From Sulfitobacter faviae (GTDB taxonomy: Bacteria; Pseudomonadota; Alphaproteobacteria; Rhodobacterales; Rhodobacteraceae): a stretch of 64,000 bases of DNA. Location of the stretch: NCBI RefSeq assembly GCF_029870955.1, contig NZ_PGFQ01000001.1, positions 1,488,001-1,552,000 of the forward strand, in the 5' to 3' direction. The notes beneath the pieces are model-generated. The model had not been told where the DNA came from. It did not search any database and saw only the letters and a list, made by a program, of their open reading frames with translations. The position numbers and the translations under genes are program-made. Positions 1-64,000 of the stretch are shown in pieces. Each line of letters opens with the position of its first letter. Position 1 is the first letter of the stretch.

Positions 1-1669
1 CGCTTGGAGGCTGAGATCCGCCGCCACGGGCTGCCCTACCCCGACGCCGAAGGCTTGGCCGAGATTGCAGAGCGCGCCGCGAAACGGATGGAAGACCCCA
101 GCGGTTTCCGCGATTGGGTCGCTTGGCTGGGCGAGGTTTTCCCCGGCCATGACACCCCGGAGAGCGGCCCCTGCCCGAATGCGTCGCCGCGCATTTGGCG
201 CTGGCTGAAAGGATCGCCGCCGGGCAACCCGCCGATCCCGACCACCTGCTTTGGCAGCAGGGCGCGGGCATCGCGGCCGAGGCGGTGATGGCGAACCTCA
301 CGGAACATGCAGCCCACGGCGGGGCGATGAACGCCGCCGATTATGCCGATCTCTTGGGCGCACTCTTGGCCCAAGAAGAGGTGCGCGAGGCCGATACCCC
401 GCATCCCGACATCATGATCTGGGGCACGATGGAGGCGCGGGTGCAGGGGCCGAGCTGGTCATCCTTGGCGGTTTGAACGAAGGTACATGGCCCGAAGCGC
501 CGCCGCCCGATCCATGGCTCAACCGTCAGATGCGCGAGAAGGCCGGGCTGCTGCTGCCCGAACGGCGCATCGGCCTGTCGGCGCATGACTATCAACAGGC
601 CATCGCCAGCCCCGAGGTTTGGATCACCCGCGCGATCCGCTCGGACGAGGCCGAGATGGTGCCGTCACGCTGGCTGAACCGCTTGGGCAATCTGCTGGGC
701 GGCTTGGGCGACACCGGCGGGCCGGAGGCATGGAAGGCCATGCAGCAGCGCGGCAACCACTGGCTGGATCAGGTGCGCGCCTTGGAAGCGGTGGAGCGCA
801 CCGCCCCGGCCACGCGCCCCTCGCCCCGCCCGCCGCGCGCGGCGCGCCCCCGCAAACTGTCGGTGACCGAGATCAAGACGCTGATCCGCGATCCTTACGC
901 GATCTATGCCAAACACAGCCTGAAACTGCGCCCGATCAACCCGCTGGTGCAATCGCCCGACGCGCCGGTGCGCGGCATCGTCCTGCACCGCATCATGGAA
1001 GATTTCGTCAAACTGGTGGCCCGCGATCCTGCGCGGCTGACCCGCGACACGCTGATGCAAGTGGCCGCCGAGGTGCTGGAGGAAGAAGCCCCCTGGCCCG
1101 CCGCCCGCGCCATGTGGCTCGCCCGTATCGACCGGATCGCCGATTGGTTCATCGCCCGCGAAAGCCAACGCGCTGAGTTCTCTAGCCCCGTCGCTTTTGA
1201 ACAGGGCGCGCGGGGCAGCTACACCTTTGCCGACCTCGGCTTTACCCTCAGCGGCTTTGCCGACCGGATCGACCAGACCGATGACGGCGATGTGCTGATC
1301 TACGACTACAAAACCGGCACCCCGCCCGGCAAAAAGGAGCAGCGGCTGTTCGACAAGCAACTCTTGATCGAAGCGGCGATGGTCGAACGGGGCGGTTTTC
1401 CCGAGGTGGGCGTGGCCCATGTGGCCCATGCTGCCTTTATCGGTCTAGGGTCGAAACCCGTCGAAGTCCCCGCCCCGTTGGAGGAGGAAAACCCGCAAGA
1501 GGTGCTGGCCGGTCTGCACGCGCTGCTCTCGCGCTACCTCGATGAGGGGCAGGGCTTTACCGCGCGGCGGATGGTACAAAGCGATGCCTTTGCCGGAAAC
1601 TTTGACCAATTGGCGCGGTTCGGGGAATGGGATGGCACCAGCCCCGCCCGACCGGAGGATCTGGAATGA
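1..1669 (+). CDS. addB: AddB, double-strand break repair helicase-nuclease subunit (left end cut; two frame breaks)
   Basis: C-terminal ~556 residues of AddB, which with AddA forms the RecBCD-like helicase-nuclease that resects double-strand breaks for recombination. The motif LGGLNEGTWPE lies near 466-498. The C-terminal nuclease motif is visible as GFADRID (1253-1273) and IYDYKTG (1298-1318). The reading frame changes twice: at the C run 168-171 (needs one more C) and at the G run 446-449 (needs one more G). After restoring these, the protein reads continuously to TGA at 1667-1669, which overlaps the addA start. The true start lies left of the window. I infer sequence errors rather than a pseudogene because addA is intact and many neighbours show the same kind of break. 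Confidence 0.9.
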
Positions 1670-4600
1670 TGCGCGATTTCAACGATGCCACCCGCGCCCA
1701 GATCGAAGCGGCGCGGCCCGATGCCTCCACCTGGCTGACCGCGAATGCGGGCTCGGGCAAGACCCGCGTGCTGACCGACCGCGTGGCGCGGCTGCTGCTC
1801 GACGACGTGGAGCCGCAGCATATCCTTTGCCTGACCTATACCAAGGCGGCGGCCTCGGAGATGCAGAACCGCCTGTTCAAACGCTTGGGCGAATGGGCGA
1901 TGCTGAAAGATCAGGCACTGCGCAGCGCCTTGGCCGATCTTGGCGTTCAGGGCGAATTGACGCCCGAGCAACTGCGCAATGCCCGCACCCTTTTTGCCCG
2001 CGCGATCGAGACGCCCGGCGGGCTGAAAATTCAGACCATCCACTCTTTCTGCGCGGCCCTTCTGCGCCGCTTCCCGCTGGAGGCGCAGGTCAGCCCGCAA
2101 TTCACCGAGATCGAAGACCGCGCCGCCGATCTGCTGCGGGCCGAGATCGTCGATGAGATGGCCGAAGGCGAAGACGCCCCGCTGGTCGCCGAGATCGCGC
2201 GGCACTACACGGGCGAAGATTTCGCCAGCCTCACCCGCAGCATCGTGGGCCAACGCGATGCCTTCAGCACCCCCCGCACTTGGCCCGAGATCCTAGCGCT
2301 TTTCGCCCAGCCTGAAGACCTCACCGAAGACAAGATCGCGGCCTCGGTCTTCCTTGGCAGCGAAGCGGCGATGATGGCCGAGATCATCCCCCATCTGCTG
2401 GCCAAAGGCGGCAATGACGGCAAGGCGGGCGCGGCGCTGCAAGAGATCGACCGCTATGATCTGTCCGCCCTGCCCCAGCTAGAAAACATCCTTCTGACCG
2501 GCAGCGGCGCCAAGGCGCCCTTTACCGCCAAGATCGGCAGTTTCCCGACCAAGCCGACGCAAAAGGTTATCGCCGAACAGATGCCGCAGCTTGAGCAGTT
2601 GATGCAGCGCGTCGAAGATGCCCGCGAAGCGCGGCTGGCGCTGAAGGCGGCGCGCAAATCCTATGTGCTGCACCGTTTCGCGGCCCGCTTTCTTGAACGC
2701 TACGCAGATGAGAAACAAAAACGCGGCTGGCTCGACTTTGACGATCTGATCCTCAAAGCCCGCGCCTTGCTGACCGACAAGGCCGTGGCCGCTTGGGTGC
2801 TGTTCCGCATCGACGGCGGCATCGACCATATCCTTGTCGACGAGGCGCAGGACACCTCGCCCCGGCAATGGGACGTGATCGAACGGCTGACAGATGAATT
2901 TTACTCCGGCGCCGGGGCGCGTAACGAGGTGGATCGCACGCTCTTCGTCGTGGGCGATAAGAAGCAATCGATCTACTCTTTTCAAGGCGCGGACCCCGAA
3001 GAGCTGGACCGCAAAGGCACGACATTCGAACAGAAGATCGGTGAGGCCGGCCAGTTTTTCCAGCGCCGCAGTCTTGCCTATTCCTTCCGCTCCTCTTCGG
3101 CGATTCTGCAAGCGGTCGATGGGGTTTTCGACCCCGCGATCCAGACCGGCTTTACCAATGACGGCCATATGGCCTTCAAGGATCGCCTGCCCGGCCGCGT
3201 CGATCTTTGGCCCTTCATCGAAAAGGCAGGCCCTGACGAGGAAGGCGATTGGACTGACCCCGTCGACCGACGCAGCGCGCGGCATCACACGGTGCAACTG
3301 GCCGAACGCATCGCGCGGCGCATCAAGGAGTTGACGACCGAGGAGCATTACCTCCCCGACGACAGCAAGGGCGGCTTGGCGCGGCGGCGCATTCAGCCGG
3401 GGGATTTTCTGATCCTCGTGCAGCGCCGCTCGGCACTCTTTTCCGAGATCATCCGCGCTTGCAAGGCGGCGGAACTGCCCATCGCAGGGGCCGACAGGCT
3501 CAAGGTTAGGGCCGAACTGGCGGTGCGCGATCTGGCGGCGATCCTGTCGTTCCTTGCAACGCCGGACGACGATTTATCGCTTGCCACCGCGCTGAAATCG
3601 CCACTTTTCGGCTGGTCGGAACAAGAGCTTTTCACCCTCGCCCATCACCGTAAGGAGGATCACCTCTGGCAAGCGCTGCGCAACCAGACCGAGGCCCACG
3701 CCGCCACCCTCGCCGTGCTGCGCGACCTGCGCGGGCAGGTCGATTACCTGCGCCCCTACGATCTGATCGAACGCATTCTCACCCGCCACGATGGGCGCCG
3801 CAAACTGCTCGCGCGGTTGGGGCCCGAGGCTGAGGATGGGATCAACGCGATGCTGAGCCAAGCACTGTCCTACGAGCGCGGCACGGTGCCCAGCCTGACC
3901 GGGTTCCTGCAATGGATGCAGACCGATGATCTGGAAATCAAACGCCAGATCGACAGCGCGTCGAACCAGATCCGGGTGATGACGGTGCATGGTGCCAAGG
4001 GTCTGGAAGCGCCGATTGTGATCCTGCCCGACACCGGGCGGCGCGATGTGACGATCAAGGATGAGATCATCACCGTTGACGGCACCCCCGTCTGGAAAGC
4101 CCCGGCGGATGACATGCCCCAGCCCATGCGCGCCCGGCTGGACGAGATGAAAGAGGCCGCGCTGCAAGAACGGCTTCGCCTGTTCTATGTCGCCATGACG
4201 CGGGCCGAGAAATGGCTGATCGTGGCCGCGGCGGGGGAATTGTCGAAAGATGAATCCTCTTGGTATCAGATCACCGCTGCCGCTTTGGCGCGGCTCCGCG
4301 CCGAGCCTTTGGGCGACGATGGCACGCTGCGCTATCAACAGGGCGATTGGGATGCGCTTGACATCATAGAGACGCCTAAGAAAACCGTCACAACGCCCAG
4401 GTTAGACCCTGTTTTCACCCGCTCCGCCCCCTCCCCCAAGGGAGAGGATAAGACCCTCTCGCCCTCAGATCTCGGCGGAGCCAAGGCGCTTGCCGGTGAG
4501 GCCGGGCTCGATATGGACACTGCGCTGAGCTATGGCACGCTGGTCCATGAGCTGCTGGAACATCTGCCGCTGATGGGGACGGATGCCCGGGAGATCTTTC

Positions 4601-5037
4601 TAGAGCGGTTGGCCCGCACACACCCCGCCGAGATGATCGCCCGCGCGGAAGATGAGGCGGAAGCGGTGCTGAACACCCCTGCCCTCGCCCCGCTGTTTGC
4701 CGAGACAACCCTCGCCGAAGTGCCCGTGACCGGCAGCCTCGGAGACCAGCGCCTGCATGGCACGATCGACCGTTTGGTGATCGCCGAGGGTCGCATTCTT
4801 GCCGTCGATTTCAAGACGAACCGCGTGGTCCCCGGCGCGGCTGACGCCTGCCCCGACGGGCTGCTGCGTCAGATGGGAGCCTACGCCCATATGCTGCGCC
4901 AGATCTACCCGGATCGGCGGATCGAGACGGCCATTCTATGGACTGCCACCCCCGCGCTTATGGTGTTACCCAACGATATCGTGACAAATGCCCTGCGCGC
5001 CCTGCCATATCTTGACGCCACTGCCGCGCATTCATAG
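1666..5037 (+). CDS. addA: AddA, double-strand break repair helicase-nuclease subunit
   Basis: UvrD-type superfamily 1 helicase with a C-terminal nuclease, partner of AddB. About 1123 residues, the usual size for alphaproteobacterial AddA. Walker A is NAGSGKT with Lys32. Walker B region DEAQDTSPRQWD is near residue 391 and motif III region GDKKQSIYSFQGA near 429. The helicase C-terminal region has VMTVHGAKGLE, and the RecB-like nuclease motif VDFKTN is near residue 1046. I place the start at ATG 1666, which overlaps the addB stop as ATGA; a second in-frame ATG follows at once (1669). Tight coupling to addB implies one transcript and matched subunit amounts. Confidence 0.97.
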   Translation: MMRDFNDATRAQIEAARPDASTWLTANAGSGKTRVLTDRVARLLLDDVEPQHILCLTYTKAAASEMQNRLFKRLGEWAMLKDQALRSALADLGVQGELTPEQLRNARTLFARAIETPGGLKIQTIHSFCAALLRRFPLEAQVSPQFTEIEDRAADLLRAEIVDEMAEGEDAPLVAEIARHYTGEDFASLTRSIVGQRDAFSTPRTWPEILALFAQPEDLTEDKIAASVFLGSEAAMMAEIIPHLLAKGGNDGKAGAALQEIDRYDLSALPQLENILLTGSGAKAPFTAKIGSFPTKPTQKVIAEQMPQLEQLMQRVEDAREARLALKAARKSYVLHRFAARFLERYADEKQKRGWLDFDDLILKARALLTDKAVAAWVLFRIDGGIDHILVDEAQDTSPRQWDVIERLTDEFYSGAGARNEVDRTLFVVGDKKQSIYSFQGADPEELDRKGTTFEQKIGEAGQFFQRRSLAYSFRSSSAILQAVDGVFDPAIQTGFTNDGHMAFKDRLPGRVDLWPFIEKAGPDEEGDWTDPVDRRSARHHTVQLAERIARRIKELTTEEHYLPDDSKGGLARRRIQPGDFLILVQRRSALFSEIIRACKAAELPIAGADRLKVRAELAVRDLAAILSFLATPDDDLSLATALKSPLFGWSEQELFTLAHHRKEDHLWQALRNQTEAHAATLAVLRDLRGQVDYLRPYDLIERILTRHDGRRKLLARLGPEAEDGINAMLSQALSYERGTVPSLTGFLQWMQTDDLEIKRQIDSASNQIRVMTVHGAKGLEAPIVILPDTGRRDVTIKDEIITVDGTPVWKAPADDMPQPMRARLDEMKEAALQERLRLFYVAMTRAEKWLIVAAAGELSKDESSWYQITAAALARLRAEPLGDDGTLRYQQGDWDALDIIETPKKTVTTPRLDPVFTRSAPSPKGEDKTLSPSDLGGAKALAGEAGLDMDTALSYGTLVHELLEHLPLMGTDAREIFLERLARTHPAEMIARAEDEAEAVLNTPALAPLFAETTLAEVPVTGSLGDQRLHGTIDRLVIAEGRILAVDFKTNRVVPGAADACPDGLLRQMGAYAHMLRQIYPDRRIETAILWTATPALMVLPNDIVTNALRALPYLDATAAHS

Positions 5038-5073
5038 GTTCAGGCCTCAACCCATTCCTGTCAGGAGAGCATC

Positions 5074-5394
5074 ATGGCAACCGTCGCAGTCACCGACGAC
5101 ACTTTCGACGCCGAAGTCAAAAATTCGGACATTCCGGTTCTGGTCGATTTCTGGGCCGAATGGTGCGGCCCGTGCAAACAGATCGGCCCTTCGCTGGAAG
5201 AGCTGTCGGATGAAATGAACGGTCGCGTGAAGATCGTCAAAGTCAACGTCGACGAAAACCCGAACTCGCCCGCCCAAGTCGGCGTGCGCGGTATCCCGGC
5301 GCTGTTCATCTTCAAGGACGGGCAGGTCGTGTCCAACCTCGCCGGCGCGCGCCCCAAGGCGGCCCTGCAAAGCTGGATCGAAGAATCCATCTAA
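5074..5394 (+). CDS. trxA: Thioredoxin
   Basis: Cytoplasmic disulfide reductase of 106 residues, the standard thioredoxin length. The redox-active WCGPC occupies residues 30-34 within [11 protein letters not shown], and the cis-proline motif is GIPALFIF. It lies 36 bases after addA with the ribosome-binding sequence CAGGAGAG just before ATG 5074. A good intrinsic terminator follows (5423-5450), so it probably ends the addB-addA transcript or is its own short unit. No unusual features. Confidence 0.98.
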
Positions 5395-5422
5395 GGCCAA
5401 CGCCTTAGGCATTGAGTTACGA

Positions 5423-5450
5423 AAACGGGCGTCCTTCGGGGCGCCCTTTT
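5423..5450 (+). terminator. Intrinsic terminator after trxA
   Basis: Hairpin with arms GGGCGTCC (5427-5434) and GGGCGCCC (5439-5446), one G-T wobble, tight loop TTCG, followed by TTTT. It sits 32 bases past the trxA stop in the 198-base gap before hslV. The rest of that gap shows nothing I can name. Confidence 0.85.
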
Positions 5451-5592
5451 CATTGTGGCAAAGCCGCTGGCCACTGCACCGCAAGCCTGCCCCCGCATCA
5501 CAAGCGGCGCGCCTGCCCCACGCGCAACCGGCGCTGCCCTTGTCCTGCCCTGCCACGGGGGCCATATAGAGCGCCAAGCGACAGGAGGCCCC

Positions 5593-6153
5593 ATGGCACA
5601 GAACGACGATTTCCCCGGTTGGCACGGGACCACGATCATTGGCGTCAAAAAAGGCGGCGAAGTGGTGATTGCCGGTGACGGACAGGTCAGCCTCGGCCAG
5701 ACCGTGATCAAAGGCACCGCGCGCAAGGTGCGCAAGCTCAGCCCCGGCGGCTATGACGTGGTGGCGGGGTTTGCGGGCTCCACCGCGGATGCCTTTAGCC
5801 TGCTGGAACGGCTGGAGGCCAAACTGGAAGCGACACCGGGTCAATTGGCCCGTGCCAGTGTCGAATTGGCCAAGGACTGGCGCACCGATAAATACCTGCA
5901 AAAGCTCGAAGCGATGCTGATCGTGACCGACGGCAAAGACCTGCTGGTCATCACCGGTGCGGGCGATGTGCTGGAGCCGGAGCATGAGGTCGCGGCCATC
6001 GGATCGGGTGGGAACTATGCCCTCGCCGCCGCGCGCGGCATGATGGACAGCGACCGGGACGCCGAAACCATTGCCCGTGATGCCATGGCGATCGCCGCCG
6101 ACATCTGCGTCTACACCAACGGCAAACTCACCGTGGAGAAAATCACCGCATGA
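5593..6153 (+). CDS. hslV: HslV, peptidase subunit of the HslUV ATP-dependent protease
   Basis: Threonine peptidase that forms the proteolytic core of the HslUV (ClpQY) complex in the cytoplasm. 186 residues. The pro-peptide ends in WHG, and the active Thr follows as TTIIGV (residues 13-14 onward). The downstream sequence [14 protein letters not shown] is characteristic of the family. I chose ATG 5593 because AGGAGG lies just upstream and it gives the short pro-peptide expected of HslV. Longer upstream starts would add unrelated sequence. The stop overlaps the hslU start (ATGA at 6150-6153), so the two subunits are translationally coupled. Confidence 0.96.
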
Positions 6154-7451
6154 CCGACCTGACCCCCCGCGAGATCGTATCCGAACTGGACCGCTATATC
6201 ATCGGCCAGAACGACGCCAAACGCGCTGTAGCCGTGGCCCTGCGCAACCGCTGGCGCCGCAAACAATTAAGCGATGACCTGCGCGACGAAGTCTACCCGA
6301 AGAACATCCTGATGATCGGCCCCACCGGCGTCGGCAAGACCGAGATCAGCCGCCGCTTGGCGAAGCTCGCCCGCGCGCCCTTCATTAAAATTGAGGCGAC
6401 GAAATTCACCGAAGTCGGCTATGTGGGCCGCGACGTGGAACAGATCATCCGCGATCTGGTAGACAGTTCCATCGCCATGACCCGCGAGTTCATGCGCGAG
6501 GACGTTAAAGCCAAGGCCGAACAGGCCGCCGAGGACCGTGTCATCGACGCCATCGCCGGCACCGATGCCCGCGACGGCACGCGCGAGATGTTCCGCAAGA
6601 AGCTCCGCGCAGGTGAGCTTGACGATACGATGATCGAGCTTGAGGTCGCCGATACCTCCAGCCCCTTCCCGATGATGGACATTCCCGGCCAGCAAGGTAT
6701 GGGGATGATGAATCTCGGTGATATTTTCGGCAAAGCCATGGGCGGGCGCACCACCAAGAAACGCATGGCCGTGGCCGATAGCTATGACGTGCTGGTGGGC
6801 GAAGAGGCCGACAAGCTGCTCGACGACGAAGCCGTCAACCGCGCCGCCATTGAAGCGGTTGAGCAGAACGGCATCGTTTTCCTAGATGAGATCGACAAGG
6901 TCTGCGCCCGCTCCGACGCGCGCGGTGGCGATGTTTCCCGCGAGGGGGTGCAGCGCGACCTGCTGCCGCTGATCGAAGGCACCGTCGTTTCCACGAAATA
7001 TGGCCCGGTGAAGACCGACCATATCCTCTTCATCGCATCGGGCGCGTTCCATATCGCCAAGCCTTCGGACCTTTTGCCCGAATTGCAGGGCCGTCTGCCG
7101 ATCCGCGTCGAACTGCGGGCGCTGACCGAGGATGATTTCGTCCGCATCCTGACCGAAACCGACAATGCGCTGACGCGGCAGTACACCGCCCTAATGGGGA
7201 CCGAGGAACTGACCGTCACCTTCACCGAAGAGGGGATCGCGGCACTGGCCAAGATTGCGGCAGAGGTCAACACCTCGGTCGAGAACATCGGTGCGCGGCG
7301 GCTTTATACGGTGATGGAACGGGTCTTCGAAGAAGTCTCCTTCGACGCGCCTGATCGCTCGGGGCAAGAGATCACCGTCGATGCTGATTTCGTCGAAAAG
7401 AACCTTGGCGAATTGACCCGCTCCACCGATCTCAGCCGCTACGTTCTTTAG
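6150..7451 (+). CDS. hslU: HslU, ATPase subunit of the HslUV protease
   Basis: AAA+ unfoldase that feeds substrates to HslV. 433 residues, normal for the family. The N-terminal signature [16 protein letters not shown] is present. Walker A is GPTGVGKTE near residue 57. The central I-domain insertion precedes Walker [11 protein letters not shown], and the sensor and arginine-finger region [12 protein letters not shown] follows. The C-terminus ends RYVL, a tail of the kind that docks into HslV. It overlaps hslV by four bases. A hairpin follows directly and includes the start codon of the next gene. Confidence 0.97.
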
Positions 7452-7465
7452 GGCTTTCCTTTCTT

Positions 7466-7493
7466 CCATGCCCCGGCGATGAAAGGGGCATGG
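7466..7493 (+). promoter_or_regulatory. Hairpin spanning the start codon of the MFS gene
   Basis: Perfect 9-base arms CCATGCCCC (7466-7474) and GGGGCATGG (7485-7493) with a 10-base loop. The right arm holds both the only Shine-Dalgarno-like sequence (AGGGG) and the ATG (7490-7492) of the following gene. There is no T-run, so as a terminator for hslU it would be weak. It could block ribosome access instead. Confidence 0.55.
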
Positions 7494-8707
7494 AATACCT
7501 CTCATTTCTGCGGCGCAACTGGCTGTTTCTGCTGGCCGGTTTCCTGCTGACCTTCACCTCGTCCTATGGGCAAACCTATTTCATCTCGCTCTTTGCGGGG
7601 GCGGTGAAGGGCGACTTTGGTCTAAGCGACGGCCAATGGGGCGGCATCTATACCGTCGGCACGACATTGTCGGCCATCACCATGGTCTGGGCCGGGGTGC
7701 TGACGGACCGCTTTCGTGTGCGGGTGCTGGCCCTTGGGGTGATGCTGGCGCTGGCGGGGGCCTGTCTTGCGATGGCGGCAGTGCCGAATTGGATCGCGCT
7801 GATCTTTGTCATCTACGCCTTGCGGCTGACCGGGCAGGGGATGATGTCTCAGCTAGGGCAGGTCGCCATGGTGCGCTGGTTTGAGGCCTCGCGCGGCAAG
7901 GCGCTTTCGCTCTCTTCGATGGGTTTCGCCGCCGGTCAGGCGTTCTTGCCGGTGATCTTCGTGGCCCTGTTCGCCAGCTTTCACTGGCGCAGCCTTTGGG
8001 TACTGGCCGCGGTGCTGGTGCTGCTGACAATCCCGGTGATCCTGATGCTGCTGCGGCAAGAGCGTACCCCGCAAAGCATGGCCGATCAGGCGCAGCGCAC
8101 AGGGATGAGAGGGCGGCATTGGACCCGGGTCGAGATGTTCCGCTCGGGTCTCTTCTGGATGATCATCCCGTTGGCCATCGGCCCCGCGGCATGGGGCACG
8201 GCCCTGTTCTTTCAGCAGGTGCATCTGACCCAAGTGAAGGGATGGGCCTTGGTTGAGTTCGTGGCTTTGATGCCGGTCTACACGATCTCGGCGGTGGCCT
8301 CGACCTTCCTCTCGGGTTGGGCGATCGACCGTTTCGGCGTCAGCCGCGTTGTGCCGGTGATGATGCTGCCCTTTGCCCTGTCATTCGCGGTGCTCGCCTA
8401 TGCCGACACGCTCTGGATGGCCGGGATCGGCTTGCTGATTTTCGGCATGGGGCAGGGCATGCAGTCCACCGCGCCGGCGGCCTTCTGGGCCGAGTATTTC
8501 GGCACCCGCCATGTGGGGTCGATTAAAGCGGTGGCGGCGGCGCTGATGGTCTTCGGTTCGGCCATCGGGCCGGGAGTGACGGGGCTGTTCATCGACCTCG
8601 GCGTCGATTTCCCGCAGCAGATGCTGCCCATCGCGCTTTATTATCTGATTGCCGCAGGCTTGGCCGCATGGGCGATTGCGCGCTACAAACCACTGCTGCG
8701 CGGTTAA
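7490..8707 (+). CDS. MFS transporter
   Basis: Major facilitator superfamily membrane protein of 405 residues with about twelve hydrophobic segments spread through its length. The cytoplasmic loop between segments 2 and 3 has a motif-A-like sequence (GVLTDRFRVRVL), repeated in the second half as SGWAIDRFGVSRV. The family moves small solutes or drugs by proton coupling; the substrate cannot be told from sequence. It starts 38 bases after hslU and may be read through from it. The start codon lies inside a perfect hairpin. Its end overlaps the convergent Smr gene by four bases. Confidence 0.88.
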   Translation: MEYLSFLRRNWLFLLAGFLLTFTSSYGQTYFISLFAGAVKGDFGLSDGQWGGIYTVGTTLSAITMVWAGVLTDRFRVRVLALGVMLALAGACLAMAAVPNWIALIFVIYALRLTGQGMMSQLGQVAMVRWFEASRGKALSLSSMGFAAGQAFLPVIFVALFASFHWRSLWVLAAVLVLLTIPVILMLLRQERTPQSMADQAQRTGMRGRHWTRVEMFRSGLFWMIIPLAIGPAAWGTALFFQQVHLTQVKGWALVEFVALMPVYTISAVASTFLSGWAIDRFGVSRVVPVMMLPFALSFAVLAYADTLWMAGIGLLIFGMGQGMQSTAPAAFWAEYFGTRHVGSIKAVAAALMVFGSAIGPGVTGLFIDLGVDFPQQMLPIALYYLIAAGLAAWAIARYKPLLRG

Positions 8708-9288
8708 CGGTTGCGCCGTAGGTAGACGTAATAGGCCCCGCCGCCGCCGTGGCTGACATGGGCCTGCGCGACCTGTAGTACGAGACCGCTGAGCGGTGGC
8801 ATCGACAGCCACTGGGGCACCTGATGACGCAGCACCCCATCGCGCACGGGGATCGGGCCACCGTCATCGCGCCGCTTGCCCTTGCCGGTGATCACCAGCA
8901 CCAGCCGTTTGCCCCGGGCATGGGCATCCATGATGAAACCATTGAGCGCCGGATGCGCCCGGTCGAGGGTCATGCCATGCAGGTCGATCCGGCCCTCGGG
9001 CCGCAGCTTGCCGCGTTTGAGCTTGCCGTAAGCCTTGTGGTCCATCTGAACTGGTGCGGCTTTCATCTGCTCGGCCAATGAGGGGCGCAGATCGTTGCCG
9101 CGCTTTTTCATGTTAGGCTGCGGCTTGTTGCCTTGCAGGGCGATCTTGGCGCGTCGAACCTGCGGTGGGGCAGGGGCGGGCGCGTCGATCTCGGGCGTGA
9201 ACAGCTTGTTCAGCTCCAGCTTCTCGGTCCGCTCGGTCACCCGGCGCCAGAGTTCGAGATCGTCTTCGTTCAAGCGGCGCCGTTTCAT
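8704..9288 (-). CDS. Smr-domain protein (Smr/MutS2 C-terminal family)
   Basis: 194 residues. The N-terminal half is charged and low-complexity. The C-terminal half is a Smr domain, recognisable from RIDLHGMTLDRA, the family's conserved D-L-H-G, and from LVITGKGKRRDDGG. Smr domains act as nicking endonucleases or nucleic-acid binders; the role of stand-alone versions is unsettled. The start ATG (9286-9288) overlaps the end of mltA by four bases, so the two are coupled with Tim44-like, mltA and Smr in one minus-strand unit. Confidence 0.88.
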   Translation of the reverse strand: MKRRRLNEDDLELWRRVTERTEKLELNKLFTPEIDAPAPAPPQVRRAKIALQGNKPQPNMKKRGNDLRPSLAEQMKAAPVQMDHKAYGKLKRGKLRPEGRIDLHGMTLDRAHPALNGFIMDAHARGKRLVLVITGKGKRRDDGGPIPVRDGVLRHQVPQWLSMPPLSGLVLQVAQAHVSHGGGGAYYVYLRRNR

Positions 9289-10345
9289 ATCGCGCTCTCC
9301 GGCAGGAAAGCATAGGCGCGTTGGATGGGCATCAAGACCATCATCCGCCCCGGATCACGCAGACGGCCCGCCGCGCGGCCCGCTTTGTCACCGGTGCCAA
9401 AGAATACATCCGCCCGCTGCGCGCCCTTGATGGCCGAGCCTGTATCCTGAGCGACCATCAAACGCCGCAGAGGCGCCTTCCCGTCCTTTTCGATCCAGAC
9501 CGGCGCGCCGAGCGGCACATGCGACGGGTCCACCGCGATGCTGCGCATGGCGGTGATGGACCGGTTCATCGCCCCCAGCGGCCCCTTGTCGGCGGGCACG
9601 CGGCTGACTTCGCGGAAGAAGACGTATGACGGGTTGTGATAGAGCAATTCGCGGCCATCTTCGGGGTTGCGGCGCACCCAATTCTTGATGACATCGGCGC
9701 TGACCTGATGCGCCTCATAGACCCCACGCCGCACCAATTCGACCCCGACCGAGCGGTAATCATGGCCATTCGCGCCGCGATAGCCCACCCGAAGATAGCT
9801 GCCATCAGGCAGGCGAATACGGCCAGAGCCCTGAATTTGCAGAAAGAACAGCTCAACCGGGTCATCGACCCAAGCGATCTCAAGCCCGCGGTCGCGCATC
9901 ACGTCGCCATCTAGGATCTCGCGTCTGGTGAGCCATGGGCGGATCTGCTCGGCCTCGGGGGCATGGCGTAGATGGGATATTGAAACCGGGCAGAGGGGTA
10001 GAGATCGCCGTCCAATTCAGGCTCGAAATACCCAGTGAAAAGCGCGTCATTGCCGTCTTCCATCAGAACGGGGCGAAAGAACAATTCGAAGAACTGCCGC
10101 GGGTCGGGGCCATCTTTGGCCAGCTGGCAGAGCGCGCGCCAATCGACGTCTTTCATGTCGCCGCAGGTGCTGGTGAAAACCTCGAAGGCAGCGGCGTGGT
10201 CATCTTCGGCCCAGCCCTCAAGCTGGTCGAAATCCATGACGGTATAATGCACCTCTGCTGCGGACGGCGTGTTCATCGACACACCGCCCAACAGCGCCAG
10301 TGCGCCAAGCGCACGCGCTACCCGTCTGTGGAAACCAACAGCCAA
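9285..10345 (-). CDS. mltA: MltA, membrane-bound lytic murein transglycosylase A (one frame break)
   Basis: Cleaves peptidoglycan glycan strands to 1,6-anhydro products in the periplasm. The N-terminal part (FTGYFEPELDGD) and the C-terminal part (ELFFLQIQGSGRIRL, VAQDTGSAIKGAQRADVFFG) are both strongly MltA-like, but they lie in different frames. Adding one G to the plus-strand G run 9957-9961 joins them into about 353 residues, close to the family length. I favour the TTG start at 10345, which gives an n-region with RR and a hydrophobic signal segment; ATG 10261-10259 region would lose it. No lipobox Cys is seen, unlike E. coli MltA. It lies just inside the end of the upstream Tim44-like gene. 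Confidence 0.87.
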
Positions 10346-10977
10346 TTCGGATCGTCCGAGCCCATGACACGGGCGAAGACCCATGTATCTTTTTGGCGTT
10401 TGATTTCGGTGCTGCTGCCCTCGACAATCTCGCCCTCACGGTTGCGAACCTCCGAGGTCAGCTCGCCGACGAAGCGGATGGTGAGTTCGGCTTCTTTCGT
10501 GGTCTCGTCCATCTTGGCGTCGATCAGTTCCATCTCGCGCACGCCGATGAAATTCGCCTCGATCGTCAGACCTTGGTCCTCCCGCGCGGCGACGCCGTCA
10601 ACGAAGCTTTCATAGACGTCATCGGCCAGAAACGGCTGAATTTCGGCCAGATCGCCCCGCTCATAGCCCATGACGATCATCTCATAAGCGCCGCGCGCGC
10701 CTTGCAGGAAATCGCTGACGCCAAAGGACGGCTCGACCCGCTTCATCTCGGCCAAGGCTTTGCCCGAGGGGCTATCTTCGGGAACGTGGTCGCTGATATC
10801 GAGATCCGGGCCACCTTCGATCACTTCAAACGCGGGGCCGCTGCGCGGGCTTGGCGTTTGATCGGTCACCGGGGGCTTTTCAAAACCCTCACGCGTGCCA
10901 AGCACGTTTTTCAGCCGCAGGATCAGGAATACGGCGATACCGGCGAGGACCAGAAGCTGTATCAGGGGAGAATTCAT
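10318..10977 (-). CDS. Tim44-like domain protein, probably membrane-anchored
   Basis: 219 residues with one N-terminal transmembrane segment (PLIQLLVLAGIAVFLILRL). A proline- and acid-rich linker follows, then a C-terminal Tim44/TimA-type domain (FLQGARGAYEMIVMGYERGD, KRQKDTWVFARVM). In mitochondria Tim44 tethers Hsp70 to the import channel. The bacterial protein is inner-membrane associated and of uncertain function. I chose ATG 10977 because the membrane segment follows directly. It runs divergently from fxsA and secB and overlaps the mltA start, so envelope genes cluster here. Confidence 0.88.
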   Translation of the reverse strand: MNSPLIQLLVLAGIAVFLILRLKNVLGTREGFEKPPVTDQTPSPRSGPAFEVIEGGPDLDISDHVPEDSPSGKALAEMKRVEPSFGVSDFLQGARGAYEMIVMGYERGDLAEIQPFLADDVYESFVDGVAAREDQGLTIEANFIGVREMELIDAKMDETTKEAELTIRFVGELTSEVRNREGEIVEGSSTEIKRQKDTWVFARVMGSDDPNWLLVSTDG

Positions 10978-11080
10978 CGAAACCTCATTCAGGGGTGGCA
11001 TGGAAACATGCGAGTTAAGCTCTTATGTAGGTGTTCGACCGGGGCAAGTCCACTCTGCCCCAGCGAAAGGACTCCGCCGC

Positions 11081-11578
11081 ATGTGGCTATTGATCGCATT
11101 TATCGCCGTGCCTCTGATCGAGATCACGCTTTTCATCCAAGTCGGTGGCGCCATCGGCCTTGGCTGGACGCTGGCCGTGGTGGTTTTGACCGCCATTTTG
11201 GGCACATGGTTGGTGCGGTCTCAGGGTGCGCTGGCGCTTGGCCAATTGCGCAGTTCCTTCAATGACTTGCGCGACCCGACCGAGCCTTTGGTGCATGGCG
11301 CGATGATCCTGTTTTCCGGCGCGCTGCTGCTGACGCCGGGGTTCTTCACTGATGCCGTCGGCTTTGCTTTCCTGATCCCACGCTTCCGGCAGGCGGCCTA
11401 CCGTGCGATCCGTGACCGGGTGAAGGTCCAAAGCTTTGGCACCCCCGGCGGCATGGGGCCGCGGCCCGGGCCGCAACGCCGCGGCGATCCGCGCGGTGAC
11501 GTGATCGACGGGGATTTTCACGAGATCCCCGAACAGCCGCGCCAGACCAAGGGCCCCTCGGGCTGGACTAAGGATTGA
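11081..11578 (+). CDS. fxsA: FxsA family membrane protein
   Basis: 165 residues. Three to four hydrophobic segments fill the first 110 residues, with the family pattern PLIEITLFIQVGGAIGLGWT, LLTPGFFTDAVGF and LIPRFRQ. The tail is polar and rich in Gly, Pro and Arg. FxsA is an inner-membrane protein known for suppressing F-exclusion of phage T7 in E. coli; its normal role is unknown. The ATG follows CGAAAGGACTC. It is transcribed with secB 66 bases downstream, or secB has its own promoter. Confidence 0.9.
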   Translation: MWLLIAFIAVPLIEITLFIQVGGAIGLGWTLAVVVLTAILGTWLVRSQGALALGQLRSSFNDLRDPTEPLVHGAMILFSGALLLTPGFFTDAVGFAFLIPRFRQAAYRAIRDRVKVQSFGTPGGMGPRPGPQRRGDPRGDVIDGDFHEIPEQPRQTKGPSGWTKD

Positions 11579-11643
11579 GCGGCCCGTGCCGACCTGTTAA
11601 GTCCGGGTAGATTTAAGAAATTCACCACAACAGGACACAGAAA

Positions 11644-12126
11644 ATGGCAGAAAACGAAACCGCACAACCCAAGCAACCGCAGATGCGCGTGCTGGGCCAG
11701 TTCATCCGCGACATGTCGTTCGAAAACATCATGGCGCAGAAGGGTGCCCCGGCGGATGTACAGCCCGACGTGCAGGTTCAGGTCAACCTCGACGCGAAGA
11801 AGCGTTCGGGCGAGAACCAGTATGAAACCGCGATTAAGCTGAACATCACCTCTAAAGCGAAAGACGGCGACGCGACGCTCTTCGTGTTGGAAATCGACTA
11901 TGTCGGTATCTTCCAAGTCGAAAACGTGCCGGAAGAGCAGATGCATCCCTATCTGCTGATCGAATGCCCGCGCATGATTTTCCCCTTCCTGCGCCGCATC
12001 GTCAGCGACGTGACCCGTGACGGTGGCTTCCCGCCGCTGAACCTTGAGAACATCGACTTCCTGTCGCTCTACCGCAACGAAGTGGCACGCCGTCAGGCCG
12101 AAAACCCGCCAAAAGCCGACGCCTAA
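11644..12126 (+). CDS. secB: SecB, protein-export chaperone
   Basis: Tetrameric cytoplasmic chaperone that keeps precursors unfolded and hands them to SecA. 160 residues. Family blocks are visible: VLGQFIRDMSFENI near the N-terminus, YETAIKLNITSK in the middle, and YLLIECPRMIFPFLRRIVSDVTRDGGFPPL split across the C-terminal third. The stop is only three bases from the stop of the convergent dnaQ. The neighbourhood secB, dnaQ, coaE, aroE, maf next to the origin is conserved in alphaproteobacteria. Confidence 0.97.
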   Translation: MAENETAQPKQPQMRVLGQFIRDMSFENIMAQKGAPADVQPDVQVQVNLDAKKRSGENQYETAIKLNITSKAKDGDATLFVLEIDYVGIFQVENVPEEQMHPYLLIECPRMIFPFLRRIVSDVTRDGGFPPLNLENIDFLSLYRNEVARRQAENPPKADA

Positions 12127-12129
12127 GCG

Positions 12130-12819
12130 TTAGCCAATCTGTTTCCACAGCGCGTCGTCGCCCAGTTTACCGACAAATTCGGCATGGGCGGCGGCTTCGG
12201 CCTCAGTCAGACGCGAGGGCAGGGGCGTGGGCCGCGGTTTCGGGGTCCAGCGCGTTTCCGGCTCGCCCGTCTTGCGCTCCGGCGCCGAAGACAGCGCGAA
12301 ATCCGGCTGCCGCCCCCCAATCAGTTCCAGATAGACTTCGGCCAAGATCTCACTGTCGAGCAAGGCGCCGTGCAACGTCCGCGAGGTGTTGTCGATCCCG
12401 AAGCGGCGACAGAGCGCATCAAGCGAAGCGGGTGAGCCCGGAAAGCGTTTCCGCGCAATCTCGAGCGTGTCGAGCGCCTGTTCCCACGGGATCTGCGGCA
12501 GGCCCATCCAGCGCAGCTCAGCATTCAGGAATTTGATGTCGAAGGCCGCGTTGTGAATGATCAGCTTTGAATCGCCGATGAAGTCGAGAAATTGCCGCCC
12601 GATCTGCGCGAACTTGGGCTTGTCGCGCAAAAAGTCATCGCCCAGCCCGTGCACCTGAAAGGCTTCATCGGGCATCGAGCGTTCGGGGTTGATGTATTGG
12701 TGATAGGTCTCGCCCGTGGCCATGTGGTTCATCAGCTCGACCGCGCCGATCTCAACGATGCGGTCGCCGCTTTCGGGGTCAAAGCCGGTGGTTTCGGTAT
12801 CGAGCACGATTTCACGCAT
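12130..12819 (-). CDS. dnaQ: DNA polymerase III epsilon subunit (3'-5' proofreading exonuclease)
   Basis: DEDDh exonuclease of 229 residues. ExoI is DTETTGFD with the two catalytic acids, ExoII is HNAAFDIKFL, and the ExoIII region is RTLHGALLDSEILAEVY with the catalytic His and Asp. The C-terminal tail after residue 170 is Pro- and Arg-rich, as expected for the segment binding the alpha subunit. The start at 12819 overlaps the coaE stop by eight bases, so dnaQ is the last gene of maf-aroE-coaE-dnaQ, reading away from the origin. Confidence 0.96.
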   Translation of the reverse strand: MREIVLDTETTGFDPESGDRIVEIGAVELMNHMATGETYHQYINPERSMPDEAFQVHGLGDDFLRDKPKFAQIGRQFLDFIGDSKLIIHNAAFDIKFLNAELRWMGLPQIPWEQALDTLEIARKRFPGSPASLDALCRRFGIDNTSRTLHGALLDSEILAEVYLELIGGRQPDFALSSAPERKTGEPETRWTPKPRPTPLPSRLTEAEAAAHAEFVGKLGDDALWKQIG

Positions 12820-13402
12820 GGCGCTGTCTTTCCCTGATGTCGCGGATCACCGCCCGCACCTGCGCGCGGGCATGGTCGAGCGTATCGGTCACTATCACAT
12901 AGTCCGAGCGGGCGCACTTCTCTTCGGCGGGCATTTGCTTGGCGCGGATGGCGTCGAACTGGGCCTCGGTCATCGTGCCGCGTGCGAGTACGCGCTCGCG
13001 CTGCACCTCTGCCGGGATCGTCACGCAGGCCACCGCGTCCATCGCAGCCTCGCCGCCGGTCTCGAACAGCAGCGGGATGTCCAGCACGGCAATGTCGCTA
13101 TCCGCCTGCGCCAAAAACGTCGCCCGGTCTTCGGCCACCAGCGGATGCACGATGGTTTCGATCCGGGGCAGGGCGGTCGGATCGGCGGCGATGATCTCTT
13201 TCAGCGCGGCACGAGAGACACCACCGCCCTCGATAGCCTGCGGGAAAGCCGCCTGCATCGGCGTCACGGCAGCCCCGCCCGGGGCATAAAGCCGGTGCAC
13301 CGCCGCGTCGGCATCCCAAACGGCGCAGCCTTCCTCGGCGAACATCTTTGCTGTGGTCGATTTACCCATGCCGATGGAACCGGTGAGCCCGAGGTGGAAC
13401 AT
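12812..13402 (-). CDS. coaE: Dephospho-CoA kinase
   Basis: Catalyses the last step of coenzyme A synthesis, phosphorylating the 3'-hydroxyl of dephospho-CoA. 196 residues. P-loop is GSIGMGKST near residue 8. The substrate region WDADAAVHRLY follows, and LDIPLLFETG is the family Walker-B-like segment. ATG 13402 shares its A with the aroE TGA (TGATG), which fixes the start; the longer upstream reading is aroE sequence in another frame. Confidence 0.96.
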   Translation of the reverse strand: MFHLGLTGSIGMGKSTTAKMFAEEGCAVWDADAAVHRLYAPGGAAVTPMQAAFPQAIEGGGVSRAALKEIIAADPTALPRIETIVHPLVAEDRATFLAQADSDIAVLDIPLLFETGGEAAMDAVACVTIPAEVQRERVLARGTMTEAQFDAIRAKQMPAEEKCARSDYVIVTDTLDHARAQVRAVIRDIRERQRHA

Positions 13403-14234
13403 CAGCGCAGCACCGCCGTTCGCGTGGCGCGGTCGACCTCGGGCCGCTGGCCGAACCAACGCTCGAACGCCGGGACGGCCTGATGCAACAACATGCCCAG
13501 CCCGTCGACCGTGACGCAGCCCATATCCTCAGCCGTCTCAAGCAGATGGGTCCGCAGCGGGGCATAGACGAGATCCGTCACCACCGTGCCGGGGCGCAGC
13601 CCATCCAGCGGCACCCGCAAGGCGCCTTTGCCAATCATGCCAAGCGATGTGGTGTTCACCAACAAACTTGCGTGATCGATCATATTGCCCGCTTGCACCC
13701 AATCGACGACTTTGACCCGGCCGCCGAAATCGCGCTGCAACTGCTCTGCCCGGACGCGGGTGCGGTTTGACAGGCAGATCTCAGGCACGCCAGCATCCAA
13801 CAGCGAGGAGACAACTGCCCGCGCCGCGCCCCCGCGCCCAAGACCGCCGCCGGTCCGGCCTTCGGATCCCAATCCGGCGCACCAGCTTTGAGGTTTTCGA
13901 TGAAGCCGTAGCCATCCGTATTATCCGCATGAATCTTGCCATCGGCGCGAAAGATCAACGTATTGGCCGCGCCGATCAGAGTGGCCCTGTCGGTGATAAG
14001 ATCCGCGATTTCCATCACCGCTTCTTTATGAGGGATTGTCAGGTTCACCCCAACAAAGCCCATCTTGGGCAGCGTTCTCAGCACCTCTTCCAGATCATCG
14101 GAGGCGACATCAAGCGGCACGTAATGACCGGCGATGCCATAGGTCTCCAGCCAATGGCGATGCAACTGCGGGGATTTGGAATGCGCGATGGGCGATCCGA
14201 TCACACCGGCGAGGGGGATTTTGGGCAGGCTCAT
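13402..14234 (-). CDS. aroE: Shikimate dehydrogenase (one frame break)
   Basis: NADPH-dependent reduction of 3-dehydroshikimate in the shikimate pathway. The N-terminal part has GSPIAHSKSPQLHRHWL and NLTIPHKEAVM, with the catalytic Lys in the latter. The NADP-binding part should read LGAGGAARAVV. That glycine-rich motif is split: one base is missing in the C run 13829-13833 (plus strand), and the reading frame changes in the middle of it. Restored length is about 277 residues, normal for the family. It overlaps maf by four bases at its start and coaE by one base at its end. Confidence 0.92.
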
Positions 14235-14830
14235 GTCGTGAGGTCTCCGCGCAGCGTCAGGTAATTCAGCAGTTCAAGAAATGGCATACCGAGGACGTGA
14301 AAGTAATCCCCCTCAATCTGGGTGAAGAGCCGCACGCCTTCCTCTTCCAGCTTGTAGCAGCCCACCGCGTGGCGAATGCTTTCCCAGTTTCGCGCGACGT
14401 AGTCTTCTATATAGGCGTCGCTGGCCTCGCGCATGCGCAGCCGCACCTGACCGACGTGCCGCCAGAGCGGTTCACCGTTTTCATAGAGCACGGCGGCGGA
14501 AAGCAAGGAATGCCGATCCCCGCGCAGCCGGTGAAGCTGCGCGATGGCTTCACCCTTATCACGGGGCTTGTGCAACATCTCGCCGCGATGCTCCAACACC
14601 TGATCGCAGCCCAGAACCAACGCGCCAAAGTGCTTTTCGCTCACCTTCCGGGCTTTCATCTCGGCCAAGGTATCGGCGATGTCGCGCGGCTTGGCCTCTT
14701 CGGCCCGCAGCGCAGCAGTTATCATCTCTTCGTCGATCTTGGCCGGGATCACCTCATGCAGGATCGCGGCCTGCGCCAAAAGCTGCGCCCGGATCTCCGA
14801 GCCGGAGGCGAGGATGATTTTCTGCGGCAT
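14231..14830 (-). CDS. maf: Maf family nucleotide pyrophosphatase
   Basis: House-cleaning pyrophosphatase acting on non-canonical or pyrimidine nucleoside triphosphates. 199 residues. The N-terminal ILASGSEIRAQLL and the central GALVLGCDQVLEHRGEML match the Maf fold, including the acidic catalytic residue. ATG 14830 is chosen because the homologous sequence begins with MPQKIILASGS; the codons before it belong to the origin region. A perfect DnaA box ends on the start codon itself. It begins the minus-strand operon maf-aroE-coaE-dnaQ. Confidence 0.94.
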   Translation of the reverse strand: MPQKIILASGSEIRAQLLAQAAILHEVIPAKIDEEMITAALRAEEAKPRDIADTLAEMKARKVSEKHFGALVLGCDQVLEHRGEMLHKPRDKGEAIAQLHRLRGDRHSLLSAAVLYENGEPLWRHVGQVRLRMREASDAYIEDYVARNWESIRHAVGCYKLEEEGVRLFTQIEGDYFHVLGMPFLELLNYLTLRGDLTT

Positions 14831-14838
14831 GTGGATAA
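14830..14838 (-). promoter_or_regulatory. DnaA box (perfect, TTATCCACA)
   Basis: TGTGGATAA on the plus strand. It overlaps the first base of the maf start codon, so DnaA bound here could also affect maf expression. Confidence 0.85.
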
Positions 14839-15086
14839 CCCTGTGATGATCTGGCGCAAATCTTGAGGATTTGTTCTGCGAGATAAAAGTTGACAGCACA
14901 AGCCCGCAGATCTCGCCCCGAGTCGCGGTTTTTGTCGCCGATTCCCACCCCGATGAATAGGGATAAGCTGCTTGTGCGTATAACCACGAGACTTCACCGG
15001 TTATCCCCGCTTTGATACATTTTGTCCCCCAGAAAATACGCCAGCAAGATCCTGAGAAAATTCAACATTCGCGAATCGGGGCCGGC

Positions 15087-15095
15087 TTATCCACA
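15087..15095 (+). promoter_or_regulatory. DnaA box (perfect, TTATCCACA)
   Basis: Exact consensus box in the origin gap. About 80 bases before the AT-rich tract. Confidence 0.87.
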
Positions 15096-15118
15096 GGAGG
15101 CCGCGAAGTTTGTTCACC

Positions 15119-15127
15119 TGTTGATAA
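15119..15127 (-). promoter_or_regulatory. DnaA box (one mismatch, TTATCAACA)
   Basis: Plus-strand TGTTGATAA. It faces the perfect box at 15087-15095 with 23 bases between them. A further one-mismatch box, TAATCCACA, lies at 15145-15153. Confidence 0.7.
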
Positions 15128-15236
15128 GCGGCGGTATAAATCATTAATCCACAGGATTCAGACGCCCTACAATCAACTACATCTTTTCTCTTTTCTTATT
15201 TATTAAGAAAGAAGCACGCCCACCGGAGCCTTCCCC

Positions 15237-15686
15237 ATGTTCGATCTTCTCAGCCTCGCTTATCCATGGATCAAAGCGCTCCATATCGTGTCGGTCATCA
15301 GTTGGATGGCAGCGCTTTTCTACCTGCCGCGGCTCTTCGTGCATCATGTCGAACAGGCGGGCTCCGCCGGGCGGATGCATGAGACTTTCGCGATGATGGA
15401 ATTCAAGCTCGCACAGTTCATCATGCGGCCCGCGATGATGGCGACATGGGTTTTCGGCCTCGCGCTCGTTCTGACGCCCGGAATCGTGGATTGGACGATG
15501 ATCTGGCCATGGACCAAGGGTGCCAGTGTCATCGCCATGACGGTTTTCCATGTTTGGCTGAAAAAACAGGTCAAATCCGTCGAAAGCGGCGACAGTACCG
15601 TCACGGGCCGTCAGTTCCGCCTTTTGAACGAAGTGCCAACGCTGCTGATGATCGTGATCGTCTTCTCCGTGGTCGTGAAATTCTGA
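15237..15686 (+). CDS. hemJ: HemJ, protoporphyrinogen IX oxidase
   Basis: Membrane protein of 149 residues that oxidises protoporphyrinogen IX in heme synthesis. Four hydrophobic segments are visible. The first carries IKALHIVSVISWMAALFYLP with the conserved His, and the third is followed by HVWLKKQVKS with the conserved Lys region. It is the first gene on the right side of the origin and is transcribed away from it. The spacing to rho (124 bases) contains a separate rho promoter. Confidence 0.92.
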   Translation: MFDLLSLAYPWIKALHIVSVISWMAALFYLPRLFVHHVEQAGSAGRMHETFAMMEFKLAQFIMRPAMMATWVFGLALVLTPGIVDWTMIWPWTKGASVIAMTVFHVWLKKQVKSVESGDSTVTGRQFRLLNEVPTLLMIVIVFSVVVKF

Positions 15687-15691
15687 GGCAA

Positions 15692-15720
15692 TTGACTCAA
15701 GCCGCGCTGCCGCCTATATC
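15692..15720 (+). promoter_or_regulatory. Probable sigma-70 promoter of rho
   Basis: TTGACT (15692-15697), 17-base spacer, TATATC (15715-15720). It begins a few bases after the hemJ stop and leaves a leader of about 85 bases before the rho ATG. No attenuator hairpin is obvious in that leader. Confidence 0.75.
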
Positions 15721-15810
15721 TGCGCCACTGTCCCGTCCGGGGCGGTTTCTGCTTGCCACATTCAAATGATCGACCAGCCCGCATTCTGCTGCGGCTGAAC
15801 AGGATGCTCC

Positions 15811-17082
<1,272 letters not shown>

Positions 17083-17098
17083 GTTATTAATTAATAAC
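17083..17098. repeat. Perfect 16-base AT-rich palindrome GTTATTAATTAATAAC
   Basis: It begins at the base after the rho TGA and ends 16 bases before the mnmE start. Fourteen of sixteen bases are A or T, standing out in a GC-rich genome. It could be an operator or a DNA-bending site for mnmE. It is a poor terminator because it has no GC stem. No named family recognised. Confidence 0.6.
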
Positions 17099-17114
17099 AA
17101 TAGGTTAGTAAAAT

Positions 17115-18401
17115 ATGGACACGATATTCGCCCAAGCGTCAGCGCCGGGCCGTGCCGGGGTTGCGGTGATCCGAATTTCCGGCCCGCAGGCCTTCGTGAT
17201 CGCGCAAGAGATTACCGGGAAACGTCCTGAAGGGCGCGAGAGTGCGTTGCGTAATCTCCGCGGCACGGGCGGAGAGGTGATCGACCAAGCTCTGGTCCTG
17301 AGTTTCCCCGGGCCGAACTCCTTCACTGGCGAAGATGTTGTCGAATTCCAACTTCATGGCTCCATTGCCGTGATGCGGGCGATGCTTTCGCTGCTGTCGA
17401 CCTTCCCCGAAGCTCGGATGGCGGAAGCGGGGGAATTCACCCGCCGTGCGCTAGAGAATGAAAAGCTGGATCTCGCGCAGGTCGAAGGGCTGGCAGATCT
17501 CATCGAAGCTGAAACAGAAGCGCAGCGAAAGCAAGCGCTTCGCGTTTTATCGGGCCACCTCGGCGCACGCGTCGAAGAATGGCGGAAAGACCTGATCCGC
17601 GCCGCAGCGCTTCTGGAAGCCACAATCGACTTCGCGGATGAAGAAGTGCCCGTCGATGTAACCCCCGAAGTGACGGCGCTGCTCTCGAAGGTCGGCAAGG
17701 CATTGCAGGCCGAAGCGGAAGGCACCTATGTCGCCGAGCGGGTTCGAAATGGCTTTGAAGTCGCGATCATCGGCGCGCCAAATGCGGGTAAGTCGACGCT
17801 CTTGAACGCGCTAGCCGGACGTGACGCTGCGATCACCTCCGAAATCGCAGGCACTACCCGCGATGTAATCGAAGTTCGAATGGACCTCGGCGGGCTACCG
17901 GTTACCCTATTGGATACGGCGGGCCTCCGCGAGAGCGAAGATAAAGTTGAAGCCATCGGGATCAAACGCGCAATCGAACGTGCCGAAGCGGCGGACCTGA
18001 GGGTCTTCCTTGCCGCACCAGATGAAATGCTGGTCCTTACGCCGCAGGAAGGGGATATCGTTCTTCAGCCTAAGGCAGATCTCCTTGGTATTGTCGCGAA
18101 CGGTATCTCAGGGAAGACCGGGCAGGGCGTGTCAGACCTTATTGACCGCATCCAATCTACGCTCTCGGAACGCAGTTCAACCATCGGATTGGCCACCCAT
18201 GAGCGGCATCGCGTCGCTTTGCAGCAAGCCGTCTCGTGTTTGGCTGAAGTAGATGTTATCCTGACTCGTGGACCGGATTTCTATGATTTGGCTGCCGCGG
18301 AGCTTCGATTTGCGATCCGCGCATTGGAAACACTAGTTGGCCGCATAGACGTCGAGAACCTGCTGGATGAGATCTTCACCAGCTTTTGCGTGGGTAAATG
18401 A
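17115..18401 (+). CDS. mnmE: MnmE, tRNA uridine-34 modification GTPase
   Basis: With MnmG installs the carboxymethylaminomethyl group on wobble U34 of several tRNAs. 428 residues. The N-terminal folate-binding domain has [19 protein letters not shown]. The G domain has GAPNAGKST (G1), DTAGLRE (G3), and the C-terminus ends CVGK, carrying the essential Cys. The G4 motif, usually NKxD, reads PKAD in QPKADLLG. Codon use is visibly less GC-biased than in rho. The stop lies four bases before the likely mnmG start, so the two partner enzymes are co-transcribed. Confidence 0.96.
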
Positions 18402-18405
18402 TGGA

Positions 18406-20277
18406 GTGTTTCACGTGAAACATTTTGATGTGATCGTGATCGGCGGCGGCCACGCAGGCGCGGAAGCAGCGCACGCTTCGGCACGGCTCGGCGCACAGAC
18501 AGCGCTCGTCACGATGAGCCGTGATGGAATCGGCGTCATGTCCTGCAATCCTGCGATCGGGGGCTTGGGAAAGGGGCATTTGGTCCGAGAGATCGACGCA
18601 ATGGACGGCGTCATGGGGCGCGTTGCTGATAAAGCGGGTATTCAATTCCGTCTACTAAACCGTCGGAAAGGTCCGGCAGTGCAGGGACCGCGTGCGCAGG
18701 CTGATCGGAAGATCTATCGCACAGAAATGCTGCGCGAGATTGAAGCGCAGTCTGACCTCGATATCATTGAGAGCGAGGTCGTCGATTTTGAGACGGATGG
18801 TGATATCGTTACAGGTGTAGTCTTGGCTGACGGTTCATCCATTACCGCATCCTCGGTGGTCCTTACAACCGGGACATTCCTCCGGGGCGTCATTCATATC
18901 GGAGATGTGTCGCAGCAAGGCGGCCGCATGGGTGATAAAGCCTCGGTTAAACTGGCCGAACGCATCGACTCCTTCAACCTTCCGATGGGTAGGTTGAAAA
19001 CTGGCACGCCCCCGCGTCTTGATGGGCGAACGATCAACTGGGATATTCTAGAAGAACAGCCGGGCGATGATGATCCCGTCTTGTTTTCATTCCTATCTGA
19101 TAAGGTATCCGCACTCCAGGTCGTCTGCGGCATTACGCATACCAATGCAAAAACCCACCAGATTATCCGAGAAAATCTCGAAAGGTCTGCGATGTATGGC
19201 GGGCACATTGACGGCGTAGGCCCGCGATACTGTCCTTCTATCGAAGACAAAGTCGTGCGATTTGCGGATAAAGACTCGCACCAGGTATTTTTGGAACCTG
19301 AAGGTGCAGATGACCATACGGTCTATCCCAATGGTATTTCGACTTCCCTTCCAGCGGACGTACAAGAAGCTTATGTTCGGAGTATGGTCGGCCTTGAAAA
19401 CGCAATCATTCTGCAACCCGGCTACGCGATCGAATATGACTATATCGACCCGCGGGCGCTTGCATCGACCCTTGCGGTCCGTACAGTTCCCGGCCTGTAT
19501 CTCGCAGGACAGATCAATGGCACCACAGGCTATGAAGAAGCCGCAGCGCAAGGGCTGGTCGCCGGCCTGAATGCAGCGCTTCATGCTCAGGGTCGAGACC
19601 CGGTAACCTTTAGCAGGTCCGAGAGCTATATCGGCGTCATGATCGACGATCTGACGACGCGTGGCGTCACAGAGCCCTACCGGATGTTTACGTCACGCGC
19701 TGAGTTCCGCTTGTCACTCCGGGCGGACAATGCAGACCAGCGGCTCACGCCCCTTGCGATCAAGCTGGGATGCGTTTCTAAATCTCGCCGTGAGCTCTTT
19801 GAAGAGAAAACTTCATGTCTAATTGACGTGAGAACACGACTGCAGAGTAGGGAGTACACCCCGAAAGAGCTTGCCAATGCTGGGATCAACGTGAATCAAG
19901 ACGGTTCAAAGCGGAATGGCTATCAGATATTGGCATTCCCTGATGTTAAGTTTGAAGACTTGCTCACGCTCGATCCAGATTTAGGCGATACCCCAGTTGA
20001 GGTTCGACGTCAGCTCGAGCGCGACGCACTCTATGCGACCTACATCGTAAGGCAGCAGAAGGAGATTGATCTGTTGAAGAAAGACGAGAATGTACGCATT
20101 CCGGCCGACTTCTCCTTTGAGGCGCTTTCGGGGCTTTCAAACGAATTGAAAACTAAGATCGCAACTGCACGTCCCGAGACAATGGCCCAGGTAGCACGTG
20201 TCGATGGAATGACGCCCGCTGCGCTTACATTAATTCTGGCCCGGGTTAAAAGAGGCACCGGGAACAAGACAGCATGA
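18406..20277 (+). CDS. mnmG: MnmG, tRNA uridine-34 modification enzyme (FAD subunit)
   Basis: FAD-dependent partner of MnmE. 623 residues. The dinucleotide fold is [15 protein letters not shown], and family blocks [37 protein letters not shown] and [20 protein letters not shown] are all present. I chose GTG 18406 because it places FDVIVIGGG at the same distance from the N-terminus as in the E. coli protein. GTG 18415, eight bases after GGAG, is an alternative. The first codons contain a perfect parS site. The stop overlaps the rsmG start (ATGA). Third-position codon use is more AT-rich than in most of the window. Confidence 0.96.
18407..18422. promoter_or_regulatory. parS centromere site 1 (TGTTTCACGTGAAACA)
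   Basis: Perfect 16-base palindrome identical to the consensus ParB-binding parS of alphaproteobacteria. It lies 3.2 kb from the right edge of the proposed oriC and codes for the second to sixth codons of mnmG. ParB (21681-22580) is the expected ligand. Confidence 0.93.
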
Positions 20278-20878
20278 GCGAATTGCGTAAACTCGATGTT
20301 TCACGTGAAACATTTGAAAAGCTCGAAGCCTTTGGGGAGCTTGTTCGGAAATGGAACCCGAGGATAAATTTGGTTTCCAAGAGTAGCTTGGAAGACCTTT
20401 GGACGCGTCACATTTTAGATTCCGTTCAGGTCTTCAACCTTGCCGAAGGCAGCGGCGTTTGGGTAGACCTCGGTAGCGGCGGGGGTTTCCCGGAATTGTC
20501 GTTTCGATCCTTAACCAAGAGGAACGACATTTCGACGTTACTTTGGTGGAGAGTGACCAGCGGAAATGCGCATTCCTACGGACTGCCATTCGAGAGCTGA
20601 CGCTAGAGGCCTCTGTAAAGAATGAGCGGATTGAGGAAGTAAAAAGCCTTAATGCCGATGTCCTGTCAGCGCGTGCCTTGGCTGATTTGACAAAGCTCTT
20701 AGGGTTCGCCGAATTGCATCTTAAGCCCGAAGGAACTGCCCTCTTTCCAAAAGGTCAGAGTTGGCAACGGGAGGGCGAAGAGGCGCGGCTGAGTTGGATG
20801 TACGGCCTCGAACCGGTACCCTCCCAGACCAATCCCGAGGCTGCCATTCTAAAGATTAAGGATATCGCCCGTGTCTGA
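20274..20878 (+). CDS. rsmG: RsmG, 16S rRNA m7G527 methyltransferase (one frame break)
   Basis: Methylates G527 of 16S rRNA (E. coli numbering). The N-terminal part has [16 protein letters not shown] and [12 protein letters not shown]. The SAM-binding loop starts DLGSGGGFP and should continue GIVVSIL, but the frame changes there: one G is missing after CCC at 20492-20493. The remainder ([20 protein letters not shown], then [16 protein letters not shown]) is in the other frame. Restored length is about 201 residues, normal. The start overlaps the mnmG stop and the end overlaps parA by eight bases. It contains parS site 2. Confidence 0.92.
20297..20312. promoter_or_regulatory. parS centromere site 2 (TGTTTCACGTGAAACA)
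   Basis: Second perfect copy of the 16-base palindrome, extended to 18 bases by flanking A and T (20296-20313). It codes for VSRET near the N-terminus of RsmG. It lies 5.1 kb from the right edge of oriC and 0.6 kb before parA. Confidence 0.93.
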
Positions 20879-21668
20879 CCTTTCTCGTCCGGCTGGACCT
20901 AAAATTATCGCAATCGCGAACCAGAAGGGTGGTGTCGGAAAAACGACGACGACGATCAATCTTTCGGCCGCACTTGCTGAGGCGGGTAAGCGCATATTGG
21001 TGGTTGACCTCGACCCGCAAGGCAATGCTTCTACGGGGCTGGGCATCGAAGTCGAAGACCGCGAATTTACGACCTACGATCTGCTGTTGGATGATAGCCT
21101 GCCACAGGACGTAATTCAGCGGACAGAAACGGAAGGGTTGCTCATCGTTCCGGCGACGGTTGACCTCAGCTCCGCGGATATCGAACTCTTTTCGAATGAG
21201 AAAAGAAGTTTCCTTCTGCATGACGCGCTAAGGCAAACCCAGATGGATCAGTTTGAGTTTGATTACATCTTGATTGATTGCCCGCCTTCGCTCAACCTAT
21301 TGACCGTAAATGCGATGATCGCGGCGCATTCGGTTCTGGTGCCTTTGCAGAGCGAATTTTTCGCACTGGAAGGGCTTTCCCAGCTTATGCTGACGATAAG
21401 AGAGGTCCGGCAAAGCGGAAATAAAGACCTGCGGATTGAGGGCGTTCTTCTTACTATGTATGATCGCCGCAACAATCTCTCGCAGCAGGTTGAGAATGAC
21501 GCGCGGGCGAACCTCGGTGAGTTGGTGTTCCAGACCGTTATCCCGCGTAATGTTCGGGTGAGCGAGGCGCCGAGCTTTGCTATGCCCGTATTGAGTTATG
21601 ATCCCACATCGAAAGGGGCCCAAGCCTACCGCGATTTGGCGGCGGAGCTAACAAGAAACAATGGTTAA
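20871..21668 (+). CDS. parA: ParA, chromosome-partitioning ATPase
   Basis: ATPase that forms a gradient on the nucleoid and moves ParB-parS complexes, so segregating origins. 265 residues. The deviant Walker A is QKGGVGKTTT with both lysines, A' is LVVDLDPQGNAS, and Walker B is YILIDCPPSL. Start GTG 20871 overlaps the rsmG end by eight bases. It is followed 12 bases later by parB. With the two upstream parS sites and oriC this is a complete chromosomal partition locus. Confidence 0.97.
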   Translation: MSDLSRPAGPKIIAIANQKGGVGKTTTTINLSAALAEAGKRILVVDLDPQGNASTGLGIEVEDREFTTYDLLLDDSLPQDVIQRTETEGLLIVPATVDLSSADIELFSNEKRSFLLHDALRQTQMDQFEFDYILIDCPPSLNLLTVNAMIAAHSVLVPLQSEFFALEGLSQLMLTIREVRQSGNKDLRIEGVLLTMYDRRNNLSQQVENDARANLGELVFQTVIPRNVRVSEAPSFAMPVLSYDPTSKGAQAYRDLAAELTRNNG

Positions 21669-21680
21669 TAAGGTGGCAGT

Positions 21681-22580
21681 ATGGCAGACAAACAAGAGCG
21701 CAAACGGGGCCTTGGCCGGGGGCTTTCGGCACTGATGGCGGATGTAGCGGAGACCGAGAGCGTGGCCGCCAAGGGGGCCGCGGCGGCGGAGCAGTTCGTT
21801 CCGATCGAGCGGATTAAACCGAATCCGGATCAGCCACGTAAGCGGTTTGAGCAAGAGCATCTTGATGATCTGGCGGCCTCAATTAAAGAAAAGGGGGTCA
21901 TTCAGCCCCTAATCGTCCGCGCTCTGGCCGATGGCAATTTCGAGATCGTCGCGGGTGAACGGCGTTGGCGGGCATCGCAGATCGCAAAGGTCCATAGCCT
22001 TCCGGTGATCGTGCGCGAGTTCACCGATGTCGAAGTGCTTGAAGTCGCGATCATCGAAAACATCCAGCGGGCAGATCTGAACTCGGTCGAGGAAGCGGCG
22101 GGTTATCGTCAGTTGATGGATAAGTTCGGCCACACGCAGGAGAAGATGGCCGAAGCCCTTGGGAAAAGCCGCAGCCATATCGCCAATCTGTTGCGTCTGC
22201 TGAACCTGCCAGATCCGGTGCAAGAGATGGTGCGCCAGAATGAACTAAGCGCGGGCCATGCGCGGGCGCTGATTCCGGCGAAGGATCCGCTGAAACTGGC
22301 GCAGCAGGTCATCAAAGGCGGCCTTTCCGTCCGCGCGACCGAGGCTTTGGTCAAGAAAGATCAGGCCGGTGAGCGCGGTAATATGGTAAATAAAGAGCGT
22401 CTCTCGCAGCGCCCAGAGAAGGATGCCGATACGCAGGCGCTTGAAGGCGACCTGTCAGCCAACCTAGGTATGAAGGTTAGTTTGGACCATAAACCGGGTC
22501 AGGAAGCGGGGAAGGTGACGTTGCACTATACCACGCTTGACCAGTTGGATGAGATCTGCCGCCTGCTGGGCGGCTCTTAA
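21681..22580 (+). CDS. parB: ParB, chromosome-partitioning protein (parS-binding CTPase)
   Basis: Binds parS, loads as a clamp and spreads on DNA. 299 residues. The N-terminal RGLGRGLSALMAD segment is the ParA-interacting end. The CTP-binding region contains NPDQPRKRF, VAGERRWRAS and ENIQRADL. The helix-turn-helix region includes GKSRSHIANLLRLLNLP. The C-terminal dimer domain follows a charged linker. The end overlaps the convergent hemW stop by four bases. Confidence 0.97.
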   Translation: MADKQERKRGLGRGLSALMADVAETESVAAKGAAAAEQFVPIERIKPNPDQPRKRFEQEHLDDLAASIKEKGVIQPLIVRALADGNFEIVAGERRWRASQIAKVHSLPVIVREFTDVEVLEVAIIENIQRADLNSVEEAAGYRQLMDKFGHTQEKMAEALGKSRSHIANLLRLLNLPDPVQEMVRQNELSAGHARALIPAKDPLKLAQQVIKGGLSVRATEALVKKDQAGERGNMVNKERLSQRPEKDADTQALEGDLSANLGMKVSLDHKPGQEAGKVTLHYTTLDQLDEICRLLGGS

Positions 22581-23743
22581 GGCAGAAGCGTTTCGATCAC
22601 GGCGTTTAGAAGGATAACGCCTTGACCTGAAACGATTAACCTGTCTTTCTCGCGTGTTGCCATGCCGATGTCTTGCAGGTGATTGACGGCTTTGTCGTCA
22701 ATTTCATGCCCGGCAATGTCGGCGTAGCGGATGAGGTCAACGCCTTCCTTAAGGCGCAAGCCCATGAGGAGAAACTCGGTCGCCTGTTCGCTACGGCTCA
22801 GGGCGGTCCGAGGTTTCTCCGCTTCGCCTTTTGCGACACCGTCGAGCCACCGCTGTGGATTGCTATAAGCAACTGTCGCGAATTTCTGTCCGTCCAGCGT
22901 CAGCCGCCCATGTGCGCCGGGGCCGATGCCGATATAGTCCCCATAGCGCCAATAGATCAGGTTGTGACGCGATTGGGCGCCATCCCGGGCGTGGTTTGAC
23001 ACCTCGTACGCGGGCATGCCCATGTCATTGCAGATGTCTTGGGTGAGGGTAAACATATCCGCGCCGAGATCTTCGTCGGGCAGGCCGCGAAGTTTTCCGC
23101 GGGCGTAACGGTCGCCAAAGGCGGTGCCTTGTTCGATCGTGAGCTGATAGAGCGAAATATGGTCTATCGTGAGGGATAGAGCCTGTTTCAACTCGGCTTC
23201 CCATTCCGTGGCGGATTGGTCTTGCCGCCCATAGATTAGATCGAAGCTCACACGGTCAAAGGTATTGCGGGCGATGTCGAAGGCGGTCATCGCTTCTTTC
23301 GCCGTATGCAGACGGCCCAAACGTTTGAGATCCGCATCGTTCAGTGCCTGAATGCCCATGGAAACGCGTGATACACCGGCTTGCCGATAGGCGGCGAAGC
23401 GGCCCGCTTCGACCGAGCCGGGATTGGCTTCGAGGGTGATTTCCAGATCGTTCGCCGTGGGCCAGTGGCCCCGGATGGCGCTGATGATGTCTGCGACGAC
23501 ATCGGGGTCCATCAAACTGGGCGTGCCGCCGCCGAAAAAGACCGCATTGAGCACGCGCCCCGGTGTCTCATCCGCAGCGCGCTGAAGTTCAGCGAGATAG
23601 GCATCGCGCCAAGCGGCTTGGTCGATCCGGCGGCTAACGTGGCTGTTAAAGTCGCAATAGGGACATTTCGCCTCGCAAAATGGCCAATGGATATAGAGGC
23701 CGAAGCCGCCCTGTTGCCAATCTTCAGCCAAAACAGCCCGCAA
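22577..23743 (-). CDS. hemW: HemW, heme chaperone (HemN-like radical SAM protein)
   Basis: Radical SAM protein that carries heme; long mis-named as oxygen-independent coproporphyrinogen oxidase. 388 residues. The cluster motif is [10 protein letters not shown], and GLYIHWPFC precedes it. [10 protein letters not shown] and [11 protein letters not shown] are family blocks. It is shorter than true HemN at the N-terminus, which supports HemW. The start at 23743 overlaps the end of rdgB by 20 bases, so rph-rdgB-hemW form one minus-strand unit. Confidence 0.93.
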
Positions 23744-24335
23744 TCAGTTTCGCAAAGGCATCCGCGCGGTGGCTGATGCTATTTTTCTGCTCGGCGTCCA
23801 TTTCGGCAAAGGTGACCTCATGACCGTCAGGTTGGAACATCGGGTCATAGCCGTGACCCTGTTCGCCGCGCATCGGCCAAACCAGCGTGCCGTTCACCTT
23901 GCCCGCGAAAACCTCATCATGGCCGTCGGGCCATGCCAGCACCAGCGTCGCGCAGAAACGGGCGCGGCGGGGGTGTGGTGCGTTCTTCTCTTCCAGCAGA
24001 TTGCGCGTCTTGGTCATGGCCATGACGAAGTCGCGGCCATTCTCCGTTTCGGCCCAATCCGCGGTATAGACGCCGGGCGCATTGTTAAGCGCTTCGACTT
24101 CGATGCCGGAATCGTCGGCCAATGCGGGCAGGCCGGTCGCCTTGGCGGCGGCATGCGCCTTGATCCGGGCGTTGCCGACGAAGGTCGTCTCGGTCTCTTC
24201 CGGCTCGGGCAGGTTCATCTCTGCCGCGCCGACCACCTCAACCCCGTGGGGGGCGAAGAGCTGGCGCATCTCTGCCAGTTTGCCGGCGTTATGGGTGGCG
24301 ATCAGAATGTGATTCTCGGTGAACTTGCGGGTCAT
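23724..24335 (-). CDS. rdgB: RdgB/HAM1, XTP/dITP pyrophosphatase
   Basis: Removes deaminated purine nucleotides (ITP, XTP) from the pool. 203 residues. [14 protein letters not shown] at the N-terminus, [13 protein letters not shown] with the catalytic acid, and [10 protein letters not shown] at the C-terminus define the family. The start overlaps the rph stop by four bases. It is commonly the partner of rph in this order. Confidence 0.96.
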
Positions 24336-25045
24336 GCGGTGACCGATTTTTGGATGGTGGCCAGTTCGCCGACGCCTTTCTCGGCCAGGTCCATCAGTTG
24401 GTTCATCTGGTCGCGGGTATAGGTTGAGCCTTCGGCGCTCATCTGCACTTCGATCAGCTTGCCGGATCCGGTCATGATAAAGTTGCCATCGACGCCCGCC
24501 TCTGAATCCTCGGGGTAGTCGAGGTCGAGCACTGGCTGGCCTGCGTAGATGCCGCAGCTTACCGCCGCGACCGGATCGACCAGCGGGTCAGAGACGACAT
24601 CGCCCGCTTTCATCAGCTTGTTCACGGCGAGACGCAGGGCAATCCAACCGCCGGTGATGGACGCGCAGCGGGTGCCGCCATCGGCTTGCAGCACGTCACA
24701 ATCGACGGTGATCTGTCGCTCGCCCAAGGCGGAGCGGTCGACCCCGGCACGCAGGGCGCGGCCGATTAGGCGCTGGATCTCGACCGTGCGACCGCCTTGT
24801 TTGCCGGTGGCGGCTTCGCGACGCATCCGTGTGTTGGTGGCGCGGGGCAGCATGCCGTATTCGGCGGTGACCCAGCCCAGACCGGAGCCTTTGATGAAGG
24901 GCGGCACGCGGTCTTCGATGGTTGCGGTGCAGAGCACATGGGTATCGCCCATCTTGATCAGGGCCGACCCTTCGGCATGTTTGGTGAAACCTGTCTCGAT
25001 CGAGACGGCGCGCATTTCATCGAGTTTCCGGCCAGAGGGACGCAT
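24332..25045 (-). CDS. rph: Ribonuclease PH
   Basis: Phosphate-dependent 3'-5' exoribonuclease that trims tRNA precursors. 237 residues. [12 protein letters not shown] at the N-terminus, [17 protein letters not shown] with the conserved Arg residues, and [18 protein letters not shown] identify it. I chose ATG 25045 because RPSGR is the family N-terminus; longer readings run into the promoter region. Divergent from hrcA across 110 bases. Confidence 0.96.
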
Positions 25046-25106
25046 GACATATCCTTTTTGATGTTGCCCGGGGATACCGCCCCACAAGGCTTTGATGCAA
25101 CCCCGA

Positions 25107-25135
25107 TTGACGTTTGCCCGGCTTGTACCTTTATT
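25107..25135 (+). promoter_or_regulatory. Possible sigma-70 promoter of hrcA-grpE
   Basis: TTGACG (25107-25112), 17-base spacer, TTTATT (25130-25135), 20 bases before the hrcA ATG. The minus-10 matches consensus at four of six positions. I see no CIRCE inverted repeat (TTAGCACTC-N9-GAGTGCTAA) in the gap, so self-repression by HrcA is not evident here. Confidence 0.45.
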
Positions 25136-25155
25136 AGACAAGAGAGCGAGCACCG

Positions 25156-26220
25156 ATGAAAAACACGCCTGAATTGCTGAAAGACATGAATGACCGATCC
25201 CGCGAAGTGTTTCGCCGGGTGGTCGAAGGCTATCTGGAAAGTGGCGATCCGGTGGGGTCGCGCACGCTGACGCGGGACTTCAGCGAAAAGGTCTCGGCGG
25301 CGACGATCCGCAATGTGATGCAGGATCTCGAATATATGGGTCTGCTGGACAGCCCCCATGTCTCAGCGGGGCGCATTCCGACGCAATTGGGGCTGCGGAT
25401 GTTCGTCGATGGGATGATCGAGATCGGCGATCCGACGGAGCTTGACCGGGAGAAGATCGACGCGACATTGGGGAATAATTCCTCCGATGTCGGCGGGCTG
25501 TTGGACCGGATCGGATCGGCCCTGTCGGGCGTCACGCATGGTGCCTCACTCGTGTTGACGCCGAAGCATGAAGCGCCGATCAAACATATCGAATTCGTCT
25601 CTTTATCGCTTGATAGAGCCTTGGTGGTGCTTGTTTTCTCCGACGGCCATGTTGAGAACCGGCTGTTCACGCCGCCACCCGGGCAGACCCCAAGTTCGAT
25701 GCGCGAGGCGGCAAATTTCTTGAATGCTTTCGTCGAAGGCAAAACCCTTAGCGAGTTGCAGCGCAGCATCAAGCAGGAGATCGCCAAGCGTCGGCAGGAG
25801 ATCGACGTGCTGGCGCAGCAGCTTGTTGAGAGCGGTGCGGTGCTGTGGGACGCGGAAGGGGAGCATTCCGAGCGTTTGATCGTGCGCGGCCGGTCGAATC
25901 TGCTGGGCGGAGAGGCGGAGGCCGAAGACCTTGACCGTATCCGTAGCCTTTTCGACGATCTTGAGCGCAAGCGGGACATCGCCGAATTCCTCGAACTGGC
26001 CGAAGATGGGGACGGTGTGCGCATTTTTATCGGCTCGGAAAACAAACTTTTCTCACTTTCGGGTTCCTCTCTGGTCGTTTCCCCTTATATGAACGCTGAT
26101 CGTAAGGTGATCGGCGCCGTGGGTGTCATTGGCCCGACACGCTTAAATTATGGACGTATCGTGCCGATTGTGAACTACACGGCACAACTGGTGGGAAAGC
26201 TGATTTCCGACCGGAACTAG
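25156..26220 (+). CDS. hrcA: HrcA, heat-inducible transcription repressor
   Basis: Repressor that binds CIRCE elements in front of chaperone operons and is kept active by GroEL. 354 residues. The N-terminal winged helix has [20 protein letters not shown] and [17 protein letters not shown], both family signatures. The central GAF-like part and the C-terminal [18 protein letters not shown] follow. grpE starts ten bases after the stop, the conserved hrcA-grpE pair. Confidence 0.96.
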
Positions 26221-26229
26221 AGGTGGAAC

Positions 26230-26793
26230 ATGGCAGAGCCGAAAGAAAACGACTTTTTGGACGAGATCGACAGCGCCGAAGCTGAAGAATACGCCGAAGA
26301 CATGGCCGAGATCGACGAAGAAGCCCTTGCGGTAGAGGAACTGCGCGCCGAGCGTGATCAGTACCGCGACCGTTTCATGCGCGCGCTCGCCGATGCCGAG
26401 AATGCGCGCAAACGCTCCGACAAGGACCGTCGCGAGGCCGAGAACTATGGCGGCTCCAAGCTGGCCCGTGACATGCTGCCTGTTTATGACAACATGAAAC
26501 GCGCGCTGGAAACCACCACCGATGAGCAGAAAGAGGCCTTTGGCCCGCTGCTGGAAGGTGTGGAACTGACGATGCGCGAGCTGCTGAACGTCTTCAAAAA
26601 GCACGGCATCGAAGTGATCGCGCCCGAGGTTGGCGACAAGTTCGACCCCAAGCATCACGAAGCGATGTTCGAAGCGCCCGTGCCCGGCACCGTGGCGGGC
26701 GAGATCATTCAGGTCGCCGCCGAAGGCTTCATGCTGCACGACCGTCTGCTTCGCCCGGCGCAGGTTGGCGTGTCTTCGACGCCCGCGAGCTAA
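26230..26793 (+). CDS. grpE: GrpE, nucleotide exchange factor of DnaK
   Basis: Releases ADP from DnaK and acts as a heat sensor of the DnaK system. 187 residues. An acidic N-terminal region and long helix are followed by RFMRALADAENARKRSDKD. The beta domain contains FDPKHHEAMFEAPVPGTVAG, the classical signature, and ends FMLHDRLLRPAQVGVSS. A strong hairpin follows and is shared with the convergent mutS end. Confidence 0.97.
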   Translation: MAEPKENDFLDEIDSAEAEEYAEDMAEIDEEALAVEELRAERDQYRDRFMRALADAENARKRSDKDRREAENYGGSKLARDMLPVYDNMKRALETTTDEQKEAFGPLLEGVELTMRELLNVFKKHGIEVIAPEVGDKFDPKHHEAMFEAPVPGTVAGEIIQVAAEGFMLHDRLLRPAQVGVSSTPAS

Positions 26794-26813
26794 GCGTCCA
26801 ATCAGTCACTTTC

Positions 26814-26846
26814 GAAAGAGGCGGTCAGGAAGTGGCCGCCTCTTTC
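26814..26846. terminator. Bidirectional terminator hairpin between grpE and mutS
   Basis: Perfect 11-base arms GAAAGAGGCGG (26814-26824) and CCGCCTCTTTC (26836-26846). The 11-base loop contains the mutS stop codon. So the right arm codes for the last residues of MutS. Both strands carry T-rich edges. It probably ends transcription from both sides. Confidence 0.7.
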
Positions 26847-29470
26847 AGTTTGTAGATCAGTTCCAGCGCCTCGCGCGGGGAGAGCTCATCGGGGATCACC
26901 TCGCGTAGTTTGTCCTCGACCGGCGAGGATTTCACCGGCTGCGGCGCAGGCGTGGGGCTGACGGTAAAGAGCGGCAGATCGTCGATCAGTGTCTTTTGTG
27001 TGGCCCCGCCTTCGCGTTCGCCTTTCTCCAATGCCTCCAGCACCACGCGGGCCCGTGCGATCACCGGGGCGGGCAGGCCGGCCAGCTGCGCCACCTGCAC
27101 GCCATAAGAGCGGTCCGCGGCCCCCTTGCGCACTTCGTGCAGGAAGACGACCTCGCCCTCCCATTCCTTGACTGCCACCGTGGCATTGTCGACCCCCGGC
27201 AGCTTGCCGGCCAGTGCCGTCATCTCGTGATAATGGGTCGCGAAAAGTGCCCGGGTCCGATTCACGTCGTGCAGATGTTCCAACGTGGCCCAAGCGATCG
27301 AGAGGCCATCGTAGGTGGCCGTGCCGCGCCCGATCTCGTCGAGGATCACCAGTGCGCGGTCGTCGGCCTGGTTCAGGATCGCGGCGGTTTCGACCATTTC
27401 CACCATGAAGGTCGAGCGGCCCCGCGCCAGATCGTCCGAGGCACCGACGCGGCTGAAGAGCTGGCTAACAACGCCAATATGCGCCGAACTCGCGGGCACG
27501 AAACTGCCCATCTGCGCCATCAGGGCGATCAGCGCGTTCTGGCGCAGGAAGGTCGATTTACCCGCCATGTTCGGGCCGGTGAGCAGCCAGATGTTGGCGG
27601 CCTCGGCCTCGGCACTCAAGTCACAGTCATTTGCGATGAAAGGCTCGCCCGATTGCTGGGTCAGAGCGCGTTCCACGACCGGATGCCGCCCACCTTGGAT
27701 GTCAAAGGCGCGGGACATATCCACGCGGGGGCGGGTCCAATTCTCACTCCGGGCGAGGTTTGCTAGACCTGTGGCCAGATCGACTTCGGCCAGCCCGGCA
27801 GAGGCTTGGCCGATCTCTGCGGCATGCTCTAGAATAGCACTCCGAAGACTTTCGTAGAGCCGCTTTTCGATCTCCTGCGCGTGGTTGCCTGCATTGAGAA
27901 TTTTCGTCTCCAACTCAGACAGTTCGACAGTGGTAAAGCGCACTTGGTTCGCCGTGGTTTGCCGGTGGATAAAGGTCTCTGACAGCGGCGGGTTCAGCAT
28001 CTTTTCGGCATGGGTCGCGGTGCATTCGACGAAGTATCCCAGCACATTGTTGTGCTTGATTTTCAGCGACGAAATCCCCGTATCAGAGACGAACTGCTGC
28101 TGCATACCGGCAATCACGCTGCGGCCTTCGTCGCGCAGCTCTCGCGCGGCGTCGAGGTCGGCGTCATGGCCGGGGGCGATGAAACCGCCGTCGCGCACCA
28201 TCAGCGGGGGCTCGGCCACCAGCGCGTGATCCAACAGGTCGATAAGCTCCCCATGGCCCTGCAACCCTTCGGCGGCTTCGCGAAGCAGGTCGGGCAGATC
28301 CTGTTGTGCCAGGCTTTGGTGCAAAGCCTCGGCTTCGATCAACCCATTGCGGATCGCGGCAAGGTCGCGCGGTCCGCCCCGGTCGAGCGAGAGGCGTGAC
28401 AGCGCCCGGTCGAGGTCTGGCACATTGCGCAGACGTTGGCGAATGTCCTCGGCAACGCGGGCGTTGTCATAGGCAAAGCTGACCGCATCGGCGCGGGAGG
28501 TCACCACGTCGACAACGCGCGAGGGGCTTGAGATCCGCCGCTCCAACAGGCGCGCGCCCCCGGCGGTGACGGTATTGTCCATGATCGACAGCAAAGACCC
28601 GGCGCGGCCACCATTTAGGGAGTGGGTGAGTTCCAGATTGCGCCGGGTTGCCGCGTCAATCTGAACGGTGCGGGCCTCTGCCTCTTTCTGGGGCGGGCGG
28701 AGCAGGGGCAGCTTGCCGCGTTGAGTGATAGTGAGGTATTCTATTACAGCTCCCATGGCCGAGACTTCGGCGCGGGTGAAGCTGCCGAAAGCCTCTAGCG
28801 TGGCGATATCAAACAGGTCGCAGACCCGTTTTTCCGCACTGGTGCTGTCAAAGGCCGAACGGGCCAGACCCGTCAGTGCGATCCCGAAATCAGAGACGAC
28901 ATCGTGCAATTCCGTCTCTTTCGCCTCTGAGACGATCAGTTCCGATGGTGACAGCCGCGCCAATTCCGGCCCCAGCCGGACTTGGGCCAACGGCATCACG
29001 TGAAACGCACCGGTCGAGATATCGACCCAAGCCATCGCGCAGGCATCGCGCACCTCGGCAAAGGCGGCGAGGTAATTGTGCCGCCGCGCTTCCAACAGGC
29101 TTTCCTCGGTCAGCGTGCCGGGGGTGACCAGCCGCACCACGTCGCGTTTTACCACCGCCTTGTAGCCGCGTTTCTTCGCCTCTGCGGGGCTTTCCATCTG
29201 CTCGCAGACCGCCACGCGAAACCCCTTGCGGATCAGCGTCAACAGGTAACCTTCGGCGGCATGCACCGGCACGCCGCACATGGCGATATCCTTGCCCTGA
29301 TGCTTGCCGCGTTTGGTGAGTGCGATATCCAACGCCTCTGCCGCGGCGATGGCATCGTCAAAGAACATCTCGTAAAAATCGCCCATGCGGTAGAACAGCA
29401 ACGCGTCCTGATGGTCCGCTTTAAGCTCGAGATATTGCGCCATCATTGGCGTTACTTTTTCTGTCTGCAC
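26825..29470 (-). CDS. mutS: MutS, DNA mismatch recognition protein
   Basis: Binds mismatches and starts methyl- or strand-directed repair. 881 residues, full length. The mismatch-binding N-terminus has DALLFYRMGDFYEMFFDDA with the Phe-X-Glu motif. The ATPase has GPNMAGKSTFLRQ (Walker A), DEIGRGTATYDG (Walker B and signature), and FATHYHEMTAL. The C-terminal end lies within a shared terminator hairpin. Divergent from maeB across 127 bases, in which I find no clear promoter. Confidence 0.97.
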   Translation of the reverse strand: MQTEKVTPMMAQYLELKADHQDALLFYRMGDFYEMFFDDAIAAAEALDIALTKRGKHQGKDIAMCGVPVHAAEGYLLTLIRKGFRVAVCEQMESPAEAKKRGYKAVVKRDVVRLVTPGTLTEESLLEARRHNYLAAFAEVRDACAMAWVDISTGAFHVMPLAQVRLGPELARLSPSELIVSEAKETELHDVVSDFGIALTGLARSAFDSTSAEKRVCDLFDIATLEAFGSFTRAEVSAMGAVIEYLTITQRGKLPLLRPPQKEAEARTVQIDAATRRNLELTHSLNGGRAGSLLSIMDNTVTAGGARLLERRISSPSRVVDVVTSRADAVSFAYDNARVAEDIRQRLRNVPDLDRALSRLSLDRGGPRDLAAIRNGLIEAEALHQSLAQQDLPDLLREAAEGLQGHGELIDLLDHALVAEPPLMVRDGGFIAPGHDADLDAARELRDEGRSVIAGMQQQFVSDTGISSLKIKHNNVLGYFVECTATHAEKMLNPPLSETFIHRQTTANQVRFTTVELSELETKILNAGNHAQEIEKRLYESLRSAILEHAAEIGQASAGLAEVDLATGLANLARSENWTRPRVDMSRAFDIQGGRHPVVERALTQQSGEPFIANDCDLSAEAEAANIWLLTGPNMAGKSTFLRQNALIALMAQMGSFVPASSAHIGVVSQLFSRVGASDDLARGRSTFMVEMVETAAILNQADDRALVILDEIGRGTATYDGLSIAWATLEHLHDVNRTRALFATHYHEMTALAGKLPGVDNATVAVKEWEGEVVFLHEVRKGAADRSYGVQVAQLAGLPAPVIARARVVLEALEKGEREGGATQKTLIDDLPLFTVSPTPAPQPVKSSPVEDKLREVIPDELSPREALELIYKLKEAATS

Positions 29471-29597
29471 GGCTGCCCCCTGTTGCCGCGCGGACCCTAC
29501 AAAACCCCCGGCGCAGCGAAAGGGGGGCGGGGCCTTGGGCGGTCTTTGTCATGCGATTTGCACTGACGCGGGGCTTGCGTTGTGCTGAAGTCGGATC

Positions 29598-31895
29598 GTG
29601 GCTAAGAAGATCCCAAAGCAGAAGAAGGGTAATGTCGTGACGAGAAAGAACCGTATCACCTCTGAAGAGGCGCTTGCCTTTCACCTCGAACCGACCCCCG
29701 GCAAGTTCGAGATCTCGGCCACCGTGCCGATGACCACGCAGCGCGACCTGAGCCTTGCCTATTCCCCCGGTGTGGCCGTGCCTTGCGAGGCCATCGCCGA
29801 GAGCCCCGAGACAGCCTATGACTACACCAACAAGGGCAATCTGGTCGCCGTGATCTCGAACGGGACGGCGGTGTTGGGGCTTGGCAATCTCGGCGCGCTG
29901 GCCTCCAAACCGGTGATGGAAGGCAAGGCGGTTCTGTTCAAGCGTTTCGCGGATGTGAACTCCATCGACATCGAGCTTGATACCGAGGACACCGAGGCCT
30001 TCATCAACGCCTGCAAGCTGATGGGGCCGACCTTCGGCGGCATCAACCTCGAAGACATCAAGGCGCCCGAGTGTTTCATCATCGAGCAGCGCTTGAAGGA
30101 AGAGATGGACATCCCCGTCTTTCACGATGACCAGCACGGCACGGCGGTGATCTGCGCCGCGGGTCTGATCAACGCGTTGCATCTTTCGGGCAAGAAGATC
30201 GAAGACGTGCGCATCGTGCTCAACGGCGCGGGGGCTGCGGGCATCGCCTGTCTGGAACTGCTCAAGGCGATGGGCGCGAAACACGACAACTGCATCATGT
30301 GCGACACCAAAGGTGTGATCTATCAGGGCCGCACCGAGGGCATGAACCAGTGGAAATCGGCCCATGCCGCCAATACAGAGCTGCGCACGCTCGAAGAGGC
30401 GATGCAGGGCGCGGATGTCTTCCTTGGCGTCTCGGTCAAAGGGGCGGTGACGCCCGCGATGGTGGCCTCCATGGCCGACAACCCGGTGATCTTTGCCATG
30501 GCCAACCCGGACCCGGAGATCACGCCGGAAGAGGCCCATGAGGTCCGCATGGACGCCATCGTCGCCACCGGACGCTCGGATTACCCGAACCAAGTCAACA
30601 ACGTGCTGGGCTTTCCCTATCTTTTCCGTGGCGCGCTCGACATCCACGCGCGGGCCATCAACGACGAGATGAAGATCGCCTGCGCCCATGCGCTGGCGCA
30701 ACTGGCGCGCGAGGACGTGCCGGACGAGGTGGCGCTGGCCTATGGCCGCACGCTGAGCTTTGGTCGCGACTACATCATTCCCACGCCATTCGACCCACGC
30801 CTCATCCACCGCATTCCGCCCGCCGTGGCCAAGGCAGGAATGGACACCGGGGCCGCGCGGCGGCCGATCATCGACATGGACGCCTATGAGGTCGGGCTGA
30901 AATCGCGGATGGACCCGACGGCGAGCATCTTGCGCGGCATCAACGCCCGCGCCCGGGCCAATCAGGCCCGGATGATCTTTGCCGAGGGGGACGATCCCAA
31001 GGTGCTGCGCGCGGCGGTCATGTACCAGCGCGCGGGCTTGGGCAAGGCGCTGGTCGTGGGCCGCGAGGACGACGTGCGCGCCAAGCTCGAAGAAGCGGGC
31101 ATGGCCGACGCGGTGCGTGAGTTGGAGGTGGTGAACGCCGCCAACACCCAGCATCTGGCGACCTACAAAGACTTTCTTTATGGCCGGTTGCAGCGCAAAG
31201 GTTTCGATCGCAAGGACATCCACCGCCTCGCCTCGCGCGACCGCCATGTCTTTGCGGCGTTGATGCTGGCGCATGGTCATGGCGACGGTTTGGTGACCGG
31301 GGCCACCCGCAAGTCCGCACATGTCTTGGAGCGGCTCAACCACGTCTTCGATGCCAATGCCGAGGCCGGGGCCGCGGGCATCACGGCCCTGCTGCACAAG
31401 GGGCGCATCGTCTTTATCGCCGATACCTTGGTGCATGAATGGCCCGATGAGAACGATCTGGCCAATATCGCCGAAAGCGGCGCGCGCGTGGCGCGGCATC
31501 TGGGGCTGGAGCCTCGGGTCGCCTTCGTCAGCTTCTCGACCTTCGGCTACCCTGTCTCGGAGCGCGCCGAAAAGATGCACCTCGCGCCCGAGGTGTTGGA
31601 CCAGCGCGGGGTGGATTTCGAATATGAGGGTGAGATGACCGTCGACGTGGCGCTGAACGCGGCCAGTCAGGCGAATTACCCGTTCTCGCGGCTGACGGGG
31701 CCTGCGAACATCCTCGTGGTGCCGGCGCGGCACTCGGCCAGCATCTCGGTCAAGCTGATGCAGGAGATGGCGGGGGCGACGGTGATCGGGCCGATCCTTA
31801 CGGGCTTCGATAAGTCGATCCAGATCTGCTCTTCCACCTCGACGGCGAATGACATCCTTAACATGGCCATTCTCGCGGCCTGTAAGGTGGGCTGA
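29598..31895 (+). CDS. maeB: NADP-dependent malic enzyme with phosphotransacetylase-like C-terminal domain
   Basis: Oxidative decarboxylation of malate to pyruvate with NADPH production. 765 residues in two parts. The malic-enzyme part (residues ~20-430) has LAYSPGVAVPCEAI, PVFHDDQHGTAV with the metal-binding acids, and NGAGAAGIACLELL for NADP. The C-terminal part (~430-765) resembles phosphate acetyltransferase (DGLVTGATRKSAHVL); in this family it is regulatory, responding to acetyl-CoA. The start may be GTG 29598, or a nearby downstream GTG, because the N-terminus is variable. It ends in TGATG, shared with the next gene. Confidence 0.94.
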   Translation: MAKKIPKQKKGNVVTRKNRITSEEALAFHLEPTPGKFEISATVPMTTQRDLSLAYSPGVAVPCEAIAESPETAYDYTNKGNLVAVISNGTAVLGLGNLGALASKPVMEGKAVLFKRFADVNSIDIELDTEDTEAFINACKLMGPTFGGINLEDIKAPECFIIEQRLKEEMDIPVFHDDQHGTAVICAAGLINALHLSGKKIEDVRIVLNGAGAAGIACLELLKAMGAKHDNCIMCDTKGVIYQGRTEGMNQWKSAHAANTELRTLEEAMQGADVFLGVSVKGAVTPAMVASMADNPVIFAMANPDPEITPEEAHEVRMDAIVATGRSDYPNQVNNVLGFPYLFRGALDIHARAINDEMKIACAHALAQLAREDVPDEVALAYGRTLSFGRDYIIPTPFDPRLIHRIPPAVAKAGMDTGAARRPIIDMDAYEVGLKSRMDPTASILRGINARARANQARMIFAEGDDPKVLRAAVMYQRAGLGKALVVGREDDVRAKLEEAGMADAVRELEVVNAANTQHLATYKDFLYGRLQRKGFDRKDIHRLASRDRHVFAALMLAHGHGDGLVTGATRKSAHVLERLNHVFDANAEAGAAGITALLHKGRIVFIADTLVHEWPDENDLANIAESGARVARHLGLEPRVAFVSFSTFGYPVSERAEKMHLAPEVLDQRGVDFEYEGEMTVDVALNAASQANYPFSRLTGPANILVVPARHSASISVKLMQEMAGATVIGPILTGFDKSIQICSSTSTANDILNMAILAACKVG

Positions 31896-32769
31896 TGATC
31901 TGGAATCTCGGCTCTATCAACGCGGATAACTTCTATCTGCTGCCCCATCTGCCGGGACCGGGAGAGACCATTTCAGCCCGGAATTTCCGGCAGGGGCTGG
32001 GCGGCAAGGGGGCCAATATGTCGGTCGCCGCCGCCCGGGCCGGGACGCGGGTGATGCATGTCGGCGCATTGGGCGCCGATGGCGGTTGGGCGCTGGAACG
32101 GCTTTTGGAATACGGGGTCGAAACGGCGCATATCACCTTGATGGAGGGCGTGACCGGTCACGCCAACATCGCCGTCGATCTGGAGGGGGAGAACAATATC
32201 GTCATCTTCCCCGGCACCAATCACGAGATCACCGACGAGATGATCGGTGCCGCGCTGAGCGAGGCTTCCTCGGGCGATTGGCTTTTGATGCAGAACGAAA
32301 CCAACGGGCAGCGGTTCGCGGCGCGAACGGCGAAAACTCTGGGCCTGCGACTGGCCTATGCCGCCGCCCCTTTCGATGCGGATGCGGTGACGGCGATCCT
32401 CGAACAGATCGACCTATTGGTGCTGAACGAGGTCGAAGCGGCGCAGTTGCGGGCCGCGACGGGGGGCGAGTTGCGGCAACTGCCGATCGACGACATCGTG
32501 GTGACGCTGGGGGCGGGGGCTGTGAATGGGTCTCTAACAAGGCACATCTGGTCGAAAGCTTCCCCGCCTATCAGGTCGAGGCGGTGGATACGACCGGCGC
32601 GGGCGATACTTTTACCGGCTATCTGCTGGCCGGGTTGGACCGGGGGATGACCATGCCGCAGGCGATTGATCTGGCCATGCGCGCGGGGGCCTTGATGGTC
32701 ACGCGTCATGGCACGGCAGATGTGATCCCCGATCTGAAAGAGATCCGGGATCACGATTTTCGCAGTTAA
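31895..32769 (+). CDS. PfkB/ribokinase-family sugar kinase (one frame break)
   Basis: Phosphorylates a sugar or nucleoside; ribose is plausible but not proven. The N-terminal half has FRQGLGGKGANMSVAAARAG, the family GGKxxN signature. The C-terminal anion-hole motif DTTGAGDTFTG, which contains the catalytic Asp, is in another frame. One G is missing from the run 32515-32519; restoring it gives about 291 residues. The ATG overlaps the maeB stop by one base, an unusual but tight coupling. A transporter for the sugar is not visible nearby. Confidence 0.88.
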
Positions 32770-32784
32770 TCTACCGGGGCGCGG

Positions 32785-33450
32785 TTACTTCACGAAGGGG
32801 GCCGCGCTGCCCCAAAGCTGTTCCACGCGGGCGTCACGGCCACAGCCCTTGCGGTAGCGTTTGTAGGCGACCGATTTTTTCACAGCCACGCCGACACTGC
32901 TGAACGCCAGCCGGTCGCTGCTTTTGTAGTAGTCCTGATGATAATCATCAGCCGGGTAAAAGGGCGCATCGCCAAGGATCGGCGTCACGACCTCGGTGCC
33001 GAGGGCGGCCTGCGCTTCGGCCTTGGCAGCCTCTGCCGCGCTTTTCTGGGCGGGGCTGCCCGCGAAGATCGCCGTGCGGTAGCTTTCCCCCCGGTCACAG
33101 AATTGCCCGCCCGCATCTGTGGGGTCAATCGAGCGGAAGAAGAGATCAAGCAGTGTCTTGCGGGTGACGACATCCGGGTCGAATTGGATCTGCACCGCTT
33201 CGTAATGGCCGGTGTTGCCGCCGGTGACTTCTTTGTAGGTCGGGTTCTTGGTGCGGCCCCCGGCAAAGCCCGAGATGGCCTCTTTCACGCCTTTGACGGA
33301 TTCAAAATCGGCTTCGACGCACCAGAAGCAGCCGCCCGCCACGGTCAGCACCTCGGTCTCCGCCGCTGCCGCAGGTCGGTTCTGCGCGGCGAGGCCCAGA
33401 GTGATCGCAAGGGTCAGAATGGCGGGTTTGAACATTGATTTTTGGAACAT
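32785..33450 (-). CDS. msrA: Peptide methionine sulfoxide reductase MsrA, exported form
   Basis: Reduces methionine-S-sulfoxide in oxidised proteins. 221 residues. An N-terminal signal peptide (hydrophobic ILTLAITLGLA, then AAAAE) points to the periplasm, which differs from the usual cytoplasmic enzyme. The catalytic motif is GGCFWCVEADFE. A later CGRD segment near the C-terminus may supply the resolving Cys. The ribosome-binding sequence AGGAGG lies just upstream of ATG 33450. Convergent with the kinase gene, 15 bases apart. Confidence 0.94.
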   Translation of the reverse strand: MFQKSMFKPAILTLAITLGLAAQNRPAAAAETEVLTVAGGCFWCVEADFESVKGVKEAISGFAGGRTKNPTYKEVTGGNTGHYEAVQIQFDPDVVTRKTLLDLFFRSIDPTDAGGQFCDRGESYRTAIFAGSPAQKSAAEAAKAEAQAALGTEVVTPILGDAPFYPADDYHQDYYKSSDRLAFSSVGVAVKKSVAYKRYRKGCGRDARVEQLWGSAAPFVK

Positions 33451-33605
33451 ATCGGTCCTCCTCAGGCCTAGGGTTGCCGCTGGGACGGAGATAGCGCAAG
33501 GCCGGGGCGGGGAAAGTCACGCTCTGGTGAAGGCAATTTACCACTTGGCGCGCGGGCGCGTTCTTTCTAGCGTTCCGGGTTCAACGGCAATGGGAGAAGC
33601 CTTTC

Positions 33606-34304
33606 ATGCGTATTGCGATGTGGTCGGGGCCGCGCAACCTCAGCACTGCGATGATGTATAGTTTCGGAGCGCGCGCGGATTTCACCGCGATGGATGAGCC
33701 GTTCTACGCGGCTTATCTCAAGGCGACGGGGCTGGATCATCCAATGCGCGACGCGGTACTGGCGGCGCAGGAGCAAGACCCCGCGCGGGTGCCTCTTGGC
33801 TTTGTCCAAAACGGCACCCGGCATCTCTATATGAAACATATGGCGCAGCATATGATCGACGGGTTCCCGCTTGACTGGGCCGAGGACTGCGTGAACATCC
33901 ACCTGATCCGCCATCCGGCACGGGTGATCGCAAGCTATGCGGAGAAGCGCGAAGCACCCCGTTTGGCGGATATCGGGTTTGACCGGCAACTCATGCTCTT
34001 CGAGCGGTTGGGCGGACTTGTCATCGACAGCGGCGATATCCGCGCGGACCCGGAGGGGATGCTGCGCAGGCTTTGCGCCGCCATCGACTTGCCCTTTGAT
34101 CCTGCGATGCTGCATTGGCCCGCCGGGCCGCGGGCGGAGGATGGCGTTTGGGCGCCGCATTGGTATGGGGCGATCCATCGCAGCACCGGTTTCGCGGGGC
34201 CGGAGGGGGAACTGCCCGAGCTTAAAGGAGCAGAGGCGGAAGTTCTGGAGGCCGCCATGCCCTACTATGAGCGGCTGTTTGCGGAACGTCTAAAAAATTC
34301 CTGA
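33606..34304 (+). CDS. P-loop sulfotransferase-like protein
   Basis: 232 residues. The N-terminal MWSGPRNLSTAMMYSF resembles the 5'-phosphosulfate-binding loop of sulfotransferases, and LIRHPARVIASYAEKRE the 3'-phosphate-binding motif. Related proteins are often labelled as aminotransferase-like because the domain is fused to branched-chain aminotransferase in some genomes; here it stands alone. Substrate unknown. A hairpin (34308-34326) directly follows. Confidence 0.78.
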   Translation: MRIAMWSGPRNLSTAMMYSFGARADFTAMDEPFYAAYLKATGLDHPMRDAVLAAQEQDPARVPLGFVQNGTRHLYMKHMAQHMIDGFPLDWAEDCVNIHLIRHPARVIASYAEKREAPRLADIGFDRQLMLFERLGGLVIDSGDIRADPEGMLRRLCAAIDLPFDPAMLHWPAGPRAEDGVWAPHWYGAIHRSTGFAGPEGELPELKGAEAEVLEAAMPYYERLFAERLKNS

Positions 34305-34307
34305 AGA

Positions 34308-34326
34308 CCGCGAAACTATTTCGCGG
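34308..34326. terminator. Hairpin after the sulfotransferase-like gene
   Basis: Perfect 8-base arms CCGCGAAA (34308-34315) and TTTCGCGG (34319-34326) with loop CTA. There is no T-run after it, so it may be a Rho-assisted or processing structure. Confidence 0.45.
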
Positions 34327-34370
34327 GGCGGTCGTGACTACGGTGCTATTTCAAACGGAGGGAAAACCAG

Positions 34371-34784
34371 ATGAAAAAATTTGCAAGCACCGCAATCGCC
34401 CTGTCCATGATCGCCGGTGGCGCATGGGCGGATGCCCATGCCATGGCCATGGTCGAAGCCTCGGGTCAGGATGTATCGAATGGCGTCGTCACTGCCGACA
34501 AGGTGATGGCGGGCGAGAATGGCTGGCTGGTTGTGCACCGCACCGACGCCGACATGAAGCCCGGCCCCGTGGTCGGCTACGCCCCGCTGCGCGCGGGCGA
34601 GAACATGGATGTCGTCGCGATCCTGCAAGAGGACGTGGCTTCGGGCGACATGCTGATGTTGATGGTTCATTCCGAAGATGGTGGCATGAAAACCGGGGTG
34701 TTCGAATATACGTTGGGCGCCAAGGAAGACGGGCCGATCAAACCGAATGGGGAGCTGGTGATGACGGTTGTCACTGCCGATTGA
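34371..34784 (+). CDS. Exported hypothetical protein
   Basis: 137 residues. The N-terminus MKKFASTAIALSMIAGGAWADA is a clear Sec signal peptide split here at residue ~20, so the mature protein is periplasmic. The mature part has no cysteine. It alternates acidic and hydrophobic strands (ENGWLVVHRTDADMKPGPVV, VVAILQEDVASGDMLMLMVH), suggesting a small beta-rich fold. I do not recognise a function. It is preceded by GGAGGG, has its own terminator, and so looks like a single-gene unit. Confidence 0.8.
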   Translation: MKKFASTAIALSMIAGGAWADAHAMAMVEASGQDVSNGVVTADKVMAGENGWLVVHRTDADMKPGPVVGYAPLRAGENMDVVAILQEDVASGDMLMLMVHSEDGGMKTGVFEYTLGAKEDGPIKPNGELVMTVVTAD

Positions 34785-34803
34785 CCCGGTAGGTGGCTCA
34801 GAG

Positions 34804-34834
34804 AAAGGCCCGGGCGGTAGCGTCCGGGCCTTTT
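34804..34834 (+). terminator. Intrinsic terminator after the exported hypothetical gene
   Basis: Arms AAAGGCCCGG (34804-34813) and CCGGGCCTTT (34824-34833), perfect over ten bases, ending in a TTTT tract. It lies 20 bases after the stop codon. Confidence 0.8.
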
Positions 34835-34842
34835 GCGTTTCT

Positions 34843-34906
34843 GTTTGGGGCTGGCCGCCGGGGGCGCTGCCCCCGGACCCCCGTGGTATTTAAGAAAGGA
34901 TGAAGG
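34843..34906. repeat. Dispersed intergenic palindromic repeat of roseobacters
   Basis: Contains a perfect hairpin CCGGGGGC-GCT-GCCCCCGG (34858-34876) followed by ACCCCCGTGGTATTTAAG. From memory, this type of sequence, a GC palindrome and then a CCCCCG-GGTATTT tail, recurs between genes in many Rhodobacteraceae genomes. There is only this copy in the window, so the repeat status rests on recall and not on the data here. Confidence 0.55.
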
Positions 34907-34925
34907 GGGATTGGGGTCCCGTGCT

Positions 34926-36152
34926 TCAGCCTTTGCTGCGTTTGTCGCGGGCGGCGAGGAGTTTGAGGCGCAGGGCGTTCAGTTGGATGAAGCCTGCGGC
35001 GTCTTTCTGGTCGTAGGCGCCGGCGTCGTCCTCGAAGGTCACATGGGCCTCGGAATAGAGGCTGTGATCGGACCAGCGGCCGACGGTGCGGACATGGCCT
35101 TTGTAGAGCTTCAGGCGCACGGTGCCGGTGACATGGGTTTGGCTCGCGTCGATGGCGGCTTGCAGCATGGTCCGTTCGGGGCTGTACCAGAAGCCGTTGT
35201 AGATAAGCTCGGCGTATTTCGGCATCAGCTCGTCCTTGAGGTGCATGGCGCCGCGGTCGAGGGTGATGGATTCGATACCGCGGTGGGCCTCAAGCAGCAG
35301 GGTGCCGCCGGGGGTCTCATAGATGCCGCGGGATTTCATGCCGACGAAACGGCCTTCGACCAGATCGAGGCGGCCACAGCCGTGTTTGCCGCCAAGTTCG
35401 TTCAGTTTGGTGAGGATCGTGGCGGGGGACATGGCTTCGCCGTTGATGCTGACCGCATCGCCGCGCTCGAAGCCGATTTCGACGTATTCGGGCGTGTCGG
35501 GGGCATCCTCTGGGTTCACGGTGCGCTGGTAGACGTAGTCGGGCGCGTCGACCGCCGGATCTTCGAGCACTTTGCCTTCGGAAGAGGTGTGCAGCAGGTT
35601 GGCATCGACCGAGAAGGGCGCTTCGCCGCGCTTGTCTTTGGCGATTGGGATCTGGTTCTGCTCGGCGAAGGCCAGAAGTTTGGTGCGGCTCGACAGGTCC
35701 CATTCGCGCCAGGGGGCGATGACCTTGATGTCGGGGTTCAGCGCATAGGCGGCGAGTTCAAACCGGACCTGATCGTTGCCCTTGCCGGTGGCGCCGTGGG
35801 CGACGGCATCGGCGCCGGTTTCTTCGGCGATCTCGACCAGACGCTTGGAGATCAGCGGGCGGGCGATGGAGGTGCCCAGAAGGTAGAGACCTTCATAGAC
35901 CGCATTGGCGCGGAACATTGGGAAGACGAAGTCGCGGACGAATTCCTCGCGCACGTCTTCGATGTAGATGTTCTCAGGCGCGATGCCCATCATCTCGGCC
36001 TTTTTGCGGGCCGGTTCCAGCTCTTCGCCTTGGCCGAGATCGGCGGTGAAGGTCACCACCTCGCAGCCATATTCGGTTTGCAGCCATTTCAGGATGATCG
36101 AGGTATCGAGGCCGCCGGAATAGGCAAGCACGACTTTCTTGGGCGCGGACAT
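34926..36152 (-). CDS. argG: Argininosuccinate synthase
   Basis: Joins citrulline and aspartate with ATP in arginine synthesis. 408 residues. The ATP pyrophosphatase loop is [13 protein letters not shown] at the N-terminus. Other family blocks are [18 protein letters not shown] and [21 protein letters not shown] 36152 is chosen because it places AYSGGLDTS about ten residues in, as in homologues. It is divergent from ilvA across 124 bases, which presumably contain both promoters; no attenuator is obvious. Confidence 0.97.
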
Positions 36153-36276
36153 GACGGGTTTCCTTTCAAGTTCGCCCTGCGAGGTAGCGGTTTTCGCGGG
36201 CGCGGGCAAGATTGAAGCCCGCGTTGACCTATGCTGGCTGCGCGCCTATCGACGAATGGCAGCAAGGAGAGCACAG

Positions 36277-37507
36277 ATGGCGGATGAATTTGCACGAAAA
36301 GCACAGGCGGCGGCAGAAGCGCTGCGGGCATTGTTCCCGGCGACACCGCTTTTGCGCAATGAGCATCTGTCGGAGCGGTTTGGCGCGGATATCTGGTTGA
36401 AGCGCGAGGATCTGAGCCCGGTGCGCTCCTACAAGCTGCGCGGGGCCTTCAATGCGATGCGTAAGGTGATCCCGGGGCAGGGGTTTTCGTCTGTGCCTCT
36501 GCCGGGAACCATGCGCAGGGGGTGGCTTTTGCCTGTAGTCATTTCGGGGTGCGCGGCGTGATCTTCATGCCGGTGACGACGCCGCAGCAGAAGGTGCAGA
36601 AGACCCGCATGTTCGGCGGTGAGAATGTCGAGATCCGGTTGGTGGGGGATTATTTTGACGCCACGCTGGCCGCAGCGCAGGATTTCTGTCGGGAGGAGGG
36701 GGCGCATTTTCTGTCGCCTTTCGATGATGACGATGTGATCGAGGGGCAGGCGTCGGTCGCGGTGGAGATTGCCGCGCAGTTGGGCCGGGTGCCGGACCGG
36801 GTGATCTTGCCGGTGGGCGGCGGCGGGCTGTCTTCGGGGGTAGTAAGTTATTTTGGTGAGGCTTGCGATTATACATTCGTCGAACCCGCCGGTGCGCCGA
36901 GCCTTGCGCGGGCGTTGGAAGCCGGGGCGCCGGTTGATGTCTCTCCGATCGATAACTTTGTCGATGGTGCTGCGGTGGCCAAGATCGGTGCGCGGACTTT
37001 CGAGCGTTTGCGCGGGGTGAACCCGGCGGATGTGGTGCATCTGCCTGAGGACCGGATCTGCGTGACGATCAATGAGATGTTGAATGTCGAAGGCATCGTG
37101 TTGGAACCGGCAGGCGCGCTATCGATCGATGCGCTGGGCGAGGTGGCCGATCAGATCGCGGGCAAGACGGTGGTTTGCGTGGCCTCGGGGGTAATTTCGA
37201 TTTCGAGCGTTTGCCGGAGGTCAAAGAGCGGGCGCAGCGCTATTCGGGTGTGAAGAAATATTTCATCCTGCGCATGCCGCAGCGGCCCGGGGCGTTGAAG
37301 GAATTCCTGATGCTGCTGGGGCCGGAGGATGACATCTGCCGTTTCGAGTATTTGAAAAAATCGGCGCGGAACTTTGGTTCGGTCCTGATCGGGATCGAGA
37401 CGCGGCGGCCGGAGAATTTCAAACCGTTTCTTGAGCAATTGGGGCAATCCGGCTTTACCTATACGGATATCACCAACGACGAAACCTTGGCGCAGTTCGT
37501 TCTGTAG
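36277..37507 (+). CDS. ilvA: Threonine ammonia-lyase (two frame breaks)
   Basis: Deaminates threonine to 2-oxobutyrate, the first step to isoleucine. PLP-enzyme blocks: REDLSPVRSYKLRGAFNAM with the Schiff-base Lys, then SAGNHAQGVAFAC, then VGGGGLSSGVVSYF for the PLP phosphate. The C-terminal regulatory part has RYFILRMPQRPGALKEF-like sequence, a single ACT-like domain. Two frame breaks: T run 36484-36487 (needs five T) and G run 37187-37191 (needs six G). Restored length about 410 residues, the short single-domain form. AAGGAGA precedes ATG 36277. Confidence 0.92.
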
Positions 37508-37585
37508 CAGCGGAAGGCCGGAGGGATTCACCTTCTGGTAAGGATTGGCGGGTTAACTCGACAGGGTCTGTCAGGATCGTGTCGC

Positions 37586-38837
37586 ATGAAATTGGATATC
37601 CCCAGCCTTTCCGAAGCAGTGGCGACGCCTGCTGTGGCGCCTTTGGTTTTGGTGGTCGAGGGGGATGAGACCCGGCGGGCCTGTCTTTCGACGGCGTTGA
37701 AGGGATGGGGATATGAGGTGGTTTCTGCCGCCTCGGAAGCCGAGGCGCCGGCCCTTTGCACGCAGCGGGGGCCTGATATCGTGCTTTGCAGTGGGGCGAT
37801 ATCGGGGCTCGATTTTTGTCGGGCTTTCCGGGAGCTCTCGGAAGCGCGCAGTTATCTCATTCTGTTGGTCGATAGTCAGGAGGGGGTGGTGGACTGCGCT
37901 CTTGATGCGGGGGCTGATGATGTTTTGATACGGCCCGCCGGTCTGCCGGAGCTACGCGCGCGTCTTATGGCGGGGGCGCGTTTTCTGGCCATGCAGCGGG
38001 AGTTGACGCAGAAAAACCAGCTGATCACCGAGACTTTGGATATTCTGCGGCAGGTGCATGCGCGGATCGACAAGGATTTGGTCGAGGCGAAGAAATTTCA
38101 GCAATCGCTGCTTCGCGAGCGTTATCGTGCCATGGAGGGGGGCAATCTGTCGATGATGCTGCGCTCTGCCGGGCATGTTGGCGGGGATTTGGTCGGGTAT
38201 TTCCCGGTGCGGCCGGGGGTCGTTGGGCTGTTTGGCTTGGATGTGTCTGGGCATGGGATCAGTTCGGCCCTGATGACGGCGCGGCTGGCGGGGTATCTGT
38301 CGGCGGCCACGCCGGATCAGAACCTTGCCCTCACGCTTTCGCCCGGGGGACCTACGCGGCGCGTCCACCGGGTGAAGTGGTTGCGGAACTGAACGATCTT
38401 GTTCTTCATGAGATGGAGACGGAGCATTATTTCACCCTGATGCTGGCCATTGCGGATCTCACGACTGGGGAGGTCACTGTCGCGCAGGCGGGGCATCCGC
38501 ATCCGGCCTTGCTGCGCTCGGATGGGCGGGTCGAACAATCGGGCACCGGGGGTTTCCTGTCGGGCTGCTTTCTGGGGTGGGGTTCGAGGACTATAAACTT
38601 CAGATGGCGCCGGGGGATCGTTTGTTGATCCTATCTGATGGGGTGACGGAATGCCCCGATCCGGAGGGGGAGATGTTGGGCGAAGAGGGTTTGGCCCGCA
38701 TGTTGGGCGAATTGCGCCGGTTCAGCGGCCCGGCGCTGCTGAGTGCGCTGGTTTGGAAGTTGTCGGAATTCGCTGATAGCCGCGATTTCCCCGATGATGT
38801 CTCGGGGATATTGCTTGAGTATCACGGCAACGCCTAG
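37586..38837 (+). CDS. Receiver-PP2C (SpoIIE-type) phosphatase with degenerate receiver (two frame breaks)
   Basis: About 417 residues after repair. Residues ~20-140 resemble a response-regulator receiver but lack its key residues: the phospho-acceptor Asp is replaced by Ser (PDIVLCSGAISGLDF), the first acidic pair reads EG, and the conserved Lys is Arg (DVLIRPAGLPEL). A coiled linker follows. The PP2C domain keeps its metal-binding acids: GGDLVGYF, LDVSGHGISSALM, LILSDGVTECPD, DDVSGILLEY. It probably dephosphorylates an anti-sigma-antagonist. Frame breaks at G runs 38345-38349 and 38548-38552, each one G short. No anti-sigma partner lies nearby. Confidence 0.83.
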
Positions 38838-39271
38838 CCTAGGTGGCGTTGCAGAAACAAACGGTCACCTTCATTGGTGAGGGTTGCCAGCGCTTCGCTG
38901 GCCGATAGCACCAGCGTGGCGTGATGCGGCTCTGTCGGGGCGGCGATCTGGCGCACGGGATGGGCGACATAGACGTGGCAGATCTTCTGCGCCCAGAGGT
39001 CGTAGTCCTTCATATAGGTAAAGCGGCGGAAGGCTCCCAATCGGCGCGGGCGGGCGATGCGCCAGCCGGTTTCTTCCAGCACCTCGCGGTGCAGCGCTTG
39101 AAGCGGGGATTCCCCCGCCTCGATACCGCCGCCGGGCAATTGCACCTCGGTCTCCTCCGCCATTTCCAGCGTCATTAGAAAACGTCGTTGCAGCGGCAGA
39201 ATGGCATAGACGCCGGGGCGTGGCGTGTAGCGTTGGCCGGGTTGCGGTGTCTCACCTGTACGTCGGATCAT
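38834..39271 (-). CDS. Nudix hydrolase
   Basis: 145 residues with a perfect Nudix box, from GGGIEAGESPLQALHREV to LEETGW, matching G-X5-E-X7-R-E-U-X-E-E-X-G-U. The family hydrolyses nucleoside diphosphates linked to another group. The substrate is unknown. The C-terminus overlaps the phosphatase end by four bases in convergent orientation. Divergent from hslO. Confidence 0.9.
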   Translation of the reverse strand: MIRRTGETPQPGQRYTPRPGVYAILPLQRRFLMTLEMAEETEVQLPGGGIEAGESPLQALHREVLEETGWRIARPRRLGAFRRFTYMKDYDLWAQKICHVYVAHPVRQIAAPTEPHHATLVLSASEALATLTNEGDRLFLQRHLG

Positions 39272-39347
39272 ATGCTGCCCCTTTTTCCATGGGTTGCTGC
39301 GCCTATATAGACGCGGTATGCCAAGCGGCCCCCGATAAGGAAACCCG

Positions 39348-40322
39348 ATGACCCAAGGAACTAAAATCGCGTGGGACGATACCGTTCTGCCCTTTCAGCT
39401 TGATGATGTCGACATGCGCGGCCGCGTGGCGCGGCTTGATGGCGTGTTGGAAGGCATCCTGAAACAGCACGACTATCCGCCGCAGGTCGAAGCGCTGGTG
39501 GCCGAGATGGCGTTGCTGACCGCATTGATCGGCCAGACGATCAAACTGCGTTGGAAGCTGTCGCTGCAGGTGCAGTCCAAAGGTGCCGTTCGGATGATCG
39601 CGACCGATTACTACGGCCCCGAGAAAGAAGGCGAGCCTGCGCGCATCCGCGCCTATGCCAGCTATGATGCGGACCGGCTGACCGATGACGCCCCGTTCGA
39701 GCAGGTCGGCGAAGGCTATTTCGCAATCATGATCGACCAAGGTCAAGGCATGACCCCCTATCAGGGCATCACGCCGCTGGCCGGTGGGTCTCTGGCCGCC
39801 TGTGCCGAAGCCTATTTCGCCCAATCCGAACAGTTGCCGACCCGCTTTTCCCTGAGCTTTGGCAAATCGTCCGGCCCGGATGAGCCGGAGCATTGGCGCG
39901 CGGGTGGCATCATGTTGCAGCATATGCCCAAAGCCTCGCCGTTGGCGGCGTCGGGCGAGGGGAGCGGTGACATTCTCAAGGCCGATGACTTGGTCGAGGG
40001 CGATGAGGCCGAGGATTGGAACCGCGTGAACATCCTGCTCGGCACCGTTGAGGATTTGGAGCTGATCGGCCCCAGCGTCCCGCCGACCGATCTGCTGCTG
40101 CGATTGTTTCACGAGGAACAACCGCGAGTCTATGACCCCCAACCTGTGCGTTTCGGATGCACCTGTTCCGAAGACCGCGTGCGGCAAAGCCTGTCGATCT
40201 ACTCGGCCCGCGATATCGAAAAGATGACCACGGACGAAGGTCGGGTCACCGCCGATTGCCAATTCTGCGGCGCACATTACGACCTTGATCCGGCCACGGT
40301 CGGTTTCGACGCCAAGGCCTAA
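39348..40322 (+). CDS. hslO: Hsp33, redox-regulated chaperonin
   Basis: Holdase chaperone activated by oxidation and heat. 324 residues. The C-terminal zinc switch is visible as CTC in FGCTCSEDRV and then CQFCG in ADCQFCGAHYDL, giving the four redox cysteines. The N-terminal part has GQTIKLRWKLSLQVQSKG. The stop is followed one base later by the next gene's GTG, so it probably leads an operon with the CoA-type Nudix and cca genes. Confidence 0.95.
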   Translation: MTQGTKIAWDDTVLPFQLDDVDMRGRVARLDGVLEGILKQHDYPPQVEALVAEMALLTALIGQTIKLRWKLSLQVQSKGAVRMIATDYYGPEKEGEPARIRAYASYDADRLTDDAPFEQVGEGYFAIMIDQGQGMTPYQGITPLAGGSLAACAEAYFAQSEQLPTRFSLSFGKSSGPDEPEHWRAGGIMLQHMPKASPLAASGEGSGDILKADDLVEGDEAEDWNRVNILLGTVEDLELIGPSVPPTDLLLRLFHEEQPRVYDPQPVRFGCTCSEDRVRQSLSIYSARDIEKMTTDEGRVTADCQFCGAHYDLDPATVGFDAKA

Positions 40323-40323
40323 G

Positions 40324-40920
40324 GTGAGCGACCGGTTCCAGTCCTTTCGCGAGGCGCTTGCCCAGACCGGGGTGGAATCCTCTGATTTCGATCTGAACCC
40401 AGAGGTTACCCTCCCCGAGGGGCGTGCCCTGCGCCCTGCGGGGGTGCTGGCCCCGGTGGTGGATACCGGTGCGCGGCTGGAGCTGATCCTGACCAAACGG
40501 TCTTCGGCGCTGAAACATCACCCCGGGCAGATCGCCTTTCCGGGGGGCAAACAAGACGGCGGCGATGCGGATGTCATCGCCGCCGCCCTGCGCGAAGCCC
40601 GCGAAGAGATCGGCCTGCCGAGCGATATCGTGGATGTCTTGGGCGTGCTTCCGGCTCATGAGACGGTCACCGGCTTTAGCGTGACCCCCGTGATCGGCTA
40701 TGTGACGCGGGATTTCACCGTGGTGCCTGAGCCCGGTGAGGTCGAAGAGGTGTTTCGCGTGCCGCTTGACCATGTGCTCGACCCCAGCAACTACCTTGTG
40801 CATTCCCGGCGTTGGCGCGGCCAGCGGCGGTATTATTACGCCGTTCCCTACGGCCCCTATTACATCTGGGGCGCGACCGCGCGTATGTTACGGGCATGGG
40901 CGACACGAATGAACCAATGA
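40324..40920 (+). CDS. Nudix hydrolase, CoA-pyrophosphatase type
   Basis: 198 residues. The Nudix box with its upstream CoA-specific motif is visible: LTKRSSALKHHPGQIAFPGG, then AALREAREEIGLP. That combined pattern (LLTxRSxxLxxHxGQxxFPGG) is the signature of CoA pyrophosphatases such as NudL. GTG 40324, one base after the hslO stop, is chosen as start. The end overlaps the cca start as ATGA. Confidence 0.92.
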   Translation: MSDRFQSFREALAQTGVESSDFDLNPEVTLPEGRALRPAGVLAPVVDTGARLELILTKRSSALKHHPGQIAFPGGKQDGGDADVIAAALREAREEIGLPSDIVDVLGVLPAHETVTGFSVTPVIGYVTRDFTVVPEPGEVEEVFRVPLDHVLDPSNYLVHSRRWRGQRRYYYAVPYGPYYIWGATARMLRAWATRMNQ

Positions 40921-42077
40921 TTCCGACCGGCACGCGCTGGCTACATGACGAAGACGCACAGCGGGTTTGCCGCGTGGTGCAGGAGGGCGGGCATCCTATC
41001 TATTTCGTCGGCGGCTGCGTGCGCGATGCGCTGCTTGGCTTGCCGGATAGCGACGTCGATCTCTCCACCGAGGCGATGCCTGAAACGGTGATGGCGCTGG
41101 CCAAGGCCGCCGGGGTCAAGGCCGTGCCGACTGGGATCGACCATGGCACGGTGACGTTGGTCTCGGGCGGCAAACCCTTTGAGATCACCACCTTTCGCCG
41201 CGATGTAGAGACTGATGGCCGCCGGGCTGTCGTCGCCTTTTCCACCGATATCGCTGATGACGCCCGCCGCCGGGATTTCACGATGAACGCGCTCTATGCC
41301 ACGCCCGAGGGCCGTGTGGTCGACCCCTTGGGCGGGCTTCCCGACCTGCGCGCGCGCCGGTTGCGTTTCATCGAGGATGCAGGTCAGCGTATCCGCGAAG
41401 ATTACCTGCGCACCCTGCGCTATTTCCGCTTCATGGCGTGGTATGGTGACCCTGAAGTGGGGCCAGAGCCGGATGCGCTCGATGCCATCGCGTCGAATTT
41501 GGATGGGCTCGAGACGCTCTCGGCGGAACGTGTGGGGCAGGAGTTCAAAAAACTCCTCCGCGCGCCTGATCCTGCCCCCGCACTGGCTCTGATGCGGCAA
41601 ACCGGTGCTTTGCCCGTGCTTTTGCCGGGGAGTAATGACCGTTGGATCTCCATGCTGGTCCATTTCGAACAGGGGCTTGGCCTTGATCCCGATTGGCTGG
41701 TGCGTCTGGCCGCGCTGGGCGGGGAGGGTTTGACCGACCGTCTGCGGCTGAGCAAAGCAGAGGTCAAACATCTCACCCTGCTGCAAGAGCAGGGCTTCGC
41801 AGGGCCGCCATTGCCTGAGCTTGCCTATCGTCATGGGGCAGGGGTGGCCATTGGGGTGGCTTTGCTGCGGGGCTGTATGGCGGAACAGATGCCCGAAACC
41901 GGCATGTTAGAGACGATAAAAGCCGCCGCGGCGGCCCGTTTCCCGGTAACGGCCAAAGACCTGATGCCCGCATTCAAAGGCCCGGCCTTGGGCCAAGAGC
42001 TTGCCCGGCTTGAACAGCTTTGGATCAACTCCGGCTTCACCTTGACCCGGGCGGACCTATTGGCCCGGCGCAGCTAG
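40917..42077 (+). CDS. cca: CCA tRNA nucleotidyltransferase / poly(A) polymerase family
   Basis: Adds or repairs the 3' CCA of tRNAs. 386 residues. The head domain has YFVGGCVRDALLGLPDSDVDLST, which holds the metal-binding Asp-X-Asp (read as two overlapping segments), and FTMNALY and EDYLRTLRYFRF follow. I prefer ATG 40917, overlapping the Nudix stop by four bases; ATG 40896 is also in frame. Class II enzyme by motif order. Last gene of hslO-nudix-cca. Confidence 0.93.
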   Translation: MIPTGTRWLHDEDAQRVCRVVQEGGHPIYFVGGCVRDALLGLPDSDVDLSTEAMPETVMALAKAAGVKAVPTGIDHGTVTLVSGGKPFEITTFRRDVETDGRRAVVAFSTDIADDARRRDFTMNALYATPEGRVVDPLGGLPDLRARRLRFIEDAGQRIREDYLRTLRYFRFMAWYGDPEVGPEPDALDAIASNLDGLETLSAERVGQEFKKLLRAPDPAPALALMRQTGALPVLLPGSNDRWISMLVHFEQGLGLDPDWLVRLAALGGEGLTDRLRLSKAEVKHLTLLQEQGFAGPPLPELAYRHGAGVAIGVALLRGCMAEQMPETGMLETIKAAAAARFPVTAKDLMPAFKGPALGQELARLEQLWINSGFTLTRADLLARRS

Positions 42078-42243
42078 GTCGACATCGCGGTGAAATTCGT
42101 CTATCCGAAGCGCATTACAAGGGAGATGGGCGAAATGTACCGCGGGATCTGGTTCAGCTAAGCTGGCATAACCATTGCCCCTTTGCGGCTCTGCTCTTGG
42201 GCAGCGCCGAAGATTTTGCACGTCTATTTTTCAAGGTCTCCCC

Positions 42244-44082
42244 ATGTTCCGCTTTTTTGAAAACCTCGTCGATCCCTATGTCTCCTATCGCGAGAAGGAC
42301 GTGCCGCCCCAAGGGCTCTGGCCCTTCCTGCGGGACTATGCGCAGCCGTTCAAAAAGGTATTCGCCCTCGCCGGGCTGATGGCGATCCTCGTCGCCGCGA
42401 TTGAGGTTGGCCTGATCTACTACATGGGCCGCATCGTCGATCTGCTGGGCAGCGATCCCGCGCGGATGTGGGCGGACCATGGGACCGAGTTGATCCTCGT
42501 AGCGCTGGCTGTGTTGTTGCTGCGGCCCATGGTGCAGGCGGTCGATGTGATGCTTCTGAACAATGCCATCTTGCCGAACTTCGGGACGTTGATCCGTTGG
42601 CGGGCGCATCGTCATGTCTTGCGGCAATCCGTGGGCTGGTTCGAGAATGACTTCGCCGGGCGTATTGCCAACCGGATCATGCAAACGCCACCGGCAGCGG
42701 GGGAGGTGGTCTTTCAGGTCTTCGATGCGATTTCTTACTCGTTGGCCTATATGATCGGCGCGGCGATCCTGCTCTCTACCTCGGATATCCGTTTATTAGT
42801 GCCGCTTTTGGGGTGGTTCATCCTCTATGGCGGCTTGGTGGCTTGGACGATCAAACGGGTCGGCCCTGCGTCCAAAGCGGCGTCGGACGCGCGGTCGCAG
42901 GTGACGGGGCGTGTGGTGGATGCCTATACCAATATCCATTCGGTCAAGATGTTCGCGCATCATGATCTGGAGGTCGATTTCGCGGGTGAAGCCATCGAAG
43001 AGGCGCGGCGCACGTTTCAAGGTGAGATGCGTATTTTCACCATCATGGATGTGGTCCTGACCCTTCTCAACGGCATGTTGATCGTGGGCGTCGTCGGCTG
43101 GGCCTTGGTGTTGTGGATGGGCGCGGAGGCAAGCGTCGGTGTTGTCGCCGCTGCCGCCGCGCTGGCGCTGCGGCTTAACTCCATGACCGGTTGGATCATG
43201 TGGGCGCTGTCGAGCTTTTTCCGCGAATTAGGTGTCGTCGCCGAAGGGATGGAGACCATTGCCCAGCCCCTCGCCCTCACCGACCGCCGCGATGCGCCGC
43301 CGCTGAAACTCACCGAAGGGCGGATCGAAATGGCGGGGCTGAGCCATCACTACGGGCGCGACAGCGGCGGGGTTCAGGACATCAATATCACCGTGCAGCC
43401 GGGCGAGAGGATTGGCCTTGTGGGCCGCTCAGGTGCCGGGAAATCGACCCTCGTAAAGCTGATACTGCGGTTCTACGACGCCGAAACCGGTGAAATCCGG
43501 ATCGACGGGCAGGACATCGCGCAGGTCCGGCAAGACAGTCTGCGGCGGCATATCGGTGTGGTGCAGCAGGATTCCGCGCTGCTGCATCGCTCGGTGCGCG
43601 AGAATATTCTCTATGGCCGTCCCGACGCCAGCGAGGCCGAGATGATCGCCGCGGCGAAACAGGCGCAGGCGCATGAGTTCATCCTCGATCTGACCGATCC
43701 TGAGGGGCGCTCGGGCTATGACGCGCGTGTGGGTGAGCGGGGCGTGAAACTGTCCGGCGGGCAACGGCAGCGGATCACGCTGGCACGGGTGATCCTCAAG
43801 GACGCGCCGATCTTGTTGCTGGACGAGGCGACAAGCGCGCTCGACAGTGAGGTGGAGGCGGTCATTCAGGAAACGCTCTATGGCATGATGGCGGGCAAGA
43901 CCGTCATCGCCATCGCGCACAGGCTGTCGACGATTGCCGAGATGGACCGAATTCTGGTTCTGGATCAGGGTCGTATCGTCGAAGAGGGCAGCCATGACGC
44001 GCTTTTGCAGAAAGCAGGCCTATATGCAGCTTTCTGGCACCGTCAGTCGGGTGGTTTTCTCGCATTGGATGAAAAAACGTGA
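42244..44082 (+). CDS. ABC transporter, fused membrane and ATPase half-transporter (MsbA-like) 1
   Basis: 612 residues. Residues ~1-330 hold about six transmembrane segments of the type-1 exporter fold. Residues ~360-600 are the ATPase: GRSGAGKST (Walker A), LSGGQRQRITLARVI (signature), ILLLDEATSALDSE (Walker B and catalytic Glu), AIAHRLSTIAEMD (H-loop). All catalytic residues are kept. Start ATG 42244 follows the leader; an upstream in-frame start adds unlikely sequence. It overlaps the second half-transporter by four bases, so a heterodimer is likely. Substrate unknown; lipid or drug export is possible. Confidence 0.92.
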   Translation: MFRFFENLVDPYVSYREKDVPPQGLWPFLRDYAQPFKKVFALAGLMAILVAAIEVGLIYYMGRIVDLLGSDPARMWADHGTELILVALAVLLLRPMVQAVDVMLLNNAILPNFGTLIRWRAHRHVLRQSVGWFENDFAGRIANRIMQTPPAAGEVVFQVFDAISYSLAYMIGAAILLSTSDIRLLVPLLGWFILYGGLVAWTIKRVGPASKAASDARSQVTGRVVDAYTNIHSVKMFAHHDLEVDFAGEAIEEARRTFQGEMRIFTIMDVVLTLLNGMLIVGVVGWALVLWMGAEASVGVVAAAAALALRLNSMTGWIMWALSSFFRELGVVAEGMETIAQPLALTDRRDAPPLKLTEGRIEMAGLSHHYGRDSGGVQDINITVQPGERIGLVGRSGAGKSTLVKLILRFYDAETGEIRIDGQDIAQVRQDSLRRHIGVVQQDSALLHRSVRENILYGRPDASEAEMIAAAKQAQAHEFILDLTDPEGRSGYDARVGERGVKLSGGQRQRITLARVILKDAPILLLDEATSALDSEVEAVIQETLYGMMAGKTVIAIAHRLSTIAEMDRILVLDQGRIVEEGSHDALLQKAGLYAAFWHRQSGGFLALDEKT

Positions 44083-45911
44083 GCATTTCGAATTGGATCA
44101 ACCCGTTTCGCCCCGCCGAAGGGCCGCCACCGCAGACCCTCTGGGCCTTCATCCGCTGGTGCCTTGCAGGCGCTTGGCCGGTGCTCTGGCTCGCGGCATT
44201 CCTCTCAGCCGCCGCGGGCGCGATGGAGGCGGGCACGGCGTGGATTTTGGGCAAGGTGATCGATGCCACGGTCAGTGCGGGGCCGGAGCGGTTTTTTGAG
44301 GGCAGCAGTCTGGTTTTGGTCTTGGGCGCGATTGCGTTTTTCCTTGTGGCGCGTCCCGTGCTGTTTGGCCTCTCCTCGGCCTCCAACGCGATCATGGTGC
44401 AGCCTAATGTGAACCCGCTGGTGCTGTCGCGGCTGCACCGTTGGACATTGGGGCAGAACGTTAATTTCTTTGATGAAGACTTCGCCGGGCGCATTGCGCA
44501 AAAGCAGATGCAGGCCGCGCGGGCGGTGACGGATGTGGCCGCCGAAGTGATCAACGTGGTGGCCTTTGCGCTTGCCTCTCTGGTGGGGTCGGTCGCCTTG
44601 CTTTTGGCGATCGACTGGCGTGTGGCGGTTGGGTTTTCCGTCTGGCTGGTGATGTATCTGGCGCTGATCAACTGGTTCTTGCCGCGCGTGCGCAAACGGG
44701 CCGCGGGGCGGGCCGGGGCGCGGGCGATGGTGTCGGGGCAGGTGGTTGATACGATCACGAACATCAAGACGGTGAAGCTTTTCGCCCATGCCGATCACGA
44801 AGACCGCGCGGCACTTTCCGCGATGCAGAGCTTTCGCGCCCGGGCCTTGGAGTTCGGCTATCTCGCCGCCGGGTTCCGTCTGGCGCTGATGAGCCTTGCG
44901 GGGCTTTTGCCGGTTCTGCTTTTGGGCGGGACGATCCTGCTGTGGCAGCGCGGATTGGCGAGCGAGGGCGATATCGTCGCCTCTGGCGCCATCGCGATCC
45001 GTATCGCGCAGATGACGGGCTGGGTCTCTTTCACGCTGATGGCGATCTATTCGAATATTGGGGAGGTCGAAGACGGCATGCGCACCCTGACGCCGCGCGT
45101 GCGGCTGGATGATGAGCCTGATGCGCAGGAACTGGTCGTCGAGGCCGGAGAGATCGAATTGCGCGATCTGGGCTTTGCCTATGGCCGTCAAACTGGGGGG
45201 ATCGACCGGATATCGCTGACCATCCAACCGGGTGAGAAGCTGGGCATCGTCGGTGCTTCGGGGGCGGGGAAATCGACCCTCGTGGCGCTGCTCTTGCGGC
45301 TCTATGAACCGGAGCAGGGCAAGATATTGATCGACGGGGTAGATACCACGACGGTGACCCAAGAGAGCCTGCGCCGCAATATCGGTATGGTCACGCAGGA
45401 GACGGCGATGTTCAACCGCTCCGCGCGGGACAACATCCTGTATGGCCGCCCCGATGCGACCGAGGCCGAGGTCATCGCCGCCGCCGAACGCGCCGAGGCG
45501 CATGAGTTCATTCAGCAACTCGAAGATCACAAAGGTCGCTGCGGCTATGACGCGCATTTGGGGGAGCGTGGGGTGAAGCTTTCGGGTGGCCAGCGCCAGC
45601 GCATCGCCTTGGCCCGCGCCATCCTGAAAGACGCGCCGATACTGGTGCTGGACGAGGCGACAAGCGCCCTTGATAGCGAGGTGGAGGCCGCCATTCAGGA
45701 GACCCTAGACCGTGTGATGGAAGGCAAAACCGTGCTGGCCATTGCCCACCGTCTGTCGACCCTGACCGAGATGGACCGCATCATGGTGCTGGACGCGGGC
45801 CGCATTGCAGAGATTGGCAGCCATGCCGATTTGCTTGCCCAAGACGGGCTTTATGCGCGCTATTGGCACCGGCAGTCGGGCGGGTTTCTGGATGTGAAGG
45901 CGGCGGAATAG
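44079..45911 (+). CDS. ABC transporter, fused membrane and ATPase half-transporter (MsbA-like) 2
   Basis: 610 residues, start GTG 44079 overlapping the previous stop (GTGA). N-terminal six-segment membrane domain, then GASGAGKST (Walker A), LSGGQRQRIALARAI, ILVLDEATSALDSE and AIAHRLSTLTEMD. Both ATP sites of the putative heterodimer look canonical, unlike many heterodimeric exporters with one degenerate site. Its sequence is close to the first half, so the pair probably arose by duplication. Followed 37 bases later by the RNA methyltransferase. Confidence 0.92.
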   Translation: MSISNWINPFRPAEGPPPQTLWAFIRWCLAGAWPVLWLAAFLSAAAGAMEAGTAWILGKVIDATVSAGPERFFEGSSLVLVLGAIAFFLVARPVLFGLSSASNAIMVQPNVNPLVLSRLHRWTLGQNVNFFDEDFAGRIAQKQMQAARAVTDVAAEVINVVAFALASLVGSVALLLAIDWRVAVGFSVWLVMYLALINWFLPRVRKRAAGRAGARAMVSGQVVDTITNIKTVKLFAHADHEDRAALSAMQSFRARALEFGYLAAGFRLALMSLAGLLPVLLLGGTILLWQRGLASEGDIVASGAIAIRIAQMTGWVSFTLMAIYSNIGEVEDGMRTLTPRVRLDDEPDAQELVVEAGEIELRDLGFAYGRQTGGIDRISLTIQPGEKLGIVGASGAGKSTLVALLLRLYEPEQGKILIDGVDTTTVTQESLRRNIGMVTQETAMFNRSARDNILYGRPDATEAEVIAAAERAEAHEFIQQLEDHKGRCGYDAHLGERGVKLSGGQRQRIALARAILKDAPILVLDEATSALDSEVEAAIQETLDRVMEGKTVLAIAHRLSTLTEMDRIMVLDAGRIAEIGSHADLLAQDGLYARYWHRQSGGFLDVKAAE

Positions 45912-45948
45912 GCTTTCCCAGTCGCCTTTGCCGCGCTATGGGCAGGCT

Positions 45949-47172
45949 ATGACTGAACATGAAATCTTGCGTCTCGGCCACCACGGCGATGGCATCGCCC
46001 AAGGTCCGATCTTTGCCCCGATGACCCTGCCGGGGGAAACCGTCACCGGCGTTGTCGATGGGCAGCAGCTTCGCGATCTGCGGATCGTCACCCCCTCCGA
46101 CCAGCGGGTCGCACCGCCCTGTCGCCATTTCAAATCTTGCGGCGGCTGCCAGTTGCAGCATGCCGCGGATGATTTCGTGGCGGCTTGGAAGGTCGATGTG
46201 GTGCGCAACGCGCTTTCGGCTCATGGGTTAGAGACAGAATTTCGCCCCATCCAAACCTCCCCCGCGCAATCGCGCCGTCGGGCGACCTTTGCCGCGCGGC
46301 GGACCAAAAAGGGCGCTATGGCGGGCTTTCATGGCCGCGCTTCTGACGTGCTGATCGAGGTGCCGGGCTGTCAGTTGGTCGATCCCGCCTTGCTGCCGGG
46401 GCTGAAGGTGGCCGAAGAACTGGCGCTGATCGGCACCAGCCGAAAGGCCGAATTGGCCGTCACGGTCACCCTGTCGGAAGAGGGGCTGGACGTCTCTGTC
46501 GCCAATGGCAAACCGCTCGACGGGCCGCTGCGCCAGCAATTGGCACAGGCCTGTGAGGCTCTCTCTCTGGCGCGGCTCACTTGGGATGGCGAGGTGATCG
46601 CGATGCGCGCGCCGCCCGTACAGCGCTTTGGCGATGCGCCGGTCACGCCGCCGCCGGGCGCCTTCTTGCAGGCCACCCGCCATGGCGAAGCAGCTTTGCT
46701 AGAGGCGGTCAGGGACGCCGTGGGCGAGGCCGAGGTCGTGGCCGATCTTTTCGCAGGTTGCGGCACCTTTGCCTTGCCCCTGGCGCAGCAGGCGCGGGTG
46801 CACGCGGTGGAAGGCGATGCCGAGATGATCGCCGCGCTGGAAGGGGGCTGGCGTCGGGCCAAGGGGGCAAAACCGCTCACCGCCGAGACGCGCGATCTGT
46901 TTCGCCGACCGCTCCTTCCGGATGAACTGGCCAAGATCGACGCCGTGGTGCTCGACCCGCCCCGCGCGGGGGCCGAAGCGCAGGTGGCCGAGATCATCCG
47001 CGCCGAAGTGCCGCGCGTGGCCTATGTCTCCTGCAATCCGGTGAGCTTTGCCCGCGATGTGCAGAACATGGTCGCGGCAGGCTATCGGCTGGACTGGGTA
47101 CAGGTGGTCGACCAGTTCCGCTGGTCGTCCCATGTGGAACTCGCCGCCTGTCTGACCCTGCCTGAAAGCTAA
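45949..47172 (+). CDS. Class I SAM-dependent RNA m5U methyltransferase (RlmCD/TrmA family)
   Basis: 407 residues. Methylates C5 of uridine in rRNA or tRNA. The iron-sulfur cluster cysteines are at CRHFKSCGGC and VPGCQLVD. SAM binding is at DLFAGCGTFALPLA, and the nucleophile Cys is in YVSCNPVSFARD. It lacks the full N-terminal TRAM length of E. coli RlmD but keeps part of it (GETVTGVVDG). ATG 45949 starts at the conserved LGHHGDGIA segment. Exact target position cannot be told. Confidence 0.88.
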   Translation: MTEHEILRLGHHGDGIAQGPIFAPMTLPGETVTGVVDGQQLRDLRIVTPSDQRVAPPCRHFKSCGGCQLQHAADDFVAAWKVDVVRNALSAHGLETEFRPIQTSPAQSRRRATFAARRTKKGAMAGFHGRASDVLIEVPGCQLVDPALLPGLKVAEELALIGTSRKAELAVTVTLSEEGLDVSVANGKPLDGPLRQQLAQACEALSLARLTWDGEVIAMRAPPVQRFGDAPVTPPPGAFLQATRHGEAALLEAVRDAVGEAEVVADLFAGCGTFALPLAQQARVHAVEGDAEMIAALEGGWRRAKGAKPLTAETRDLFRRPLLPDELAKIDAVVLDPPRAGAEAQVAEIIRAEVPRVAYVSCNPVSFARDVQNMVAAGYRLDWVQVVDQFRWSSHVELAACLTLPES

Positions 47173-47284
47173 TCCACGGCCCCATATGACGCCGCGGATC
47201 ACCGCTTTTTGAGTGAAATTAATCCCTCTCTATGGTAACGCGGATAAAAATGGCCGGAATGGCCGGGGCGTTGAGGGCACAGTG

Positions 47285-47782
47285 ATGAAACGCAGGACGA
47301 TGATACTTGGCGGCACCGCTATGGTGGCGCTTGGCGCGTGCAGTAGCAGTAAGTTCAAGCGCTACAACGGTCCTGAAGTGACCTATGTGGTTGTGAACAA
47401 AAGCCAACGCCGCATGATGCTGTTGCACCATAACCGCGTGCTCGAAGATTACCGGATTAAACTGGGCTTCGCTCCGGTGGGTCACAAAGCCTTTGAGGGG
47501 GATGGCCGAACGCCCGAAGGGCTGTACCGAATCGACCGTCGCAACCCGAACAGCCGTTTCCACCTTTCCGTCGGGATCGATTACCCGAACGCGCGCGATA
47601 TCGAAAACGCCCGCGCCATGGGCAAAAGCCCGGGCGGCGATATCTTTATCCACGGGCAGAAAGACCCGCGGAAGAAGGAAAAGCACGATTGGACTTGGGG
47701 CTGTATCGCGGTCACCAACAAGGAAATCGAGGATGTTTACGCGATGGTGCGGGACGGCACGCCGATCCTGATCACACCCTAA
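47285..47782 (+). CDS. L,D-transpeptidase (YkuD family) lipoprotein
   Basis: 165 residues. Lipoprotein signal with lipobox LGAC at residues ~17-20 (GTAMVALGACSSS). The YkuD domain has the active Cys in DWTWGCIAVTN and the upstream His in DIFIHGQKD. Cross-links peptidoglycan through meso-DAP to meso-DAP bonds or attaches proteins. ATG 47285; GTG 47282 would also be possible. First of two transpeptidases in a small envelope cluster. Confidence 0.92.
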   Translation: MKRRTMILGGTAMVALGACSSSKFKRYNGPEVTYVVVNKSQRRMMLLHHNRVLEDYRIKLGFAPVGHKAFEGDGRTPEGLYRIDRRNPNSRFHLSVGIDYPNARDIENARAMGKSPGGDIFIHGQKDPRKKEKHDWTWGCIAVTNKEIEDVYAMVRDGTPILITP

Positions 47783-47800
47783 GGGCCGCTTGATACGACA

Positions 47801-47820
47801 CCGGCCCCCGCAGGGGCCGG
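47801..47820. terminator. GC hairpin between convergent envelope genes
   Basis: Perfect 8-base arms CCGGCCCC (47801-47808) and GGGGCCGG (47813-47820) with loop CGCA, 18 bases after the L,D-transpeptidase stop and before the convergent CAP gene stop. It has no T-run on either strand. It may still act as a bidirectional transcription block. Confidence 0.55.
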
Positions 47821-47844
47821 ATCGGTCGGTTAATCAGACAAAGA

Positions 47845-48342
47845 TCAGTTGCCGACGACCATCGTCCACCAGATCTTGCCACCGTTTTCCTGATGCCATG
47901 CGAAACCCATCTGGCGGCCATTTGGGGCCATCAAGATGCGGCGCGTGTCGGGTTGCTCCATCCATGCGGCGAGGGTCTCAAGCTCGGTCTCATAGGTTTC
48001 CGAGATCACCTCGCCGACCAGACCGCCGGTATAGCCCACGCGCTGGATGCGATCGATCGGCGAGGACCCGTCAGAGCCGAAATGCCAGGGGCGGTTTTGC
48101 ACCGCCATATCGCGCGAATGGGTGGCGGCAGCGGCGTTCAGCTTGGCATCCAGCGCCAGCGGCGTCACCCCGGCAGAGCTGCGCAGCGCATTGACGGAGT
48201 CGAGCATGCGGAATTGGATCGTACCCGCGTCGGAGCGGCTGATGCGGTAGGTGCCGCCAGCTTTGCCGCCGGTCGTGCTGGACGGGGTACAGGCAGATAG
48301 CGCAACCGTCAGCGCCAGTAGAATGGACAGGATACGGATCAT
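47845..48342 (-). CDS. CAP/SCP-domain lipoprotein
   Basis: 165 residues. Lipobox LSAC at residues 15-18 after a hydrophobic signal, so it sits in the outer membrane or periplasm. The CAP-like fold is recognisable from LNAAAATHSRDMAVQNRPWH and GEVISETYETELETLAAW. The family is structurally defined and its bacterial role is mostly unknown. Convergent with the first transpeptidase and divergent from the second. Confidence 0.85.
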   Translation of the reverse strand: MIRILSILLALTVALSACTPSSTTGGKAGGTYRISRSDAGTIQFRMLDSVNALRSSAGVTPLALDAKLNAAAATHSRDMAVQNRPWHFGSDGSSPIDRIQRVGYTGGLVGEVISETYETELETLAAWMEQPDTRRILMAPNGRQMGFAWHQENGGKIWWTMVVGN

Positions 48343-48435
48343 ATGAGCGCTCCACGCAATGAAGTTTTTTCTGCCTTACATCGGGGCGCGTTGCAGTTCA
48401 AACGCACATAGGCATGACTCTGCCGTGCGGCCCCG

Positions 48436-48449
48436 GTTTCAATTGAAAC
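48436..48449. promoter_or_regulatory. Palindromic candidate operator GTTTCAATTGAAAC
   Basis: Perfect 14-base palindrome covering the minus-35 of the promoter at 48443-48471. It is placed where a repressor would block RNA polymerase. The binding protein is unknown. Confidence 0.5.
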
Positions 48450-48471
48450 TGCGTCTTTCGAGCCATATAAC
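48443..48471 (+). promoter_or_regulatory. Probable sigma-70 promoter of the second L,D-transpeptidase gene
   Basis: TTGAAA (48443-48448), 17-base spacer, TATAAC (48466-48471), 39 bases before ATG 48511. The minus-35 is inside a 14-base perfect palindrome. Confidence 0.75.
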
Positions 48472-48510
48472 TGGCATTAATTAGCATAATTTCAGTTTTG
48501 GAGACGCTCC

Positions 48511-49122
48511 ATGTCCGCTCCCCGTTTTTCGATCAAGAGCCGCCGTGGCTTCCTTGCTGGCAGCGCCGCGATGCTCGCCACACCCGCGCTGGCGCAAAGC
48601 ACCTCTTCCTTCAACTCCACCGCCACGACCGAGACGGAGCGTGACCTGACCGAAGCGGTCAAGCGCAATGTCTCAAGTTTCCGGATGCTGGATTGGCGCC
48701 CCTATTTCAGCAACACGCGCAATGGCGCGGTGCTGGTCGATATCGACAGCCGGGCGGTGCACTACTGGTCTGAGGATCAGAGCGTTTACAAACTCTACCC
48801 CTCTTCGGTGCCGCTGACCGAAGACCTCACACGCCGTGGCCGGACCCGTGTCATCAAAAAGGTCGAGGGGCCAAGCTGGCGCCCGACGCCGTCGATGCTC
48901 AAGCGCAATCCCGAATGGCCGCCCTATGTCGGCCCCGGCCCGGACAACCCTCTGGGCACCCATGCGCTGTACCTCAGCTGGACCTATTATCGTATCCACG
49001 GAACCCACGACACAAGAAAAATTGGACGTAAGTCTTCCAATGGTTGCATCGGGCTCTATAACGAACATATCGCCGAACTTTTTGCCCTGACGAAGGTCGG
49101 CACGCAGGTGTTGCTTATTTGA
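48511..49122 (+). CDS. L,D-transpeptidase (YkuD family), Tat-exported
   Basis: 203 residues. N-terminus SRRGFLAGSAAMLATPALAQ begins with a twin-arginine motif, so export is by Tat. The YkuD domain carries the catalytic GRKSSNGCIGLYNEHI with Cys, and the upstream His is in YYRIHGTHD. Family action: peptidoglycan L,D-cross-linking or attachment. It has its own promoter with an overlapping palindrome. It is a distinct class from the lipoprotein transpeptidase 0.7 kb upstream. Confidence 0.93.
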   Translation: MSAPRFSIKSRRGFLAGSAAMLATPALAQSTSSFNSTATTETERDLTEAVKRNVSSFRMLDWRPYFSNTRNGAVLVDIDSRAVHYWSEDQSVYKLYPSSVPLTEDLTRRGRTRVIKKVEGPSWRPTPSMLKRNPEWPPYVGPGPDNPLGTHALYLSWTYYRIHGTHDTRKIGRKSSNGCIGLYNEHIAELFALTKVGTQVLLI

Positions 49123-49163
49123 CGACATCCCCTGATTCCTTGATGCAATAGCTGATTCCGGGT

Positions 49164-49193
49164 TTGCAAACTTTTGCCGATACTGTTTAGAAC
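49164..49193 (+). promoter_or_regulatory. Possible promoter of the 60-residue exported peptide gene
   Basis: TTGCAA (49164-49169), 18-base spacer, TAGAAC (49188-49193). It leaves about 65 bases of leader before ATG 49263, which is preceded by GGAGG. Confidence 0.4.
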
Positions 49194-49262
49194 AGGATTA
49201 CGAGGTAAGTCTTGGGTGCGTGTATGTGTATGATACAGCACGCCTATTCTGGAGGTTATGTT

Positions 49263-49445
49263 ATGAAGAAACTCGTTCTCGCCGCTGCTCTGTCCGCTGC
49301 TGCATCGACTGCTTTTGCTGGTTCGCTGGCCGAGCCGATCGTCGAAGCACCGGTCATCGTGGAAGAAACAACAGGTTCGTCCTCGGGCATCCTGGTTCCC
49401 CTGATCCTGCTGGCTCTGGTTGCCGCAGCTGTTGCTTCCGACTAA
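49263..49445 (+). CDS. Small exported protein with C-terminal hydrophobic segment
   Basis: 60 residues. N-terminal signal peptide MKKLVLAAALSAAASTAFA, about 20 acidic and polar residues (EPIVEAPVIVEETTG), then a hydrophobic helix GILVPLILLALVAAAVASD. The mature peptide would be a tiny single-span or envelope-associated protein. A good ribosome-binding site (GGAGG) and a strong terminator make it a real, independently expressed gene. I do not know its function. Similar short proteins are common in roseobacters, to my recollection. Confidence 0.8.
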   Translation: MKKLVLAAALSAAASTAFAGSLAEPIVEAPVIVEETTGSSSGILVPLILLALVAAAVASD

Positions 49446-49466
49446 TCGGAACTGACGATCAAACGG

Positions 49467-49495
49467 AAAAGGCGGTGCAATGCACCGCCTTTTTT
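49467..49495 (+). terminator. Strong intrinsic terminator after the small exported protein
   Basis: AAAAGGCGGTGCA (49467-49479) and TGCACCGCCTTTT (49481-49493) pair almost completely, with a tiny loop, and the run continues to six T (49490-49495). Confidence 0.92.
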
Positions 49496-49550
49496 GTATT
49501 CTGCGTAAGGCTTTGAAAAAGGGGCCGCCGCGGCGACCCCAAGGCGGGGC

Positions 49551-50645
49551 TTAGTCCAGCCAGCCGCCCAAGTTCTCGGTGATGATCGTGGTCAGCGTTT
49601 CGATATGCGCCGCATCGTCGTTCAGGCAGGGAATATAGGTGAAATCCTCGCCGCCTGCCTCTTCAAAGCTTTCCTTGATCTCTTCGTTGATCTCTTCCAG
49701 CGTTTCGATGCAATCGGCCGAGAAGGCAGGCGCGCAGACAGCGATGCTTTTCTTGCCCGCCTTGGCCTGACGCGCGACCTCTTCGACGGTATAGGGTTGC
49801 AGCCATTCCTCGGGGCCGAACTGCGACTGGAAGGTCGTGATGATCTCACTGTCCTGCCAGCCTAAACGCTCTTTCAGCAGGCGCGTCGTTTTCTGACATT
49901 GGCAGTGGTAGGGGTCGCCCTCCATCAAATAGCGCTGCGGCAGGCCGTGGTAGGAGCAGACCAGCAGATCGGGCTTCTTGTCCTTCGCGGCATAGGCCCG
50001 CTCGACCGATTGGGCCAGCGCTTCGATATAGTCAGGCCGGTCGAAATAGGGGGCCACGGTGCGCGAAGCGGGTTGCCATTTTTCCTTCGCCAAAGCGGCA
50101 AAGAAAGCGTCATTTGCCGTTGCCGTGGTCGCCCCGGCATATTGCGGATAAAGCGGGAAAAACAAGATCTTCTGGCATCCAGCGGCGACCATTGCCTCGA
50201 CTTTGGAGCGGGTCGATGGGTTGCCATAGCGCATGGCGTAGTCGACCATCACATCGGCCCCGTAGCGCGCCTCAAGCGCCGCTTTGATCTTGGCGGTTTG
50301 CGATTTGGTGATCGTCGCCAGCGGGCTTTCGTTCTCGGCCTCGTTCCAGATGGATTTATAGGCCGCGCCGCTGGCAAAGGGGCGTTTGGTGAGGATCACC
50401 GTCTGCAACAGCGGTTGCCATTTCCACGGGCTATAGTCGATCACACGGCGGTCTGAGAGGAACTCACTTAGGTAACGGCGCATTGACCAATAGTCATAGC
50501 CATCCGGCGTGCCAAGGTTGGCGAGCAGAACACCAACCTTGGGACGCGGGACTTTCGGGTGATCGCCGGGGCCGTGTTCGGGCCGGGTGGCGTCGGCTTG
50601 GGCGGATTGGGGCTGGGCTGCCTGCATGGGGGTTTCCTCGCACAT
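49551..50645 (-). CDS. hemH: Ferrochelatase
   Basis: Inserts ferrous iron into protoporphyrin IX, the last step of heme synthesis. 364 residues including a Pro- and Gln-rich N-terminal extension of about 35. Family blocks: GVLLANLGTPDG, FFPLYPQYAGATTATANDA, and the metal-binding CSYHGLPQRYLMEGDPYHCQ. The C-terminal part has CAPAFSADCIETLEE with the catalytic acid. The distal heme gene hemJ is at 15.2 kb, so the pathway is dispersed. Confidence 0.96.
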   Translation of the reverse strand: MCEETPMQAAQPQSAQADATRPEHGPGDHPKVPRPKVGVLLANLGTPDGYDYWSMRRYLSEFLSDRRVIDYSPWKWQPLLQTVILTKRPFASGAAYKSIWNEAENESPLATITKSQTAKIKAALEARYGADVMVDYAMRYGNPSTRSKVEAMVAAGCQKILFFPLYPQYAGATTATANDAFFAALAKEKWQPASRTVAPYFDRPDYIEALAQSVERAYAAKDKKPDLLVCSYHGLPQRYLMEGDPYHCQCQKTTRLLKERLGWQDSEIITTFQSQFGPEEWLQPYTVEEVARQAKAGKKSIAVCAPAFSADCIETLEEINEEIKESFEEAGGEDFTYIPCLNDDAAHIETLTTIITENLGGWLD

Positions 50646-50681
50646 GTGATCCGCGCAGAGATAGCCGCTTTGCCGATTGGG

Positions 50682-51499
50682 TCAATCGGGGAGGGGTTCC
50701 TCGCGACTATTCAGCGCATCTGCCAGCCGTTGCTGCGCCGATCCGGGGCGCAGTGGTTTCTGCTGGCTTTCGTCCGGTGCCCAACCGGCAAGAAAGATCA
50801 TGTCGAAAGTCGCCGTGATCCGGCCCGAGGCGGCGGTGAAATGCGTGGCGTAAAGCTCAGCCGCGCGGGTCAGCACGGCGCGGCCCGTGGGGCGGCGCAG
50901 GCGGGCTTGCAGGGCGTTGGTCTCTCCCATCTCGCGCAGATCACGCATCAGGGCCCATGCGTCATCATATTCCACGGTCAGCGGTTGGCTATCGGCCACG
51001 GGCAGGGCCAGCCCCGCGCGTTGCAGCAGCGCGCCCAGATCGCGCAGTTCCCCATCGGGGCGATGCGGGGCGACAGGCCACCGGTCACTTCGGCTTCGGC
51101 CTGGCCAAGGCAGGCGCGCAGCTCATGCAGGGTTTGCCCGCCAAGCGCCACGGCCTGTAACAGCCCGTCAGGGCGCAGTGCGCGGCGGCATTGGATCAAC
51201 TGGCCGATGGGGTCATTCGCCCAATGCAGCCCCATGGCGTGGATCACCAGATCATGCGCCTGCGGTTCCAGCGCCAGCACCTCGGCCTCAGGGACGATCT
51301 CGGCCTTCGGAAAAGCCTCTGCCCAGACCTGCGGGAAGGCGGTCACGATGGCCGGTGCGGTAAACGTTTTCTTAACCAAACTCAGCCGATCCTGAACCTC
51401 ATCGGCGGCTGCCTGTTGCAGGAACATGCCCCGCGCCGTCGCGCGGGCGCGGTGCTGGGCGAGGGCCTTGGGGTCGGTCAGGGTGGGCTGTGCTGTCAT
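50682..51499 (-). CDS. BioC-like SAM methyltransferase (one frame break)
   Basis: About 272 residues after repair. The N-terminus has QHRARATARGMFLQQAAADE and the middle HDLVIHAMGLHWANDPIGQL and CRRALRPDGLLQAVALGG. These resemble the BioC/UbiE-type methyltransferase core that sits beside comF in alphaproteobacteria. The C-terminus lies in another frame because one base is missing in the C run 51050-51053. I chose ATG 51499. Divergent from comF with only 14 bases between. Substrate uncertain. Confidence 0.82.
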
Positions 51500-51513
51500 G
51501 GGGAACACATAGA

Positions 51514-52244
51514 ATGCCGCCACGGGGACTTCAAACAGCAGTGTCGCTTATCTATCCGCCGCGTTGTCTGGGCTGCGGGGGCTTGTCGATGCGGATTTCG
51601 GCCTCTGCGGCACCTGCTGGCGCGACACGGCCTTCATCGGGGGAACGGTCTGCGATGCCTGCGGCGTGCCCCTGCCGGGCGGCGGGGATGTGGGTTCACC
51701 CCATTGTGATGCCTGTCTTGCCACGCCGCGGCCTTGGGCGCAGGGGCGCACGGCGCTCATCTACCGCGATATGGGGCGCAGGCTGGTTCTGGCGCTGAAA
51801 CATGGCGACCGGCAAGAGATCGCCCGCCCCGCCGCGCGCTGGATGGCGCAAGCGGCACAAGGCATGTTGCCGCAAGAGGCGCTGATCGCGCCGGTGCCGC
51901 TGCATTGGCTGCGTTTGCTGAAACGGCGTTACAATCAATCGGCTCTGCTGGCCAAGGCGCTGTCAGCGGAAACCGGGCACCGCTGGTGTCCCGATCTGTT
52001 GCAGCGGGTCCGGCATACGCCCTCGTTGGAGGGTTTGGGCCGTGCAGCCCGGTATCGCGTGTTGGAACAGGCGATCCGCGTGCATCCTCGGCGGCGGCAC
52101 CGTATCATGAGGCGACCGGTGATCTTGGTGGACGATGTCTTTACCTCCGGCGCCACATTGACCGCCTGCACGCAGGCCTGTCTGGCCGCCGGGTCCGGCC
52201 CCGTTTTCGTGCTGGCACTGGCGCGCGTGGCCAAAGAGACCTAG
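51514..52244 (+). CDS. comF: ComF family phosphoribosyltransferase-like protein (one frame break)
   Basis: Family linked to DNA uptake and to amidophosphoribosyl-like folds. About 243 residues after repair. The N-terminal zinc ribbon has YPPRCLGCGGL, then CGTCW, CDACGVPLP and CDACL. The C-terminal phosphoribosyl motif is VILVDDVFTSGATL. The frame break is at the G run 51577-51581 (one G short). Start could be ATG 51514, or GTG 51541. Neighbouring divergent BioC-like gene and downstream glutaredoxin fit the usual alphaproteobacterial comF locus. Confidence 0.87.
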
Positions 52245-52281
52245 ATCACTGTGCAACGTTAACTGTTCAAAGGGTGATCCT

Positions 52282-52542
52282 ATGCAACCTGTCGAAATCT
52301 ACACGTCGCCGCTCTGCGGTTTTTGCCATTCCGCCAAACGCCTGCTGACCCAAAAGGGCGCAGCCTTTGACGAAGTCGATGTGCTGTCGGAGCCAGAGCG
52401 CAAAAAAGAGATGATCCAGCGCGCTGGCGGTGCCCGCACCGTGCCACAGATTTTCATCGGCGATGTGCATGTCGGTGGATGCGATGAGCTTTATGCGCTG
52501 GACCGTGCCGGCAAGCTGGACGCATTGCTGAGCGACAGATGA
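52282..52542 (+). CDS. grxC: Glutaredoxin 3
   Basis: Glutathione-dependent disulfide reductase of 86 residues. The active site is YTSPLCGFCHSAK, CGFC instead of the classic CPYC, with both cysteines. The glutathione-binding part has GARTVPQIFIGDVHVGGCDEL. The stop overlaps the start of the nitrilase-family gene as ATGA, so they are translated together. Confidence 0.95.
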   Translation: MQPVEIYTSPLCGFCHSAKRLLTQKGAAFDEVDVLSEPERKKEMIQRAGGARTVPQIFIGDVHVGGCDELYALDRAGKLDALLSDR

Positions 52543-53368
52543 AAATCGCGCTGCTGCAACTCAACGTCTCGGATGACCCCGCCGCCAATCTGGTCGAGAC
52601 CCGCGCTCTGCTGGGCGAGGCGGTGGCGGGCGGGGCCGAGTTTGTCCTGACCCCCGAGGTGACGAATTGCGTCAGCACCAGCCGGTCCCATCAACAGTCG
52701 GTGTTGGCCTATGAGGAAGACGACGCCACCCTCGCGGCCCTGCGCGAAGAGGCGGCGAAGGTGGGCATCTGGCTGCTGATCGGCTCGCTCGGTCTGAAAA
52801 CGCGCGGGGAGACGGGCGCTTTGCCAACCGGTCTTTCCTGATTTCCCCGCAGGGGGAGATCGTCGCGCGCTATGACAAGATCCATATGTTTGATGTGGAT
52901 ATCAACGAGACCGAAAGCTACCGCGAGTCCGCGGGCTATCGCCCCGGTGACAAAGCCGTGGTGGCCGAGACGCCTTTTGGCAAGATCGGCATGTCGATCT
53001 GCTATGACATGCGTTTTCCGGCGCTTTATCAGGCGTTGGCCGAGGCCGGTGCGCGTATCCTGACCATGCCAGCGGCCTTCTCTCCGGTCACCGGGGCCGC
53101 GCATTGGCACAGTCTGCTGCGGGCGCGGGCGATCGAGAATGGCTGCTATGTGCTGGCCCCGGCCCAGACGGGCACCCATGCCAGCGCCGCGCATAAGACC
53201 CGCGACACCTATGGGCATTCTCTGGTCGTGGCCCCTTGGGGGGAGGTTGTGTTGGATGCCGGGACGGCCCCCGGCGTTTACTTTTGTGACATGGACATGG
53301 AAGAATGTGACAAGGCCCGCGCCAAAGTGCCCAGCCTTGCCAACCGCCGCCCCTTTGCCGCGCCCTGA
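52539..53368 (+). CDS. Carbon-nitrogen hydrolase (nitrilase family; one frame break)
   Basis: About 276 residues after repair. The Glu-Lys-Cys triad is visible: Glu in FVLTPEVTN, Lys in ARYDKIHMFDVD, Cys in SICYDMRFPALYQA. The family includes deaminated-glutathione amidase, and the neighbouring glutaredoxin makes that substrate plausible. The frame break is at the G run 52806-52809 (one G short). It follows grxC with a four-base overlap and precedes a MarR regulator. Confidence 0.9.
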
Positions 53369-53379
53369 CCGGACCGAAA

Positions 53380-53820
53380 ATGACCGACGATAAAAACACC
53401 CTTGCGATCATGTTGTTCGGAGAATTGCTGGCCGCCGACCAATCGGTGCGCAGTCGCCTGACACGGGTGCTGCCGCGGGGGATGGAGATCTCGCATTTCT
53501 CGGTGCTGAACTCGCTTTCGTGGCACGGCGGCGAACGCTCGCCCGCGCAACTGGCCGAGACCTTCAACGTTACGCGCGGGGCGATGACCAACACGCTGAG
53601 CAAGCTCGAATGGGCGGGTTACGTTCATATCCGTCCCGATTGGGACGACGCGCGGCGCAAGATGGTCGCGATCAGCCCCGCCGGGCGGCAGGCGCGGGAT
53701 GCGGCGGTGAATGCGATCACGCCGATGATCTCGAACGTGGTGGGGGAGCTTGGCGAAGAACAGGTCCGCGCCACGCTCCCGATCCTGCGCGCGCTCAGAC
53801 GTCAGTTGAGCCAGGGTTGA
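53380..53820 (+). CDS. MarR family transcriptional regulator
   Basis: 146 residues. Winged helix-turn-helix: [20 protein letters not shown] (recognition region), then [19 protein letters not shown] as the wing, matching the DxRR signature. The ends form the dimer. Such regulators usually respond to small aromatic ligands. It is 12 bases downstream of the nitrilase-family gene and may control it. The stop is inside the convergent ubiG end (26-base overlap). Confidence 0.92.
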
Positions 53821-54565
53821 GGCCCGGATTAAGGCTGGCGGTGACGTAGTTCACGCTTAGATCCCGATCCGAAAGCCGCCACGACCATGCAACGGGGTTA
53901 AAGACGAAACCTTTGCGATCCACCGGCTCCAGCCCGGCGCGGCTCAGCAGCTCAAAGAGTTCATCTGGGGTGATGAACTTGTTCCAATCATGGGTGCCCT
54001 TGGGCAGCCAGCGCATCACATGCTCGGCCCCGACAATCGCCATCATAAAGGACTTTGGATTGCGGTTCAGGGTCGAACAGATGTGCAGCCCGCCGGGTTT
54101 CAGCAGGCGGCGACATGCGATCAGATAGTCGATGGGAGAGGCAACATGTTCGACCACCTCCATGTTCAGCACCACGTCGAACTTCTCACCAGCATCGGCC
54201 ATATCTTCGGCGGTGGTGTGGCGGTAGTCGATCTCCAGCCCCGATTGCTGCGCGTGGATCTGCGCCACGGGGATGTTGCCTGCCGCGGCATCCGCGCCCA
54301 CCACTTCGGCCCCAAGCCGCGCCATCGGTTCGGACAGCAACCCGCCGCCGCAGCCGATGTCTAGGATGCGCAACCCCTCGAAAGGGGCAGAGCCCGTCAG
54401 GTCGCGGTCGAACTCCCCCGCGATCTGGCTGGTGATATAGTCCAACCGGCAGGGGTTCAGCATGTGCAGCGGCTTGAACTTGCCGTTCAGATCCCACCAT
54501 TCGGCGGCCATGGCTTCGAATTTGGCGATCTCGGCGGGGTCGATGGTTGATTGATCCGCTTGCAT
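53795..54565 (-). CDS. ubiG: UbiG, ubiquinone biosynthesis O-methyltransferase
   Basis: Two O-methylation steps in ubiquinone synthesis. 256 residues. [19 protein letters not shown] and LNPCRLDYI at the N-terminus are UbiG hallmarks, [19 protein letters not shown] binds SAM, and [12 protein letters not shown] follows. I chose ATG 54565, the start with homologous sequence just behind it. Convergent overlap of 26 bases with the MarR gene. Confidence 0.95.
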
Positions 54566-54613
54566 TCTGATCTCCCTGTGCTCTTTTGGGTTCAATGACT
54601 ATATAGGGCGGCA

Positions 54614-55585
54614 ATGGACAAGTATCCCGACCAAAAACGCGGCGCGCCGCATCTTTATCCGCCGGTTGAGCCTTTCGACCAGCGGATGTTGTCCGTAGGG
54701 CAGGGGCATCAGGTCTATGTCGAGCAATGCGGCAACCCCGAGGGCATCCCCGTCGTGGTGCTGCATGGCGGCCCCGGCGGCGGTTGCAGCCCGGCGATGC
54801 GGCGGTATTTCGACCCTAAGGTTTACCGCGTGGTGCTGTTCGATCAGCGCGGCTGCGGCCGCTCCACCCCGCATGCTTCGGTTACCGACAACACGACATG
54901 GCATCTGGTCGCGGATATCGAGCTGATTCGCACCACGCTTGGCATCGACAAATGGATGGTCTTCGGCGGCTCTTGGGGCGCGACGCTTTCGCTGATCTAT
55001 GCCCAAGCGCACCCCGAAGCGGTGCGCCATCTGATCCTGCGCGGCGTCTTTCTGATGACGCAGGCCGAGCTTGATTGGTTCTACGGCGGCGGGGCCGGGC
55101 GGTTCTGGCCCGAACTGTGGGCGCGTTTCGTGAACCTGATCCCCGAAGATGAGCGGGACGATCTGATCGCGGCCTATCACCGGCGGCTCTTCTCGGGCGA
55201 TTTGCGGGTCGAGCAGGACTATGGCCGCGCATGGGCCGCTTGGGAGAATGCGCTGGCCTCGGTACATTCCGATGGCGTTTCGCATGGCGGGCCATTGGCC
55301 TATGCGCGGGCCTTTTCGCGGTTGGAGAACCATTATTTCACCAACAATGGCTTTTTGGAATTCGACGGTCAGATCCTCGAACATATGGGGCGGATCGCGC
55401 ATATCCCGGGGGTCATCGTGCAGGGGCGCTATGACATGATCTGCCCGCCTGCGGGGGCCTATGCGCTGGCCGAACGCTGGCCCAATGCCGACCTGCGGAT
55501 GATCCGGGATGCGGGCCATGCCCTGTCGGAGCCGGGGATCAGTGCCGAATTGGTGCGCACGATGGATAGGATCGGGCAGCGATGA
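54614..55585 (+). CDS. pip: Proline iminopeptidase
   Basis: Alpha/beta hydrolase of 323 residues that removes N-terminal proline from peptides. The oxyanion loop is LHGGPGGGC, the nucleophile elbow is GGSWGATLSL with the catalytic Ser, and the catalytic His is near the C-terminus in DAGHALSEPG. Divergent from ubiG. The stop overlaps the start of the substrate-binding protein (ATGA). Confidence 0.94.
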   Translation: MDKYPDQKRGAPHLYPPVEPFDQRMLSVGQGHQVYVEQCGNPEGIPVVVLHGGPGGGCSPAMRRYFDPKVYRVVLFDQRGCGRSTPHASVTDNTTWHLVADIELIRTTLGIDKWMVFGGSWGATLSLIYAQAHPEAVRHLILRGVFLMTQAELDWFYGGGAGRFWPELWARFVNLIPEDERDDLIAAYHRRLFSGDLRVEQDYGRAWAAWENALASVHSDGVSHGGPLAYARAFSRLENHYFTNNGFLEFDGQILEHMGRIAHIPGVIVQGRYDMICPPAGAYALAERWPNADLRMIRDAGHALSEPGISAELVRTMDRIGQR

Positions 55586-56444
55586 GCGGGCGCAACTCTT
55601 TGCTGGATCGCCGGGCGCTTTTCACCACCGGTGCGGCGGCGGCCCTGCTGGCCGCGACAGGTGCGAGCGCGGGGGAGCCGCCCCGGCGGGGGGGGCGTTT
55701 GCGGTTGGCGCTTTCGGGTGCCACGCGAGAGGACACTTGGGTCAATGGCGATGGGCTCTTCATGCAGGTTGCGCGGCAGGGGATGATCTTTGACACGCTG
55801 ACCGAAGTCACCGGCAATGGCATCCTCAAAGGTGAGTTGGCGACCGGTTGGCAGGCCAGCGATGGCGCCCGGCAGTGGCAGTTCGATCTGCGCCCCGATG
55901 TGCGTTTTCACGATGGCAGCCCCCTGAGCGCCCGCGATGTGGTGGCCAGTTTACGCGGTCTGCTGGCCGGGGCCGAGGTCGCCGTTCAGGACAATCTGCA
56001 AGTGCAGGTCACATTGGCGGCGGCGAATCCTGACCTGCCGCTCCTGCTGGCGCAATCGCCCTATGTGATCCGCCCCGCACATGCGCCCGAGGCCGGGATC
56101 GGCACCGGGCTTTACCGTCTGCGGCGCTTTTCCGCCGGACGTCAGGTTTTGGCCGAACGGGTAGAGACGCATTACAAGGACGGCACCGCCGGGTGGTTCG
56201 ATACGGTCGAACTGGTGTCGCTCCCCGCCCGTGAGGTGCGGGCGCAGGCGCTGAGCGAAGGGCTTGTTGATGCAGCGGATTTACCCGCGCGGCCCCGTTA
56301 CCGCGACCGGGGGATGTGACCCTTCAGGCTGATAGCGCAGGCGGGGTCAGCGCATTGTCGGGCGATCTGCGCCAGCCGCCGAACCCCGGACGCCAAGCGC
56401 CGATGGACAACCTGCGCGCGCCCGAGCGGTGGTGGTTCGGCTGA
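55582..56444 (+). CDS. Short ABC-type (SBP family 5) substrate-binding protein (one frame break)
   Basis: About 287 residues after repair. A signal region begins [20 protein letters not shown], of Tat-like form. The domain has [25 protein letters not shown] and [13 protein letters not shown], typical of peptide-binding SBP5. The frame break is at G run 56309-56313 (one G short); the correct frame continues to [11 protein letters not shown] and stops at 56442-56444. It is shorter than the ~500-residue classic family, so the second lobe is reduced. No transporter genes are adjacent; pip is coupled upstream. Confidence 0.78.
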
Positions 56445-56450
56445 GAGGGG

Positions 56451-56479
56451 TTGCAGTTTCGCCGCATTCGGCCTATATC
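56451..56479 (+). promoter_or_regulatory. Probable sigma-70 promoter of rimP-nusA-ylxR-infB
   Basis: TTGCAG (56451-56456), 17-base spacer, TATATC (56474-56479), starting six bases after the previous stop. The leader to the rimP ATG is about 95 bases and contains the hairpin at 56533-56556. Confidence 0.7.
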
Positions 56480-56532
56480 CCCTTCAACAGCGGCGCTTTC
56501 GGGTCCAAACCGAAGGCTCCACCGAATTCGTG

Positions 56533-56556
56533 AACGGGCCGCGCGCCCGTTTTTTT
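56533..56556 (+). terminator. Leader hairpin with T-run before rimP (attenuator candidate)
   Basis: Arms AACGGGC (56533-56539) and GCCCGTT (56545-56551), loop CGCGC, then five more T. A standard terminator shape, but it lies between the predicted promoter and rimP, so it could attenuate the operon instead of ending the upstream gene. Confidence 0.75.
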
Positions 56557-56580
56557 GTGCCCAGTGAAAATGGATGTCTC

Positions 56581-57159
56581 ATGTCGAATGACCTGATCGC
56601 CAAAGCCGCCATCGACCGCCGCCTGGCCGAGATCATCACCCCGGTGATCGAGGACATGGGCTTTGAACTGGTGCGCGTGCGCCTGATGTCGGGCAAGTCC
56701 ACCACCCTGCAAGTCATGGCCGACCGGCCCGAGGGCGGGATCGAAGTGGATGAATGCGCCAAGATCTCGCAGGCCATCGGCGCCGTGCTGGATGTCGAAG
56801 ATCCGATCTTGGATGAGTATTCGCTTGAGGTCTCGAGCCCCGGCATCGACCGCCCACTGACGCGGCTTAAAGATTTCGATGCTTTCGAAGGCTATGAGGC
56901 CAAGATCGAGACGACCGAACTGATCGATGGCCGCCGCCGCTTTAAGGGTGAGCTGGCAGGTGTCGAGGGTGGCGAAGTGCTGATCAACGTCGAAGAAGGC
57001 ACCATCGGATTGCAGTTCGACTGGCTCAGCGATGCCAAGCTGGTGCTGACCGACGACCTGATCAAGGAAATGCTCCGCCAGCGCAAAGCGTCTGGTGCGA
57101 TCGACGAAACCGATTTTGATGATATCGAGACTGAAGAGTCTGCTGAGGGAGACACCTAA
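56581..57159 (+). CDS. rimP: RimP, 30S ribosome maturation factor
   Basis: 192 residues. [20 protein letters not shown] at the N-terminus, [20 protein letters not shown], and [19 protein letters not shown] identify the family. ATG 56581 is chosen because an upstream in-frame start runs through the terminator-like hairpin. The C-terminal tail is acidic. The stop overlaps nusA by one base (TAATG). Confidence 0.95.
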
Positions 57160-58787
57160 TGGCCATTACATCTGCAAACCAGCTTGAGCTGTTGCAAACC
57201 GCCGAGGCGGTGGCGCGCGAGAAGATGATCGACCCCGGTCTGGTCGTCGAAGCGATGGAGGAATCCCTCGCCCGTGCCGCCAAGTCCCGCTATGGCGCCG
57301 AGATGGACATCCGGGTCGACATCGACCGCAAGACCGGCAAGGCCACCTTCACCCGCGTCCGCACCGTGGTCGAGGATGACGAGCTTGAGAACTATCAGGC
57401 CGAGTTCACCGTAGAGCAGGCCAAGCAGTACATGGCCGACCCCAAGGTTGGTGACACTTTCGTCGAGGAAGTACCCCCGGTTGAAATGGGCCGCATCGCG
57501 GCGCAGTCGGCCAAGCAGGTGATCTTGCAAAAGGTCCGCGAAGCTGAGCGTGACCGCCAGTACGAAGAATTCAAAGACCGCGCCGGGACCATCATCAACG
57601 GACTGGTCAAGCGCGAGGAATATGGCAACGTCATCGTCGACGTGGGCGCGGGCGAAGCGATCCTGCGCCGGAACGAGAAGATTGGCCGCGAAAGCTATCG
57701 CCCGAACGACCGCATCCGCGTCTATATCAAAGACGTGCGCCGCGAGCAGCGCGGCCCGCAGATTTTCCTGAGCCGCACCGCGCCTGAATTCATGGCCGAG
57801 TTGTTCAAGATGGAAGTGCCGGAAATCTACGACGGCATCATTGAGATCAAAGCGGTTGCCCGCGACCCCGGTTCGCGCGCCAAGATCGCCGTTATCTCGC
57901 ATGACGGTTCCATCGACCCAGTCGGTGCCTGCGTCGGTATGCGCGGCTCTCGTGTGCAAGCCGTGGTGAACGAGCTTCAGGGCGAGAAGATCGACATCAT
58001 TCCGTGGAATGAAGACCAGCCCACCTTCCTTGTGAACGCGCTTCAACCTGCTGAAGTGTCGAAAGTGGTTCTGGACGAAGAAGCCGGTAAGATCGAAGTC
58101 GTCGTGCCTGAAGAGCAACTGTCGCTCGCGATTGGCCGCCGTGGTCAGAACGTGCGTCTTGCCAGCCAGTTGACCGGTCTCGACATCGACATCATGACCG
58201 AAGAGCAGGAAAGCCAGCGCCGTCAGGCTGAGTTCGAACTGCGCACCAAGCTGTTCATGGACAACCTCGATCTCGACGAATTCTTCGCCCAGCTTCTGGT
58301 CTCCGAAGGCTTCACCAACCTCGAAGAAGTGGCCTATGTCGAAGTCGACGAGCTGCTGGTCATCGACGGTGTGGATGAAGACACGGCGGGTGAGTTGCAG
58401 GCCCGCGCCCGTGACGTGCTCGAAGCGCAGAACAAAGCGGCGCTTGATAACGCCCGCGCATTGGGTGTCGAAGACAGTCTGGTTGAATTTGAGGGGCTGA
58501 CCCCCCAAATGATAGAAGCGCTGGCCAAAGACGATGTCAAAACGCTGGAAGATTTCGCCACCTGTGCCGATTGGGAACTGGCTGGCGGCTGGACCACGGT
58601 CAATGGCGAGCGTGTCAAAGACGACGGCGCGCTTGAGCCCTTCGATGTTAGCCTCGAAGATGCGCAGGCCATGATCATGACCGCCCGCGTCATGCTGGGC
58701 TGGGTCGACCCGACCGAGCTTGAGGACGATGCGGAAGAAGACGACGTAGAAACAGACGGCGAAACCGCCGAGGAGGCCGAGGCCTAA
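57159..58787 (+). CDS. nusA: NusA, transcription elongation/termination factor
   Basis: 542 residues. N-terminal RNA-polymerase-binding domain ([20 protein letters not shown]). S1 domain around [21 protein letters not shown] domains around [20 protein letters not shown] and [20 protein letters not shown], and two C-terminal helix-hairpin-helix repeats. It is co-transcribed with rimP and, 20 bases downstream, the YlxR fusion. Confidence 0.97.
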
Positions 58788-58807
58788 GCGGGCCTCGGGG
58801 GTTGCAC

Positions 58808-59428
58808 ATGGGACGCGGTGGCGCCTCGAATGACCGCTCAGACGGTGCGGAACGCAAGTGCATCGCTACGGGCGAGGTGCAGCCGAAACACGGGTTGATC
58901 CGTTTCGTGGTCGGCCCGGACAATCAGGTCTACCCGGATATTCCGGGTAAACTGCCGGGCCGGGGCATCTATGTCGCGGCGGATCGTGCGGCGCTGGAAT
59001 TGGCCATCAAGAAAAAGGCCTTTTCCCGCTCGGCGAAACAGCCGGTCACCCTGCCCGACGGGCTGGTCGACGAGGTCGAGCAGCAGTTGGCGCGCCGGGT
59101 GGTGGAGCTGATCTCGCTCCAGCGCAAGGCGGGCAAGGCGGTCGCCGGTTACGAAAAGGTCAAGGGTTGGTTGCAAACCGAAGAGGCCGAAGTATTGATA
59201 CAGGCCGTAGATGGGTCAGGGCGCGGTAAGTCCAAGCTGAGTACCCCACACTATGGTCATTACATCGGTTGGTTGACAGCCGATGAATTGGGTTTGGCAT
59301 TCGGTCGCCAAACTGTGATACATGGGGCGCTCGCCTCTGGTGGACTCACGCAACGTGTTGTAGAGGAAGCCGGTAGACTTAAAGGCGTGCGCGTAAACGA
59401 GGGTGGCAACGGCCATCCGAAAGGATAG
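58808..59428 (+). CDS. YlxR-L7Ae fusion RNA-binding protein
   Basis: 206 residues. The first ~90 match YlxR (DUF448): RKCIATGEVQPKHGLIRFVV and GKLPGRGIYVAADRAALELA. The second half (LISLQRKAGKAVAGYEKVK, then GWLTADELGLAFGRQTVIH) looks like a ribosomal L7Ae/L30e-type RNA-binding domain. Such fusion is common in alphaproteobacteria. It lies between nusA and infB, so a role in transcription-translation or ribosome assembly is likely. ATG 58808. Confidence 0.9.
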   Translation: MGRGGASNDRSDGAERKCIATGEVQPKHGLIRFVVGPDNQVYPDIPGKLPGRGIYVAADRAALELAIKKKAFSRSAKQPVTLPDGLVDEVEQQLARRVVELISLQRKAGKAVAGYEKVKGWLQTEEAEVLIQAVDGSGRGKSKLSTPHYGHYIGWLTADELGLAFGRQTVIHGALASGGLTQRVVEEAGRLKGVRVNEGGNGHPKG

Positions 59429-59437
59429 ACGAGCTTC

Positions 59438-61906
59438 ATGAGCGATAGTGACGGCAAGAAAACATTGGGTCTGCGCGGTGGCGCACGTCCGGGGAACGTA
59501 AAGCAAAGCTTTAGCCACGGGCGTACCAAAAACGTTGTGGTCGAAACCAAGCGCAAGCGTGTTGTGGTGCCCAAACCGGGTGGCCAGAAATCAACAGGTC
59601 CGGGCGCCGGGCCGATTGGCGATCCCAAGAAGCGCCCCGCGGGCATCACCGATGCCGAGATGGAGCGCCGTCTGAAGGCCGTTCAGGCCGCCAAGGCCCG
59701 TGAGGCCGAGGAAGCCGCGCAGCGTGAAGCCGAGGAAAAAGCCCGCGCCGAAGAGCGTGAGCGTCGCCGGGCCGAGATTGAGGCCAAGGAACGCGAAGAG
59801 CGTGAGCGCGAAGAAAGCCTCAAAGCCAAGGCCGAAGAAGACGCGCGTCGCAAGGCAGAGGCCGAAGCGGCTGCTGCTGCCCCCGCGCCGGAACCTGCCG
59901 CTGCACGTGAGCCGGGCAACAAACCTGCGCCCGCCGCCACGCCGCGCAAAACCACGGACCGTGACCGCGACGACAGCAAGAAGCGCAGCAAAGGTGGCGA
60001 CAGCCGCCGCGCGGGCAAGCTGACCGTCAATCAGGCGCTTGCCGGTGGCGAAGGTGGCCGTCAGCGTTCCATGGCGCAGATGAAGCGCAAGCAGGAGCGT
60101 GCGCGTCAAAAAGCGATGGGTGGTCAGGTCGAGCGTGAAAAGATCGTGCGCGACGTGCAGCTTCCGCCCGCCATCGTGGTCTCTGAGCTTGCCAACCGTA
60201 TGGCCGAAAAGACCGGCGCGGTGGTCAAGGCGCTGATGCAAAACGGCCTGATGGTGACCCAGAACGAAACCATCGACGCCGATACAGCCGAGCTGATCAT
60301 CGAGGAATTCGGCCACAAAGTGGTGCGCGTTTCCGACGCCGACGTCGAAGATGTCATTAAAGAGGTCGAGGACGATCCGAAGGATCTGCAATCGCGTCCC
60401 CCGGTCATCACGATCATGGGCCACGTCGACCACGGCAAAACCTCGCTTCTGGATGCGATCCGCAACGCCAAGGTTGTGGCGGGCGAAGCTGGTGGCATCA
60501 CCCAGCACATCGGCGCCTATCAGGTGAAAACCGACAACGGCACCGTGCTGTCCTTCCTCGACACGCCCGGCCACGCGGCCTTCACCTCCATGCGCTCGCG
60601 CGGGGCTCAGGTGACGGATATCGTGGTTCTGGTGGTTGCGGCGGATGACGCCGTGATGCCGCAAACGATCGAAGCGATTGCCCACGCAAAAGCGGCCAAG
60701 GTGCCGATGATCGTGGCAATCAACAAGATCGACAAACCCGCCGCCAATGCCGACAAGGTCCGTACCGATCTGCTTCAGCACGAAGTCATCGTCGAGAAGA
60801 TGTCGGGCGATGTGCAAGACGTCGAAGTTTCGGCGGCGACAGGCCAAGGTCTCGACGATCTGCTCGAAGCCATCGCGCTGCAGTCGGAAATCCTCGAACT
60901 TAAGGCGAACCCGAACCGGGCCGCCGTGGGTGCGGTGATCGAAGCGCAGCTTGACGTGGGTCGCGGCCCTGTGGCGACCGTGCTGGTTCAGAACGGCACG
61001 TTGCGTCAGGGCGATATCTTCGTCGTGGGTGAGCAGTACGGTAAGGTTCGTGCGCTGATCAACGACCAAGGCGAGCGCGTCAAAGAAGCCGGGCCTTCGG
61101 TGCCGGTTGAGGTGCTGGGCATAAACGGCACGCCCGAGGCCGGTGACGTGCTGAACGTGACCGAGACCGAAGCGCAGGCCCGCGAGATCGCCGAGTACCG
61201 CGCCCAGGCCGCCAAGGACAAGCGCGCCGCTGCCGGTGCCGCCACCACGCTGGAACAGCTGATGGCCAACGCCAAGGCGGATGAGAACGTCAGCGAGCTG
61301 CCGATCTTGGTCAAAGCCGATGTGCAAGGTTCTGCCGAAGCGATCGTTCAGGCGATGGAGAAGATCGGCAACGACGAAGTCCGCGTTCGGGTTCTGCACT
61401 CCGGTGTGGGCGCGATCACCGAGACGGATGTCGGCCTTGCCGAAGCCTCCGGCGCGCCGATCATGGGCTTCAACGTGCGTGCCAATGCCTCGGCTCGGAA
61501 CACGGCGAACCAGAAGGGCGTCGAGATCCGCTACTACTCGGTCATCTATGACCTTGTGGATGACGTGAAAGCGGCCGCAAGCGGCTTGCTGAGCGCCGAG
61601 ATCAAAGAGAACTTCATTGGCTACGCCAATATCAAAGAGGTCTTCAAGGTCACTGGTGTGGGCAAAGTCGCAGGCTGTCTGGTCACCGAAGGCGTCGCCC
61701 GCCGCAGCGCCGGTGTGCGTCTGCTGCGCGACAACGTCGTGATCCACGAAGGCACGCTGAAGACGCTCAAGCGCTTCAAAGACGAGGTGCCCGAGGTTCA
61801 GTCCGGTCAGGAATGCGGCATGGCATTCGAAAACTACGAAGACATCCGTCCCGACGATGTGATCGAGATTTTCGAGCGCGAAGAAGTGACCCGCACCTTG
61901 GCCTAA
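59438..61906 (+). CDS. infB: Translation initiation factor IF-2
   Basis: GTPase that brings fMet-tRNA to the 30S subunit. 822 residues. The first ~260 residues are a long, charged, Ala/Glu/Arg-rich region typical of alphaproteobacterial IF-2 (it reads as coiled coil, plus [17 protein letters not shown]). G domain: [32 protein letters not shown]. Domains C1 and C2 follow. A strong hairpin immediately downstream terminates the operon. Confidence 0.97.
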
Positions 61907-61915
61907 GCCGAGTGC

Positions 61916-62721
61916 TTACAAGATGAATTCCCCAGAGGCCCGGTCGAATTGCCGGGCCTCTGCTTTTGTGAAGACCTTCTTGCTGTCATCGAAACTAATC
62001 CGCGCCAGATTGACGTGTAGGGGCGAGATATCGATCAGGTTGAAGTCATTCGGCTCCCCTCGCTGGCGCGAAGACAGGCTGGTGCCCGCGTGCAACTGGA
62101 TCGCCAGATGACCGTCATGCTCTGGCGCCGGATGGGCAAAGGTGCCCGCGTGCCAAATGTGCAGATGCCCCGAGAGGATTAGGTCCGCGCCGCAGTCCAA
62201 GAGCCGCCTCAGCGCGCGTTTCGCGCCCGGAATGGGCTTTTTGTGGGTCTCGTTGGGGTGATCCAGCGGATGGTGGCAAATGGCGATGCGCAGGGTCTTT
62301 TCCCCCCGCGCGACAGGGCGCGGCAGGCGCGGCCCAAACGGCGCAGGCCCAGTTTGCCGGTCTGCCATTTGAACCGATCAACGGTGTTGATCCCCACGGC
62401 GACAAAATCCGCCCCCTCATGTACCGGTGTAAGGTCGTGATCGATCCAACGCCGGTAATAGCGCCACGGGGCGAAAAACCGGGTAAAGGGGCGGTGCAGC
62501 GGAATATCGTGATTGCCCGGCACGCTCAGCACCGGTGCGTTGATCCTGTCGATAAAGGCCCGCGCGGCGCGATATTCCTTTTCCCGCGCCCGTTGGGTCA
62601 GGTCGCCCGAGATGATCACCAGATCGGGGTCATAGCCATTCACCGCCTCTAGGAGCGGCACCAATAGGTCGGGGCGGTCTTTGCCGAAGTGCAGGTCGGA
62701 TAGGTGGATCAAACGGCTCAT
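61916..62721 (-). CDS. Calcineurin-like metallophosphoesterase (one frame break)
   Basis: About 268 residues after repair. Metal-binding blocks: HLSDLHFG, LVIISGDLTQ, VPGNHDIP, and CHHPLDHP, then LILSGHLHIWHAG. These are the calcineurin-like set. Most relatives cleave phosphodiesters (cyclic nucleotides, lipids); target unknown. The frame break is at the plus-strand C run 62302-62307, one base short. The start overlaps the end of the diacylglycerol-kinase-like gene as ATGA. Confidence 0.9.
61933..61967. terminator. Terminator hairpin after infB, overlapping the MPP gene end
   Basis: Perfect 11-base arms CAGAGGCCCGG (61933-61943) and CCGGGCCTCTG (61952-61962), loop of eight, then CTTTT on the plus strand. 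The same bases encode the last residues of the minus-strand metallophosphoesterase, so the hairpin doubles as coding sequence. Confidence 0.78.
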
Positions 62722-63635
62722 CGCACGGCCTTTCCAGCCGTGGAGGGCACAAAGATATGGATGGGCGAACTGGCGCGAGTGAGCTGGTACGGGCCGCGCA
62801 TCACCGCGATCTCCCCATCCCGCGCGACATAGCGTTTGCGCTGTTTCATGCGTATCTCAATCTCGGACCCGCAGAGCATTTCATAGTCCGTGTGATGCTT
62901 CGCGCGGCCCGTCGCCAGCGCCACTGCATGGCGCAACAAGCCGAAACGATAGGTGTCAGGAGCGACCAGCAGCACCATATCACCGCGCGCGATGCAGTCC
63001 TGCCCATCAAGCCCCATTTGATCCAACTGGAAGGCGTTGTTCACCGCGAAAACCAGCGGAGTGCGCAACTGGGTCTCTTTCCCGTCGACCACGATGGTCA
63101 GTTTGAGCGAGGTGCGGAAATCCATCAAGGCTTTGATCACCGACCAATAGGCGGCGATCCGGCTGCGTCCCCAACGACGGTAGATGCCTTCGCGCGTTTT
63201 GAGGATGGCGGGATAGGCCCCGATGCTGGCGTTATTCAAAAAGGTCTCACCATTGATCGTCGCCACATGCACCGGGCGGCTGTCGCCAGCGGCGATGACA
63301 TCGACGGCTTCTTCAAGGTTCTCTGGAATGCCCATCGACCGCGCGAAATAGTTGAAGGTGCCCTGCGGGATGATGCCGAGCGGGCGGTCGTGGTCTAGCA
63401 TGGCCGAAGACACGCCCGAGATTGTGCCATCCCCGCCCGCGACGGCAATGATCCCTTGGCCCCAAGACAGCGCCTCGCGCGCTGCGCCGGCAGGGTCGTT
63501 GCGTTTGTCGATGTGAATGAATTCCGCCGTGATCCCATGCCGCGCAAAGGCGGAGCGGATCGTGTTTTCGGCTTGGTCACCGTCTTGACGGCCTGAACCG
63601 CGGTTCAGAATGACGATAGCGCGCTTCGATGACAT
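62718..63635 (-). CDS. Diacylglycerol/lipid kinase family protein
   Basis: 305 residues. The catalytic-domain motif is VAGGDGTISGV, with GIIPQGTFNYFARSMGIP and LNNASIGAYPAI. The family phosphorylates diacylglycerol or sphingoid-like lipids with ATP. I chose ATG 63635, followed directly by SSKRAIVILNRGSG. Directly upstream of, and overlapping, the metallophosphoesterase gene, so the two may work on the same lipid or signalling molecule. Confidence 0.88.
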   Translation of the reverse strand: MSSKRAIVILNRGSGRQDGDQAENTIRSAFARHGITAEFIHIDKRNDPAGAAREALSWGQGIIAVAGGDGTISGVSSAMLDHDRPLGIIPQGTFNYFARSMGIPENLEEAVDVIAAGDSRPVHVATINGETFLNNASIGAYPAILKTREGIYRRWGRSRIAAYWSVIKALMDFRTSLKLTIVVDGKETQLRTPLVFAVNNAFQLDQMGLDGQDCIARGDMVLLVAPDTYRFGLLRHAVALATGRAKHHTDYEMLCGSEIEIRMKQRKRYVARDGEIAVMRGPYQLTRASSPIHIFVPSTAGKAVR

Positions 63636-63715
63636 AAGTTCCCCTGCCAAATGCTCGGGGAAAACGCGGTGGAACGCCTATTTGTTCACCTCAATAGGCG
63701 TTCCGAAGAGATTTT

Positions 63716-63838
63716 TCAGACAGGCTTGCCTTCGTAAATCTTCCCGTCGACCTGAACGGCCATGCGACCGCCTGCCAACATTTTTACAAAGATACCCTGA
63801 ACGTAAATGGAACTTCCGATTGCGATGGTTCTCAACAT
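63716..63838 (-). CDS. Small conserved-looking hypothetical protein (40 residues)
   Basis: Minus-strand ATG 63838 to TGA 63716-63718. The protein begins MLRTIAIGSSIYVQGIFV and ends MAVQVDGKIYEGKPV, 40 residues. It alternates short beta-strands and glycines (IAIGSSIYVQG, VQVDGKIYEG), like a small beta-barrel or SH3-like fold. An AAAGGGTG ribosome-binding sequence is positioned before the start. I recall similar 40-residue proteins in roseobacters but cannot verify it. Longer readings on the same strand in another frame look non-coding. Confidence 0.6.
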   Translation of the reverse strand: MLRTIAIGSSIYVQGIFVKMLAGGRMAVQVDGKIYEGKPV

Positions 63839-64000
63839 GTCGGCACCCTTTCATACAGATGTTACAACTATGCCTCAGGATGATGCGCATTCGGTTAAAA
63901 AATCCGCAACATGCTGAGCGATTGCCGTTCACTAGTGCAATTCTGCCACTCTGCGCTAGAGCCAATCACGCAATATTGATATAAGTGGCACGTCTGCCTC
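63839..64000. other. Right-end non-coding stretch
   Basis: 162 bases upstream of the 40-residue gene to the window edge. The strand reading towards that gene contains AT-rich patches (e.g. near 63893-63903 and 63970-63985), so its promoter probably lies here. I cannot place clear minus-35 and minus-10 boxes. No other gene is seen. Confidence 0.4.

Follow-up and report, generated by a model that had tools for sequence, protein, structure and literature searches.

Frame breaks in the window

The window is the whole stretch of 64,000 nucleotides of the Sulfitobacter faviae assembly (G000) analysed here, and it holds a series of protein-coding genes whose reading frames are interrupted. A sequence-only reading had listed fifteen such breaks in thirteen genes, each one base short. 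All 15 breaks can be seen in the sequence, and at every one of them a single base is missing by comparison with an intact ORF of the relative G009; the list itself names 12 genes, not 13. Against G003 the same holds for 13 of the 15, the PP2C-type gene having no match there. The sites, together with the mismatch repair gene mutS, are given in Table 1.

Table 1. Break sites and mutS in the window, with the frame offset against relatives (-1, one base short)
Feature	Position	Strand	Evidence
addB (double-strand break repair protein), break 1, C run	155..158	+	one-base gap vs G003 and G009; codon-position bias on both sides
addB, break 2, G run	446..449	+	-1 vs 5/5 relatives
mltA (lytic transglycosylase), G run	9957..9961	-	-1 vs 5/5 relatives; PF03562 and PF06725 in G009 protein
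aroE (shikimate dehydrogenase), C run	13829..13833	-	-1 vs 4 relatives; -4 (same frame) vs G013
rsmG (16S rRNA methyltransferase), G run	20481..20485	+	-1 vs G003, G009, G022; -4 vs G012; TIGR00138
mutS, intact	26825..29470	-	881-aa ORF; five MutS domains; equivalog match
PfkB-family kinase, G run	32515..32519	+	-1 vs 5/5 relatives; PF00294
ilvA (threonine ammonia-lyase), break 1, G run adjoining T run	36480..36483	+	-1 vs 5/5 relatives
ilvA, break 2, G run	37187..37191	+	-1 vs 5/5 relatives
SpoIIE/PP2C-type phosphatase with response-regulator domain, break 1, G run	38345..38349	+	-1 vs G009 and G022
SpoIIE/PP2C-type phosphatase, break 2, G run	38548..38552	+	-1 vs G009 and G022
BioC-like gene, C run	51050..51053	-	-1 vs 5/5 relatives
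comF-like gene, G run	51577..51581	+	-1 vs 5/5 relatives, one weak; zinc ribbon PF18912
nitrilase-like (carbon-nitrogen hydrolase) gene, G run	52806..52809	+	-1 vs 4 relatives; -4 vs G012; PF00795
short SBP_bac_5-type gene, G run	56309..56313	+	-1 vs G003 and G009; partial PF00496
metallophosphoesterase gene, T4/C6 runs	62302..62307	-	-1 vs G003, G009, G013, G012; PF00149

Twelve of the 15 positions first proposed were kept, and the other three had to be moved, by at most 13 bases. The first addB break, put at 168-171, and the rsmG break, put at 20492-20493, fall at the C run and the G run of Table 1 instead. The first ilvA break had been assigned to a T run at 36484-36487, but in the alignments to both G009 and G003 the gap lies within the adjoining G run or at its end; on this basis a single T-run case among the breaks is doubtful. 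In the metallophosphoesterase gene, which has no match in the G022 stretch, the gap falls between the T4 and the C6 run and is assignable to neither.

The G009 AddB protein matches the AddB equivalog TIGR02786; the aroE product has a shikimate dehydrogenase equivalog match, is matched in two frames by intact relatives of 277 aa, and has its closest match in the protein search at 94% identity; and ilvA is matched in three frames by the intact 410-aa protein P0121 (best identity in the same type of search, 98%). PF07228 and PF00072 are found in the G009 counterpart of the SpoIIE/PP2C-type phosphatase. The BioC-like protein of G009 has no Pfam match at 1e-5, and its name is that of the earlier reading. 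Against G013 the rsmG gene, single-frame there, gave no break call. The SBP_bac_5-type gene, with weak calls of +2, +4 and +2 against three more distant relatives, is short for its family and was considered as a real pseudogene; this was rejected, as five relatives have the same form of 282-287 aa in a single frame. An Rfam scan gave no match.

Altogether, 12 of the 60 ORFs in the window carry a one-base loss. Mismatches to G009 are biased towards the third codon position on both sides of all 15 breaks, a pattern of the kind left by selection, with counts at positions 1/2/3 of 33/9/190 and 40/19/167 across the joins. With the reciprocal comparison (G009 against G000; 3 breaks in 327 kb) as background, the Poisson probability of at least 15 breaks in the window is about 8e-17. 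That no gained base is needed holds for all 15. Elsewhere in the window there is one +1 call, at about 5570 against G009, with the same extra base against G003; it lies early in an ORF whose start is uncertain.

It had also been claimed that adding one copy of the run's own base restores conserved motifs across each join. At five of the 15 sites (both addB sites, mltA, rsmG and the BioC-like gene) this is directly visible, by our reading of the alignments, in a relative whose run is identical but one longer. At the other ten the relatives have an interrupted run or the placement is ambiguous, and none has simply the same run one longer, an observation that speaks against an artefact.

Breaks across the genome

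The survey was extended to a sample of 20 stretches of 20 kb (400 kb) of G000 outside contigs C3-C5. Its aligned coding sequence, 333 kb in all, contains 83 breaks, 79 of which are -1; the others are -2, +1, +2 and +5. The break caller retained 83 of 115 candidates in G000 and 3 of 106 in G009; the rest were dropped because they failed the codon-position test or offered too few mismatches. Many of the G009 candidates probably arose from the use of broken G000 ORFs as reference. Given the background in the reciprocal test, some of the breaks genome-wide may be real. Breaks occur in 19 of the 20 stretches, both of those on contig C2 among them, with a spread close to Poisson (3.95 breaks per 20 kb on average, variance 4.68), and 67 of 330 sampled ORFs carry a break of any kind. 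The rpoB stretch has none, against about 3 expected, and RpoB is whole. Most sampled breaks are located at G/C runs of 4-6, while 16 of the 79 losses lie off any run of at least 4 as placed by the automatic gap placement. The empty rpoB stretch and these 16 losses speak against an artefact.

Dependence on run length and base

Runs in G000 and G009 were compared where the flanks are identical. The share of G/C runs that are one base short in G000 was 4/560 at length 4, 14/141 at length 5 (the remaining 127 being unchanged) and 6/22 at length 6. In the same comparison none of the G/C runs of at least 4 was called longer, and all 80 A/T runs of 5-7 were unchanged.

Runs that are interrupted in G009 appear in G000 as pure runs one base short in 8 of 64 cases at a total length of 5 and in 6 of 15 at a length of 6. 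These shares are close to the direct rates, indicating that it is the run's own base that is lost, and the numbers are about what ordinary substitution and subsequent under-calling would produce. A different cause was suggested by the many sites at which the relatives have an interrupted run and the window a pure one: the interrupting base might drop out, for instance because it is modified and the base caller passes over it. On these counts it was rejected as the main cause. At length 7 the two pure one-short cases, with no full run beside them, are too few for a judgement. Runs that are still interrupted but lack one base were counted 20 times in G000 and 9 times in the reverse test. Thus the genome-wide statistics bear out the loss of the run's own base, although single sites are often ambiguous.

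Mismatch repair and the possibility of a mutator

Losses in single-letter runs that grow with run length resemble slippage, and a repair defect might have produced real losses in the G/C runs of this isolate. MutS is intact (Table 1). In contrast, mutL forms two open frames in G000 and is whole in G003, G009, G013 and G022. Since mutL reads as broken, gene content alone does not decide against a mutator. The mutL break is, however, of the same kind as the others, a one-base loss close to a G4 run, and the stretch around it holds eight such breaks (8/8 break candidates kept in this stretch, 0/7 in the reverse test; the stretch was picked for mutL and is excluded from the sample counts), so that it may equally well be a consequence or a cause. 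Slippage in repair-deficient cells is expected to affect A/T runs too and to yield gains. Neither is seen: the A/T runs of 5-7 are untouched, and among G/C runs of length 4 and above none has gained a base. Moreover, the single-copy genes valS, gmk and dapF are split in G000 and whole in relatives, a loss that should not be survivable. The split indispensable genes and the untouched A/T runs together speak against a mutator, which we regard as very improbable.

Indispensable genes and intact copies

Besides valS, gmk and dapF, the match to holA stops early in G000 and is whole in relatives; the IleS gene is whole. For the PfkB-family kinase, five intact proteins of 291 aa (P0241-P0245) match the window gene in two frames and are 99-100% identical to it over the matched part; they are encoded on other contigs (7 contigs in all). 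Of the three genes searched in this way (PfkB, ilvA and aroE), only PfkB has matches this close, which may stand for independent sequence of the same organism.

These observations bear on two further explanations. The strain might have lost the genes by mutation: pseudogenes often start as frame breaks, and a background of apparent breaks does exist in the reciprocal comparison. Against such decay stand the one-sidedness of the losses and their link to run length, the involvement of indispensable single-copy genes, the codon-position bias that continues across the joins and the near-identical intact PfkB elsewhere, and we give it still less credence than a mutator. Alternatively, hundreds of G/C runs might truly be one base short, with full-length proteins produced by slippage or programmed frameshifting in transcription or translation. 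This would account for the broken indispensable genes, and G/C runs of 4-6 do lie at most break sites. Yet the split arrangement is not conserved, given that 58 of 60 gene-relative pairs (12 genes by five relatives) match in a single frame and the other two have no match; a near-identical intact PfkB exists; and most G/C runs of length 5 are unchanged, so that run length alone cannot signal a shift. Of all the explanations, frameshifting seems to us the most far-fetched.

Under-calling of homopolymers as the probable cause

One-sided, length-linked and spread losses confined to G/C runs, together with broken indispensable genes, single-frame counterparts of the 12 genes in relatives and an intact PfkB, match what is predicted for under-calling in a consensus sequence. 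The systematic under-calling of homopolymers proposed in the initial reading is supported by this near one-directional, length-dependent, G/C-confined and near-Poisson pattern in which indispensable single-copy genes are affected. We consider it highly probable, judging from the assembled sequence, that the breaks are consensus sequencing errors, a known artefact rather than biology, and that the reads, not the DNA, would be short. The method was presumably long-read sequencing without short-read correction. It, or its base caller, would read G/C runs of about five or more one base short, and no method that resolves run length would have been used to correct the assembly. Roughly one in ten G/C runs of 5 and one in four of 6 would then be called one short, which would break about one gene in five, with the genes intact in the living organism.

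Errors of this kind have been described. According to Delahaye and Nicolas (2021; PMC8486125), nanopore reads underestimate run length: accuracy drops beyond length 5, or beyond 4 in high-GC bacteria, C and G runs fare worse than A and T, and deletions prevail in longer runs. G/C runs are under-called as in our case, although there reads were compared with known references, whereas here only a consensus is at hand. In the MinION assembly Pss508 (Kastor, PMC12007338), the errors described are mostly false deletions, commonest after four to five equal bases and usually of the run's own base, which fragment genes. There, deletions in A/T runs outnumber those in G/C runs, which counts against under-calling here, and insertions are also reported; in G000 nearly all are in G/C runs and nearly all are losses. 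For consensus sequences of the nanopore R9.4.1 type, Sereika et al. (2022; PMC9262707) describe homopolymer indels that lead to frameshift errors in gene calling even in high-quality genomes and that are removed by short-read polishing. Frameshifting indels in homopolymers are the shared feature; the method used here may also have been PacBio or another run-sensitive one.

To anyone who uses this assembly, roughly a fifth of the genes will appear broken. Statements on gene loss, pathway completeness or pseudogenes of the organism drawn from it would be wrong, even though its completeness is given as 100%.

Single-Base Losses in the Window

The genome holding the window (G000, 3.83 Mb in five contigs) is collinear there with two relatives, G003 and G009; among the 80 loci listed for one window gene, the best relatives were Sulfitobacter, Roseobacter and their kin. 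The window was aligned to each relative, with the open reading frames of the relative as reference frame. A break, meaning a change of frame inside a gene, was kept only if the phase change was persistent and the mismatches on both sides favoured the third codon position of the relative's frame. Between other pairs, control comparisons yielded no kept break or a single one per ~75 kb of coding sequence.

The sequence-only reading had proposed 15 breaks, each one base short. All were found as -1 shifts against G009, and 13 of the 15 against G003, in whose stretch the PP2C-type gene has no match. No gained base is needed at these sites, as had been proposed; the one +1 call besides, near 5570, sits at an uncertain ORF start. 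Some details had to be revised: the thirteen genes announced are 12 by that reading's own list, three positions (first addB, rsmG, first ilvA) were off by at most 13 bases, and what was given as the only T run fits the adjacent G run better. Restoring the run's own base corresponds to an identical run one base longer in a relative at 5/15 sites. At the other ten the relatives' runs are interrupted or ambiguous, so these sites do not individually show which base is missing.

Across all 15 breaks, the mismatch totals for codon positions 1/2/3 were 33/9/190 to one side and 40/19/167 to the other; this concentration at the third position indicates selection for the reading frame on either side of the breaks. 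Three more distant relatives showed the same sites in most cases, with a -4 shift (the same frame) at three sites, each against one distant relative. The SBP5 site gave weak calls of +2, +4 and +2 against these three, and alignment ends, gaps or missing calls affected the first addB site, rsmG with G013, PP2C with G012 and G013, and the metallophosphoesterase with G022. These unclear sites are settled by the gene-by-gene alignment that had been suggested as a check: 58 of 60 gene-relative pairs (12 genes, five relatives) matched in a single frame and the remaining 2 had no match, whereas the same 12 proteins match the window itself in two or three frames. The short form shared by five relatives marks SBP5 as a small, conserved protein and not the product of decay. 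Further G/C-run differences outside firmly coding sequence possibly reflect the same under-calling of runs in sequencing that had been proposed for the 15 breaks.

Extent of the Losses in the Genome

Twenty 20-kb stretches of G000, two of them on contig C2, were each compared with the syntenic G009 stretch. They held 83 breaks in 333,469 aligned coding bases (67 of 330 ORFs with a break of any kind), compared to 3 kept in the reverse direction (327,271 bases, 366 ORFs). Of these 83, 79 were -1 and the rest -2, +1, +2 and +5; those four may reflect genuine changes or arise from the alignment, and given the reverse-comparison background some breaks could be real. One-base losses ranged from 0 to 8 per stretch (mean 3.95, variance 4.68). 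Window and sample together give one loss per 4,200 coding bases, which extrapolates to roughly 800 in the whole genome. By automatic placement, 77 of the 79 losses fell at G or C and 63 at a run of at least 4. On that placement the other 16 are not at such a run, which counts against under-calling, as does the rpoB region with its lack of kept breaks.

Locations of the features discussed
Feature	Location	Observation
Window	G000:C1:1488001-1552000
SBP5 gene	window 55582-56441; relative L095:16112-16975	short 282-287-aa form in five relatives; G009 copy spans just part of SBP_bac_5 model
G/C-run length differences	window 11061, 29505-29527, 34884, 49128-49133	vs G003 and/or G009
mutL stretch (L164)	G000:C1:1152001-1172000	8 one-base losses in 18.4 kb coding, about twice the mean
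rpoB region (L138)	G000:C1:1905001-1925000	0 kept breaks in 12.6 kb coding, ~3 expected
Sampled gene in L142 (G000:C1:102001-122000)	matches L143:914-6163	seven one-base losses, most of any sampled gene; product 1749 aa, sole family match a weak repeat model
Non-one-base break	L124:19811-19823	-2
Non-one-base break	L132:4633-4639	+5
Non-one-base break	L142:6814-6817	+2
Non-one-base break	L144:2105-2107	+1

Runs with identical four-base flanks were compared over a 423 kb alignment, with G009 as reference. G/C runs were one shorter in G000 in 4/560 cases at length 4, 14/141 at length 5 and 6/22 at length 6; none of these lengths had a run longer in G000, and one run of 4 was two shorter. At length 3, 3/2254 were shorter and 2 longer. 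A/T runs were unchanged at lengths 5 (66/66), 6 (12/12) and 7 (2/2), and 3/258 were shorter at length 4. Some runs that a single base interrupts in G009 are pure in G000; of these pure runs, 8/64 (total length 5) and 6/15 (length 6) were one short, against 1/39 and 0/17 in the reverse direction. Ordinary substitution followed by under-calling explains this.

Indispensable Genes and Alternative Explanations

Several broken genes are well established as indispensable. The gene for valine--tRNA ligase is spread over three frames in G000, against a single frame in G003 and G009; the second-best G000 match to this enzyme, isoleucine--tRNA ligase, is whole. Guanylate kinase and diaminopimelate epimerase are both split in G000, whereas G003, G009, G013 and G022 have each of them whole. 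Only one other match in G000 resembles guanylate kinase; it falls below the family cut-off, and three relatives have counterparts of it. In G000 only, the match for DNA polymerase III delta stops early. Breaks also occur in the genes for DapE, biotin carrier protein, a glyceraldehyde-3-phosphate dehydrogenase and a class II DAHP synthase, while RpoB and IleS are whole. That breaks fall in single-copy indispensable genes speaks against decay, by which genes would be lost through real mutation. Programmed shifting, in which the short runs would be real and the frame shifted at them, is at odds with whole genes in the relatives and with many unchanged runs of equal length.

A mismatch-repair defect might also produce run losses, and mutL indeed lies in two open frames in G000 but is whole in four relatives; the break, close to a G4 run, lacks a single base. 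MutS is intact with its five domains. By gene content a mutator is thus possible, and the broken mutL counts against under-calling. However, the untouched A/T runs, the absence of gains and the split indispensable genes speak against a mutator, and given one loss in every 4,200 coding bases it is no surprise to find a gene as long as mutL broken.

Comparison with Known Artefacts and Intact Sequences

A nanopore read-level study describes underestimated run lengths, with accuracy falling above length 5, or above 4 in high-GC bacteria, and C and G faring worse (PMC8486125). Assembly studies report that genes are fragmented by false deletions which follow four to five identical bases (PMC12007338), and that homopolymer indels give frameshifts which short reads remove (PMC9262707). 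By contrast, in the MinION case A/T deletions exceed G/C ones (PMC12007338), while G000 losses are nearly all G/C, which counts against under-calling. The fit with published cases suggests that the consensus probably came from a long-read platform, without short-read correction.

Searches covered PfkB, IlvA and AroE of the 12 genes; the best whole protein was 98% identical for IlvA and 94% for AroE. The first PfkB gene piece retrieved five complete proteins of 291 aa, with 99-100% identity across the part that matched, on a total of 7 contigs (longest contigs 457,398, 766,972, 648,767, 4,744 and 390,748 bases). Since C1 has 3,206,887 bases and C2 214,826, contigs C3-C5 share about 409 kb; at least three of the PfkB-bearing contigs therefore come from other assemblies. 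These proteins match the window in two frames (207/208 and 84/86 residues for one of them, P0241). They may come from other isolates or from a second assembly of the G000 strain, and in either case the intact PfkB proteins support an artefact.
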